From Rhytidiadelphus loreus (Eukaryota > Streptophyta > Bryopsida > Hypnales > Hylocomiaceae), in NCBI GenBank assembly GCA_947034895.1, contig OX344763.1, forward strand, positions 40,113,025-40,177,024: a stretch of DNA of 64,000 nucleotides, given 5' to 3'. Position 1 is the first letter of the stretch; each line of letters opens with the position of its first letter. Shown piece by piece: positions 1 to 64,000 of this stretch. Both the position numbers and the translations under genes were made by a program. Below the pieces are notes generated by a model. It was given only the letters and a program-made list of their open reading frames with translations. It did not search any database and was not told the DNA's origin.

Positions 1-231
1 TTCGACATAAGAATAGAAAAGAAAACACGGGATCCTTCTAGTGCTCATATACAATATTCTACACACCTTTAAGGATTAAGGTCAAACCAACCATAAGTGC
101 ATTGTTTTTACTAAGAAAGATCACACCATAGAGGATAAAGGGATAGCATCATGCTCCACATAGATACCATGCACAAGGCTCACATAAATTTGATGGGAAT
201 AATGTTGTCCTTTTAGTTTTTACTTTATTAA

Positions 232-1156
232 GCCCTAAAGGACCGGATTATGTTTTTTGGATGTATAGAAATTTTGGGCAGGTACCTACAAGCGGAGATT
301 TTTATATTTGAGGCTGAAATTTTCATAGAATGTGGGCCCGAGGAAGATATTTCATATGCACCAAATTTCATGACATTTGGAAATACGAGTCCAAAGTTAT
401 AGCCAAATATGTTACTTTTTTTCCCAACTGGGCAGTTCGGGCAGATCAGAAAAAATCACTTTTCTCAGAGACAATAATTTGGAATTGATTTTCTAGAGTT
501 TTATATACACGATAAGCTTTGAATCATTCCATTTTGATCAATGAGTCAAAAGTTATGAGGATTTTTTGTTTGCGGGCAGTTTTGGATTCCGTACTCTAAA
601 ATAAACTTTGAAATCCTTTATCTTACCCAATTTTCAATATTTTTGGACAAAAATAAAATCTTAGGATAAAGATACATTATTACAACATTTAGACCATTGG
701 GATTGGAAATTTCCAATTCCATATTTAAATTGTAAATAACTTAGTATTTTTAATCATTCTCTACTACTACCTACTTACTATTTTTTTCCTATATGTTGTA
801 CTATTCCAAATAATCTGAAAATTTTCAAGAATGTGGCCAACTTGTCTAGGAAAACAAATCCAAAGAAGCATCACCATTTAGGTCATTTTTTCATAGAAAT
901 GTGAGCTTGTGAAGTGCAGCTGCCCTGCTTTTTGCAGGGTCAAAAAAATGATTTTAGTTAATTTGATTGCTAATATCTTGCAATCCACCGGGCAGAAAGG
1001 TCTGAAATTTTTACCACATGTTATTGATACTATATAATACAAGATCCTATGGTTAGATATGTTAAAAAAAGTTTTTTTCCAAAATTTTGGTACTTGTACT
1101 AGAAATGGCAGTTTTGGAGCGTTTTTGGTGAAAGTATAGTGACGGTCCTTTAAGGG
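232..1156 (+). mobile_element. TTAA-flanked non-autonomous DNA transposon, copy 1
   Basis: The insert lies between TTAA at 228-231 and TTAA at 1157-1160. The matching place in unit 2 (about 37507) has a single TTAA and no insert, so this is a true insertion with a 4-bp duplication. Its ends are imperfect inverted repeats: GCCCTAAAGGACC at the left, GGTCCTTTAAGGG at the right. The interior is AT-rich and has no coding frame. It shares long stretches with 12080-13000 in the same orientation and with 52600-53460 in reverse. TTAA duplication with C-rich tips is known for the piggyBac and Kolobok superfamilies; which one applies cannot be decided without a transposase. Confidence 0.9.
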
Positions 1157-2332
1157 TTAATTTTTGTACATAGAGCATTGTTAGTAAAATGTTGATACTA
1201 CACATTAAGTTTGCATATTTTGACTACCACATTGATGTAATTGTTGTGGACTTGCTTAGTAGTTTTCATGTCAATTTATTGTGTCACTTTGACTAATATG
1301 AAAGTTTATTAAATGCCTACCATTCTTTACCAAATGCATCCAAATATTTATTATAAGATCTTGCCCTTATTATCCAACCATATAATGATCAATTAAGGGG
1401 CCACGTTGCTATACAATTCTATCCCACAAGATCAACTAATGCAATTCGTAAAATTTTGTAATAGCATTGAGAGAGTTATGAGCTTCAATGATACAACACG
1501 GATTAAAAAATTTGTTGTTTGAATACTCTATTCAACAACAAACATTTCAACCAAAAACATTAACATCAAGTATTCCATTCCATTTTTTATTGTTCTTAAT
1601 AGACTCTTACAAACATTGGCTTTTGAATATATATCATATTTCCCATAAGTATTGGAAGACAAAAATTATAGTGTATACATGTAGTACATATATAATCAAA
1701 CTAGAAACACAACTATATAACTTTACAATCATAGTACTACAAATGAATGATAATCCAATTCCTTCTCATATATACAAATGCCTTAATTTAATCCTACCAA
1801 TTGGTACTAACAATACCTTTTATTGTAAAGAAGCTATGAATAGGCTATAACTAAAATAAATCTTATTAATAAATACAAACTCAAAATCGAGTCAATCCGA
1901 CAATATATAGTAGCCCAAAAGCTAAAGCCTATCCAAAATCCACTAGTCATCCAACAATGACCACTACATAGAAGTATTCGTCTACAAACAAACCCGTACC
2001 ATATACAAATAGCGACCCCAATCTTTGAATTTTTGTAAGTGGAGAACTAAACTAAAGCAAATAGCACCTTTGTCAATGAGAATGATCCTTGCCTCATGCA
2101 CAACTAAGTCACCCTCCCATACCGTTCGCTATCACAATCACTCACATAATGAACAAACTTTTAACTTTCATAATTTTTTCATGTAATAATAAAATTGTAT
2201 TTACTTTGGTGCATTAAAATCCTCTAGAAAATATAAACAACAATCTACATTGAATAAATTCCATTTCTAGGAAGAGAAATGACTTCAAACAACTAATTGG
2301 AGGCTTCAATGGGAAGGATTTCCTATTTGAGC

Positions 2333-2850
2333 CTACATCATTAAGGCCACCTATAGCATTTTGATTGTAGTCTCTTTAACCTTGAACGCTATCTTTAACA
2401 CAACATCATTGATCCTTGATGCCAAAATGTTGGCTCACAAGGAGATGGTTCTTGGGTTGAAGTTGCTAAACATTGCATACACAATCATAATGTCACTCCC
2501 AAGGTTGATTTGGTAATGTACCAAGCCCTTGGGGAATACAAATTCATCCACTTTTTGTAGCATATGTATGTCAATTTCATCCAAGTGACACAATTCCATT
2601 GAAATGGTGCCTTGGAATCTTCAACAAATAATGAATTGAAGGAAATAATTCAAGAATTAAGCCAAGAATAGAAATGGTTGTGAAAATCCTAAACTAGTAG
2701 TGCACACAATGTAGCAGGTGAAATGCAATTAGCCCATGAAATTGGAGACAAATATCAACTAAGAAACCTCTACTACACAATGTCCCTAGTAGAAACATCA
2801 ATATTCCATGAAAGTGTCTATATATACACATTGTAAAAATGATTTAATTT
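2333..2850 (-). pseudogene. Germin-like pseudogene, unit 1 (exon 2 and part of intron)
   Basis: The 231 bp at 2333-2563 align without any length change to exon 2 of the intact germin-like gene (46623-46853), including the stop codon position. The following intron sequence aligns up to about 2850. Exon 1 is absent. The frame is destroyed by substitutions and the intron acceptor CAG is lost. Most differences replace G or C of the intact gene by A or T, many at CG or CNG sites, as expected from decay of methylated cytosines. The unit 2 relic (38710-39225) has the same mutations, so the decay preceded the unit 1/unit 2 copying or was homogenised later. Confidence 0.88.
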
Positions 2851-3149
2851 GTCAATTATTTGGCTATTGACAATAATATATATTCAAATTTATCAATTTT
2901 TTGGCTATTTCAACACAAAGTCATATATATTTATAAAGGATGTTCTAAAGAATTAGTAATGTTTAACATCTAACATTCCTCCTCAAGGTTCTAAAAGGGG
3001 GTGAAATTCTATAATATATATGAGGTTATAATACTCATCGAGGTAACTAAAATAGAGTTCTAGCTATACATGAAAATGGATGACATCTATATAAGCACAT
3101 ATGAAATTATTACAAACCTAAAAAAGTTATATAACTAGAAAGCAACTTA

Positions 3150-3177
3150 AGGGCCATTCTTACCTGGTGTTAGGGAA
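3150..3177 (+). repeat. Left terminal inverted repeat of the 26-kb element
   Basis: This is the 28-base left end. It pairs with 29329-29356 with two mismatches. It lies directly after TTA at 3147-3149. Confidence 0.9.
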
Positions 3178-3380
3178 CAATGACGTTAAGTCATAAAAAT
3201 CCTGCGGGTATTGGGGCCAGTCGGTTTTTAATTGATGGGGGGGTAATTTTAACCTTCCTAAATTTTCGTTATTTCATAATGGTGGGTTATTCTCACCAGT
3301 GGTCTTACGTATTTTCCGCCACCCCCAAAATCTGCCAGCAAGGCAGATAAGACCGATAAGTGAAGGGGGGGTTCAAATCA

Positions 3381-3677
3381 AGCAGAATGTCATTGTCATA
3401 TTTTTCAGTTGTCCATCTCAACGGCTTCTCTCTGAGGTAAGGTTTTAGGGTGTTTTCTTTTCCTCAAATCACTTTGTAATTCGTGTTTTCTCCTCCTTTG
3501 CGCTGAAGAAATGCAGTGTTGTATGTCTCGTTTTTGAACTCTTCCTTGCGATGCGCTTACCTGCAAATCACAACATTATTGTTTTATGGAATTATGATCT
3601 CTTGAGGTCTTCAGGGACGCAAATGCTTGTGAGGCGTAGGGAATGACTTGTGCTTGTTTGATTTCAGAGGGTTGTGG
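3381..3677 (+). repeat. Internal duplication of the Harbinger backbone, copy A1
   Basis: About 300 bp here recur at about 8926-9226 in the same orientation with roughly 10 percent divergence. A shorter piece after the 5.15-kb insert (8837-8925) recurs at about 9226-9300. Read together, the backbone held a tandem A-B, A-B duplication of its subterminal region, and the first A-B pair was split by the insert at 3683. No coding frame is visible. Confidence 0.75.
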
Positions 3678-5469
3678 GGACTTGTGAGTGTTTCTAACTC
3701 CACCCTTAAGTCAGAAAGTTGCACACAGGTTCTAGCGGCATAAATTAGTAAATTGTATGGGTGAAATGTAAACGTAGTGTTGATTGGCCTTCCAAGTAAT
3801 GGACACTTTGTTTGTGGTGATTTTTTTGTTATCTTTTAAATGCTAAATCTATGTTAATTCAATGCATATAGTTTGGTTTAGTTATCGAATCTAAATTTAG
3901 GTTTTGGGTATAATTTCTTCTAATATATCTCAAGAGCCTATCTTTAGGGTTTTAAAATGATAAAGTATGTAAAAATTGGATTTTGCCTTCAAAAGTTAGG
4001 AAAGGATGAAAAACAATCCCTAAAAAGCCTTTAAAACTTCATCTATCGTTTAAAAATAGCAAATTAGATTGATTTAAGTCCAAATTTTATCTCTGACCTC
4101 CTAATTACGTCTAGTTTCTTATCCTAAATTATTGTCTATTTTTAGTCAATTCTTAAATAGTTCATCCAAATGGGCTCCAAACTTCATCCACTGTTATTTC
4201 TTCCAAAAATGAATGAAATTTTGAATGAAAAATAGTTTTGAAATCCTAATTAGATTTTCTAAAATATTCTTAGACAAAATCTCTTAAGATATTTTATGAT
4301 CAATTTCCTACTTAACGGGTTGTATTTCCTAATCTAACAATAATTCTTTAATTTAAGTGACTATTTTTAGGGTTTTCAAAGATTTTGTGAAAAAATAAGA
4401 AATTACCTTTCTGTAAAGGTAAAATAACCAAAATTCTAACTTCTAAAAAAAAAGTTATTAATGGATGAAGTTTTAAGATTAAATAATAGCGAATTTAAGC
4501 TTTCATCCACAAATTACTTTAACTTTAATTGAAGGGGTTTGATTTTTTTAATGACTTTAAATATTCTAAACTCTAACGATTTAATTTTTTAGATTAAATT
4601 AAATTTTTCCTACTTCTAAGCTAACGAATGATTTTTAAAGCAAAACAAAATAAAGAAAAGTTGACGTACCTCTCCGATGAAAGAGTCAATCATGCTGTCC
4701 TCCAAAACCACAAGTTGAATTGTTTTGTAATATCCTGGTCCATCCTCCATCGCTAATCCATCGCAATTCCACAATTAATCTTTAATTTGGAATTGTTTTG
4801 TGGTTTTAGTTCTAACTTCTAAATAATAGTTTTGGAATTTCTATTATTTGGGGGGCTATTTAGATAATTTCCAAGTATATAGAAATTATTTAATTGTCTA
4901 AATTCAATAAATTAATCCCAATTCATTTAGAAGCTTCTAAATTCCAATTGTTTATAATTTTTTTGAAATTAGTTTGGATTTATTAGTTGACTAGTTTGTT
5001 TTATCTTCTTGTCTTTTTAGGACTAATAAAACAAAACTCCACTAAATTCCAAGCCGCTAGGAAATATAAGTTCAATAGTTAGATTCTAAAGAAATGAATA
5101 AAAAAGTCAAAATTCCTCACGTGTTCCAATTTCCCTCCCGTATTCTATTCTCTCTCCCTAATTCTTTCTCATTTGTTTTGTGAGTTTTTTAAGAGAGCTT
5201 GTGAGGTGCAACCCGAGAGAGAATGAGTGATGGAAGGTGGAAAGACAAGTTTAGTGTTTAAAAACTCAAAAGTTTTGGTGTGGCGTGCAACGGCCAACCT
5301 TTGAGTGTATTAAAGGTTGATTTTTAATTTCAATGTATAGACTCTTCACATCATAACATTGATTTTAAGATGGCAACTTACCAGATTTTTTAGTATGCGA
5401 TGGACCAAATTTTTGATATTTGAGTTTTGGATTTAACTACCTTGGTGCTCACACAAGCCTGTTTGCTCC

Positions 5470-5860
5470 GTCTGGGCTCACAACTGGCTCACGAACTGGA
5501 CTATCGAACTGGCTCACGAACTGGACTATCAAACTGGCTCACGAATTGGCTTCCGAATGTTGTCCCGTGAACTGGCTCCCGTATGCTGCCCCGTATACTG
5601 GCTCCCGTATGTCGTATACCATATACCCCCCACGTGGCTGCTTGTTACACGCTGGAATCCTTCGTTCTACACCGCCACGTCAAGCTACGTGGCGAGGCGT
5701 GATTCGCCACAGCTCTCGTCTGTTCCCGTCCACGTCCGTTACGTTCCCGTCCACATCTGTTCCCGACTGATGTTCCTGTCCACATCTTGTCCACATCTGT
5801 TCCCGACTGATGTTCCCGTCCGTTCCCAACTGTTGTCTCGGTAGTTTGGTCTCACGGCCT
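5470..5860 (+). repeat. GC-richer tandem arrays inside the LTR-type insert
   Basis: A roughly 25-bp unit built on ACTGGCTCACGAACTGG is repeated about four times from 5470. It is followed by variants of CTGGCTCCCGTATGC and then by repeats of CCCGTCCACATCTGTTCC. Open frames across this stretch are a product of the repeat composition and resemble no protein I recognise. Confidence 0.75.
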
Positions 5861-5994
5861 GACCTCGCAGTATGGCTTTAATGGTCTAGTCTCGTTCGGC
5901 AATCTTCAACTTGCTTTTAATTAACCTCAGGGTTTCCAATCGGACCTTGCCAAGCTGAACAGAACACACCTAGCAATTTAATCTAATTTTGGAG

Positions 5995-6190
5995 GCTTTT
6001 GAAAACTAAAAGGATTTTTTTTTAAAAGAAAGAAAAACTAAGAGAATTTTGAAAGGAAGACTAAAAGGCTTTGAAAGAAAAACTAAGAGAATTTTGAAAG
6101 AAAAACTAAAGGCTTTGAAAAGAAAACTAATAGAATTTTGAAAGGAAAACTAAAAGGCTTTGAAAGGAAAACTAATAGAATTTAATTTTT
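5995..6190 (+). repeat. Purine-rich tandem array
   Basis: A unit of about 40 bp, based on GAAAACTAAGAGAATTTTG followed by AAAGGCTTTGAAAG, recurs four or five times with small changes. Confidence 0.75.
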
Positions 6191-6354
6191 AGTTATTTTC
6201 ATAAATAATAAAACTAGCAAATTAATGAAAATAAAGAAATGAATGGCAACCCAAAGGTTCTAATATGTGCCCCAAAAAGAAGAGGTTGGAAATGATGTGA
6301 GTTTTGGCCTTTAATAAACTACCACATAGCGAATTTTATAAATTTTGACTTTCA

Positions 6355-6740
6355 AAAAGTCAAAGCTTCGCCGTGCGGGGGCTACCCCATGCAACACAAA
6401 GAAATCAAGGATTTAGAATTTTTAAAATACCCGTTTCCAGGATTTAAAAAGTCAAAGCTCCGCCGTGCGGGAGCAACCCTAGGAAATAACAAACAAATTA
6501 AAGTTTCAAGTACCCGTTTCCAGGTTTCAAAGTCAAAGCTCCGCCGTGCGGGAGCAACCCCAGGAATAACCAGGATCCAAGGATCCAAACTAGTATTTTG
6601 AAAACTTAATTTTTAAAGGAGGTACACATGACAGTGTTTAACTGAACATTAAAAACTAATTTCCAAAATTCCAAACAAAGTTCTAGTTTAATCACTAAAG
6701 GAGGTACACATGACAGTGTTTAACCGAACATTAGCAATTA
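6355..6740 (+). repeat. Three-copy CCGCCGTGCGGG array and a following two-copy repeat
   Basis: Around 6356-6385, 6448-6490 and 6527-6570 the segment AAAGTCAAAGCTCCGCCG plus a GTGCGGGAGCAACCC core is repeated. A second repeat containing AGGAGGTACACATGACAG occurs at about 6617 and 6699. Another pair sharing AGTTTTGGGGCTTGAAGC lies at about 6938 and 7040. All belong to the LTR-type insert. Confidence 0.75.
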
Positions 6741-9700
6741 GTCAAACCAAACACCCGTTATACAACGAGTTTTGGCACGTGGTGATGCTCAAAACCTTTT
6801 GGCAAGGTTTAGCCTTGCCGCTTTAAAGTTTCAAGTTCACAAATTGTTATCAATTCACACAAATAGTTGGTTAGTACCCAAAAGAACAAGAAAATCAATT
6901 TAGAGTTTGGGAACTACTCCCACAACTTCCAAAATATCAAAGTTTTGGGGCTTGAAGCCTCCAAATTCAAGAAATAAGTTAGTTAACTCAAACAACAATA
7001 GAGTTAGGGGATTTCCTCCACCTAAACTCTTGAAAAACAAAGTTTTGGGGCTTGAAGCCTCCAAATTCAAACAAGAAAAGAAAAGAAAGCTTTGAAGGGG
7101 CCCTCCGGACCTTCAAAGTACAAGAGAATAGAAGAAAATAGCCAAAACTTGGCTTAAAAAGTGCTCCGACAAGTGTCGGTAGCACGACAAGAGCAACAAC
7201 AAGAAATGAAAAGAGAAAATGAGGGCCACGAACAACCTCGAGGAAGGGCCTTATATACTTGCTCCCAGCCCCCCCGGTAAGTTGTTTGTAAATATTTACT
7301 TACTTTCAATCTAGATATTTTGCTAAACTACCTAAACGCGTTTTCTAAATAATCTTTGTTTAATGGGAAGGAAGGTTCTCAAGCGAGTTCCTTCTAGGCC
7401 CTAAATGGCCTTAGAATCTCTTCCCAAATCAAATATTAGATTTTTTTTAAATTTTTTTGAAAACCTACCTAATTAACTGAGATATTTTGCATTTTAATCT
7501 AAGGTTAGTTCTAAATTGTCTTTCTTTAGTTCAAAAGATGGCTTCTTACGCAAGACAAGTATCTTGGGCAAATCCAATCTTCGATTTTACAAAAGATATT
7601 TGCAAAATCAATCTAGATTAATCCAAAATTACCTTTTAAAAGTCAAACTAAGGGCTGACCCTCTCTATCTTTTGAGGGACAACTCAAAACTGAAAACAAA
7701 CTGTGCCACCGCGTTCAGAAGACCCCAATTAGCATAACGGACCCCTTACCCCTACCTCTCCAGCCGTTTTAAAGCGCAAATTTGAATCACAATAATTCAG
7801 AACAAAAGTCAAAAACCTAACTTTTGGAGTTTGCGTTTTTTGATGAAACTGTCAGTCCTGGGTGGTTTAGAATATTTGTGGGAGTAAGAATTGACCTTGA
7901 AACGCTCCATTCGGACACCGCTAGCTCCTGGTACGCCGGTCAACCCGCCGCCAAGTTGTAAATTCTTGTAAAATTCGCTGTCGGTTTTAATTCTGGTACT
8001 TGGGAATGTCAGAATGTCGGAATGTCGGAATGTCTTCAAACTTGACAGGGCTCTTTATTGGCACTCAAAACACTATTCTAATTTTTAGTGAGATTTTACT
8101 GCAACATTGGTAATTTCTAGGAATTTACGAATGCAATTTTAAGTGGTTGACTTCCCATGGAGTCATTGTGGAGTTTTGTAAAATCCCGAAATTTTTGGGC
8201 AATCTTCTATAAGATGTCCATCAACTAAGGGAAAAACCAAATCTCCAATAAGGATGCTATTTTTAGCAATTCCTTAATAATTTCTACCCGGGGGAAAATT
8301 ATTCTTGATACCGGGGGAATTTTGGATGATCGGGCTTCTATTTGACCTCCTGGCATGCTTTGACCTAGAAAAGCACCTCTCTATATGTTCCAATCATCAT
8401 TTCCTCCATCTTGGTTTGTGAATGACTGTATTTCTTAAAATTACCTACAAACAACAAATTTAACTCTTTCGAGTTGGATTTGGATTGACTCTAACTAGAC
8501 TCTAATTTTTAACCAGTTTGTTACATGCATATTTATAGATGATGTATCACATGAACAAGACACTAGGACTGGCTAACTCTCAAATCCTTACTTCGCTCGG
8601 AATTACTGACTTAACTACTTATTTTTACTAAAAAGACCTAAATTTAGTAAAAATGTAACGTCTTACGTGTTTCACGCATTTAAGGCCATTACACACCACT
8701 TTGGTAGGGACTTCTACCAAAACCCACAATAACTATATTTTTATATGTTTTTTCCTATTTTTCACCCAAAAATTAACTAAAAATCGCGAAAAATAAGTTC
8801 AGAGTTCCAAGTGCCAACTTGAGGGCTCACAGGACTGGGGGGTGGATTGGTGACTTCGAGGTGGGCAACCACAGGTTGTGTGCATCAGTGTTTTGACGAG
8901 GATTCCAACTCTAAGTTCCTTTGTAGCAGAACGTCCTTGTCATTTTTTTAATGAAGTTGTCCATCTTCAACGTCTTTTCTCTGAGGTAAGGGTATTCAAT
9001 GTTTTCTTTTCATGAAATCAATTTGTAATCAGTGTTTTCTCCTCGTATGCGCTCAGAAATTGCAATGTTGTATGTTTCGTTTTTTAACTCTTCCTTGCGA
9101 TGTGCTTACCAACAAACAATCACAGCATTGTCGTTTCATTAAATTATGATCTCTTGAGGAACACAAATGCTTGTGAGGCGTAGGGAATGACTTGTGCTTG
9201 TTTGATTTTAGAGGGTTTTGGGGGTCGGGCTGGTGACTTCGAGGTGGGCAACTGCAGGTTGTATGCATTTGTGTTGTAACGAGGATTCCAACTCTGAGTG
9301 TTGGTTACGAATGCTTTGACAAAAGTTAGGGCTTCTTGTGGCCTCAAAGTTGGATTCTACCTTCATTGCTTCTGGAAGGTTTTGTGAGGTGAAGTGAAGG
9401 ACTGAATGTGCTGGCAGTCTTTGTAAACAGGTACGAGTTCTCTATGTTTGTTGTTAATTACTTTGGCTGTTTAGGATGTTGTATCCCAAATGACTTCAAA
9501 TTTTTAAAATTTTTTCTCCTTCTACACTTCAGAATATTTTTCCGGGGGGCATCTTTCTCTTGCATTGTAGCGGTTTCAGTTGACGCATCGTTGTCTTTGG
9601 TAACCTCCGAATTTTAGAAGAAAAAAAAATTCATCACAATTGCCTTGAATGTAGGAATCAATGCTATTGTAATCTTGATCCAATTTACAATTTCTGTTGG

Positions 9701-10166
9701 TCGTGGAAATGTATGTGCTAGGCACTAATCTACCGTCCTATACTTCATTTTCTGTACAGATTTGACAAAAGACGGGACAAGCAGGGTTGTACACTGCGAC
9801 ACCGTGACACCGCGACAGATAGACGTTGCGCGACGTCTAGTGGAGCCCGCGTGACGTCAAGTTGACCAAACGTCAAGTTGACTTTAAAAAAAATCCTCCT
9901 TTGTTTACAATTTTGACATATTCAAGTCTTATTTTTATAAAGTGTCTCAATTTAATAAATACACATAACATTGTAAATTCAAGTTCATAATTATAGTGAG
10001 ATTTCAAAGTTTTTTTGGTTGTGAAAATGACCCTACTCGACAACATGTCTAGTAAACTCGACACTTCGTGACATGCGACATGCGACGTCAGATGTCATAC
10101 ACGACGCCAAAACTCAAAAATATGTCAGACAAGACAACCCTGGGGACAAGGCCAGCCATTGTCACC

Positions 10167-11525
10167 ATGGACACTGAAATGAACGTTCACTCCGCGCTCA
10201 CGTACACTGTCTGGCTCCTGCTACAACTCTTGACTGCACCACAAACTCTTTCCTTGCTTGAGCCCATTGAGGAGGATGATGATGGCAGTGACACGCTCCA
10301 ACTCATGCTCGATGTTGCGGGTGAACCTATGCAGGATCCTCACGCTATTTTCAGGGCTGCTTTACAAAATTTCCGTCTCTGTACAGCCTTCAATGGTTTC
10401 GAGGATGACTTGGGCTTCTGGGTAAAGCCTAGGTCAACTACATGGTTCTCTAGATTCTTGATGAATGAATATGATGACACGAGATGACTCCAAATGTTTC
10501 GCATGACAAAACATTCTCTCTTTGCTTTGGCTGACTTGTTGAGACTTCCTGTGCAGAAGAAAGATACAAGGTACAGGTTGGCCATTCCTGTTGTTATACG
10601 CGTTGCTTGTTGTCTCTTCAAGCTTACTCATAGTGCATCTCTATTCATATGTAGTGAGATGTTTGCCATTGGCAAAAGCACCGTCTCGGCGATTCTCATG
10701 GAAGTTGTCCATGCCATCAATGAGACCTTGCGTCACAAACTCACATGGCCTACAGGTGATCGCTTAAGAAAGACTGAAGACAACTTCTTCAATCTTTGTG
10801 GCTTACCTACTGTGGTTGGAGCAATAGATGGAACTCATGTGTCAATTTCAAAGCCCAGACATGTACCTGCAGATTATTTCTATTTCAAGTCTGGCGGATA
10901 TACTATCAATTGCCAAGCAGTTGTAGATAGTGATAAAAGATTTCTTGATCTTTTCTTGGGTATGCCGGGGTCTACAAATGACTCTCGCGTGTTGCGCCAC
11001 TCATCCCTGTATGACTTAGCAATGCACAACAATTTACTAGAGAATCAGCATGATGTGGAGGGCTTCATGCGTTACCTTATTAGAGATCTGGGGTACCCAC
11101 TTTTACCATGGTTGATGGTTCCACACCGTTCAATTGGTCGGTTGTCAATGGCGAAGGGAATTTTCAACAAGAAGCTGCGACGGGGTCGATGTGTTGTGGA
11201 GAACGCCTTCGGCATTCTAAAACAAACATTCAAGGAGTTGCTCACGAAGTCTGAATTGCATGTTGCATTTCTACCAGATGTTATCCTTGCTTGTGCAATT
11301 CTTCACAACATGCTCCTTGGTCAATCGCATGACGACGTTGAAAACCTTTTTCAAGTTCTTCGGACTAAGGGTCTGGACGGGGAAGTGCTGGATGGCAATG
11401 TAGGGCAAGAAGATGGTGGTGATGGCGGAGATGTTCTAACAAATGATGATGTAGTAGAGATTGCAAACGAGAAACGCAATGCCCTAGGACTGTACCTAAG
11501 CATGCAACGTCAAGTGCCTCAGTAG
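10167..11525 (+). pseudogene. PIF/Harbinger DDE transposase with one nonsense codon
   Basis: This gene encodes a HARBI1-like nuclease that would cut and join the element ends. The start chosen is the ATG at 10167, in a strong GTCACCATGG context. An in-frame GTG or ATG further upstream (10068/10080) lies in low-complexity sequence. The frame is open to 11525 except for TGA at 10485-10487. That is codon 107 of 452, at a place where TGG (Trp) would give DDTRW followed by LQMFRMTKHSLF. Residues 110-340 show a helix-turn-helix (GKSTVS) and the DDE catalytic set: D in AIDGTH (about 221), D in GSTNDSRV (about 272) and E in VVENAFG (about 345). A downstream ATG at 10494 could start a 343-residue product that keeps all three acids. 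The C-terminus is acidic and low complexity. The neighbouring Myb partner gene converges on it, 233 bp away. Confidence 0.9.
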
Positions 11526-11758
11526 ACAAAAACAGAAGAGTATGACACCACATTCTTCCTAAACTAATTTTTTTTTTCTTTCAATTACATGTTTAATTCA
11601 AAAGGTAGTGATGACCACAGAGGTTCATCAGCAGTCCTAGTCATGTCGATGCTTTGCTTTCTAACGGATGCCTGTTTGTACTGTGTAGTGTTGACGTCTA
11701 GCAAGCGCTGGAGAACTACACCTCTAATGTTTAGAGAAGAGGGACGACAAGGACGTCT

Positions 11759-12079
11759 TCAAGTAGTCGGGTGCTCTGCAGTCGAGAATGTAGGATCGAC
11801 AACAAGGGTGGAGGTAGCATCTTGTCTTGGCAGGTCTTCGTCAATACAATTAGTATTTGCAGTCTTGTTTGTATCATCCTTGTAGTCTTGGGCAACAGCA
11901 GGCAACTTGTTCTTGATTGTTTGTTCCCCAAAGTCATTATAGGGGCAGAAGGTAGCAGTAGATATGTCGATGGGGGGCGGTCGGTAGGAAGAGAAGGGTG
12001 CACTTGTGTCATACCATGCTGCCGCTTGTGGCAGGTGTGGGAGTATTTGGCCGTTTTTCATAGTTAAGCTTTTGCTTAA
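11759..12079 (-). pseudogene. Harbinger Myb/SANT partner gene, C-terminal piece
   Basis: This is the last of three pieces of one gene. The reading frame continues exactly from 13005 once the TTAA-flanked insert (12080-13000) and one TTAA are removed. It adds 106 codons and ends in TGA at 11759-11761. The sequence is hydrophilic and rich in Asp, Thr and Pro, with no recognised domain. The stop is 233 bp from the end of the transposase gene on the other strand. Before the continuity was seen, this looked like an isolated small open frame with no homology. Confidence 0.72.
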
Positions 12080-13000
12080 CCCCTAAGGACCATTGTCCCC
12101 TCGGGGGACAAAATGGATTTTGGGCAAGTTCCTATGATCTCAATTTTCAGTGAATTTTTTTGAAACTTTTTCATAAGATAGGAAAACTTATGAGCTTCAT
12201 GGGAATATAAATTTTAATTCAATTGGTGCCCGAGAGCAAAAGTTATAGCATCTTAAACATAATTTACACGTCACCGGGTAGAAAAATAAATCTACAAAAG
12301 TTTGAAATTAATTTTTTAATTTTTTTCTTCTTAAAGATCATATTTTTGTCTACATGTGAAGCTTTGATTCATTCCATTTGGATTAGTAATGTGAAAGTTA
12401 TGAACAATCTTGTTTTTTGGGCAATTTGAGCATCTTCTTGAAGAAATAACTTATAGGATTCAATTCTGAATGTAATTTTCAATTTTTCAAAAAAAATTGT
12501 TTGACAAGGTTAACTTTTCTATTTAGAACAATCTCACCATTGAGATTATTGTGTTTCAATCCCATTTTAGAGCTATTAAAGATTTAGTTTTTCTTTCAAT
12601 CTTGGACCTACTTCTACTGAACAATTTTTTAAAGAATGAAAATCAATCGTGTTTTTTTTTTTTTTTTTAATTCTAGACTTTCAACTCAATTCTTCAACAC
12701 AAAATTTTTTAAATTCAAGGTTCATGGTGTAACTTTTTTCCCCAAATGGCATTCAAAGTCATCTGAAATTGCAGGCTAGTGTTCAAAAAAACTTTCTTTT
12801 TTCAACTTTGAATGCTAATATCTTCCAATCTGTACGGTCAAACTCCATGAAATTTTTACCACATGATACTAGACTAGTAAAGTACAAGACCCTACGGTTA
12901 GATACTAAAAAAAGTATTTTTTTGTTTTTTTGGATGAATGCAGCAAAAATGGCAGTTTTGAGTAGTTTTTGACAGAAGAACGGCCCTAGTCCTTTAGGGG
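12080..13000 (+). mobile_element. TTAA-flanked non-autonomous DNA transposon, copy 2
   Basis: This 921-bp insert lies between TTAA at 12076-12079 and at 13001-13004. Its ends are CCCCTAAGGACC and, inverted, CCCCTAAAGGACT. The interior is related to 232-1156 throughout, most clearly near the right end (GCTAATATCTTCCAATC, then TTTTTACCACATGATA). It sits inside the partner gene and would truncate it with transposon-encoded residues. No frame of its own is supported. Confidence 0.9.
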
Positions 13001-13004
13001 TTAA

Positions 13005-13670
13005 AACATTCGAAAGTTGTGCTAAGCAATTTACCATCTCCCCTTGCTTCAAAATGGATAGGCGGGCATTCTCATTAGCCACCACTGCATTCTCGTAAAG
13101 TCTCCGGTCCTTCTCTCGTTGATATGACATCTGCTCACTGAACAACTTCATTTGCACCTCAATCTTGGAATGTTCCAAGTCCCGACTGGATTCTGCTATA
13201 TCTTGCATATGTTGCGCCATGACAACTCTTGTGGATTCTGTTGCCTCCGCTATTATGGCATGTCCTGAGAGATTCTTGGACTTGATAGCAGTGTTTCCTG
13301 GACGTTTCTTCACTTGGTATTGAGTCGTGTTGGATGAACTGATAACTTGGGGGGTCACACCTGCGGGTAGACCACGCATTGGACTCGAAGTTGGTGTGCC
13401 TGTGGACCTCACAGAGCCCCCTACTCCTGAAGGTGTCGTTGACATTTGATGCGGGGACCAAGGGGATGTGTTGTCTGCATTAGCCTCTGTTGGTTCTGGC
13501 AGAGGAAGGTCCATGGGGTCTTCCATGGCCGGTTCACTACTCCCTTCATCTCCATGGTCTTTGTCATGTCCATGTGGTTCGTAGTTGGAGTCATCTGGTG
13601 CAAGCAAATCACGGACATGAGGGGGTTGGATTGTTGGATGAGTGCCATACCACTCATGGATGGCAACAAA
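13005..13670 (-). pseudogene. Harbinger Myb/SANT partner gene, middle piece
   Basis: This 222-codon piece lies between the CACTA element (on its 5' side) and the TTAA element (on its 3' side). It begins within a conserved stretch (FVAIHEWYGTHPTIQPPHVRDLL) and continues through an acidic, Pro/Ser/Thr-rich linker. It ends in a charged helical region (about 13010-13230: EHSKIEVQMKLFSEQMSYQ and ENARLSILKQGEMV) likely to form a coiled coil. In known PIF/Harbinger elements the Myb-like partner binds DNA and helps import the nuclease, and the helical tail may mediate contacts. As interrupted, the frame would run on into the TTAA element. Confidence 0.8.
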
Positions 13671-13719
13671 CACTATAAGAAACTGGCGTTTTTGGTGTTG
13701 TTCGGCAATGACATGTGCT

Positions 13720-16020
13720 GTTTTCTGAGACGTCTGTGCGTTGGGTAATTTTTCAGTGTAGTAGACTTAATTGTATATGATGTTCCGAAAAACATGAAGT
13801 TGTTTTTTCAAAAACGATCTCTTGTTCACATTGACGAACATGTTTGCCAGGACATCTGAAGAAACATGTTAATGTTTTTGCAAAACATGTGTACACAGGG
13901 CACTATGCCACGTCAGCAACTGTCTGACTTTTCTCTGTAGGTGAATTTCGGGAAGTTACTGCTGTCGAAGGTGAAACGTTGCCCTGCAAGTAAAAGTACA
14001 GGGCACGTGTAAGTATTGTGGAGGGTATGGATAGAACTTGCTTGGATGGATGTAGAAGTGCTAGATGTTCATTTCTCATGCTATTCTATGTGCCTACGCA
14101 TGGCAATGCTTTAGGTGACAAATGTATTAAATGATCGAATAAGCGACAATGGAGTAGAAGTAATGAATTGTAGAAGAGAAAAATAGGAAATGCTATGTCT
14201 ACAACAAATCGTGAGTAATTGAGTATGAAATGAGGAAAAATGCTTGACAATTTATCCATTTAAATTATACTGAGAATGTGTTTAAGCAAAATTTGTATGA
14301 ATGCATTTTATGTGTACAGATTAATGTGAAAATTAATAAGAGAAATTGTGATATATGAACGATATGTATAGTAATTAGAATAATACAAGTAGCCATTGAC
14401 TCCTATAAAAAATGAGTACTAACGTGTCTTTACGAAATGCATGTACAATAGAGTGTTCTTGATGAAAAGAATTTTAGTTTGTAGCTTCATTTGCAGTGGA
14501 TAAAGTTTAATTGTTCCTATTTGTTGTTTTTCATTCTATGATATGTACCACATATTTATTTCCATGCATGTTAATGAGACCACATTTTCAAAGACATTCG
14601 GGGACGCCATTTTTTGTCTTTGAACATTTTTAACTTCAAATTAATTTTGGACAAAATTGTGAGCTTCACATCTTTCTAGTCAATAATTCAATTGACCGAC
14701 GAGTACAAAAAAGGAATGTTGCAAAACTTTATTTGAATTCTTCACAAAATTGATAAGTAAAAGTACGTATGATATAGAAGGAAGCTCAACAATATTACTA
14801 TCTTTTTGATCGAAATGAAATGTAGTAATCCGAATGGTCTGATTGTTATAGTAAGAAAAGTAAACCACGTGGACCGTAATTTACTTTTCATTCCAGAAAC
14901 TGCAGTCACAAATGATTCCTGCAACTTTTGTTTTGGAAGTACATGCTTCAATTGCTAGAAGAAGAACATGGTTCATAACTTTGTCAGAACATATCCAAAT
15001 GGAAAGAACTGAAGGTTTCCATGTATAGAGAAAAATTGTACATCAGGTAAACAAATAAAAATAAAAATAAAAAAGTTAATTTCAGTTGCTTTGTTGTTGC
15101 CCCTCGTCCATAGTTTTCAGCTAATTTGGACTAGCGAACGTAAGTTCTGTTGTAAGGCACCACCTTCATTTTCAATTTCTCACACAGCTTATCATCTTCT
15201 CTATCTTTCAAGAAAATTTTAAAACAGGAGGGCAATATGTAAGCCCGTACATACTTGTTCGAAATGCCATCTTTCTCCCAAAGGCCCGAAGGGACTATGG
15301 TCTTCCAGAGGTGCAACAAAAAGCACTTCGGTTGCTTTCATAGTATACAACGCATACGTCCACAAAATGCAAACAAGGCACATGCCCCTTTTCACTACAA
15401 GCATGTCAAAATTATTGAAGTCGTTGAACTTGTCTAGAATGATGATATGGAAATGCTAGAATACCAGTACATGACCTGTCACCGTTATTGAACTCATCGG
15501 TCAAACAAAAGGTATAGGAAGTCTGAAAATAGTTACAGAGTTCTATGTACGTTTCCATCATGTACGAAAACATTAGCTCAAACGGTGACATTGTACTGAG
15601 GATAACATACTGCGTTCACTGACAAAAGACATGAGAAACTACTGAAGAAGCACATTTGCATTGGCAAAAATGGAAATGACCCGTTCCAAATGAAGATGCA
15701 AGTCCTAGAGCTTTTCCCATGTACAACCGACAATATGAAACTGTACTTCCAAAAAATCAAGTTACACGATATTTGTCGTAGACGTAGAAGAACAGTTCGA
15801 CCTGTACAAGATGCAAGAGTTCACCTGAATAGAAGAAGGGAAAAACGTGCATAGCAACGTATGTATTTTAAATAAAAAAACATTGACAAAATTAATATGT
15901 TGTGCACCTCAACGGTAAAAGAACAACAATATAGCTTCTAACGTGACCGCCGTCATGTTATATGCTGGACGTCCATGCTGATGTCATTTTGAACGCGTAG
16001 GTTGACAAGCGTGGTAACAC
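13720..16020. promoter_or_regulatory. CACTA left subterminal region
   Basis: Copies of GACGTC, GACATC and GGACGTCC-like words lie near the left end (for example about 13727, 13850 and 15968) in otherwise AT-rich, non-coding sequence. In En/Spm, TNPA binds short repeats in the subterminal regions, so these are candidate binding sites. The short frames on the minus strand at 15131-15404 match nothing I know. Confidence 0.4.
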
Positions 16021-16313
16021 TTACTCTGTTACGGAAGACATTTCCTATGACGAAACTATACACATACTTCAGACAACACGGAAGAAGACCATTATTTTCG
16101 GGACGATACTTAGCCTTCCTAGTCCCTGCCTTCTACCTCGTGAGGACTTTCCAACTGAGTAGGTGCGAGAATGTATGCACCGCCCATGATTGTAGGATCT
16201 CGTATGGGCTCCTCGTCTAGCAATTCTGGTTGCAAACCAGCAAACAGGTCGTCCTCTCCAACATCAATGATTCCAGGAATGCCTTGCTCAACTTCTAATT
16301 GTCCGCGCCTTCC

Positions 16314-19300
16314 TCAAACGTCTGTTCGACAAATGATTTTCCAGCCCTGCTTATGTGGATCGTCAGAGAAAAACACCTGTTGGCAATGTAAGGGAAATGC
16401 GAATGAATCAGCATGGATCCTTCTGTCCATGCGGTTGAAGTTTGCCATTGTGAAGCCATACCGGTCTCTTTGAATGCTTGGGAAGCGAGCATCGCGGGTA
16501 CCTTTCACCCAATCACAGACTAGAACGACAATGCAGTGATTCCTGTAATCCAACTCCAGAATCTCTTCAATGTAGCCAACATAGTCATCAGTCCTATCAA
16601 TGGGCCGGCCATCACGCAGACCCCAACGAAGTTGCCTACGAAAGGATGCTACCACGCAAGAATCACGTGTCACAAGGCCAGACTCAGCACTGCGGATACG
16701 AAAGTGCATGCCAAACGCATACATTTGCCGGTGAGATGTTGCGTAACGCTCAGGAGGTTGGACATACTGTAGTACATCATCAGCGACGTGCTGACGTGCA
16801 TGGATTAAAGCGTTCACAGTCGTTGTGAACCAACTTGCAAAAGGTGGCAAATCGACAAGGTTGGGCGGGTACCGCACGGACATTGCAGGATGACGACGAC
16901 GAAATTCTCTTCGAAAAGTCTCCCTCTCTTTCCATCGTTGTCCTATGGCCACCATGTATTCCCTGCATGGAATTACATGTACGATTAGTTACAAATGGCA
17001 TTGTCGTCACCACAACTGCCGTACAGAATTACATATAAAAGGCGTCTTTCTAAAAACATTGTGTTGGACGACTACATGTCTTTGTGGATGTTCATGAAAA
17101 CATTGATCGCCTGTTCTGAAAAAGAGTTTCAACACATGTCAAGCAATAATACACGTACGAACAGACGACATAGTAAACATGAATTCCTAGAAAAATGTCT
17201 CCTTGCACTCAGGACGTCAACATTGAGAAGGTTGTTATACTCACTCTCGAAAACACTCCAAGCCTGCAGCATTGTCCAATACAAAAGAATGTGCGTAGTT
17301 CCGAAAGTCATTAGACATTTTTCGCTTCTTCTGACAATTGGAACGAAGAATTTCATCTGTCATTGTTGCGTCCTCATCAGGATCCCACACACGATGTGTT
17401 GTCCCTTTGTACTGGCGCATATACTCTGTACAGAAACCAAGTGTATCTTCCAGTTGGTAGCCTTCTGCAATGCTGCCTTCCGGATGTGCAAATGTGCGAA
17501 CGTAATCCTTTAATGTCTTCATATATCGCTCTATAGGATACATCCACCTACAGTGTACAGGACCGCAGCGAAACAACTGTTGTACTAGATGCACTGGTAA
17601 ATGTGTCATTATATTTAAAAATGTGGTCGAAAACTCCTTCTCGAGCACACATGTGGCCATGATGACATCTCGCAACATATCTTCTTTGTCAACTTCTCGT
17701 ACCTCTTTAGCACACAATCTTTGGAAGACTCTGCTAATTTTTATAATTGCCACACGCACTCTATCATCCAATACGTTGCGGACAGCCACTGGCAGAATCT
17801 GTTTAAGACATCCCAGCACAAAGCGAGCATCAGCTTGCAACAGGCACACACTGTGGACCAGCACCGATTGGGTTTGCTTTCACTGGCACATGAGTATATA
17901 GTACTGCCGTTTCTTGAATGAGAAAATGAACCATGTCAGAAATTTCCGGTGCGACGTCTTCGTAGACATCATTCTCTGTCAATACAGAGTTACAGACAAC
18001 CTTCCTATTCCATTCGACATCCCTTCAGATATGCGTACATGACGTTGTCCGCCTCATAGAGCTTCACTCATGAATTATACAACTACTGGAAATGAAAGAC
18101 AAGATACACACCAACTCCAACGACGGCATTCAACATACCTGTTGCATGAGCACATGATAATCATGCGTCTTTATGTACTGTAACTTTCCATCAACCAATC
18201 GCTTGTGGATGCTGCCTACATAGTTCGATGGGGTTCGGATATTAGACACGATTCCTATGAACTCCCTCCTTTCAGCTAGGTTCAAGACATATGGGGCATG
18301 GGGCATGTAGTGTTCATCTTGAACCCGTCTTGGAGGTTGCAACCAAATCTCCTCGTGTATGCCTAAGTCCTCAGCATCCACTCGACTACCTGCACTGTCA
18401 TTTATGCCAAGTAGAGTCTTCACTATATTCTCACAGAGGTTTTTTTCGCAATGCATTGCATCAAATATGTGACGATCTAACAAGTGCTGCAACCACAACC
18501 ACAACAACACACTTTCATATTAGGTCTTGGGCTTCCAATATGAAGACGCTAGCTATTTTACTGTCCATGCATGCATTTCAGTTGGCACTAAACCTTCACA
18601 GTACATTTAAGAACTAAGAATGAGAAGGCATCAATTATAATTTAGCGTGAATTCACTGATATGCAGAAACTGCTGGCGGTACAACGTCATGTCTTGTCAA
18701 CAACAACGCAGTCCTGACTATCATGACATCTGTACTAACATGCTTTGTTACTTTAGACATCTCCACTGATAAGCGCAACATCGTCTGTACCAACTGTGAC
18801 AACCACATGTACAAGGACGTAGTACAGGAATGCCAAGCACCCTGAAGAACAAGAATTTCACCTGCCAATACTCTAACTCATAAAAAGCACTGAGGCGTTT
18901 CACACCCGTCACATGCACTGGATCATAAGGTCCATTTTCCTTTCCCCCAAGGTCAAGAAACGATTGACGCCAAGCTGCATAGCGAATGACATCTTGGCCC
19001 GATAATAGTTGTGGCTGTGGACGGTGTTCAAATTTGCCATTGAATCTTCGGTTCCTACGGTAGGGGTGATGCCGAGGTAAATATCGGCGGATGCCGCCGT
19101 ATACTATTTTTGAACCCCTCACTCTTCTATTAGTGAGTACATCCCCTGTCTTTGCCATTCGTGCATCCGTGTCTGGTCCACAAGAAGGACAACCTTTATA
19201 ACCTTTACAGCACAATCCGGAAATCAGACCGAATGCTGGGAAATCCGAAATGGTCCACATCAGTAACGCTCGTAAACGAAAAGTACGTCTGCCTTCCACT

Positions 19301-20643
19301 TGCGAGAAATCTAATGCGGACACGCCTAACCACAATTCCTGCAATTCCTTCAGAAGTGGACGCAAAAAGATGTCTATGTTCTTAGCCGTCGGTGAGTGCT
19401 TCCCTGAAATCAATATGCACAATGAAATGAAAAACTTCTTGGTCACGAACCAGGGTTCAAAGTTGTATATCAAAATCAATACCGGCCATGTGGACCAATT
19501 TGTGTTATTCAGCTTGAATGGATTGACTCCATCCAAAGCTAGAGCTAGCCGCATGTTCTGAATTTTTGATCCAAACGTGCCGAAGGCGACGTCGTTGTTG
19601 ATGTGCTTCCACGCTGGACTATCTACTACAGAACGCATCACCCCGTCTTCACTAACATGTTTTCTGTACCCTGTCAACATGCGCGCTATGTCAGACGACC
19701 TCCACATCCTTTTCAGACGAGGAATGAGGGGGAAGTGTCGAATGACCTTAGCAGGAACTGTATTCGTGCCATCCACCCATCGTCCCCTGCTACAGTGTGG
19801 ACAGAAATTATGCTCAGCATACTCTTCTTCAAATAGAATACATCCGTTGGGGCATGCATGGATGTTGTTGTAGTGCAAGCCCAATCGGCGAATGCTTTTT
19901 CTTGCGGCATAATACGTCTGCGGTAACTTGTTACCGTTTGGCAACAAATCCGTTGACAGAAATCGGAACAACTCATCAGTGAACTTATTGCTCACACGAA
20001 ACACTGTGCACATATTTATGAGAATGATCGTGGCTGACACTATGCTTGTTTTCGAACCTGGGTACACAACGGTAGTTGCTTCATGGTACAAGTCCTGTAA
20101 TCCATCAATGGTGTCGTCAAGAATTTCATCTTCTTCGACACAATCATCAGCTACTTCTGCCTCGTCATGCAAGGCATCCCCCCTATCAAAAGCCTCCAGC
20201 ACCTGACGTTGCACTTCGTGGTACTCATCCACAGAAGCTTCCCCTTGCACTTCCGGGTCTTCTTCAGATCCAACGGGCACATTCATGTTCTCATTGTCGT
20301 CGGCAGCATGCACGATGTCATCACCGAAAGCTATGTCTTCCACCCATATTCCTCTTGCTGGATAGCCGTCTGGCGGGTCGCCACCGATGAGTGACTTCTT
20401 CAGAAAGGGATCACGACCAACTGCCAAATGGTGTCTTCGTATCACTTGTATAGTCTTCCGACGCCCACCTTTGCAGTCCCTACAAGGGCACCTAAAAGAC
20501 ATGACATTTTTCTCAGTGGCCACTCGCAACTCAGTTTGTAAAATTAAGTCCTCGACTGGGATGTGCCGTAGTGTACGTCCATCACTACATATCCGAATGG
20601 TTGCACCCGCCCCCCGCATACTACGGTTTATATGCTCAACCAT
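16314..20643 (-). CDS. TNP2-type CACTA transposase, four exons, 1110 residues
   Basis: The exons on the minus strand are 20643-18862, 18486-18139, 17798-17245 and 16962-16314. All junctions are GT/AG and the joined frame is open from ATG to TGA. Exon 1 holds an N-terminal Cys/His-containing region (FRCPCRDC), an acidic linker and the Transposase_21 core, with FCPHC, the NMRLALALDGVNPF segment, YKGCPSCG and a region ending LSAFYELEYWQ. Exon 2 continues with HIFDAMHCEKNLCENIVKTL, the TNP2 helix around the Glu. Exon 3 is a DUF4218-like region (MTHLPVHL, GPVHCRWMYPIERYMKTLK, PEGSIAEGY). Exon 4 is DUF4216-like (VVLVCDW, RDRYGFTMANF, CQQVFFSDDP). The order and length fit TNP2 of En/Spm, which cuts at CACTA ends. 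No break is visible, so it may be functional. Confidence 0.9.
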
Positions 20644-22503
20644 AGTGCTCGTCGTCTATGTTGAAGGTGGATATGAATGTACCACAAACTTGCAGCGAAA
20701 TGCTGTGCACTCTCTGCATACAGAAGAGTTAGCATGTCAGAGGACGTAGTCACCAAAAAGTAATGTGAGCCATATATCCTGTGGATGCCATATCCGACAT
20801 CAGAAGGGATCATTATTGTCAAAGAATACATTGCCCTGCAAACTTACGTGACGACGGCAATCTTCAGGACGTCCAACATGTCGTCCACCTTACTTTATGA
20901 CGCTGGGACAAATGCATGGCATTTTTTTGCATTTCCACAAACATGAAGAGGAACAAGCTTTGTCCAATACTTCGTGAACTATAAATTTCTCAACAGAACA
21001 TTAAAGACATACTATAGACATGTTACATGTCCTTTTTCGACATACATGACAACAGACGTTTTCATGATGGGCTGCAGAGGACGTCCACAATAACGTGTTC
21101 TACGACAGCAAGATGTCTACTCTGACATGTACACGTCCAAGCGGACGTCTCGTTGGACATGCCAGTAGACACCCCATCGAATAACCAGCATCCCAAGACT
21201 TTCTAGTATAACAAGTCCCACGTGTCTGTCCACTGTCGCACACGGCAGACGCAATACAAGAAGGCGGGACACTTTTTGTTCGTCTGGCCGAACCCTAACG
21301 TTAGAACTTAGAATAGCAAGTGAAATTTAGGATTGTAGTGCAAGTGCTCACCGCTATGGCAATGATCGCTGCTGTTGTTGACCACTGTAGGGTTCTTGAA
21401 TTTCCGAAATGTGCACACGAAGCGCACCTCGTAGAGGTAGATGACTGTAAGGCAGCTGTCGTTCTCTCCAATCTTGTATCAGCTTCCACGGTTCAAGAGT
21501 GCAAGAGGAAGTCGATGACTGCCAGATTGGACTATGACGGCCATGCAGTTCTTCGACGAAGCGCACGTCTGCATAAGGAGACCACAGTGCCCATGGCTGC
21601 AGAAGGTCCGCAACCAATCCCACTTGCTTTCAGTGCACAAGCTATTGAGGTAAATTGAACAGAACCCTACTTCTCATTTTTTGTTGTGCTTGTGAGCATC
21701 ATGAATTGCCCATTCTCCAGTGAATTTGGTGCTCAGCGTGTCCGGTACATGGGAATTCGTGCAGTCGTCATTCACGAAAGTTGGCATTGGCGGCGGAGCC
21801 CTGGGCGGCAGTAGGACCCGGCCACGTTGGTAGGGCCTTTCACGGTTATAGGTCGGCTTTACATTTTCATAAATTGCATTTTTGTGTGCCGCCATTTCCA
21901 TTTCTGTGTTTTGTGGGACGTGGGGCTTCCTTTGTGGCTGTCGTTTGCTGCAGTCTTCCCTGCCGGGGTTGTACGAAAGTGGTGACCTTAGTGCGACGGT
22001 GAGCTTACTGCAATGCAATTTGGGGAAGTCATGTGCACATGCTCCTCATGTTTTTTTGCACCGCTTGCATTTGCATTGCAGAACTTTGATGTCATAAACG
22101 TCAGGTACTTCAAAATGTTGTTGTCACCTGCAATTCAGGGTTTGTGAGTAAGTAAATTATGTTTTGTGAATGTCGGTTCTGTCATTAAGTCCCAAGTCGG
22201 TCGTCCTTCAAATTCTGCCAGGGTTTGGGTGCACCAAGCACATTGTATACAGCAGTAGCAGTGGTGCTAGATCAAGCCGCCGACCTGACAAGGAAAGTTG
22301 TACATGGGCCGGACACGATCACACAACAAATGCTGTGAAGAAGGTCGTTGTACAAAGAACATGGCGTAGGAGACTTTTGGCAAAACAAAGGGCCACATAA
22401 TGAGGGTTGCGGAAACACAAGAGAGTGCTAATACTAGTTGCTGCGCTGTCATGTGTGTTAGGACCGCAAGTTCTTTTTGAAGTGGGCAGTGCCTGCAGTG
22501 AAC
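20644..22503. promoter_or_regulatory. Divergent intergenic region of the CACTA element
   Basis: This gap separates the start of the TNP2 gene from the first secure exon of the TNPA-like gene and should hold both promoters. GACGTC, GGACGTCC and GACATG-type words cluster at about 20870-21170. An open frame at 21356-21649 (ATG to a GT donor after GAG) may be a 5' exon of the TNPA-like gene. It joins in frame only through a weak acceptor near 22470. Confidence 0.45.
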
Positions 22504-25500
22504 ATGCCTCGGCCTCGTGAGCATTCCGGGAAGCGGAAGTTTGCCACACATCGGGGGAGTCCTGCATCTGACGAAGGACGTCCTGTCGCCGTCGATAGTC
22601 GCATGCGTGCAGAGGGTGAGCGGAGGTCGAAGGCACGTGAAGACCCACGACGTGGTGCAATAGGCCAATCGAAAGCCCTCTTTGTTCCAGCGTCTCCTTC
22701 TAGGAAAGGCAAAAGATTGATTCCAGTGCCGTCAGAGTCTGAGGATGAACAAGCAGTACAAGGCGACCACAGCGTAGGCATGCCCGACATCTCTCAGTCT
22801 TGGAGGTAAGTTGTCATCAATTGTGGCTATTTTCATGCATAGTTAGTGATTGCTTAGGAGGACAGGCATGACGCGAAGACGTTCATCCTGACGTCAAGAG
22901 AAACATACGCGTGTCATAGTAGACGTCACCATGGACGCGTGAATTGAATCAGTCGTTTGCAGTGACATCTATATAGATATGCATGCGTTCCGTCTGACGT
23001 TTAGGAAGGCATTTTTGGTTGTGGTGGTCCTCAACTTTCTCATATTGTGCCTTCTTATGTTTAGGAGCCCATAAGATGTGTTTGTCAATGTTGTTGCAGA
23101 ACTTTGTATTCATAGAACATATGCATAGTCATGACAAGTATTTGTTGAAGTGAAAGCCTTTCTTCATTGCCTTTCTTCTGGACATGTGTTCTGGTATATC
23201 TAAGCACAGGGATGAATGGACAACAAAGTTGCAACCTTGCAACGATATGCACAAATGAGTCATGGCATTCAAATTAGTCCTCGCCGCCTGTATGTTGTCC
23301 AAGATGTGTAAGCCTCGATTTCTAGAAATTGTAGAGGATGTATTAGCCATATTGTTTCTCATAGTTACTATTGTTGTGCAGCCGAGGCTATGATACAGCA
23401 TCTGAAGAGGACTCAGATGCTGGCACAGATGATGCCATTGACGCATTGCAGCCATTGAAGAAGCGAAAGGGCACGGCGTCATCGGCAATGAAGAAGCCAA
23501 TTGAACTAGATGGTCAGGGACAACCTTTTGGTTCTATGAAGGCATGCCTAGCGGATGATGTAAAGAAGTACGTAAAGGAATTAGATCCCACTACAAGATG
23601 GGAAGGACAACCACGGCGTAGACGAAGGCGCTTGTTCAAGCGGCTTTATACAGGTATGTCATGGACACCTTCTCACTGTGCATTGTGCGGTTGATAGCTT
23701 CTTCTGATTTTCATTCCTGTATTAGACATTATGGAAGACGTCACCCGTGACATCTCTTTTGACATTTGTATGTTCATGAGGACGTCAGCTGGGATACATG
23801 TGCACGGCAGCCACTTCTCCCATCGCCGAAGGATTCATCGGCCATCCACTGTACTGTTTGATCTTCTTAGTCTATAGTGATGTCATTAATGTACATTGCC
23901 AATGTCTGCAGACGATAAATGATTCATGCAATTTGTTGTCCATGCAGACTGGCAGATGGGTGGTGACTCCAATAGAGTTAGTGAGAAGTGGATGCGGCCT
24001 ATAATAACGAAGGTGCTCATTAACAGCAGGTGGAAAATCAATCAAATGATAGATGCCGACTTGCCTAGGCCAGCAGATGTGGAGCCCGATCATTGGAAGA
24101 TACTAGTTGCTATGCGGAGCACGGAGGCCGCACAGAAGAAGTCAGAGCAAATGCGGTCAATATCACAGGGAAAGGGCTCACTAACAGCGCAAATGAGGGC
24201 CATTGAGAGAGAGGTCATTTCACGGCTGGTTAGTGTCCTACAGTCCATGTGTTTGACTTTGCTTAGTTCTACATCCTTCTCACAGACGGACGTGCACTCC
24301 GATGTCAACATTGATGTCCACATTGACATGTGATGTTCTTCCCTTCCACGGCAGTACTACAATGAAGTAGTTTGTCAATTTTTTATAGGGTGGTCGCACA
24401 GTTACGATGCACTGACAAGACTGTTTGCCGGAATGTGGTGGATGTTATGTGCAGACCATGCTGAAGAATCGTCCACCACACGATAAGGAAGTAGACGCAG
24501 AAGTGGCAAAGGAATACCAACGCCTGCAGGAAGAGAAGCGTCAGAAGCGTCCGAACGTCGGTCGAGACATAGAAGACATGCAGAGTCGTGTCACTGACTT
24601 GGAAGACAGCGTCACACGACTAGGAGAGAACATGACAGCATCGCACAAGCGTTTGGAGGAAATGCTCCAACAATTGCTGTGTAGTCCACGGCCAAAGGAA
24701 GTCGCGGCATTAGAGGACAAAACAGAGCCGTCATCATCCGCAATGGTGTTGGACACATTGGTACTCACATGCACCCCAAATTGAACATGCAGAATTGCGT
24801 AACATACTGTCTTCGTAACAATGCTAATTCAGTAGTCCACTCTGTAGGTGCCAGCACCATCCTCGGCAGCCGTTCATGGACACGGGAAAACAAGCCCTTT
24901 AGAGGACGCCTCCATCGACGACGAAGTCATGGAAGACGTTCTAGGAAATGGCGTGGACGTAGGAAACAACGATGAAGGAAACAAGGTACTAGAGCCTGTC
25001 AACAACGTCGATGTCGTTGACACTCACGTAGAGGAGGTGGATGTGTATGCGATGGTCAGCAATGACGATGTGCAGCAAGTGTTGCAGACTTCCATAACTG
25101 CTATCGATGACATTGCAGACCATGAGGTGTAGCACATTTCCGCTCTTCAGTATATGAAAGAAGTCGTGCTTCTGTTGAAGAACTGCAACTAAGCTTCCAG
25201 GGTTGTGCTTTAAGTGACTGTCCATTGAGGGCAGGGATGTAGCAATGTGAAGTCGCTGTGTTTTAGGTGGCGCGGTCTATTTTGGCCGACATCCCGTTGC
25301 ATGTCCAAACAAACATATTGTCTACCAATGTCCATGAATAGAAGCACTTCTTTTAATATGTCATTGCAATAAATATGTTTTGCTCGTCTTAGCACACGCT
25401 ACTTTTTTCTTCTTTTATGGTGGGGTTCCATGACAATATATATTGCAAGTGTCCAGGAAATATAATAAGAAGCTCTTGTTCAATAATGTCTGCAACGACT

Positions 25501-25953
25501 CAGTCATTCATGTAGACATACTAATACTTGCACATTCTCATGTAATTGGAGGAATGGGGCTTGCAGAATGACGTCAACGTCCAAGGAGAGTCCGCAATTC
25601 GCACGCGACAAGCAGCAAAGAATACTGTAGCACCGAAGGCACCGAAGGTACTTCCGAAGCCTGGAACAACCAAAGCAGTTGTTCCAAAGGCAACTGCCTT
25701 GCCTAAACCTCCTGCAACCTCTACCAAGGTGGGTATGCATTCACTTTTTCAGTAGTTGACAATCTGACATGTGGTAAAGAAGTTTTCATAATTAATGTCT
25801 GAGTGATGTTTCATTTTACGAATTACAAAGCCATGCATTGAATTTTCACAAAGATTCCACTGGTTTCTCATGCACTGCTTCTGTTCACATGGAATGCCAA
25901 CATTGCAGGTGCCTGCTTCAAAGAAAGCTGAGCCATGTCGACAGAAGAAGTGA
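22504..25953 (+). CDS. TNPA-like CACTA accessory protein, seven exons, 548 residues
   Basis: The exons are 22504-22805, 23382-23653, 23948-24228, 24455-24760, 24848-25126, 25567-25728 and 25909-25953. Each intron is GT/AG and the phases agree, giving 549 codons with TGA. The first exon is basic (MPRPREHSGKRKF). Exons 2-3 carry the plant transposase (Ptta/En/Spm, TNPA-like) pattern of spaced Trp and basic residues: RWEGQPRRRRRRLFKRLYTD, NRVSEKW, INSRWKINQM, EPDHWKILVAM, AAQKKSEQMRS. Exon 4 is a strong coiled coil (DIEDMQSRVTDLEDSVTRLG). Exon 5 is acidic. Exons 6-7 are Lys/Pro/Ala-rich. TNPA-like proteins bind subterminal repeats and bring the ends together. The start is uncertain because a further 5' exon may exist (21356-21649). 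Confidence 0.75.
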
Positions 25954-27327
25954 GCATGTATGTACATTCATGACGTAGATGTCAGCGCAGGCGGACATTG
26001 TTAGCGATGACGTCTACGAAAGCATTGTATAGTTGTCTGCGTCTCTGAGTAGGCAGTTCTATCATGTTTTTGTTTTGGACTTCTGCAACATCAAATTTTT
26101 TGCCTGCTACTCCAGTATGCATATACATAGTTCACATGACACTACCACTTTCTGGCTTGTACAATGAGTTCATTGCATAGCCACTGCTGTACAGGACAAA
26201 ACGATGGCTTTGGTAAACATTTTTGTTTTTTCTGTACTCTTGTGGGTGAACACGTCAATCACGCAATGATATTGTTTGGTAATATTTGTAGGCACGGCAT
26301 TTGCAGCGACGTTGCCATACATATAGTGACCTATACGGCCCATACTCCTTCATGTTTGCTATCACATTTCATGGGACGACTCTTAAAGAATTGCTTGTCC
26401 ACCAAGGCATCTACAGTGATGTCTCAGAAAACTCAGTCACATGTTCCATTGGGGAAATTATGACATTCAAAATGCTCTAGCAAACAAGACGTGTGTAAAC
26501 TTATACATTGTTGGAAGCAACTATGCAAGGTCTTCGAAATATACTTTATGTCCACGTGAGTGCTGAAATTTGATAGTGACGTCCACTCCGCTGTCCCTCA
26601 CAATGGCGTCGAAGATGGCGTCAACACTTTCACTTCCATGCATGTTTCATTCCTTGTCTACAAAAACGATCATCTCATAAGGAACAATCAGTATACATGT
26701 CTCGCGTGACGTCCACTGCCACGATGTACAAAATTCCTACACTCGGACAACGTCATTTTTCATGTTCACCAGGACAACATTTTAGACACACCTATGTTCT
26801 TCAACATGTGTCCTACAATGTCCCATGCTCTACTACTATATATTTGAAGATCAATTATTCGTCCGCTTTGACGTCCAATAAAACATCCTTCTGTCATATA
26901 CGATGTCCTAAAAATCATGCATTCCTATAGCCAAAACAAGAATGCACTGTACACGTATACATCTAAGAAAGCCAACTCACATTTAATGAGGTCCACGTCA
27001 CTATTTCCCGCCTCCACGTCAATGTCCACGTAAGTCACGGGCTGCAAGAAAAAAATCATTACGTGGCACTTGTCATCTATGTGGCGCTGATGTGGACAAC
27101 AATTGTCGTCCATGTGTCGCACATTTACAGCATTGGAAAACCTTGTCTTCAGCAACGTTTTCAGAAAACAAGCTCAAATCCGTCATGTTTCTTTTTATTT
27201 TTGCATGTTTTTTGGTGATCCATTATAACAGATTTTAGGAGACGTCTACACTAATCACTGACACGTTTTTTTAGACGTCAACTACTGTTTTTCAAAATGT
27301 CAAATAAAACTACTGTTTCTTATAGTG
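25954..27327. promoter_or_regulatory. CACTA right subterminal region rich in GACGTC words
   Basis: No gene is seen. GACGTC, GACGTCCAC and GTCCACGTCAATGTCC-like words recur at about 25975-26010, 26580, 26710, 26870, 26990-27030 and 27240-27290, on both strands and close to the CACTA end. The density fits TNPA-binding subterminal repeats, but no binding can be shown from sequence. Confidence 0.5.
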
Positions 27328-27330
27328 AAA

Positions 27331-27816
27331 AATGTCTTGAGCAAAATGTTTAGGTAGACCCTCGGCCTTCCGCTCATTCGAACTCAACTCCCAATAGTCA
27401 GGTATGCTTCTCCCCGTTCTACAAAAATAGTCCACAATTTTTTTGTAATCTGGTATAAGCTGGTTCCATTTTGTCTTGCATGCGGGTCCATCACGAACAC
27501 AAGGTGAAAAGCCGGCACGCATTACTTCCTCTAAAATCTGAACCCACTTGGTGTTGTCCAGCGTCATGAGGTCCCGACCATCTACAGTATCCAAATCCTC
27601 TAAAAACATCTCACGCTTTGCAACTATGAGGGTGAGGATTTCTTGGGGACTCCAATTCGGCCCTCGATCCTTGTGTAGGCGCTTTGATTGGCTAGTGTTG
27701 CCTTGGACTGCAGTAGTTGATGCAGGTCGAGGTATGCTTGCAGGAACGCGTCGTTGGAAGAAGGTTCGATTCGGTTGAAGCACAACAAGTGGAGTGCCTG
27801 CAGTTACTGTATGCAT
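27331..27816 (-). pseudogene. Harbinger Myb/SANT partner gene, N-terminal piece with DNA-binding domain
   Basis: This holds the ATG (27814-27816) and 162 codons. Residues about 50-150 form a trihelix/Myb-like (Myb/SANT) domain: NWSPQEILTLIVAKREMF, KWVQILEEVM, CKTKWNQLIPDYKKIVDYF, then YWELSSNERK. It then runs into the CACTA end, which supplies HYKKQ and a stop. Without the CACTA element and one AAA, the frame continues into 13670 as LPKHFAQDIFVAIHEWYG. The rejoined gene (with 13670-13005 and 12079-11759) is 491 codons with no other break. A TGA lies two codons before the ATG. An AG acceptor just inside the frame (TGCAG, about 27801) leaves open an upstream exon that I could not find. Confidence 0.85.
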
Positions 27817-29328
27817 TAGTCAATTATTCCATATTTTTCAGTACTTCTAGAAAACAGCATAAGAAAATGCGTATTATATGTGTAGGTCTACTAGTACATC
27901 GTGGACAATGCATGACTCGTGAAGATGACAGTAGAAACCAAAAAAACTAAAAAGGTGAAGTACTAAACCACAATTGCAGCATGGAACTTCAACTAGACAT
28001 TTACTTACTTTGGCATTGGAGTGTGTGTTTGTGGTGTGCAGGTCTAATTCCCATAACATCATACCAATCGCATGGACCATGACCACTACAGAACTGAAGT
28101 GTTAAGCAAAAAATCTGAAAGAAACGTCAATGTTGGACTTACTTCAGGATATGCTATTCAATGTTTTCATGAACCATGTTCCATAGGCACAATTCAATTC
28201 TGTAGTCCAGAATGCCGAAGACAAGGCTTTTGACGACTAGGCGACTGACGACACGACTTTTGACGGAAATACATTGCTAGTTTCATGAACTGGAACTTAG
28301 ATTTTGAAAAATAAATGTATTCTTTCTATGACAGTACTCACAGTAGTATTGTATGTGAAGATGAAACTAACCGTTCATTGTGATTGGTGTAGGTCGCACT
28401 AGAGCATTGTAGACTTCAGCTTTTAGGCGGTTCTCCATGTTGTGGTTTCACAGCAATGCAGTTGTGGAACTTGAAAAATAAATATCAAAATGGAATGAAG
28501 GTGATAAAACTACCAGTTCTTGAGATTTGTGAGGAGCACAAAGGAGTGCATTCGAAGAGAGAATACGTTTCCTACAAATCAAGAAACCCATTCAAGTGCA
28601 TTATAAGTCCATTAGATTCACAAGCACAGTCCACCAAGGTACGTCTCTTCCATCGATTTCCAACTGCATTATAGAACTGAATGTGCTAGTCGTAGTCACA
28701 ATTGAAGTGTAACTACGGTTCCAATAAACCGTAGGCAAGGTGCAATGCAAAATGTCATGAAATTGAAGCATAGGAAAAAATACTAATTTACAATGCGTGC
28801 GTTTGTTGAGCACCATGCAGTCTAAAGGAAATGATGGAATGAAGTTTTTGAAACAAAAACATGAGGGCAAACAACTTACCAAAACAACTTCGAAGGACGT
28901 CGATGAAGACACATTACAGGTACGTGAAATAATCGTACGTCCCAATTTATGCTCTGCCACTCTAAGCCTCCAGCAGTCGAATGCTCTAGTTGTATTGTCC
29001 ATTTTTGGTGAAGCCAGACTGAAAGGTAAAGCGGGAAATTGGGCTTAATATGCGATAGCGGTATTTGGTAATGGAATGTGATGGCGGCGATTATAAAACA
29101 CAAAAACTACACTCCCGAGATTTTCTCAAATGTTCATTTTTTTTAGATTGTGGCAGTATGTAACAGTGGGTACTAAAGCCAAAGTTATAGGAAGTCATCA
29201 AACTACTCTTCAGCTAACATCGTGCTTTCGAACCTACCAGCAGGACCTCCACCTCGGTTCAGGATCTAATACCTCCACGTAGTGTGAACAAGTACAAGTT
29301 ACCTGCCAACAACCACCGCTTTTTAATC
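27817..29328. other. Right flank of the Harbinger backbone, no gene seen
   Basis: This is about 1.5 kb between the partner gene start and the right terminal repeat. Short frames on both strands (for example 28797-29048 and 28601-29002) overlap one another and match nothing I recognise. It probably holds the partner gene promoter and subterminal sequence. Confidence 0.5.
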
Positions 29329-29356
29329 TTCCCTAACGCCAGGTGAGAATGGCCCT
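29329..29356 (-). repeat. Right terminal inverted repeat of the 26-kb element
   Basis: This is the inverted partner of 3150-3177, with two mismatches. It is followed by the TTA duplication at 29357-29359. Confidence 0.9.
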
Positions 29357-29365
29357 TTATCTATT

Positions 29366-30079
29366 GGGTGATTGCAAGAAAGACCGATCCTACGAGGCGT
29401 CACAATTGAAGTGACGGAGTTGGTTTTGGCCATAACCCTTGGAAATTGAAGCCTATGAATTTGAAATTTTTATGGAAGATTGCTAACTCAGAAAACATGA
29501 GTTTTGTTATTTTTCAAATTTTTTGAAAAATAATTTTATAATTAAATATCAATTTAGCTAATTTGTCACACTTTGTGGTTTAGGGTTTTTTAGTACTGTT
29601 AAGTATCCAAAAAACATGATGTTCACTTGACTTTTTTGTGGCCTATTCCCGCACTAGATGGGCATATGCCCACCAAAGGGAATTAAAAAAAACACAATTT
29701 TTTGTCCTCAACATGCATGCAAGTAGGGGTCCCTTGTGCATAGCACTCCAAACGTTCATGATGGTTTCAACTTCTAGTTTTTGGTGAAATGTAATCACTA
29801 TCAAGTCTTTATAAATGGACAATTTTTAGTTTTTTTTATTCATGATTTTCTAATTTTTATTAATTTATACTTGATTTTATCTACTTTCTGTGACAAATTG
29901 TCATTTTTTTAAGTAGTATTGTTTCAGTATTATAAAGTACTCAAAAGTACTATTGGCCGTTGATTTTTCAAATCAACGGCTGAGATTGCTCCATTTTGTA
30001 GTACTCCTAATACTGGGCAGAAAAACGTAGTTTTTGACCAAATACTACCAAAATCGTTCAGTCTTTCTTGCAATCACCC
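29366..30079. mobile_element. 714-bp MITE with long perfect inverted ends, 6 bp from the giant element
   Basis: The left end GGGTGATTGCAAGAAAGAC is exactly inverted at the right end (GTCTTTCTTGCAATCACCC), and the repeat runs a few bases further with one mismatch. TATT flanks both sides (29362-29365 and 30080-30083). Unit 2 has a single TATT at the same point (about 39538-39541), so the insertion is confirmed. The interior is AT-rich and non-coding. The superfamily is not clear from a 4-bp AT-rich duplication. Confidence 0.88.
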
Positions 30080-30523
30080 TATTATATTAAATACACAATG
30101 TCACAATGTCTATCACAACTCTTGTTACAAAAACCATCATGTTCTCATCCCAAAGAAATATCACCCAATTATTTCATCTAAAGTTTACAATGAAAATCTA
30201 GAATACAATAAGTGAGAGTTCTTCCTCACCGTGAGCAGGACAATTCATTGCAATTTACAGTTGCTAGTATCTTTTAGTTGAATCTTATTGAAACACTTTA
30301 TCATGTTTTTACAACACAATGTAGTAGACAAAAGAACATAGGATACTTAGTCATGCTCAATGATGTGCCCCATAATACAATTTGACTTATACAAAAAAGC
30401 AAAAGCAAAATTCCGTGATGAAAATACAAATCTTATTAAGAATCTGGAACAACACATAAGGTATTGAGAATATCTAAAATGGAAGCCAGATTGAGAAGGC
30501 ATCAATTCACCTATCTTGCTTAA

Positions 30524-31171
30524 TCCCAAAATGCCCAAGGTCTATTTTGAACTTCTTAGAATTTGCTCTAAGTTGAACAAAATGCCAACATTTTGATAGG
30601 TTGTATCAATTTTTCTTTAATTGTAACCATACAAATTCAAACTAGACATGTCAAAGATCTCAGAGAAAAAGAAAACACAACAATATCACTTATGGAAAAA
30701 ATATTATATAATGTTTGACTATGGGGGTGTTAAAATTGCAAAAGTGATGTGAAGTCTTTCAATCCTCTTTTCACAAGTCAAATATAAAAAGTTGGTGACC
30801 ACAAAAATATGAGGTTAAAGAACCTAACATGTATAACCCCAATCAATTTATGGTTTCTCAAAATCTACTCCATAGTTTTTTTAAATGAATTTTAAACGTG
30901 TTTTTTTCTCCAAGATCTAGTGTATTTGAGGCTCATTTCCAAGAGCTCTCAACACTAGGGGAAGCCAAGATTGCAATGGGTACCCTTGCACAAAATCTTG
31001 AATAGAAAAATCACTATCATTTATTTCCAAGATCGAATTTTTGGTGCTAAAACTAGACTTCAAGAAGAACTTTCCAAAAATATAAACTATTCAAAATAGC
31101 AACTTGGTTAGGTTTCATTTAACTTCAAAGTTTTGCAAACACCAAATTTGGGTGCCTCGGACATTTAGGGG
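30524..31171. mobile_element. TTAA-flanked element of a second family
   Basis: TTAA lies at 30520-30523 and 31172-31175. The ends read TCCCAAAATGCCCAAGG at the left and, inverted, CCCCTAAATGTCCGAGG at the right. Unit 2 lacks this sequence and instead carries an unrelated insert at practically the same place (40531-41022). No coding frame is seen. The tip resembles the CCCCTAAAGGACC family but the next bases differ. Confidence 0.75.
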
Positions 31172-31240
31172 TTAACTCCAATTCAAATGCCTTAACAGAA
31201 TTCACTCAATTCTTCTAGAAATGGAAGTGTCTTAACTGAA

Positions 31241-32563
31241 TTAAAAGTTCACCAAAGGAAATGGGTCAGAAGTATCCACGAAACGCTTCTGAGGACGGTT
31301 TACATTTAAGTCAGAGACAATCTCCTCGAAACTAGGTCTCTCTAAGGGATCAGGATGCCAACACCTCTCCAATAAGTTGTTCAACCACGGCAGCAGATAT
31401 CTTCTCTTCATCGAAGGAATACGATTCCAATACATCTCCTCAAAACACCAATCATCCATCATTTGCAAGCGCACTTCACTTTCATACAGGAAAGGCACCG
31501 GAGGCCTTCCCCCTTTCAGAACATAATCGTAGTCATTCTGTCTCAGATCCTCAAATGGAATGTGTCCTGTTATAACTTCGTAACAAGTCATTGCAAAACT
31601 GTACACATCCACTTTGTCGGTCCAGATTTCAGGACTGAAAGTCCGGGTTTTCAAAGCAAGTAAGACTTCAGGAGCTCTCCAAAAGCTTGTTCCAAGAACT
31701 CCCATTGACGTCTCAAAGTCTGCAACAACATATCCAGCATTATCCTGTCGCAAAAGCACGTTGGATGCTTTCAGATCCCTGTGCAAAATGCCACGCTGGT
31801 GTAATGATCGCATTCCTTCAGCAATGTCACGCATAATCCCCAACGCTTCCACCAAATAAAAAGGTCCCTTTCTGTAGCTGTGATTTCGCATTCTTCGATC
31901 AATAAGTGAGCGCAAATCACCCTCATGCTTATCCATCAAAAAGGCAAAGCGACCATCCTTCAACACCGTACCACCACGGATCCAACAACAATGTCGTTCC
32001 TTCCGCATCCAATCTGGCTCATAATCAACGTAAAGCAATGGAAGCAACGGTGGAGGCCATACGTGCTCCAGGTCTTCCAGACGAGCATCCTTAAACACCA
32101 TCAATACAAAAGCTCTCTTGTCACCTTTAAAGCTTGCATCAAAGATTTCAGCTTGCGCTCCTTCTGCAATCTTCGGACCCATCTTCAATAGCTCCCCATA
32201 GTCCAAAAAGAAACCATGTTCGGATGTTGGGCAACGCCACTGTTCCATGAGTTTCTTGAATCTTTCACTGTTGGCGGAAAAGAGAATAGGGTCAACAGTG
32301 GACTCGCGAGGCACCTCCGTCCAATGCTCTGTGGACCTTTTAATATTATACTCAAGCTCATTGCTACATTGGCTCCTTAGAAGCTCAAGTCTCTGCCTGC
32401 GTGTAGTCAACGACTGTGAACACGAGGCTGCACCATGTTGTAGCTGATTTTGAGTGCAAGGATCAACACTCAGAGCACGATCACTTTTAAAACAAGCTGG
32501 TAGAGTGACAACTATCCTTCCAACATTTCTACAGGCTTCAATGCAGACCTGCACAAACACCAT
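31241..32563 (-). CDS. Protein kinase-like protein, unit 1 copy, predicted catalytically impaired
   Basis: This is a single open frame of 440 residues starting at ATG 32561-32563. Residues 1-110 are a non-kinase N-terminal part (IEACRNVGR, LPACFKS). The kinase domain spans about 125-425: a modified glycine loop (IAEGAQAEIF), HRDLKASNVLL (261-271), VADFETSMG in place of a DFG motif (281-289), and WRAPEVL. It ends with ERCWHPDPLERPSFEEI, typical of TKL/RAF-like plant kinases. The strand-3 lysine is replaced by Met155 (ATG at 32099-32101), whereas the unit 2 copy has AAG there. A kinase without this lysine is normally inactive, so a pseudokinase role or decay is likely. Upstream exons may exist, because a TTTGTGCAG acceptor-like site lies just after the ATG. 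Confidence 0.88.
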   Translation of the reverse strand: MVFVQVCIEACRNVGRIVVTLPACFKSDRALSVDPCTQNQLQHGAASCSQSLTTRRQRLELLRSQCSNELEYNIKRSTEHWTEVPRESTVDPILFSANSERFKKLMEQWRCPTSEHGFFLDYGELLKMGPKIAEGAQAEIFDASFKGDKRAFVLMVFKDARLEDLEHVWPPPLLPLLYVDYEPDWMRKERHCCWIRGGTVLKDGRFAFLMDKHEGDLRSLIDRRMRNHSYRKGPFYLVEALGIMRDIAEGMRSLHQRGILHRDLKASNVLLRQDNAGYVVADFETSMGVLGTSFWRAPEVLLALKTRTFSPEIWTDKVDVYSFAMTCYEVITGHIPFEDLRQNDYDYVLKGGRPPVPFLYESEVRLQMMDDWCFEEMYWNRIPSMKRRYLLPWLNNLLERCWHPDPLERPSFEEIVSDLNVNRPQKRFVDTSDPFPLVNF

Positions 32564-32837
32564 GCGCCAGATGCTTCACTACACAACACTCTGAAGTTCT
32601 AAATGTCGAACTCTTCTTCATCTATAAGGTTTGCAGACACAACATCACAAACTAATCCATATAACCCTCAACTTGATAATAGAAAGAAAGCATTCAAAGA
32701 AGTTTCATAGTGATATGCCTTTGAAATTCTCAGCTCCTTCGAATTACTTGTGCACAAGACTTGAAGAACTTTCAACCAAGGTACCATGTGACGAAAAATA
32801 CCTTGTTGGTCTAGACTAGTGCGGTACTGGAATGGCA

Positions 32838-32955
32838 TCAATTGACTTGACATACACATTCTAGAATTGATAACTCCCCTAAAATGTACATGAAACGTCA
32901 TTCCATTGACATACACATTCTAGAGTTGGTAACTCCCCTAAAATGTACATGACAC
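32838..32955 (+). repeat. Two-copy 59-bp tandem repeat upstream of kinase 1
   Basis: CATTGACATACACATTCTAG, followed by the rest of a 59-bp unit ending in ATGTACATGA, occurs twice in a row with few changes. Unit 2 has a single related copy near 42800. Confidence 0.75.
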
Positions 32956-33731
32956 ATCATTCGATTACATCCATGTACAACACAAGTCCAAACTTTGAAT
33001 CTTAACAAGTGTATCACTCTTTGACACGGGTGGTCAACTACTTGGAAACCAAATGGAACTCAGGGGACAAAGCTCAAAAGTTTACTTCTCATTCTTGCAA
33101 AAGGTGGACTGGCTTGTAAAATCAAGAGAAACTTGTCACAACAGTCCATCTCTGTACCTCATAAACATCATAAACAACGTCCTTGATGCCCATGGTCCTC
33201 CTTCAGCGATACTGCACCATAGGTTCTGCATAGTACACCAAAATTCTTAGTCACAGACGAAAGCAACCACACAAAGGGCTTGATGATGCCCTCGTAGAAA
33301 GGTACACACCCCTGAGGAATGAGCTATCAGTCTTCAAAGCTTTACTAATTGTTCATCCACAGTTTGATCGGCGAACGCATACCAAAGACAGTACACAAAA
33401 CTGTCTTCACGATCATTGATCGACAATCTTGAAAATAACATTCTGAATCTTATCTATCACATTCCTAAAACTGATTCAGTCGTATTGCCCTCTAAACTCA
33501 GTGATCGACATTCACAAACTTCATTAAGCAAACTCCGGTCAACCACTCTATGATCCGCAACCCTAACATACTACAGAAAAAAAATCTGCCATCCAATCAA
33601 CCAAAATGAATTCCAAATGTCAATTGCACCAAACAACCAAACAAAAAATAGCAAAAGTATCCATCTGAACGATGAAAAATTGAAAACTAAGCACTGAGAA
33701 CAGTTGGAAGCTACGGAAATGGGTTCCCTAC

Positions 33732-33780
33732 CCTGTAGCGATGCAATAATAGTCGTGAGCTTTTGCAACTCGGCAAACAT
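33732..33780 (-). other. Possible 5' coding exon of kinase 1
   Basis: An ATG at 33778-33780 begins MFAELQKLTTIIASLQ and reaches a GT after CTACAGG. The segment is conserved in unit 2 (43645-43693), where the last codon is TAG instead of CAG. It may be a short first exon joined to the kinase frame or simply a conserved leader. No splice partner in matching phase was found. Confidence 0.3.
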
Positions 33781-34305
33781 TCAAGAGAAAAGAGTGCCGA
33801 ACAAGAACCAAGCGGGAAGAAGAAGTACAAGAAACGAGACACTAGATCGGCAGGATAAGATTAAAAAATTACCTTCATAAGAAACGGCCTGGATATACGA
33901 AGCAGAGATCTGCACCACTGATTTGAAGTAGATGGACATAATTGTTCGAGAGATGGAGATGGAGATAGTTGTGCACGCACAAACCTAATAACGCAGCACC
34001 GCCGAGCTCTCAACGTCGCGAAAAGTGAAGGTCTTGCACAACCTCATGCACTTCTATATGACCTCACCAACCCACAGCTAAAGCTCGTTGCGAAGCTCGA
34101 GGCACTCCAGATGATTGGAAATTCGGAGTCTGACACACTGAAAACAACGGTGAAGCACAAGGAGTCATTTTCACATATCCTGTTTTCGTGGGTAGAGATT
34201 CCAAGAGTTTGTCGGTATTGTCGGTCCCACATGTCAAGTGGGAACTGGGAAGGAACCGGACTCTGTATCCTCTCTAATTGCACATTATCACATGCCTAAC
34301 TTTCA

Positions 34306-34900
34306 ATCCATTAAAAAGTCTCTGGTAATCACCCATCCGTCCAGTTTAATTGGACAAAAACTTATCAAAAATACTAGACGAAACTGAATTCACGGTCATC
34401 GGTCAACTTTGAACATAGAGCTATGAGAGAAACCAAAAATCGACCAACTTGCAAATAAAGATGACTTACTACCGTGCCATACAAGTTCAGTAATCGGCAT
34501 TTACGATCTTCAGAATGCCGTCTGCTCAAATGTGACGGAGCTGGACAAAGTTGTTGCAATTTTAGACAAATCCAATCAGCCACCCAAAAGAAAGTCAAAA
34601 GTGTCAGCACCATTTCCAGCTTTTTAACCAGCCACTGCACAGATGACAGACCATTCTCCAAGAAGGTCAAACTTGAGGAACCCAAGAGCAGTTGTGAGCT
34701 ATCACAACCCCATTTTGGAAAAAGAAAGCAAGACGAATCCTAATCTTTCGAAAAGAGAACCGGAACAAGAACGAACGAGGCACTGAAACAGAGGAAAGCG
34801 TTCATTAGAAGCAGCCTCAAGGCTACCCCTGCTTCAACAATTGTGAACGAGAGACGCAGAGAAAATCTGAAAATTTTAGCATGTGTACATTTTGTGGCGT
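34306..34900. repeat. Segment repeated inverted in unit 2 (44298-44881)
   Basis: About 500 bp are almost identical to the reverse complement of 44340-44881. The surrounding duplicated DNA differs by about 10 percent and lies in direct orientation. Open frames inside (34374-34685 minus; 34474-34743 plus) overlap on opposite strands and match no known protein, so I do not call a gene. Confidence 0.85.
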
Positions 34901-34935
34901 TTGGATGACAGTCCAGGGTCATCTGAAGACTTTAA

Positions 34936-35595
34936 CCAGGGGGGTTTCATCCAATTTTTTTTTCATGACCTTTCATGTCGAGTTAGGAAGAGTATCCAAT
35001 TGAGTTTTTATTCTAATTAGTGGTTATTTTTATGTAGTTGAGAAGTAATTCAAAAAAACGGATGGCAAAATTTGCCAGTTTAGTGTATTTTTGCTCCCCG
35101 CTCTAAATCTGAAATTTCTCCACAAAAATGGTATTCTTTGAGTTTGAGCCCAACTAATGAAATGAAGGCCCTCTATTCTAGTTTCTAATCCAGCTTGAAT
35201 TTTGGAAAAATTCGTAATATTGAATATTTTATTGCAATTTGAAATTTGGATGTATTTTCAATGTCTATTGATTTCTAATTATAGAATTACATGGGAAATG
35301 ATTTTGCACCATGATGTTTTTCACTGTAATGTACACACATTGTGAAATTTTCAGATTTTCTGGAATAATTTTCTATTTGATGTGATTTTTTCTTCACTTT
35401 CTCTTCAAAAATTCTCATAAAAAGCATTTTTTCTCAAAAAAATCTCAAATTTTTTGGGAGTGGAGAAGACATGTGATTTCATCTTTGAAAAATAAATATA
35501 ATTTTTTTCATACAAATCTAGGTCAAAAATGGCAACAAACTGAGTGATGAGCAAGGAGGCTTGAAAACAGTGGTTATAGGTTTGTCCTTTAAGGG
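34936..35595. mobile_element. Probable TTAA-flanked element
   Basis: The right end GTCCTTTAAGGG followed by TTAA (35596-35599) matches the 232-1156 family. A TTAA lies at 34932-34935, but the left tip (CCAGGGGGGTTTC) is diverged. Unit 2 lacks the intervening sequence, though that stretch is rearranged, so the left border is uncertain. It is AT-rich, with no gene. Confidence 0.6.
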
Positions 35596-35700
35596 TTAAA
35601 CCCTGAACCCTTCTGAAGACAATTCGAAATTCCCAAACCCTGATGCAGGAAGAAGAAGCTCTCAACTTGGTCAGTCAACACACAGTTCTCTGTAATTGCA

Positions 35701-37319
35701 AATTCAAGGCTGACTACATTGTGAACATACTAAATGGAGTGGACAACTTCAACATGTCAAGTTGGGAACACTTGTGTGCAGCCCTTTTCATTTTTGTGTT
35801 TTTCACTGGTGAAATTTGAGTTGAGGCTATCAATCATAACATTGAGTCACTGCCTTAAGAGATGGCGTGGAATATTCCACACCCATCAGTAGCTAAGTGG
35901 ACATGTGGAGGCTCATTGTGATGAGCATGGTGCATGAAGGGAAGGTAGTGGCAGTGAAGGCTTTGGTGGAAACACCTAGAACTGTCAATATAAGCAATTC
36001 AACATAGTTAAAGGTACCTTTTCCTAAAAATAATACTCTTGTAGTATTAGCAAGTGAAAATCATGAATATTAAAAGAAAATTAGATTTTTTGGATGTGAT
36101 GTGTAATTTCTATGATTTTTCAAACTGCCGGCTCTGTAGACCATTGAAATTGTCATATAGGTGGACCCTAAATCAAAATCGTAAAAAATCAGTAGTCAAC
36201 AAATCAGAGTTAAGTGTGTGTCCTCCAAATGCGCTAGCAAATTGGAGGTAAGCATTTGAAGGATACATTAACTAAAGTCTAGGGACACATTAAATGGTAG
36301 TCTAAGGTACAAGAATGGGAACATGTACGCTTTGGGGTGTTTCTACCTTACTAAATGTTATGATTCTAGCAAATTTTACAAAATATTTTCTCACAATTTA
36401 TAACAAATTTTCAACAATATTGTTGTAAAAGTTAGCTCAATAATCTCATTCTCTTCAATTTCCTATCTGCTAGGGCTAGACCAAAAGGATTATACAAATC
36501 TAGCGATGTTCAGTCCAAAAGAGAATGGGTGTCTACTTGAGAATGCATTTAGAAGCCCAATCATCCTTCATGAGGCACTCATGGCAATTGGAGAAGGTTA
36601 AGTGTATTCTATATCAATATTCATGCCTAATCATAGTTAATTATTAGGATATTTGAATATCAAATTGGCTATATCACATATTTTGGCATTTTATAATTAT
36701 AATATTTTAATATCAATCTAATTTTAATCAAAATAATAACAAATAATTAATATTTTGAAAGTCACAATTTTGTTAAAACAAGGTGCAATACTAATCTTAA
36801 GGGGCTCAAAGTTTAAAAGGAAAATCAAAATGATCTTCATATAACGTTATGCAATGATTGTATTTTGAAATTGTAGTACATTTGTTTCTATTGATAGTGT
36901 AGGTTTTCTATTTATTGTAGGTTCTTACAAAGTATGAATGCTTTAATGGAGCCTTTAACCTTTAAAGTTTTGGAGAGCCCAAATTTGGATGCTACATAGT
37001 GTTCTATATATTTGACATAGAAGGTCCACAAATTGAGGTATACACTAGAAACAAAAGTTTGTCGTTATATTGACTCAAGTCAAATAGCACATGACACTCA
37101 CAAATTGAATCATTATTACACCTCACATGTTTGAGAAGTCTAAAAGTGATCACTTATTCTACTTGTGTGTTGTATTAATTGAAGATGAATGCATGATAAC
37201 GTTTAGATCATCAAATTACATCTATATAAAAGTTGTCAATTGTTGAATTATCAATCAAAATGGTGTATGTCTTACTTTATTTGAATACATTAATTGCATT
37301 ATAAGTGGTCAAATACCAT
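35701..37319. other. AT-rich spacer between units 1 and 2, no gene seen
   Basis: This is about 1.6 kb without a supportable coding frame, RNA gene or clear repeat. It does not match the spacer that follows unit 2 (44882-45772). Confidence 0.5.
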
Positions 37320-38709
37320 GCCTCATATACAATATTCTACACACCTTTAAAGATTAACGTCAAACTAACCATACATGGGTTGTTTTTACTAAGAAAGATC
37401 ACACCATAGACGGTAAAGGGCTAGCATCATGCTCCACATAGATACCATGCACAAGGCTCACATAAATTTGATGGAAATAATGTTGTCCTTTTAGTTTTTA
37501 CTTTATTAATTTTTGTACATAGAGCATTGCTAGTAAAATGTTGATACTACACATTAAGTTTGCATATTTTGACTACCACATTGATGTAATTGTTGTAGAC
37601 TTGCTTAGTAGTTTTCATGTCAATTTATTGTGTCACTTTGACTAATGTAAAAGTTCAAATACCTACCATTGTTCACCAAATGCATCCAAATATTTATTAT
37701 AAGATCTTGCCCTTATTATCCAACCATATAATGATCACTCATCACTATCCTAACTAAATGAATGATCAATTAAGGGGCCATGTTGCTATACAATTCTATC
37801 CCACAAGATCAACAAAAGCAATCCATAAAATTTTATAATAGCATTGAGAGAATTATGAGCTTTAATGATACAAGACGAATTAAAAAATTGTTGTTTGAAT
37901 ACTCTATTGAACAACAAATATTTCAACCAAAAACATTAACATCAAGTATTCCATTCCATTTTTTATTGTTCTTAATAGACTCTTGCCAACATTGGCTTTT
38001 GTATATATATCATATTTCCCATAAGTATTGGAAGACAAAAATTATAGTGTATACATGTAGTACATATATAATCAAACTAGAAACACAACTATATAACCTT
38101 ACAATCATAGTACTACAAATGAATGATAATCCAATTCCTTCTCATATATACAAATGCCCTAATTTAATCGTACCAATTGGTACTAACAATACCTTTTATT
38201 GTAAAGAAGCTACGAATAGGCTATAACTAAAATAAATCTTATTAATAAATACAAACTCAAAATCAAGTCAATCTGACAATATATATTAGTTTAAAAGCTA
38301 AAGCCTATCCAAAATCCACTATTCATCCAACAATGACCACTACATAGAAGTATTCGTCTACAAACAAACCCGTACCATATACAAATAGTGACCCCAATCT
38401 TTGAATTTTTGTAAGTGGAGAATTAAACTAAAGCAAATAGCACCTTTGTCAATGAGAATGATCCTTGCCTCGCACACAACTAAATCACCCTCCCATACCA
38501 TTCGCTATCATGATCACTCACATAATAAACAAACTTTAAACTTTCATAACTTTTTCATGTAATACTAAAATTGTATTTACTTTGGTGCATTAAAAATCCT
38601 CTAGAAAATATAAACAACAATCTACATTGAATAAACTCCATTTCTAGGAAGAGAAATGACTTCAAACAACTAATTGGAGGCTTCAATGGGAAGGATTTCC
38701 TATTTGAGC

Positions 38710-39225
38710 CTACATCATTAAGGCCACCTATAGCATTTTGATTGTAGTCTCTTTAACCTTGAACGCTATCTTTAACACAACATCATTGATCCTTGATGCC
38801 AAAATGTTGGCTCACAAGGAGATGGTTCTTGGGTTGAAGTTGCTAAACATTGCATACACAATCATAATGTCACTCCCAAGGTTGATTTGGTAATGTACCA
38901 AGCCCTTGGGGAATACAAATTCATCCACTTTTTGTAGCATATGTATGTCAATTTCATCCAAGTGACACAATTCCATTGAAATGGTGCCTTGGAATCTTCA
39001 ACAAATAATGAATTGAAGGAAATAATTCAAGAATTAAGCCAAGAATAGAAATGGTTGTGAAAATCCTAAACTAGTAGTGCACACAATGTAGCAGGTGAAA
39101 TGCAATTAGCCCATGAAATTGGAGACAAATATCAACTAAGAAACCTCTACTACACAATGTCCCTAGTAGAAACATCAATATTCCATGAAAGTGTCTATAT
39201 ATACACATTGTAAAAATGATTTAAT
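38710..39225 (-). pseudogene. Germin-like pseudogene, unit 2
   Basis: This is the same relic as at 2333-2850. Exon 2 (38710-38940) and part of the intron are present without exon 1, with the same decayed codons and lost acceptor. It is identical to the unit 1 relic base for base where I compared them. Confidence 0.88.
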
Positions 39226-39772
39226 TTGTCAATTATTTGGCTATTGACAATAATATATATTCAAATTTATCAATTTTTTGGCTATTTCAACACAAAGTCA
39301 TATATATTTACAAAGGATGTTCTAAAGAATTAGTAATGTTTAACATCTAACATTCCTCCTCAAGGTTCTAAAAGGGGGTGAAATTCTATAATATATATGA
39401 GGTTATAATACTCATCTAGGTAACTAATATAAAGATCTATCTATACATGAAAATGGATGACATCTATATAAGCACATATGAAATTATTACAAACCTAAGA
39501 AAATTATATAACTAGAAAGCAACTTATCTATTATATTAAATACGCAATGTTACAATGTCTATCACAACTCTTGTTACAAAATCCATCATGTTCTCTTCCC
39601 AAAGAAATAGCATCCAATTATTTCATCCACCATTGACAATGAAAATCTAGTTTACAATAATTAACAATTCTTCCTCGATGTGAGCATGAGAATTCATTGC
39701 AATTTACAGTTGCTGGTACCCTTTAATTGAATTATACTAAAATACTTTATCATGTTTTTACAACACAATGTA

Positions 39773-40330
39773 GACAACACAATACAACCACTTTTGAGTG
39801 CATAGTGACAGAAGTGCCACTATGCACTAAAATTTTTAATTAATTAATTTTAAACTCCCCTCTAGACCCCCCACCCACCCCGGGTTTAAAAAAGAAATTT
39901 AATTAAAATTAATTTCTTAATTTTTCATCCCCCTTCCCCCTCCTTGTAATTTTTTGAATGAGGTGTATATGACAAACAATTTGGGACAATGAAAATCCCG
40001 TATCCCATATCCATATATCATATCATGTCCGTATCCGAATTGTATATCATATATCTTATCTATATTGTACAATATTCCAATATCAAATATCCATATCTGT
40101 ATTTTGGTACCGTATCCATATCCGTATTATGATTATGTATTTATATTTGTATTCAAATGGATGGTTTAGATTCAATCTCAAAGATCAACGGCTTAAGAAA
40201 TTTTGAGAAATGAACGGCATTCTGAAGGGGGAAGCATTTAAAAAAAATCAATGGCCTATTCATTTTTGGGAGAGAGGGGGGGGGCAACTAATGGCAAACC
40301 AAATGTGTGACTACCTCTTTTGGGTGCATA
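39773..40330. mobile_element. Unclassified insert A, with hairpin end and ATATCC-rich core
   Basis: Unit 1 is uninterrupted at this point (about 30323), so about 558 bp were inserted. One end has a hairpin (AGTGCATAGTG, 10-base loop, CACTATGCACT, 39804-39834). The core (39990-40140) is built of variants of CCGTATCCATATC. The other end repeats GGGTGCATAGTAG. The same family occurs in reverse at 40531-41022. No gene is seen. Confidence 0.65.
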
Positions 40331-40530
40331 GTAGTAGAGAAAAGAACACTGGATACTTAGTCATGCTCAATGATGTGCCACATTATACAATTTGACTTAT
40401 ACAAAAAATAAAAATAAAAATTCCGTGATGAAAATACAAATCTTGTTAAGGATTTGGGACTACACATAAGGTATTGAGAATATCTAAAATGGAAGCCAGA
40501 TTGAAAAGGCATCAATTTACCTACCTTGGT

Positions 40531-41022
40531 ACTATCTCCTATGTGGACAAGAACAACTTGAATAGCCACCCCCATCCCCAAGCATAAATCAACAGCAGTT
40601 GATAAATCACAAAAAAAAAGCAACACCCTCTTCTCGGTCGTCGATTCAAAAAAATTCGTAGCCGTTGATGGATCCTCCTCTTCTTGCATATCGGCCGTCC
40701 AAATATGATACGGATACACCCAATACTAGATATGGATACAATATCATATACAAATATGCAGTGAATACCAGATATGGGTACAATATTGGATATAAATACA
40801 TGTACAGATTGGATACGGGTACAAGATATGGGATGAATTGTCCCATATTGTTTGTCAACTAAATTGGTCTCTAAAAATTACAAGAGGGAGGGGAGGGGGG
40901 TAAGGGTATGAAAAATTTAAATTTTTTTGGGGTGTGTGAATTTTTTTTTTTTTTTAAATTTAAAATTGTTTTGGGTGGATAGTGAGGATAATCCTCACTA
41001 TCCACTCAAAAGACAGCCTATC
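40531..41022. mobile_element. Unclassified insert B, inverted relative of insert A
   Basis: The core (40705-40830) consists of GGATACAATAT-type repeats that are the reverse complement of insert A's core. The flanking stretches, including a G-rich tract near 40890, are also shared in reverse. The right end has a perfect hairpin, GTGGATAGTGAGGAT followed by its complement (40975-41006). It occupies the place where unit 1 carries the TTAA element 30524-31171. Confidence 0.65.
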
Positions 41023-41137
41023 CACTACAACTCCAATTCAGATGCCTTAACAGGGTTCACTCAATTCTTCTAGAAATGGAAGTCTCTTAAATTCACTTAA
41101 CTGAATTAAAAGTTCACCAGAGGAAATGCGTCAGAGG

Positions 41138-42520
41138 TTAAGAACCATCCACGAAAAACCGCTTAGGAAGGAAAGTAAGCCTTACATTTAAGTCAGAGAC
41201 AATCTCCTCGAAACTAGGTCTCTTTAACGGATCATGATGCCAACACCTCTCCATTAACTTCGTCAAAGGATTAGGATCCCAATGGACAACACTATGGGGT
41301 CCAAAGTGCAGAAAACATGTCTCCTCAAAACAGGGACCATGATAGGGTTCTAGAGTAGTGAACCAGTGATCTGCATACCAGTAAGGCACCGGAGGCCTTC
41401 CCCCATTCAGAACATAATCGTAGTCATTCTGTCTCAGATCCTCAAATGGAATGTGTCTTGTTATAACTTCGTAACAAGTCATTGCATAACTGTACACATC
41501 GACTTTCTCAGTCCAGATTTCAGGACTGAAAGTCCGGGTTTTCAAAGCAAGTAAGACTTCAGGAGCTCTCCAAAAGCCTGTTCCAAGAACTCCCATTGAC
41601 GTCTCAAAGTCTGCAACAACACAGCTTCCATTATCCTGTCGCAAAAGCACGTTGGATGCTTTCAGATCCCTGTGCAAAATGCCACGCCTGTGTAATGATC
41701 GCATTCCTTCTGCAATGTCTCGCATGATCCTCACCGCTTCCACCAAATAAAAAGGACCGAATTCATATCTCTGATTTCGCATTCTTCGATCAATAAGTGA
41801 GCGCAAATCACCGGCATACTTATCCATCAAAAAGGCAAAGCGACCGTCCTTCAACACCGTACCACCACGGATCCAACAACAATGTTGTTCCTTCCGCATC
41901 CAATCTGGCTCATAATCAACGTAAAGCAATGGAAGCAACGGTGGAGGCCATAGGCGCTCCAGATCTTCCAGACGAGCATCCTTAAACACCTTCAATACAA
42001 AAGCTCTCTCGTCACCTTTAAAGCTTGCATCAAAGATTTCAGCTTGCGCTCCTTCTGCAATCTTCGGACCCATCTTTAATCGCTTCCCGTATTCCAAAAA
42101 AAACCCATATCTGGATGTTGGACAGCGCCACTGTTCCATGAGTTTCTTGAATCTTTCACTGTTGGCGGACAAGAGAATAGGGTCAACAGTGGACTTGCGA
42201 GGCACCTCCGTCCAATGCTCTGTGGACCTTTTAATATTATACTCAACCTCATTGCTACATTGGCTCCTTAGAAGCTCAAGTCTCCGCCTGCGTGTAGTCA
42301 ACACCTGTGAACACGAGGCTGCACCGTCTGTAGATGATTTTGTAGGCTCAATTATCTCTTCTCGAAAAATCTCTTGCACAATAATCACTTCCCCATTAAT
42401 CTCTTCCCGAGTGCAAGGATCAACACTCAGAGCGCGTTCACTTTTAAAACAAGTTGGTAGAGTGCAAACACTCCGTCTAGCATTTCTACAGGCTTCAATC
42501 CAGACCTGCACGAACACCAT
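41138..42520 (-). CDS. Protein kinase-like protein, unit 2 copy
   Basis: This is a single open frame of 460 residues from ATG 42518-42520. It is the paralogue of 31241-32563 and identical to it over most of the N-terminal part and N-lobe. Differences are an extra 27-residue charged segment near residues 39-65 and an unrelated stretch of about 45 residues in the C-lobe. The strand-3 lysine is present (K177, AFVLKVF), as are HRDLKASNVLL (283-293) and WRAPEVL, but the metal-binding motif reads DFE rather than DFG (304-306). This makes it a TKL/RAF-like kinase of plant type that may still be active. Substrate and partners cannot be inferred. Splicing to upstream exons is possible. Confidence 0.87.
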   Translation of the reverse strand: MVFVQVWIEACRNARRSVCTLPTCFKSERALSVDPCTREEINGEVIIVQEIFREEIIEPTKSSTDGAASCSQVLTTRRRRLELLRSQCSNEVEYNIKRSTEHWTEVPRKSTVDPILLSANSERFKKLMEQWRCPTSRYGFFLEYGKRLKMGPKIAEGAQAEIFDASFKGDERAFVLKVFKDARLEDLERLWPPPLLPLLYVDYEPDWMRKEQHCCWIRGGTVLKDGRFAFLMDKYAGDLRSLIDRRMRNQRYEFGPFYLVEAVRIMRDIAEGMRSLHRRGILHRDLKASNVLLRQDNGSCVVADFETSMGVLGTGFWRAPEVLLALKTRTFSPEIWTEKVDVYSYAMTCYEVITRHIPFEDLRQNDYDYVLNGGRPPVPYWYADHWFTTLEPYHGPCFEETCFLHFGPHSVVHWDPNPLTKLMERCWHHDPLKRPSFEEIVSDLNVRLTFLPKRFFVDGS

Positions 42521-43644
42521 GTGCAAGATGCTTCAGTACGCAACACTCTGAAGTTCTAAATGTTGAACTCTATAAGGTTGCAGACACAACATCATCAACT
42601 AATCCAAATAACAGTCAACTTCATAAAAGAATACCAAGCATTCAAAAAAATTTCATAGTGAAATGCCTTTGAAATTCTCAGCTCCTTCGAATTACTTTTG
42701 CACAAGACTTGAAGAACTTTTAACAAAAGTACCATGTGACGAAAATTACCTCGGTCTACACTAGTGCGGTTCTGGAAGGACACTCTAGAATGTATATGGC
42801 AAGTCAATTGCCATATACATTCTAGAGTCGGTAACTCCCCTACGGAGTACATGTCATTTGATTACATCCATGTACAACACAAGTCCAAACTCCGAATCTT
42901 GACAACTCTATGACTCTTTGACACGGGTGGTCAACCACTTGGAAACCAAATGGAACTCACGAGACAAAGCTCAAAAGTTTACTTCTCATTCTTGCAAAAG
43001 GTGGACTGGCTTGTAAAATCAGGAGAAACATGTCACAACAGTTCGATCATCATTGTACCTTACAAACATCATAAACAACGTCCTTGATCCCCATGGTCCT
43101 CCTTAGGCGATGCTGCACCGCAGGTTCTGCATACTACACCAGAATTCTTAGTCACAAAGGAGAGCAACCACATTGATGATGCCCTTGTAGAGAAGTACAA
43201 ACACCTGAGGAATGTTTAGCATTACCCGAGCTTTCACAGTCTTCAAAGCCTTCACTAATTGCTCATCCACACAGTTTGATAGGCCAACGTATACCAAAGA
43301 CACTACACAAAACTGTCTTCATGATCATTGATCGACAACCTTGAAAATAACATTCTCGACTAACGAGAATCTTATCAATCACATTCCTGGAACTGATTCA
43401 ATCATATTGCCCTCTAAACTTAGTGATCGACATTCACAAACTTCATTAAGCAAACTGCGGTCAACCGCTCTATGATCCGCAACCCTAACATACTCCAAAA
43501 AACAAATCTGCCATCCAATCAACCAAAATTAATTCCAAATGTGATTTACACCACGCAAAACGAATTCCGATCATGAAATCCCAAAGCTAACAATGAAAAC
43601 TAACCACTGAAAACAGTTGGAAGCTACAGAAATGGATTCCCTAC

Positions 43645-43693
43645 CCTACAGCGATGCAATAATAGTCGTGAGCTTTTGCAACTCGGCAAACAT
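43645..43693 (-). other. Possible 5' exon of kinase 2, with stop codon
   Basis: This is the counterpart of 33732-33780, reading MFAELQKLTTIIASL followed by TAG. If the segment is a real coding exon, this copy cannot use it as unit 1 would. Confidence 0.25.
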
Positions 43694-44234
43694 TCAAGAG
43701 AAAAGAGTGCCGGACAAGAACCAAGCTGAAAGAAGATCGAAGTACAAGAAACGAGGCACGAGATCGGCAGGACAAGATTAAAAAATTACATTCATAAGAA
43801 ACCGCCTGGATATACGAAGCAGAGATGTGCACCAATGATTTGAAGAAGATGGACATAGTTGTGAGAGAGATGGAGATGGAGATAGTTGTGCACACACAAA
43901 CCTAATAACGCAGCATCGACAAGCTCTCGGCGTAGCGAAAAGTTAAGGTCTTGCACAACCTCATGCACTTCTATATAACCTCACCAACCCACAGCTAAAG
44001 CTCGTTGCGAAGCTCGAGGCACTCCAGATGATTGGAAATTCGAAGTCTGACACTGAAAACAACGGTGAAGCACAAGGAGTCATTTTCACATATCCTGTTT
44101 TCGTCGGTAGGGTTTCCAAGAGTTTGTCGGTATTGTTGGTCCCACATGCCAAGGAGGAAACGGGACTCTATATCCTCTCTAATTGCCCATTTTCGCACAA
44201 ATGTCAGAATCTCTCTTGTCGCGGGCAAGTTTGA

Positions 44235-44881
44235 GACTCTGAGGACTGCGTGTTGACTGACCTAGTTGAGGGTTTAGGAATTTCGAATTTTCTTCAGAGG
44301 GGTTTTAGGATTAGTGCTTCTCTGAACAATTGTTGAAGCAGTGGTAGTCTTGGGCTTTCCCAGGCTGCCTCTAATGAACGCTTTCCTCTGTTTCAGTGCC
44401 TCGTTCGTTCTTGTTCCGGTTCTCTTTTCGAAAGATTAGGATTCGTCTTGCTTTCTCTTTCCGAAATGGAGTTGTGATAGCTCACAACTGCTATTGGGCT
44501 CCTCAAGTTTGACCTTCTTGGAGAATGGTCTGTCATCTGTGCAGTGGCTGGTTAAAAAGCTGGAAATGGTGCTGACACTTTTGACTTTCTTTTGGGTGGC
44601 TGATTGGATTTGTCTAAAATTGCAACAACTTTGTCCAGCTCCGTCACATTTGAGCAGACGGCATTCTGAAGATCGTAAATGCCGATTACTGAACTTGTAT
44701 GGCACGGTAGTAAGTCATCTTTATTTGCAAGTTGGTCGATTTTTGGTTTCTCTCATAGCTCTATGTTCAAAGTTGACCGATGACCGTGAATTCAGTTTCG
44801 TCTAGTATTTCTGATAAGTTTTTGTCCAATTAAACTGGACGGATGGGTGATTACCAGAGACTTTTTAATGGATTGAAAGCT
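44235..44881. repeat. Inverted counterpart of 34306-35690
   Basis: The order and strand are reversed relative to unit 1: 44235-44300 matches about 35600-35690, and 44300-44881 matches 34306-34900. Unit 1 has an extra TTAA-type insert between these two blocks. Confidence 0.83.
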
Positions 44882-45085
44882 AGGCTTGGGGCTCAACATT
44901 CTTCAGTGTGTATACCTTCTCACACATGCATTAAATCCTTTAGGGTGCTTGCTTTGTGACCAAATTTTTTGGGGTAGTGTCCAGACGACTACACAGTGAA
45001 TTCTTATGAACATGAATTTGCGGAGGGAGAGTCACGGGCATCATGGACCTTGTCCGTCATGTTTATGAGGTAAGGAGATGGATTA

Positions 45086-45629
45086 AGGTAAACTTGCCTA
45101 TGACAGGCAGAATGAGTGGTCTAATGTGTTGCAATTTGCCAAAAAATTCAGATTTCTTTCCACATAAAGACAAATGTGAGGAATGATGACATCAATTGAA
45201 ATTGTATTTTTTAGACAAAGTATGAATTTCCTATAAATTTTGGAAGTGTGTTGCCCAATTAGCTCAAAAGAGTTTGTAGACTACCCCAAATCAGCCAAAA
45301 GTGTTTCCATAATGGCCATCTTATCACCTAAATCACTCATAACATTTTCTATCATGGATACAAGATCTCCTAACATGGCCATCACATTGAAGAAATAAAA
45401 AAATAACTTTGTTTGACAAGTTTACACTAAAAAGGTGTAAGGTTCCTATGACAGTCTCTAATAATTCCATAACCATCTCCCAAGGCATTGATTTTGGCCA
45501 CTAACCACCCTAATGAAGTTCTAATGTCATTTATTAGCTAAAATCTGAAATGAGTTGATGTAAGATTTTAATGGAGGTGTTTCTAGATGTCTGCATTAGG
45601 TGGTTTGCCTGTCATAGGCAAGTTTACCT
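45086..45629. mobile_element. 544-bp MITE with TA target duplication
   Basis: The ends AGGTAAACTTGCC...GGCAAGTTTACCT form an inverted repeat of about 24 bases (AGGTAAACTTGCCTATGACA and 4 more), flanked by TA at 45084-45085 and 45630-45631. The interior is AT-rich without a frame. TA duplication is typical of Tc1/mariner-type elements, but the family is not identified. Confidence 0.78.
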
Positions 45630-45772
45630 TACTTGTTTCTTCGTAATGATCACCACAAAAAGAATATTTGAATGTGAAGACCGAAGTTAATTGAGTGAAT
45701 TGTAACTCAAGCCCAAGCCCAAGTACTTTAACCATTTGAATTCTCAACTTTAGCGATACATCACTAACCAAA

Positions 45773-47240
45773 ATTGTTGTTTGAACACTCTATTCAACAA
45801 CTAACATTTCAACCGAAAGCATTAACATCAAGTATTACTTTACATTCAATTTTTTTCTTCTTATGGACTACTTTCAACATTGGCTTATTGTATGTATACC
45901 ATAGTTGCAATTGATTGATTCTATCAATTGTATTGGAAGATGGAAATTATAGTGTATCCTTATGACACACATATACTCAAACTAGAAACACAACTATAAC
46001 TTAGACTCATAGTACTACAAATGAATGATAATCCAATTGCCTCTCGTATATACAAAGGTCCTAAATTAATCCTACCAATTGGTATTAATCTCACATAGGT
46101 AATCAATCCTTTATCATCAATACCTTTTATTGTAAAGAAGCTATGAATAGGCTAATTATAACTAAAATAAATCTTATTAACAAATTCAAAATCAAGTGAA
46201 TCTGACAATATACAATAGCCCCAAAACTATACAAAAGTACTCTATACAAAAGTACTCATCTACGAATAAGACTATACCATATTCAAGCAGCAACCCCAAT
46301 CTTGAATTTTTGTAAGTGGAGTACTAAAGTAAAGCAAATAGCACCTCTATCAATGCGAATGATCCTTGCCTCATGCACAACTAAGTTACCCTCCTATACT
46401 ATTTGCTACCAGTTCACACATTCAGTCACTCACCCAATGAGCAAACTTTAAACATTCAGAACTTATTCACCTAATACCGAAATTGTACTTATTTTAGTGC
46501 ATTGAAATCCTCTCGAAAATGGGAACTACAATCTACATTTAAAATAAACTCCATTTCTAGGAAGAGAAATCACTTCAAACAGCTGATTGCGGACTTCAAC
46601 AGGAAGAATTTCTTATTTAAGCCTACGGCGCGAGCGCGGCCTTCAGCGTGTCGATGATAGTCTCGTTAACCTTGAACGCGGTCTCCAGCACATAATCAGG
46701 GATCCCTGATTCAAATATGTTGGACGGCAAGGAGATGGTTCCCGGGTTGGAGCTGCTAAACGCCGCGTACGCAATCACGGTCTTATTCGAGAGGTTGATC
46801 TGGTAATGCACCAAGCCCTTGGGGAACACGAACACATCCGATTTCTCTAGCACCTGCACGTCAATTTCGTCCAAGTGACTCAAAATTAATTTCCATTAAA
46901 ATGACGCAGTGGAATCTTTAGCAAACAAGGACCGAAGGGAGTGATTCAAGAATTAAGTTCGGAATGGAGATGGGTGTGAAAATCGTAAACTAGTGGTGCA
47001 CACAATGTAGCGGATGAAATGCAATCAGCACATGAAATTGGGGACACAAGTAGAATTGGGAACCTCCGCTGCAGAATATTCCTAGGAGAAACATCGATAC
47101 TGCAGAGGAAGTCCCCGATTCTACATGTCGAATCCAGAGCCTCCGCTGCAGATTGTCCCTAGTTAAAAGAAAAATCGATCCTCCATGAAAGTGCCTGTGT
47201 ATCCTGCAGAGGAGGTCTCCGATTCTACATTCTTACCTTC
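45773..47240. repeat. Tandem locus duplication, unit 3 (germin end only)
   Basis: From about 45773 the sequence matches unit 1 from about 1508 and unit 2 from about 37890, through the germin 3' flank and exon 2 into the intron. Divergence from the other units is clearly larger than between units 1 and 2. The match ends inside the intron, so exon 1 is unique to this unit. The intron has a short internal duplication (about 47061-47128 and 47139-47232). Confidence 0.85.
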
Positions 47241-47702
47241 TTAAACGGCATCCATCTGCACAGACAGCAAGCTGATGCAAACTTCAAAATGGCCACCAAT
47301 CAATAACGGAATTGACGTTACCTGCAAGTAGAGCTTGTTGGTCGAGTCCACCAGACCCACATGGAGAGTCCCCTTGATCACGTAGAGAAGCTCCGAGCCC
47401 CGCGGGTGCGTGTGGAGCGTGTTGATGCCTCCGGGGAGATACTCGAGGAGAGCGCTGGAAACGCCCAAGCCAGTGAGAGCCGGGAAGCCTTCGCTGTTCA
47501 CGCGCTTGATGGCGAACTTCTCCGGGGGGACGAGGCCGGAACCGTTGCGCAGGAGGGTGGAGGTGAAGTAGGCGCCCGTGATGGTGCTCTTGTTCACGCC
47601 CTCGGGGACGAAGAAGTCGGTGGTGAGCTCCGGGTCGGAGGCGGACACCAGGACGGCAAGGGCCACGAGGTGGAGAGCCAGGAGAGCAACCGCCATAGCC
47701 AT
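46623..47702 (-). CDS. Germin-like protein (cupin), two exons, 203 residues
   Basis: Exon 1 is 47702-47322 and exon 2 is 46853-46623, joined across a 468-bp GT/AG intron in phase 0. The start is the ATG at 47700-47702; ATG 47694-47696 is an alternative. The product begins with a signal peptide (MAMAVALLALHLVALAVLVSA) and is predicted to be secreted to the cell wall. It has both germin boxes: GGINTLHTHPRGSELLYVIKGTLHVG, with the HTH and Glu metal ligands, and VFVFPKGLVHYQIN, with the last His. Germins bind Mn and may act as superoxide dismutase or oxalate oxidase; which activity applies is unknown. The N-terminal cysteine pair of classical germins is absent (DFF instead of DFC, and no second Cys). 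Exon 1 is strikingly GC-rich against its surroundings. Confidence 0.93.
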
Positions 47703-47814
47703 CCTACGTATATGTGCACACAACCCAAGGGTTCAGTAAACGTCGTCAAGCAACAACTATTCGAACCATGCGACTTCGTTGGAAGCTCAAAACTTTTGTG
47801 ATTTTTGGCCAAAC

Positions 47815-49200
47815 ATTCTAACAGAATGTTTGAAGCATCGTTAGCGTATTAGAAAACCCTCCAAACCCTGCAGACTCTGTAGACATTCTAGTAGAGTGTT
47901 TCAAGCAGCGTCAGTGGATTACACACCCTGCAAACTCTGCAAACACTGTACACAACAACAGTGACCTGGGTTTAATTCACACTTGTCACGTACGTCCTTC
48001 AACTAGACCGTTGAAATGAAACCTCCACCCCAGACCGAATACAGTTTTTCAAAAACATAGGGTTCTAGATCGAATACCCGTTTACCTTCTGGTCTCGCTG
48101 ACGCTAGATGGACCAGCTAGTTGACCACCTTCTACACAGAGTACCTACTTTCAACCAATATGCGAAAACCAAAGACCGGAAACGGAGCTGCCAAATGGTC
48201 TGAAAGAATCCTTCACGGCGGCGATTATGAATGCTCCTACTTGATTTCAGAACTGCAGGCTCACCTGTGGACTTAAAAGACCGACTTCCCCACCCACCTA
48301 CCCCATCCCATCCCTCCCCACACACCCTCGCGACTTTCTAATCAACGGTTGAAGCCAGAAAACGATTCCCGAGCGCCAGTCGCTGGATGCGACAGCATGA
48401 GTGACAGCATCAACAAGATACCCCACTAGCTGAAAAAGCTAGAGACAGTCTGCTGCAAAGCGGTGCGTGCGAGAAAGGTACCCACTAATACAAGCACTTG
48501 ATATGAGTTGGGGAATGTAGTACAGTACTACATCAATGAACCATGCAGCTTTTGGGTGTAAAGAAAGAGGTGGAAGCTCAGTGAAGAAGAAGCCAGCTGA
48601 GAACGGCGCGACCCTACATGTATGATAATACTCGTATTGCAGATGAGGGAGCCTGTCAATGTTCCCTCTATCATGTCATTGCCAACAATGATGAGGTGCG
48701 GCAATCAGGCAAGCTGCAACGGATTGAATGCCGCGGCTTGCAGCTGCAGCTAGCCTGCATCCAAATCGACACGGTCCCAGATGGTACCTTACCTTACCTT
48801 ACCCTTGGCTGTGGCGTTTGGAGCTAGGGTGATGATATGATCTGGACGTCATGACTGGCCACCTATATACTTTTAATATTCGCCTGTCCCTGGAAGATCT
48901 AAAGGACAGGGACGGCAGTCATCAGCACGCATAAACTTTGGCTGCTAGGCTCTGTACGTACGTATCATCGCTCGTGACGCGTTTTTAAGAGCTTGCTTCC
49001 AGCCATGTTGCATCTCCTCGAACTTCGGTCTTCACTGCACTTACACTCAAGAAACATCGAGAAGGTGATGGTCGAGTTGTAGTCTTGAAGCAAGCAAAGA
49101 ATAGAAGGTCCGGTTGCAAAAAACTACTCCATAACAGCAGTGAGAAATGGAGTAAGGTAAGTTACTACACCTAAAATTGCAAAAATAAGCAATTCAGCAA
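47815..49200. other. Upstream flank of the germin gene, no gene seen
   Basis: Just upstream of the gene lies a two-copy imperfect repeat of about 70 bp: about 47814-47880 and 47882-47955, sharing CATTCTA-AGA-TGTTT and CCCTGCA-ACTCTG. The remainder has mixed composition and no frame I can support. The promoter of the germin gene should be here or in 47703-47815. Confidence 0.5.
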
Positions 49201-49605
49201 TGTTATATTGAATTTCTTTTGTGGGGTTGTGTTGGAAGTCAAAAAGGGGATTCTAGATTCTCATAGAATACACTTTTTGGATATTGTATGAATAAACTAC
49301 AAATTTTCAAAGTGATGAGTACATGGTTTAGGGTACCCAATTGTAGACTCTCATGAATAGTAGAAGTACATTTTAGGTAAGAATCACACAAATAAGAAAT
49401 GCAACATGGTTCTCATTATTATATTGAATTTTCTTTTGTAGGATCATGTTGGAAGTCAAAAAGGGGATTCTAGATTCTCTTAGAGTACATTTTTTGGATA
49501 TTGTATGAATAAACTACAAATTTTCAAAGTGATGAATATAGGATTTAGGGTACCCAATTGTAGACTCTCATGAATAGTAGAAGTACATTTTAGGCAAGAA
49601 TCTAG
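49201..49605 (+). repeat. Two-copy tandem duplication, period 217 bp
   Basis: The segment around GTTGGAAGTCAAAAAGGGGA (49231 and 49448) through AGTAGAAGTACATTTTAGG is present twice in direct orientation with about 93-95 percent identity. Confidence 0.88.
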
Positions 49606-49646
49606 ATTGTGTGCTTTTAGAAAGCATTTGAAATTTGGTTCAATTA

Positions 49647-51082
49647 GGGCCGGTATACACTTGGGGCCAGATTGAAGGCCGTCCGGAACTCTCCAAGTTT
49701 GAACCAATGGGATTGCTCAATTTCTCCAAATCTGGCCCAAGGGCTTTATACTAGGGCCGGATTGATACCACCACTCATCCTACATGTCGGTTTAGATGGC
49801 ATAGTTTTGGCACCAAACCATCTGGACCCAAGGGAACAATCGGGACGAGGTTTTTGGTGGCCCGATTTCCCATCTAGGGCCGGATTGGGGCCGGATTGGG
49901 CTCCTCCGTTGGATTAGACAAATCTCCACCGTCTACCATGCAAGAGCTTTTCTTTTCTTATTTATTACATTTTTTATTAACTGTGAGCTCAATCCCATCT
50001 GGTTGAGTCATGTTGTGATATAGATGCTGTGTTACAAGTTGTCAATAATGAATTTTATTGTTAATACTGAATTTTATTATTATTAACCATTGCAATTGTA
50101 ACAATAATGTCTTTGCAATTGTTTTAGCATGAGATATTAATAATTAATTTTTTTGGTGTAGACACAAATTACATACTATGTTATAGACACTAATTTTGAT
50201 AAATTACATGCTTAATAAGTAAATTTTTTATACGGACACAAATCTATAAATGAAAGTCATTGTTGAAGTTATGCCAAAAACTTTGACATCTACAAGATAA
50301 TGTGTGTTTTTATCAATTTTGATGACAAATACTTGAAAAAAGAATATGGTAAGGAAAAATTATGCTACTAGAAATAACATGTATGGTAAAACCTTATTTA
50401 CATTTATCATTGAATTCATTCAAGTTTTCATAATAAAAAATTTCATGCTTTTCTTTAAAATAAACTAAGAATATACATTTGAAAAAGAGATTAAAAAAAA
50501 TTACATGTTTTCTTGAATTGTATGTTTAATAAATGACAACTATTATGGGGCTACAAATCTTTTTTCAATGTCAACTCTAATTTTAGTGTAAAAAAAAAAA
50601 GGTTCAAAAGAAGTCACAAAACTTCTTTTTTTCCAAATAGAAAAAATAGGAAGAGAATGGAAAAGGTTAAAAAAAATTAAAAAATCTCTCTTCCATTTTG
50701 AAATAGGTAAAGTAGGAATAAAAAGGAAAAGTCTAAAGAATTCTAATTTTTTTTCCTATATTTGAAATAGAATAAATAGAAAAAAAAATCTTTTTTTTCC
50801 TAAAGTATAAAAAATAAAAAGATGCATGTCTTAGATTTTTTTAATTAAGCATTCCAAAAATCCAAGAGCACATTAATCAAGAATTCGGCCTTAGAATTGG
50901 GCCTCAACACTTTACATTACCTAGGGCCGGAGTGATGAATTGGAATTCGGCCCCAGAATTCGGCCTCAACCCCTTTACATTATCTGGGTCCGGAGTGGTG
51001 ATTTGGGGCCGGATTGTGGTCCGGATTGGAGGCAAATTGGGCCAGCCTTCCATCCGGACCCAGGCCGTGTATATACCTGCCC
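49647..51082. mobile_element. 1.44-kb Harbinger-type non-autonomous element
   Basis: TTA flanks both ends (49644-49646 and 51083-51085). The inverted ends are GGGCCGGTATACAC and, at the right, GGGCAGGTATATACAC. Variants of GGGGCCGGATTGG recur inside both ends (49865-49905 and 50930-51050), giving GC-rich tips around a very AT-rich core with poly-A/T runs. No frame is seen. TTA duplication and a GGGC tip fit PIF/Harbinger MITEs. Confidence 0.82.
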
Positions 51083-51085
51083 TTA

Positions 51086-52595
51086 GTTCAATGTAGAGAG
51101 GACTATGAGCTTTTGGAGGATCACAATTTAACAAATTAAAAAATGGAAGATTAGTAGAACATTAGAAATCATATATTTTGAAACAAGATAAAAAAAAATT
51201 CAATATGTATATCCAAAATTAAGATTGCTATAGTCAAACCAAAATTATAAGAGAAATAGCATAAAGTATTTAGAATTAGCCTAGTGATGAAAAACTTACT
51301 ATTTGGAAAAGGTATTGGTGTTCTCATTACTAGATCTTATGCATTTATTTCATAAATCAATAGAAATCACAATTTTGACCAATAAAAAAAATTGCTAAAG
51401 ATAGAAATTGTATTTTTGATAAATTTAAAAGGAAGGGAAGAACTTACACGAGCCATGAGCTTCCATTTTCCATTTGCAAATAAACAAATTAATGAATAAT
51501 GTTTCATTTTGGGTTGTTATCTATTCATTCACTCCAACTCAAATTTGTGGTGGGTGATTTTTAAAGACACATTGCATAAGTCAAGCTTAGCTAATATAAT
51601 ACTACTTGTGGGATTTTCAATTTTTGTGAATGTTTTTCCTATTGTATACGTATGATTCATTTGTATGAATTGTTTGATATATGATATCTATGTATGTACT
51701 ATTTGTGTAGGTTGTCTTCAACACTAGTTTGAATGTACATGTTGTACTAATCACCCCTAAAACTATGTGCAAATTTTTGAATTACAATATGGACATGTTT
51801 AAATGCCTCAAAATTTCAGTTTTAACTACTAAAGGGTGTAGGAAATGGCCGGTGAAGAGTAGAAGTAGAAAAAAAATAGGGTCATATCTATTGTAAAATA
51901 AAAGCTAAATAGACACCAAAATAAAAAAATTTGACACATGTATACATAAATTACAAGGTATAGTGAAGTATCTAAAAATGTAAGATAATTATGCCAAAAA
52001 ACAATTTTATAAGTATTTGAGAATGAATTCTGAATTGAATTGTCTTGCTTTTTGTTGGTCCTCGTTGTCAATTGAAAAAGATTTTAAATGTTCCCCTTCT
52101 ATGATGATACGTTTCTTTGAAAGACAAAAAAAGATGTTTTTTTTGGGGGGGGATAATTTATTGCTTAGAAGCAATATAGTTTTTGAGGAATATTGAATGA
52201 TAGATTCTCCTATTTTCAATGGATGAAATCTTTCAATTGCTACATAATCTAAGGACAATATTACTCTTTTATGAATGATTTTACACACTTTGAGATGAAT
52301 ACATGTGTTTTCATCCAAGTTTTGTATGTTTGATCCATGTGAATGGATAAAAATAGCTTCGCCATTTCACTATACATTGCCTTATGCACTGCCTAAAAAA
52401 TATTGGAAAAAAAATCATTGCAAATAACCTTCTAAATGTACTTTCATGCATATTCCCCCATGCGTATTTTCCATCGGGCATGAAGATGTTCAATCAAAGA
52501 TTGTGATTATTTAGTCACGGTTGATGGAAATCGTAATTGTAATAAATGGGAATTTCCAAAGGAATTTTGATACATTGAACTTTGCCTTACTATAG
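51086..52595. other. AT-rich stretch, nothing recognised
   Basis: There is no coding frame, RNA gene or inverted repeat I can support. Short frames on the minus strand (51829-52493) are compositional. Confidence 0.5.
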
Positions 52596-52599
52596 TTAA

Positions 52600-53460
52600 C
52601 CCCTTTTAAAAAACAAGCATTTTAGGATACATGTAACTATACGATGTTGTGGTACGTTGGTTTGAAAAGATGTGGAAAACATTTCAGAATTTTTTATTGT
52701 GTAGATTGTAAGATATTAGTATTTGAAGTGACAAAAATCTTTTGGGGGGCCCTACAAAAAATTAGGCAACTACACATCACAAGCTCACATTTGTATTAAA
52801 AAATGTCCATCTTAGTGGTGTTTCTTTGGATTCATTTTTCAAAGCAAGTTGGCTACATGCTTGAAATTTTCAAATCATTTGGAATTGTACAACATATAGG
52901 AAAAAAATAGTAAGTAGAAAGTAGTAGATAATGATTCAAAATACGAAATTGTTGAAGATTTAGTTATTGAATTGAAAAATGCCAATCCAATGGTTATAAT
53001 GTTGTAATAAATAATCTACATCCCAAGATTTTATTTTATTTTTTAAATATTGAAAACTAAGTTAAATAAAGGACTTCTAAGTTTATTTTAGAGTAGAGAA
53101 TCCATAACTACCCACAAACTAAAACTCCTCATAACTTTCATCTCGTTGATCAAAATGGAACGATTCAAAGCTTTCCACTTATATATAAATCTAGAAAATT
53201 GATTTCAAATTTTTATTTCTTAAAAAAGTGATTTTTTGAGAATTTTTTGAATTGCTATGGTTGCCCATAGATCGTTGAAAATTACATATCATGCAATAAC
53301 TTTTTAACCATGTAGTCAAAAGTTATGAAAATTGTTGGGCCTTAAAGCTACTCCTTGAATATAGGTTTGAAAAATTCAAAGAAAATAAATAAAATTTCAT
53401 TTGTAGCGAGTTGACAAAAACCGCTATGTTGCCAAAAAACATCGTTTGGTCCTTTAGGGC
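52600..53460 (-). mobile_element. TTAA-flanked non-autonomous DNA transposon, copy 3
   Basis: This is the reverse complement of the 232-1156 family over most of its length; for example, the TATAGGAAAAAAATAGTAAG region matches 770-800 inverted. TTAA lies at 52596-52599 and a mutated TCAA at 53461-53464. The right end GGTCCTTTAGGGC corresponds to the left tip of copy 1. It is non-coding. Confidence 0.85.
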
Positions 53461-53464
53461 TCAA

Positions 53465-54496
53465 TACATTTGGTATAAGCTTATTGCTAGATGACCTTAA
53501 ATCGAGATGAGTTCTCACGTTATCCGTGGTAGGATGTTCATTTGAGGCCAAAAAGATTAATGTAGAAATTGAAGAATGCACCTACTAGTCCAAAAATTGA
53601 ATCATTTTCGGCAAAGGACTAAGGTAACCTTCTAGCCAAGCACCGAGAGGTTGCGAGTGAGTTACAAAGTGTAACCAACTCTATCTCCGCATGAAAACTC
53701 ATGTAATCGTTGCCTTTGTGGATGAATATCGTGTGGTTAGAAACAAACTATCCTATTCATGAATGAATGAAACATTGTCGTGCATACAGATGCACACAGT
53801 CAGAATTGGTTATATACTTTGGTGATAAGGCAGGTTGCTCTAAAAGCAATCACTAACATAGATAGAGGTACGTTTTACTTTCTTCAATGTACCAACAATG
53901 TACATTTCAGGAGGTGGTTGCTTACAATGACCAAGTGCTATGTTTCAACTTCAAAAATCCGTAATTAATTCTTCAAAGGTTCCAATAATATGAAACGACT
54001 TGGGTTACATGCCAATTCCATTTTCCTTCCTGTTCAAGTTCAATGAAATTTATGTTTTAAAGAAGTTTAGCTTCCCCCCAACGCAACCAGCTCTTCATGG
54101 TTCAATTGGTGTGCATCAGTCTCCAAAATCCGTGTGTCCTCATTGCGCACGATTCTAGAGTTCGCACCAGTTGTCCGAAGTCTTGCAATCAGCCGTCCCT
54201 CGCCTCACCTCTAACTTAGTCAGTCCTCGACAGTCGCCATGTTGAAGAGACCGGCTTTGCTTGCTGTCTTCTGCTCATTGGCTATGGACTAAGCTTACCT
54301 TCGTTCTTCCACAAGGTCCCGCCTGCCGTCTTTGGTCAGCATATGCCAGAAAAAGGAGCTGAAAGCCACGTCCGACGGCCGGGACGAAGCACAGGACCAC
54401 CTTCAATGTCAAACTCTACTAATACTTACAAGCTCCGTCTTCTCCAGCATCTAGAGATCTAGACTGATCTGAGGAGAGCCAGTCCATTTACAGTAG
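53465..54496. other. Unassigned stretch, no gene seen
   Basis: This is about 1 kb with mixed composition, GC-richer from 54060. No frame, RNA or repeat can be supported. Confidence 0.45.
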
Positions 54497-54498
54497 TA

Positions 54499-55279
54499 CA
54501 GTCGAACCTCGATAAGTGTAATCAATTCTTCTACTAGTAACACATAACACTTATAGAGGGTGATGTCGATGATTTGTAACACTTATAAAAAATAACACTT
54601 AGAAGAATTAAAAAGGTAAATACATAACATTTATAGAAAAAATGGATGAAATTACAAAATATTGATTCATTATTCATCTAAGTCCGTTGAAAGAATGAAT
54701 CAATAGTACTTTGGCGAGTTTCTACTATACGCCAAGATTCTACTTCTTTTTCTAGTGCTTCAATATTCCTAATAGATAACATGGTGTCATTAGGTCTTTG
54801 CTCCAAAAACTTCTTCAAAGTTTGAAGAGCTTTACCTACATCTTTAAAGCCTACAACCTCTTCTACTATATCGTGAGGATCAGCTTCATCAGGATCACTA
54901 TCTTCGTGAGGATTAGCTTCATCGAGATCACTATCTTCGTGTTCACTACCTTGTTGTTGAGATGGAAGCATTTAGTTTATGAGCTTAAAAATACATCTAC
55001 CTATCAGTTTGTTTCTAGAATTGACATCTAGAGTCACTTTGCAACTAGAAATTATTACTTTACCTCAAAATGATCTCCCCCCAAGCGATGGCTCTTATGA
55101 AAAGCCTTTTTTTGGAAACTTATCACTTACCGAGGTAAAATTAACAAAGTCGGGAGCGCAACATTGCGTAACACTTAACACATAACACTTACTAGTCTTA
55201 TTTTTAAGGGAGCGGAAATCTCCATAACACATATAGAGTTTTAACACTTATCGAGGTAACACTTATCCAGGTTCGACTG
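54499..55279. mobile_element. pogo/Tigger-like element, 781 bp, internally deleted
   Basis: The inverted ends start CAGTCGAACCTCGATAAGTG at the left and, inverted, CAGTCGAACCTGGATAAGTG at the right, flanked by TA (54497-54498 and 55280-55281). CAGTCGAACC tips with TA duplication are typical of pogo-type Tc1/mariner elements. The motif AACACTTAT recurs many times inside both ends. A 97-codon transposase tail is retained. Confidence 0.85.
54678..54971 (-). pseudogene. C-terminal remnant of a pogo-like transposase
   Basis: This is a 97-residue frame from ATG 54969-54971. It holds an acidic repeated segment (HEDSDPDEADPH) followed by ALQTLKKFLEQRPNDTML and ends TRQSTIDSFFQRT. The Arg-Gln-Ser/Thr-x-Asp-x-Phe-Phe ending after an acidic helix is what I know from tails of pogo/Tigger/jerky-type transposases. 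The DDE core and the DNA-binding domain are missing, so it cannot act alone. Confidence 0.65.
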
Positions 55280-55801
55280 TAGTAGTCGTACGTACGCAAT
55301 GTTTGAATAGCGTTTTCGTCACCCCGCTGTTCACTTTGGGGAGACCAGGTGGAACTGTGGAAGCGTCGGAAAAAGGACCTGCCTGCCTGCCAGACAGCCA
55401 GCCGGAAGTCTGGAACTGCAGTTAAGCTTACTGAACTCTCCAACACACGAAACGATAACTTCATACTGCCAGTCTGGGACTCTGTCAGTCCATTAATTGC
55501 AAACTTTTAACTTAAGTTGTACACTGGGGGATTAGCATTCTCCAAAAGAAAAAGTACTTTTTGTATTTATTATTATTTGGAAACAAATGAAGCGGAATTT
55601 CATTGCACAGAGGGCAGAGTACAAGCCTGCCAGCCACAGGTGGCCTGGCAAGGAGGGAAACCAAACAACGCAATACTGGACACGACACAGCTCTAATAGA
55701 CCCGACTGATGAACAGGCAAGGCAAGGCCGGAAGAGCGCCGTGGGACGCGGCGCAGAGAGAGGCCGTCTCTACAAAATATTGGCAAACACCACAGGTGCT
55801 A

Positions 55802-56217
55802 AGGTAGGAGGCTCTTAAAGCATGCACTTAAGGGCTGGGTTGCCTTTTTCATGTCATTTCTTGTACGGGATTATTTTTAGCTCATTTTTCAGACAAATAA
55901 AAATAGATTCTGATTGTAATCCAAGTCGTTTTGTATTTTTTGAAGCATTTTTGAATTACTTATGAATTTTTGAACAAGATGAGTCATATATAGGTCCCTA
56001 TTTCTGACCATAGGTCTTCCATAAATTGTTCACTTACAGCTTTTAGAGAGAAATGGGGAAAGGAAAGCAAATGATTGGCTCTTACAATAAATAATATTTT
56101 TTTTATCGATCCATTCATTGACAGTAGAAGGTCCATTTGAAGACCACCTCAAGTCCATTACAAATGAATCTACATGAGCGGTTCTAAATGACCCTCCAAC
56201 ATTCGAGCCTCCTACCT
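55802..56217. mobile_element. 416-bp MITE with TA duplication
   Basis: The ends AGGTAGGAGGCTC and GAGCCTCCTACCT are perfectly inverted over 13 bases, flanked by TA (55800-55801 and 56218-56219). It is non-coding. The AGGTA tip is shared with the element at 45086-45629. Confidence 0.65.
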
Positions 56218-56219
56218 TA

Positions 56220-57435
56220 CAGTGAAAAATAGCCATTGCACTTCCATGTGGACCAGGTGTGTGGGGATAGAGACAATAAAAAATTCCCACGTATTAGATT
56301 CCCTAGTCTCCACCAATGAGGTTGTTCACCGGTATCGGTGAAACTTCAACTCTTCCTTTCCCGCTTGCCCACCCCGGCAAGACCATCGGTGGAGCCGCTT
56401 TTGTCTTCTTGCCTGAATTAGCGGAAAGCTTGCCCACTGGGTGAGCATTTAAGCTGACCCTAAGAAGTTAGTTAGTACTTGAGATCAATGTTGTGAGACT
56501 ACTTATTTACCACCCATTTAATAAATTTTGCCCTCAAAAACTAGCAGAAGATACATTTGTGGTTTTATATGGGAAGGAATTGAGTGCTACGTAGTAATGG
56601 GTATTTCGACCTTACCCTACGCAAAGGTCAAATTCAGCATAAATTAAAGTCATTTTTGAAAAATGTGACACATGTCATCTTGTGAATGGTCTAAGGTGAC
56701 ATGGACTCTTGAGAATCTAACTGGAAAACTCAATTTCGACACTTAGGTGCCGAATCAGACCTTCACGTATAGTATTGAGATGTGTACATCAAGTCTATAT
56801 TGCGCATGTGTAAACTCTAGTTAGCTGAATTCAAAAATGGAGTTGGCAATTTAGAGACTTCAATTGGAGAATGAGTATCATGTGTTGATTGGGGGATAGA
56901 AATATACGGGATGGTGGTCAATTAATTTTGTAGAAGAAAATGCTCATCTCCCCAAACAAATGTCATTTTCGATTTCCGTTACTAGAATCTAGGATGTTGT
57001 CATGAAACTTTGCCAATTCAAAAAAGTTCCATTTGTGGGTTGGGGGTGAGAGCATGAACCGCACAATGTTGTTGCACTACGGATTTGTATTGTTTCACAT
57101 TAGATTGATATGCCTTTGCATTGCCACAATTTGTTGGAGTTGACTACGTCTGTGTTCATGCGAGAGCACGTAGTTTGGTAAACTTTGTTTTAGTTCCTCA
57201 ATTATTCAAATCTAGTCTCACGACCCTCTATTAAAAATCCTAATATAGTCACTCTTATACGCAACCAATCACCAACACCCAATTTGTTGACATTCTCACC
57301 TTTGGATGAAATCAATGCTCGATTCCTTGTCGTCGCCTCGTAGGAACAATAGATCTTACAAGCCCCCTCCAGTCGGTGAATCAAGGAGCTTGTGGGAAGA
57401 TTCGGGATGGAGATCTCCTTCCTGATACTTCCAAA
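56220..57435. other. Unassigned stretch before the LINE, no gene seen
   Basis: There is no supportable frame or repeat. The last part may include the 5' region of the LINE. Confidence 0.4.
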
Positions 57436-57439
57436 AACC

Positions 57440-58858
57440 CTAATGGCCTCCTTGTTAAGGATTGCGTTGTCATCTCTGCTGATTTTGATAGAAATGTGTC
57501 AGATTTTCTACTAGTGGCTTGATATGGTGGCATTCAAATGTGAATTTGCATACCTCAACCAACATGTTATTATCATCAGGTTTATAGTTGATCTACCTTC
57601 CTTTGACTTTCTAGAACATTGAATTCACGAACTTAAAAGCTTGATCGGTATAAGGATAGCGTCGCATAGGAATGCAAGTGGTGGATTCTACTTCCTCAAG
57701 TTGGATTCATTAGAATCGGTTCGTCAGGTGTTAGATCTAATGCCTTGCCATCTCAAAACTAGCATGGTCTTTTTTCAACAATGGATTCTTGGATTCTATC
57801 CTAGCGAACCACCTAGTTTAGGTATCCTATCTTGAATAAACCTCAAGAATCTTCCCCTCAAATTTCATCAACATGAGGAAAAGAATCTTGTTGTGGCGGT
57901 GGGGATCGTTGTTGAGGAAGATCAAAGCAAGTCAGTCAAAGAAGACTCCAAGTTCTGTATCGTTATCAACCCAAATGTTGGTTACGTTGCAAAACTTTTG
58001 GTGACCATAGTGACTGGACAATTCATGGAAGTGATGATAGAATATGAAATGCTCAATACTTTGTGTAGTTGTTGCCATGGTGCACCACATGAAGAATCTT
58101 CTTGTCCTAGTTGTGGGATCCTCTCTCCTCACAAGTATTCTCAGTACCATTGTGCATTGGGACGTCATAAGGGAGGTCCCATTAGTCTTCTCAATGTTGC
58201 CTACAAGGTACTTGCTAATTGGCTAAAGCTCTTCAAAAGCATTTGTAGCCTATCTAGAGTGAGATCATTACCTCTAATCAAATGGCCTTCATACCAACCC
58301 ACTATATTCTTAATAATATCCTTTTATTCCATGAATCTGTTGTATGGGCAAGAGAATCTAAGCAAAACTCGATTTTATTGAAGTTAGACTTCAAAAAGGC
58401 TTATGACATTGTCCATCTTCCTTTTCTATTCAAAGTGATGGAGTCCGTGGGAATCCCCCCTAGCTTTGTGAACCTAGTCAAGATTCTCATTGTAAACACG
58501 GAGACATCGGTTTGTATCAATGGCAATGACACTAAATCCTTCCCAATTCTTTGAGAAGTACACTAAGGATGTCCACTTGTCCCTTATTTTTTTTTTTGTA
58601 AGAGAAGCTCTCAATGTTGTAGTTAAAAATCTGTTATACCGTGGTGAGCTAGCTAGTATGATTCTTCCATGAACAACTCATCAACTATTATGCAAATGAT
58701 GTTAACTTCATATTAAGAGGCGAAGAAAGAATTTTTTTATCGCCTCTCCTTTCTCATTGACAAATATGGCCTAGCATCAGGGCTCCAAATAAACTGGCCT
58801 AAAAGCCTTGCATACTAGTTGTCAATTGCCTTTGCCCCACATTGGCTCACATATTGTA
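57440..58858 (+). pseudogene. LINE retrotransposon relic, 5' part (nucleic-acid-binding ORF fused to partial reverse transcriptase)
   Basis: Fragments in several frames appear in the order of a plant L1-type LINE. A DUF4283-like stretch (about 57640-57840, GGFYFLKLDSLESVRQVLDLM) comes first, then a zinc knuckle (about 58040-58110, VMIEYEMLNTLCSCCHGAPHEESSCP). Reverse transcriptase follows (58165 onward: GGPISLLNVAYKVLANWL, NNILLFHESV, SILLKLDFKKAYDIVHLPF, VCINGNDT). The endonuclease and the first RT blocks are missing between the knuckle and the RT. Frameshifts and stops are frequent. The relic is cut by a CACTA-like insert at 58860. Confidence 0.85.
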
Positions 58859-59084
58859 GCATTACAAGAAAACAAGTATTTTATGACTGCAAAAATATGA
58901 TTGGAGATGACTGACAACTTTTCATAGTCATGTTCTTGGAGACCAATACCTTGGGGAGAAATATGACTACAAAATATTACTACTAGTCATTTTTGAGCTT
59001 TGTACTTCACAAGTGTATACTATACACACATTGAGAACATTGAAGTACTTCATAAAGAACACAAGGAACTTGTTTGGAGAATGT

Positions 59085-59135
59085 TGAGTCATATTGTTAG
59101 TCATATTGTTAGTCATATTGTTAGTCATATTTCCA
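59085..59135 (+). repeat. Short AGTCATATTGTT array
   Basis: Four copies of the 12-bp unit AGTCATATTGTT lie in a row, related to the ATATGACT words at the other end of the same element. Confidence 0.85.
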
Positions 59136-60269
59136 TGGTAATGACATTTTTTTATTTTCGGATAGCCCAAGAAAAATATGGGCAAGCCATTGGTTAGGAT
59201 TTTCAAACCTAATTACCACTTTTTTAGAATTTTGAAATCTTAGCGGTCATTTTTTTAGGAGTTTGAAACCCTAGCCGCCACTTTTCTTGGCTCTTCTTCA
59301 TTGCCTTTTGTTGTCTCTTATTGTTACTTCTTATTTTTTGCTTCTTAATTATTGCCTTTTGTTGTCTCTTAACTCTTACTTGTTGTGACTTCTTGTTTTG
59401 TTTTTTTTAGTTTTGTTTTTGTTGCATCTTAACTTTTACTTCTTGTTTCTTTTTAGTTTATGCTTCTTGTTTCTTCTTCTTGCATTTTAACCCTTTTTTC
59501 TTCTTATTTTTTGCTTTTTGTTTCTTCATATTGCATCTTAACTCTCATTTCTTGTTGTTTCTTGTTGCATATTAACTCTTGTTTGTTGTTATTCCCTAGC
59601 ACTTGTTGCTTTCTCCTTCTTATTTCCTCCATTACCAATCTTATTCTTCCTACCCTAAACTTGTACCAAATATTTTGTGTTGTAAATCTTTGAAGGTTGA
59701 ACTTTGTTGTTCATTCATTAAAAATTAACCTCCCATTCACTCTTTAATTGTATATGAAGGTACCAAAAGTTGAAACAAAGTTGTTGGAAGCTACTTGCAA
59801 TCCAATAGAGCCATCTTCACATTATTGTTAGGAATGTAAACCCTATTGAATTGTGTGAATGATTTGTTGTGATTGATATATATATATATATTTTGTATTG
59901 GTAACTAATAAATGTTAATAAAGAGAGTTGCATTCCTTCTTGCATTCTCCTTCTCTAATATGCTTATCTCTAAAATCATGTGTATTTGTTTTTAATTACA
60001 TGAAGTCTTTTATTCAATGTTAAATCATCTTGATTTATGAACCTCAATCACCCCAATTACAAACTACACACAAATTTTAAAAATGTGACTCTCAATTAGC
60101 CGTAATATCACTTTCTTGAGTTACATTTTACAATATATATTGGCCAAAATATAACTAGCCATAGTCATATAATGCTCATAGTTATATGTGTCAAAATGTG
60201 ACGTTGCACTTCCCAAAATATGATTGTAATTAGTTATAAAATTATTAATAACATTCACAAAAACTACCA

Positions 60270-60605
60270 CATCAACTAAAAATACTACTTACAATAGTCA
60301 TATTTCACATCAATAAAGAATATGACTCACAAGAGTCATTTTTCACATAGCAAGAAATATGACTCACAATAGTCATATTCCACATCAACAAAAAATATAA
60401 CTTTGTGCAGTCATATTCCACATCAACAAAAAGTATAACTTTGTATAGTCATATTCCACATCAGCCAAAATGTGACTCATCGTAGTCATATTCCACGTCA
60501 ATCAAAATGTGACTCGTTGCAATCATATTCCACGTCAATCAAAATGTGACTCGTTGCAAATGTATTCCACGTCAGCCAAAAATATGACTACATGGAGTCA
60601 TATGC
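60270..60605 (+). repeat. CACTA-like subterminal array
   Basis: About seven degenerate copies of a 40-45 bp unit are present: AGTCATATTCCACATCA, then AAAATATGACT or AAAATGTGACTCGTTG. Confidence 0.85.
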
Positions 60606-60862
60606 CATGTTTTTTTTCTTTGCCTAGGTAGCTCAAGAAAAAGTCAAGTCCCCAAAGATAGTCAATGTATACGCCACGTTGGCAAAATATGGATAATTAT
60701 GAATGCTAATATGCCTCATGTCCGAAGCGACTCGTCGATAATGACTAGATCCAATCATATCACAAATCATCTACAGTGATTTCCGGGTCAATCCTATTTT
60801 TTGATTTTATGACTTGGAGCAGTCATATTTTGTAGTTATAAAACATTACCTTTGTTGTAGTG

Positions 60863-63800
60863 TTGATTGCCCATGGACTATAGAGCACCAATTATCAAAA
60901 CTATGAGGTTCTCCATTTGGAATCGATTTACATACTACAGACATAGATGATTTCCTAGTAGGAAAGGTTTGAAAGAAGCTAGCAAATTCTACTAGTATTC
61001 ACTTGTCTCTAGTAGGCAAAGCAATCATAGTCAATTCCATTCTCCTAAGTAAACATTGGTACTTCATTGCCATATGGGGAAGATCCTTATCTATCATTTG
61101 AAAACTCCGAGCCTCAACGAGGGATTTTCTTTGATTGGGATCTATCTACCATAGTTGAGCACAAATTAGTTGGTTAGGATGTTGTGCTTCTAAGCAAATT
61201 GGAGGTTTGAACCTCATAGACCCAAAAAAAGCCCTCCATGCTCTTATGGCCAAATGGATCTTGAAAGCCATGCTTCCAGGGTCATCTCATCTATAATTTC
61301 TCCTTAGATTGCGCCTCCTTCAATTTTGGCCTCAATCTTAGAGGATTTGGCCAACAATGCTGGAATGGGTTCTCCTCCACAAATTCCGTGCAAGCAAAGA
61401 ATTGTACATGCATGGCACCTACTTACTACATATATCACAACTTCATCGCCTCAAATTGTGATAGAGTCCTTACGAGTGGACTACCCACTTCATTGGAGGA
61501 GAGTTTTTCAGCCAACAAGGTTGCTTGCCTTATGGAAAACGGTATATGACAAGTCCAATATATTTGGAATATCCCATTTCATTCTTTTCTTACTTGGTAG
61601 GATGCAAAAGATAGATTCCAACTACAAAGCTTTGACACTCATTCATACTCATTAGGAAAAAAATGAACCCCAAAAGAGGCCGCTTCACAATGCAAAAATT
61701 TGGGTGGCAATGACCTTCTCAACTCACTAATTGAGCCAAGATTTGCATGATGGGCTCAAATATTTGTCATGATGGGCTCAAGATTACACAATCCATCTCC
61801 ACAATCTCACAAATCAACGGTCTAAAATTTAGGGGCGAAAATGTTCCATCCTAGTTGGAAGTCGACGTGGATCTTTGTTGGAGGTCTACCTAGAGAAGCG
61901 GGTGGTTGATTTTGGCGCGAAGCTCCAACAAGTTTTTGCCTTTCCAACCACGGCCAAAGGTGATTGAGGCTAATTTTAAGGTACCAACCCCAACTGGCAC
62001 TCATAAGAATTCAAATTCATTTTGATTATTTTATGTGAACAAATGTAACACCAACGAGCACTTTTTTTGGTAGTTCAAAAATAAAAATAAATGAATTTAT
62101 CATCTTGTTTTGAATTTTCTTGTTGGAAGATAAATGCACTATATACACATGGGGTGGTAAGAAGTAGAACAATCCATGTGGGATATGTTAATTGGAATTA
62201 GTAGAACCTTGAGAACTCATAATGAAGTCAAATTAACATATCCCACATGTTTTGTTCAACATCCTACCACCTCCTATGTATATAAAGAGATTCACTTCTT
62301 AATTGAAAACTCAAAAAACAAGTAGAAAATGCATTTGAAGCTATGAGAGGTACATTTCAATAGATTCAAATGTCAGTTTTTTTATAATTTATATTTGAAG
62401 TGGGAAACCATCATTATACATTGAAGTGCTTCAAAGCTTTGGGGGATGGAGAGTCCAATGCAAGTCAAGATAAAGAAGACACAAGAATTGGGGGATAAAG
62501 AGTCTCATGCAAGCCAAGAAGAAGGCGCAAAAATTTGAATGAAAATACTCAATCTTTCAAGGAAATCGTGGTTCATGATGGCTCCATCATGAAGGATGGA
62601 ACACACGCCTCCTCCAAATTCTAGGACGCCAAGTGGCCACAAGTGGCTACAAGCAATCCTACGTGATCGTTCTAATGAGGATGTGGCCACTTTCATACTC
62701 ATGCAATTAGTATTAAAATTAGTAAGAAAACTCGCGGCCTCTTTTGGGGTTCAATTTTTTCCTAATGAGAACTTGGTGTCATCTATTCTAGCAACGTGGA
62801 TCTTCATGCTCACGGATAATCAATTTGTTATATAGAAACATGAGTATATTGGGTTTTTTACACATGACACAGATGCACTCCTTTTGTTGGTCTTTGTCAC
62901 CACTCCTCACTTCAAGCCTCAACTATCTCCGGACATCATCAATGTGGAACTTCCACTAGACATTCAATGCTACACGATTGGATCCTCACCCTTGACATTG
63001 AAGAAATGGACCATCCTTATGACCCACAATAACTTAACAATCTCATGATGGCTAAAACGGGTCAAAATCATTGAGACCAAGTCTAGTCCTTCACTCTATG
63101 TTGGTATAGTTGCTGAGCTATTTTTTGACCTAGGGAGATGGATATTGAATACTTCCAGGCTCCTTTATGGGCCCCTTCACTCATACAACGCTAAGTTGGA
63201 TCATACTCTATTGACCAAACGCACAATGCTAATTAAACCTATACATGAAAAATGGCATGGCAAACTAGTGACGGGATATCAACCTACATGGAATGAAGTT
63301 TGGCAGAAAGCCCATCCCTAAAAAGATGCACACTTCCTTTGGATGGTCTACCACTATGTAGTGGCGGTTCACAGTTGACACAAGATTGCCAATCCAAACA
63401 TTTCTATACTTTGTACCAATTGTCATGTTGAGCTCAAAGAATCTATCCTACATTGGTTTCACCATTATGAAAACCCTTGTCATGGATGGAACTTTGCACT
63501 CTCAGTTCTTTACTATGCCCTTCAAATTCCTCCAGTTGCTTGATGGTTGCCTTTACTCATATGGCAACAATGTATCCTCGGATCAAAACTGCCAAGGAGA
63601 TTGAAATGGGGGACTTCAATGTGGTCTCTCTTTAAGGGGGCTCGGTGATTTGGACTATATGGTTAGACCATAATGCAATTTGCTTCAACAACCACCCCTG
63701 ACCTCTCTAAAAACTTGAACAAGTCCTTTCAGAAGCCTTTGTTGACCATGCAAGACTAGTGTGGTTCAAAACCACAAAACTTTGCAAACTATACCTTGAC

Positions 63801-63930
63801 AAGGAGGGTACCTTTCTCCAACGTTTTGACAGCATTTGGCTTCAATTGAACTTTTTTGGCAAGAGATTCTATCTTACGATGAGTTGGAAACTAGCTCATT
63901 ATAAGTTGGGTGCTTTCAATTAAATTGGTG
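60863..63930 (+). pseudogene. LINE retrotransposon relic, 3' part
   Basis: The LINE continues after the CACTA-like insert. About 61010-61290 reads as the region after the RT core (SLVGKAIIVNSILLSKHWYF, then IGGLNLIDPKKALHALMAKW), with stops and frame changes. A zinc-binding reverse transcriptase tail (zf-RVT type) follows at about 63310-63490 (KDAHFLWMVYHYV, CTNCHVELKESILHWFHH). Frames at 62596-62835 and 61326-61655 are parts of this decayed coding region rather than separate genes. A hairpin element lies at 62141-62284. The relic reaches close to the window edge. Confidence 0.8.
62141..62284. mobile_element. Foldback MITE, arms of about 53 bp
   Basis: 62141-62193 and 62231-62284 are imperfect inverted copies, both including CATGTGGGATATGTTAATT and GGTGGTA. 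About 38 bp separate them. It lies inside the LINE relic and could fold into a long hairpin when transcribed. No known small RNA is recognised. Confidence 0.7.
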
Positions 63931-64000
63931 GCTATTTCTAGGGCTTCTAAGGAGTAGATTTTGGGATGTTGATCTTGGCTTCTAGTCTTGTGTTGGCCTG

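What the first reader, a model, noticed from the sequence alone, without database searches (positions are those of the whole stretch)
3147..29359. 26-kb PIF/Harbinger-type composite with its empty site preserved in the same window
The inverted ends (3150-3177 and 29329-29356) are flanked by TTA. Unit 2 has the identical flanks with a single TTA at about 39534. This gives direct proof of insertion, exact borders and target duplication without any database. Harbinger elements are normally a few kb. Here 26.2 kb is bounded by a single matching end pair because three large inserts accumulated inside.
Basis: seen in the sequence. Interest (0 to 1): 0.9.

Follow-up and report, generated by a model that had tools for sequence, protein, structure and literature searches.

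The report
Nested moss transposon with empty site
A jumping gene of an ordinary kind landed in one of two neighbouring gene copies of a moss-like plant, other mobile elements most likely piled up inside it later, and the second gene copy still shows the untouched landing site; it is a clear textbook case rather than a new kind of element.

Summary
A 26,207-bp element (3150-29356) has 28-bp inverted ends (26 of 28 match) and TTA duplications. On the right only 9 bp match before another 714-bp element (29366-30079) interrupts; homology then resumes.

It is PIF/Harbinger: DDE_Tnp_4 transposase, Myb/SANT ORF1, TTA target. Three inserts explain its size: 5,156 bp of unknown type (3680-8835, TSD TGGGG), a 921-bp TTAA-flanked element (12080-13000) and a 13,657-bp CACTA (13671-27327, TSD AAA). 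The last two interrupt ORF1 coding sequence, as relatives that read across the sites show. Without inserts and duplicated targets 6,461 bp remain, an ordinary size. ORF1 is broken twice and the transposase by an in-frame stop, so this copy could move only with proteins supplied in trans.

The host looks like a moss. Precedents are printed: Medicago has a TIR/TSD-bounded Harbinger sequence of 21.7 kb with a nested insertion, and paralogous empty sites. The genome search for other copies never ran, so transposition of the whole 26 kb is neither shown nor excluded.

The parts
3147..3149 (.). left target duplication TTA
   Evidence: single TTA at 39524-39526 in unit 2
3150..3177 (+). left terminal inverted repeat (28 bp, 26 of 28 match the right one)
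3150..29356 (.). PIF/Harbinger element with three nested inserts, 26,207 bp
3381..3679 (+). first copy of an old tandem repeat unit in the 5' region (82-83% to 8925-9223)
3680..8835 (.). insert 1: 5,156 bp, TSD TGGGG (3675-3679 and 8836-8840); type unresolved, no Pfam family in six frames at E 0.1 (five frames) or 0.05 (one frame)
8836..8916 (+). rest of the first tandem unit, cut off by insert 1 (85% to 9219-9299)
8925..9299 (+). second tandem unit, uninterrupted: serves as internal reference for the insertion point of insert 1
10167..11522 (+). Harbinger transposase (PF13359); one in-frame stop at 10485-10487; candidate catalytic D, D, E present
   Evidence: the catalytic residues were assigned by me from conserved motifs
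11750..12075 (-). C-terminal tail of ORF1, beyond insert 2 (approximate limits)
   Evidence: open frame; contiguous in relative P0125, E 9e-5; weak
12080..13000 (.). insert 2: 921-bp element with ends CCCCTAAGGAC / CCCCTAAAGGAC, flanked by TTAA (12076-12079, 13001-13004), in ORF1 coding sequence
13001..13670 (-). middle piece of ORF1
13671..27327 (.). insert 3: 13,657-bp CACTA element, ends CACTATAAGAAAC, TSD AAA (13668-13670, 27328-27330), in ORF1 coding sequence
16317..20655 (-). CACTA tnp2-type transposase exons (Transposase_21, DUF4218, DUF4216)
27328..27819 (-). N-terminal piece of ORF1 with Myb/SANT domain
29329..29356 (-). right terminal inverted repeat
29357..29359 (.). right target duplication TTA
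29366..30079 (.). separate 714-bp element, TSD TATT (29362-29365, 30080-30083), 6 bp beyond the Harbinger target duplication
39524..39526 (.). single TTA: the empty site in unit 2

Best explanation
A PIF/Harbinger transposon of about 6.5 kb, with convergent transposase (+) and ORF1 (-) genes, inserted by cut-and-paste into a TTA in unit 1 of a tandemly duplicated kinase locus of a moss-like plant; unit 2 keeps the unoccupied target. Three other elements then inserted into it: one of unknown type near the left end, a TTAA-flanked element in the ORF1 tail and a 13.7-kb CACTA in the ORF1 body. Shown: outer borders and TSD, empty site, borders and TSDs of the three inserts, interruption of ORF1 coding sequence at two places, in-frame stop in the transposase. 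Inferred: that the inserts came after the Harbinger landed here, their order, and that the copy is now immobile unless proteins are supplied in trans.
For: Outer ends, TTA duplications and single TTA in unit 2. PF13359 and PF13837 inside. For the CACTA, 36 of 67 ORF1 relatives match on both sides of the site, and 35 of those 36 read across it with the one-residue overlap that a 3-bp duplication gives; the 36th, P0150, has a gap of 2 residues. For insert 2, the alignments of 52 of 67 relatives end at query residue 223 or 224, the codons at its border (6 end earlier, 9 later), and the tail beyond it continues contiguously in P0125. For insert 1, two pieces align to one uninterrupted second tandem unit with a 5-bp overlap equal to its TSD. 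The remaining 6,461 bp lies within sizes printed for Harbinger elements (PMC2213677, passages). Three elements of unit 1 (232-1156, 3150-29356, 29366-30079) are all missing from unit 2, which speaks for a pre-insertion state there. No stop codon lies in the ORF1 pieces as read, which suggests that they were split recently.
Against: No clock dates the inserts relative to the Harbinger insertion, so 'accumulated in place' is parsimony only. Precise excision from unit 2 cannot be ruled out from the site alone. Insert 1 has no recognisable end repeats, its TSD lies in a run of G, and no coding match was found. The ORF1 tail match beyond insert 2 is weak: 3 of 67 relatives at E 0.01 or better. Identity between the units drops from 97% left of the element to 87% right of it, so conversion has acted on the locus and its divergence is a poor clock.
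Confidence: 0.84

Rival explanations
1. The element already carried one or more of its inserts when it jumped, so that a composite of up to 26 kb was moved here as one unit by transposase and ORF1 supplied in trans.
For: The only intact matching end pair bounds the whole 26 kb, and its ends look intact. The tandem duplication in the left arm is old (15-18% divergent) while the left flank pair differs by about 3%, so that part of the left arm may predate the arrival. It says nothing of the inserts.
Against: No second copy seen; the ORF1 pieces show no further decay; size would be unusual for a cut-and-paste element of this superfamily. The flank divergence is distorted by conversion (674-bp identical run).
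Confidence: 0.08
2. Both units once held the Harbinger, and unit 2 lost it by precise excision.
For: Excision in this superfamily is usually footprint-free: 109 of 110 events in a yeast assay with mPing (PMC2836001, passages).
Against: Two more elements of other kinds (232-1156; 29366-30079, only 6 bp away) are also cleanly missing from unit 2; losing all three exactly is less likely than never having had them.
Confidence: 0.06
3. The outer ends belong to two different Harbinger copies, and the DNA between them was moved as a macrotransposon.
For: A second stretch of left-end-like DNA (8925-9223, 82-83% to 3381-3679) lies inside, and a weak end-like sequence lies about 240 bp before it at about 8682.
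Against: The repeat is better read as a tandem duplication split by insert 1: order D, R, D, R with similar divergence. The end-like sequence at about 8682 was not among the six best matches to either outer end and has no partner. Transposase and all ORF1 pieces fit one element.
Confidence: 0.02

Closest known systems
MtPH-M-2-IIa and related PIF/Harbinger elements of Medicago truncatula (PMC2213677, passages seen)
   Same: Sequence bounded by TIRs and TSDs that spans 21,696 bp because of nested insertions; another element there holds an unidentified 2,191-bp insert with a 5-bp TSD; paralogous empty loci used as proof of mobility.
   Different: There the nested element named in the passage is a Gypsy-like retrotransposon; here a CACTA, a TTAA-flanked element and an unclassified insert. 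Moss-like host.
Ping/Pong/mPing of rice (PIF/Harbinger; PMC2836001, passages seen)
   Same: Two genes, ORF1 (Myb-like) and transposase; 3-bp target duplication.
   Different: Here both genes are broken and convergent, and the element is swollen by inserts.
CACTA (En/Spm) elements of plants (recalled, and Pfam families)
   Same: CACTA ends, 3-bp TSD, tnp2-type transposase (Transposase_21) with DUF4218 and DUF4216.
   Different: Nothing tested sets it apart; it is the largest insert here.

Membership tests
PIF/Harbinger superfamily | 3-bp TTA/TAA target duplication | tested here: met
   TTA on both sides, one TTA in unit 2
PIF/Harbinger superfamily | terminal inverted repeats (14-25 bp in the Medicago paper) | tested here: met
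   28 bp, 26 matching; slightly longer than the printed range
PIF/Harbinger superfamily | DDE transposase of the DDE_Tnp_4 / Plant_tran type | tested here: met
   PF13359 E 7.1e-28, PF04827 E 6.1e-14; top relative 74% over 99% of the query
PIF/Harbinger superfamily | second gene, ORF1 with Myb/SANT domain, paired with the transposase | tested here: met
   PF13837 E 6.4e-8; 11 contig lengths are shared between the 120 listed transposase rows and the 67 ORF1 rows, compared by eye, six of them above 100 kb; equal length is taken as same contig, an inference
PIF/Harbinger superfamily | active transposition | not testable with these tools
   both genes broken
CACTA (insert 3) | ends beginning CACTA and 3-bp TSD | tested here: met
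   CACTATAAGAAAC at both ends, TSD AAA
CACTA (insert 3) | tnp2-type transposase | tested here: met
   PF02992 E 1.7e-60, PF13960, PF13952
piggyBac or Kolobok-like (insert 2) | TTAA target duplication | tested here: met
   insert 2, and a second copy at 232-1156 with a single TTAA in unit 2
piggyBac or Kolobok-like (insert 2) | transposase of that superfamily | tested here: inconclusive
   the elements are about 0.92 kb and no transposase was seen; I did not scan them on their own; superfamily left open
composite transposon moved as one unit | a second copy with the same inserts at another target | not tested
   The genome search unanswered 14 of 14 times (last)

The most novel reading that the evidence does not exclude
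The 26-kb composite, or a large part of it with one or more inserts aboard, moved as a single cut-and-paste Harbinger unit by means of proteins supplied in trans, so that a Harbinger end pair carried a CACTA and other elements as cargo.
Probability: 0.08. Interest if true: 0.5.

Novelty: new member of a known kind. Interest (0 to 1): 0.2.

Why it matters
It is a clean worked example: nested elements of at least three kinds, each insert with borders and target duplication, read against a paralogous empty site, an internal tandem repeat and protein relatives. It shows how a 6.5-kb transposon can look like a 26-kb one. It would matter more only if other copies showed that the whole had moved together, since that would put a size of 26 kb within reach of Harbinger transposition.

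Tried and rejected
A blind scan for end repeats plus target duplications in 2901-30200 found only the 714-bp element clearly above five shuffles (score 30 against best shuffle scores of 21-23). Its filters left out duplications of a single letter (so the CACTA) and lengths above 16 kb (so the outer element); these came and from reading the sequence. Two candidates at the best shuffle score, 8281-12284 (13-bp ends, AATAA; it would enclose the transposase) and 5032-8178 (TAAAA), were rejected as chance level, not disproved.

A second Harbinger left end at about 8682, expected if the inner repeat were a nested Harbinger, gave only a weak gapped resemblance and was dropped. Classifying insert 1 failed: no Pfam family in six frames, no long terminal repeats among the direct repeats listed (20 of 21 families shown), and only a faint resemblance of its ends.

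In the CACTA, a TnpA-like match (PF03004, E 0.0008, below the curated cut-off) on 23923-24330 did not come back when whole frames of 20656-27302 were scanned at E 0.05 (0 families in six frames). Only one of six frames of 13700-16320 was scanned.

The end pattern had 0 exact matches in viral contigs and in genome contigs, and no relative of the transposase was confirmed in viral contigs. These collections hold viral, bacterial and archaeal DNA and say that records near the window may be left out, so these misses mean little. A solved-structure search gave one chance-level hit. A moss genome paper met in a listing (PMC10619864) used the letters of piggyBac only in 'piggybacking' (passages).
Full report
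Outer element. The inverted ends at 3150-3177 and 29329-29356 match at 26 of 28 positions and are flanked by TTA. A 25-base pattern written from both ends has no third match in the window at up to 3 mismatches, and 100 shuffles gave none. The interval is 26,207 bp.

Empty site. The window holds two paralogous units: 44-231, 1157-1391 and 1371-3149 pair with 37322-37509, 37506-37737 and 37746-39526, and pieces of 30079-34817 pair with pieces of 39528-44888. The left flank pair differs at 54 of 1782 columns. At the insertion point unit 2 has a single TTA, 39524-39526. On the right, nine bases (TTATCTATT) match, then a 714-bp element with TSD TATT intervenes (29366-30079), and homology resumes at 87% over 246 bp. 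So the right-hand evidence is 9 bp plus the continuation behind a second insertion.

Identity. Inside lie a transposase with DDE_Tnp_4 (PF13359, E 7.1e-28) and Plant_tran, and on the other strand a protein piece with Myb/SANT domains. The transposase search gave 660 proteins at E 0.001 or better among 3147 candidates, 120 listed; the top one is 74% identical over 99% of the query. Motifs that I take for the catalytic residues, D, D and E, are at residues 114, 165 and 238 of the piece 10488-11522. An in-frame stop lies at 10485-10487, and the frame before it matches relatives in line with the frame after it. These features make it PIF/Harbinger.

Insert 3, CACTA. Ends CACTATAAGAAAC at 13671 and 27327 (42 inverted pairs found, 25 shown), TSD AAA, tnp2-type transposase with DUF4218 and DUF4216. 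It splits ORF1: of 67 relatives of the middle piece, 36 match both sides of the site, and in 35 of those 36 the two matches overlap by exactly one residue, as the 3-bp duplication predicts; the other has a gap of 2.

Insert 2. 12080-13000, 921 bp, flanked by TTAA. It sits where ORF1 alignments stop: 52 of 67 end at query residue 223 or 224, 6 earlier and 9 later. The tail of ORF1 goes on beyond it in an open frame that follows directly in P0125 (36% over 47 residues, E 9e-5); 3 of 67 relatives match the tail at E 0.01 or better, as the tail is poorly conserved. A second member of the family lies at 232-1156, with TTAA on both sides and a single TTAA in unit 2 (37506-37509).

Insert 1. 3381-3679 repeats at 8925-9223, and 8836-8916 repeats at 9219-9299, with 82-83% and 85-86% identity. 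Read in order, this is an old tandem duplication whose first unit is cut in two; on the uninterrupted second unit the two pieces overlap by 5 bases, TGGGG, the duplication that flanks 3680-8835. The insert has no Pfam match in six frames, no clear end repeats, and its TSD lies in a G run, so its class is open.

Arithmetic. 26,207 minus 5,156, 921 and 13,657 and the duplicated 5, 4 and 3 bases leaves 6,461 bp. Lengths printed for Medicago Harbinger elements in the passages that I saw run from 442 to 8,707 bp, the longest of these with a nested insertion, with one TIR/TSD-bounded sequence of 21,696 bp (PMC2213677).

Timing. Three elements present in unit 1 are missing from unit 2, two of them within 6 bp of each other, which favours a never-occupied unit 2 over precise excision, though excision of this superfamily is usually precise (PMC2836001, passages). 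Unit divergence is not a safe clock: the left flank holds a 674-bp identical run (2260-2933) and identity drops to 87% on the right, which points to conversion. The inserts cannot be dated against the Harbinger.

Host. The one ORF1 relative with an organism name is from Ceratodon purpureus (67 rows). Of 91 listed kinase relatives, 20 carry an organism name, 19 Ceratodon purpureus and 1 Physcomitrium patens. A moss is likely; the species is unknown, and named moss genomes are few in the database.

Verdict. The case is ordinary in kind: nested insertions in a Harbinger, with a paralogous empty site. The open point is whether any of the composite ever moved as a whole, and that needs the genome search that did not run.

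Noticed in passing
232-1156 and 37506-37509: A second TTAA-flanked element of about 925 bp, related to insert 2, with its own empty site in unit 2; ends GCCCTAAAGGACC / CCCTTAAAGGACC. Superfamily unresolved (TTAA suggests piggyBac or Kolobok; recalled).
   Followed up: partly
29366-30079: 714-bp element with a 22-bp end repeat and TSD TATT, inserted 6 bp from the right target duplication of the Harbinger and absent from unit 2.
   Followed up: partly
2260-2933 against unit 2: 674 identical bases in a flank that otherwise differs by several percent, and a drop from 97% to 87% identity across the insertion: likely gene conversion that did not pass the insertion.
   Followed up: partly
14728-15036 and 12342-12646: A 310-bp stretch inside the CACTA is 67% similar, inverted, to the middle of insert 2: perhaps an old copy of the TTAA family inside the CACTA.
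   Followed up: no
39774-40330: About 557 bp present in unit 2 and missing from unit 1 between otherwise paired stretches; perhaps an insertion special to unit 2.
   Followed up: no
34294-34817 and 44362-44885: The far ends of the two units carry a 98.5% identical 524-bp stretch in opposite orientation, more alike than most of the units.
   Followed up: no
31244-32575 and 41141-42532 (-): Paralogous protein kinase genes in the two units; relatives with organism names are from mosses.
   Followed up: partly
450-1022 and 52667-53237: Inverted pair, 79% identical over about 575 bp: further relatives of the TTAA-flanked family.
   Followed up: no
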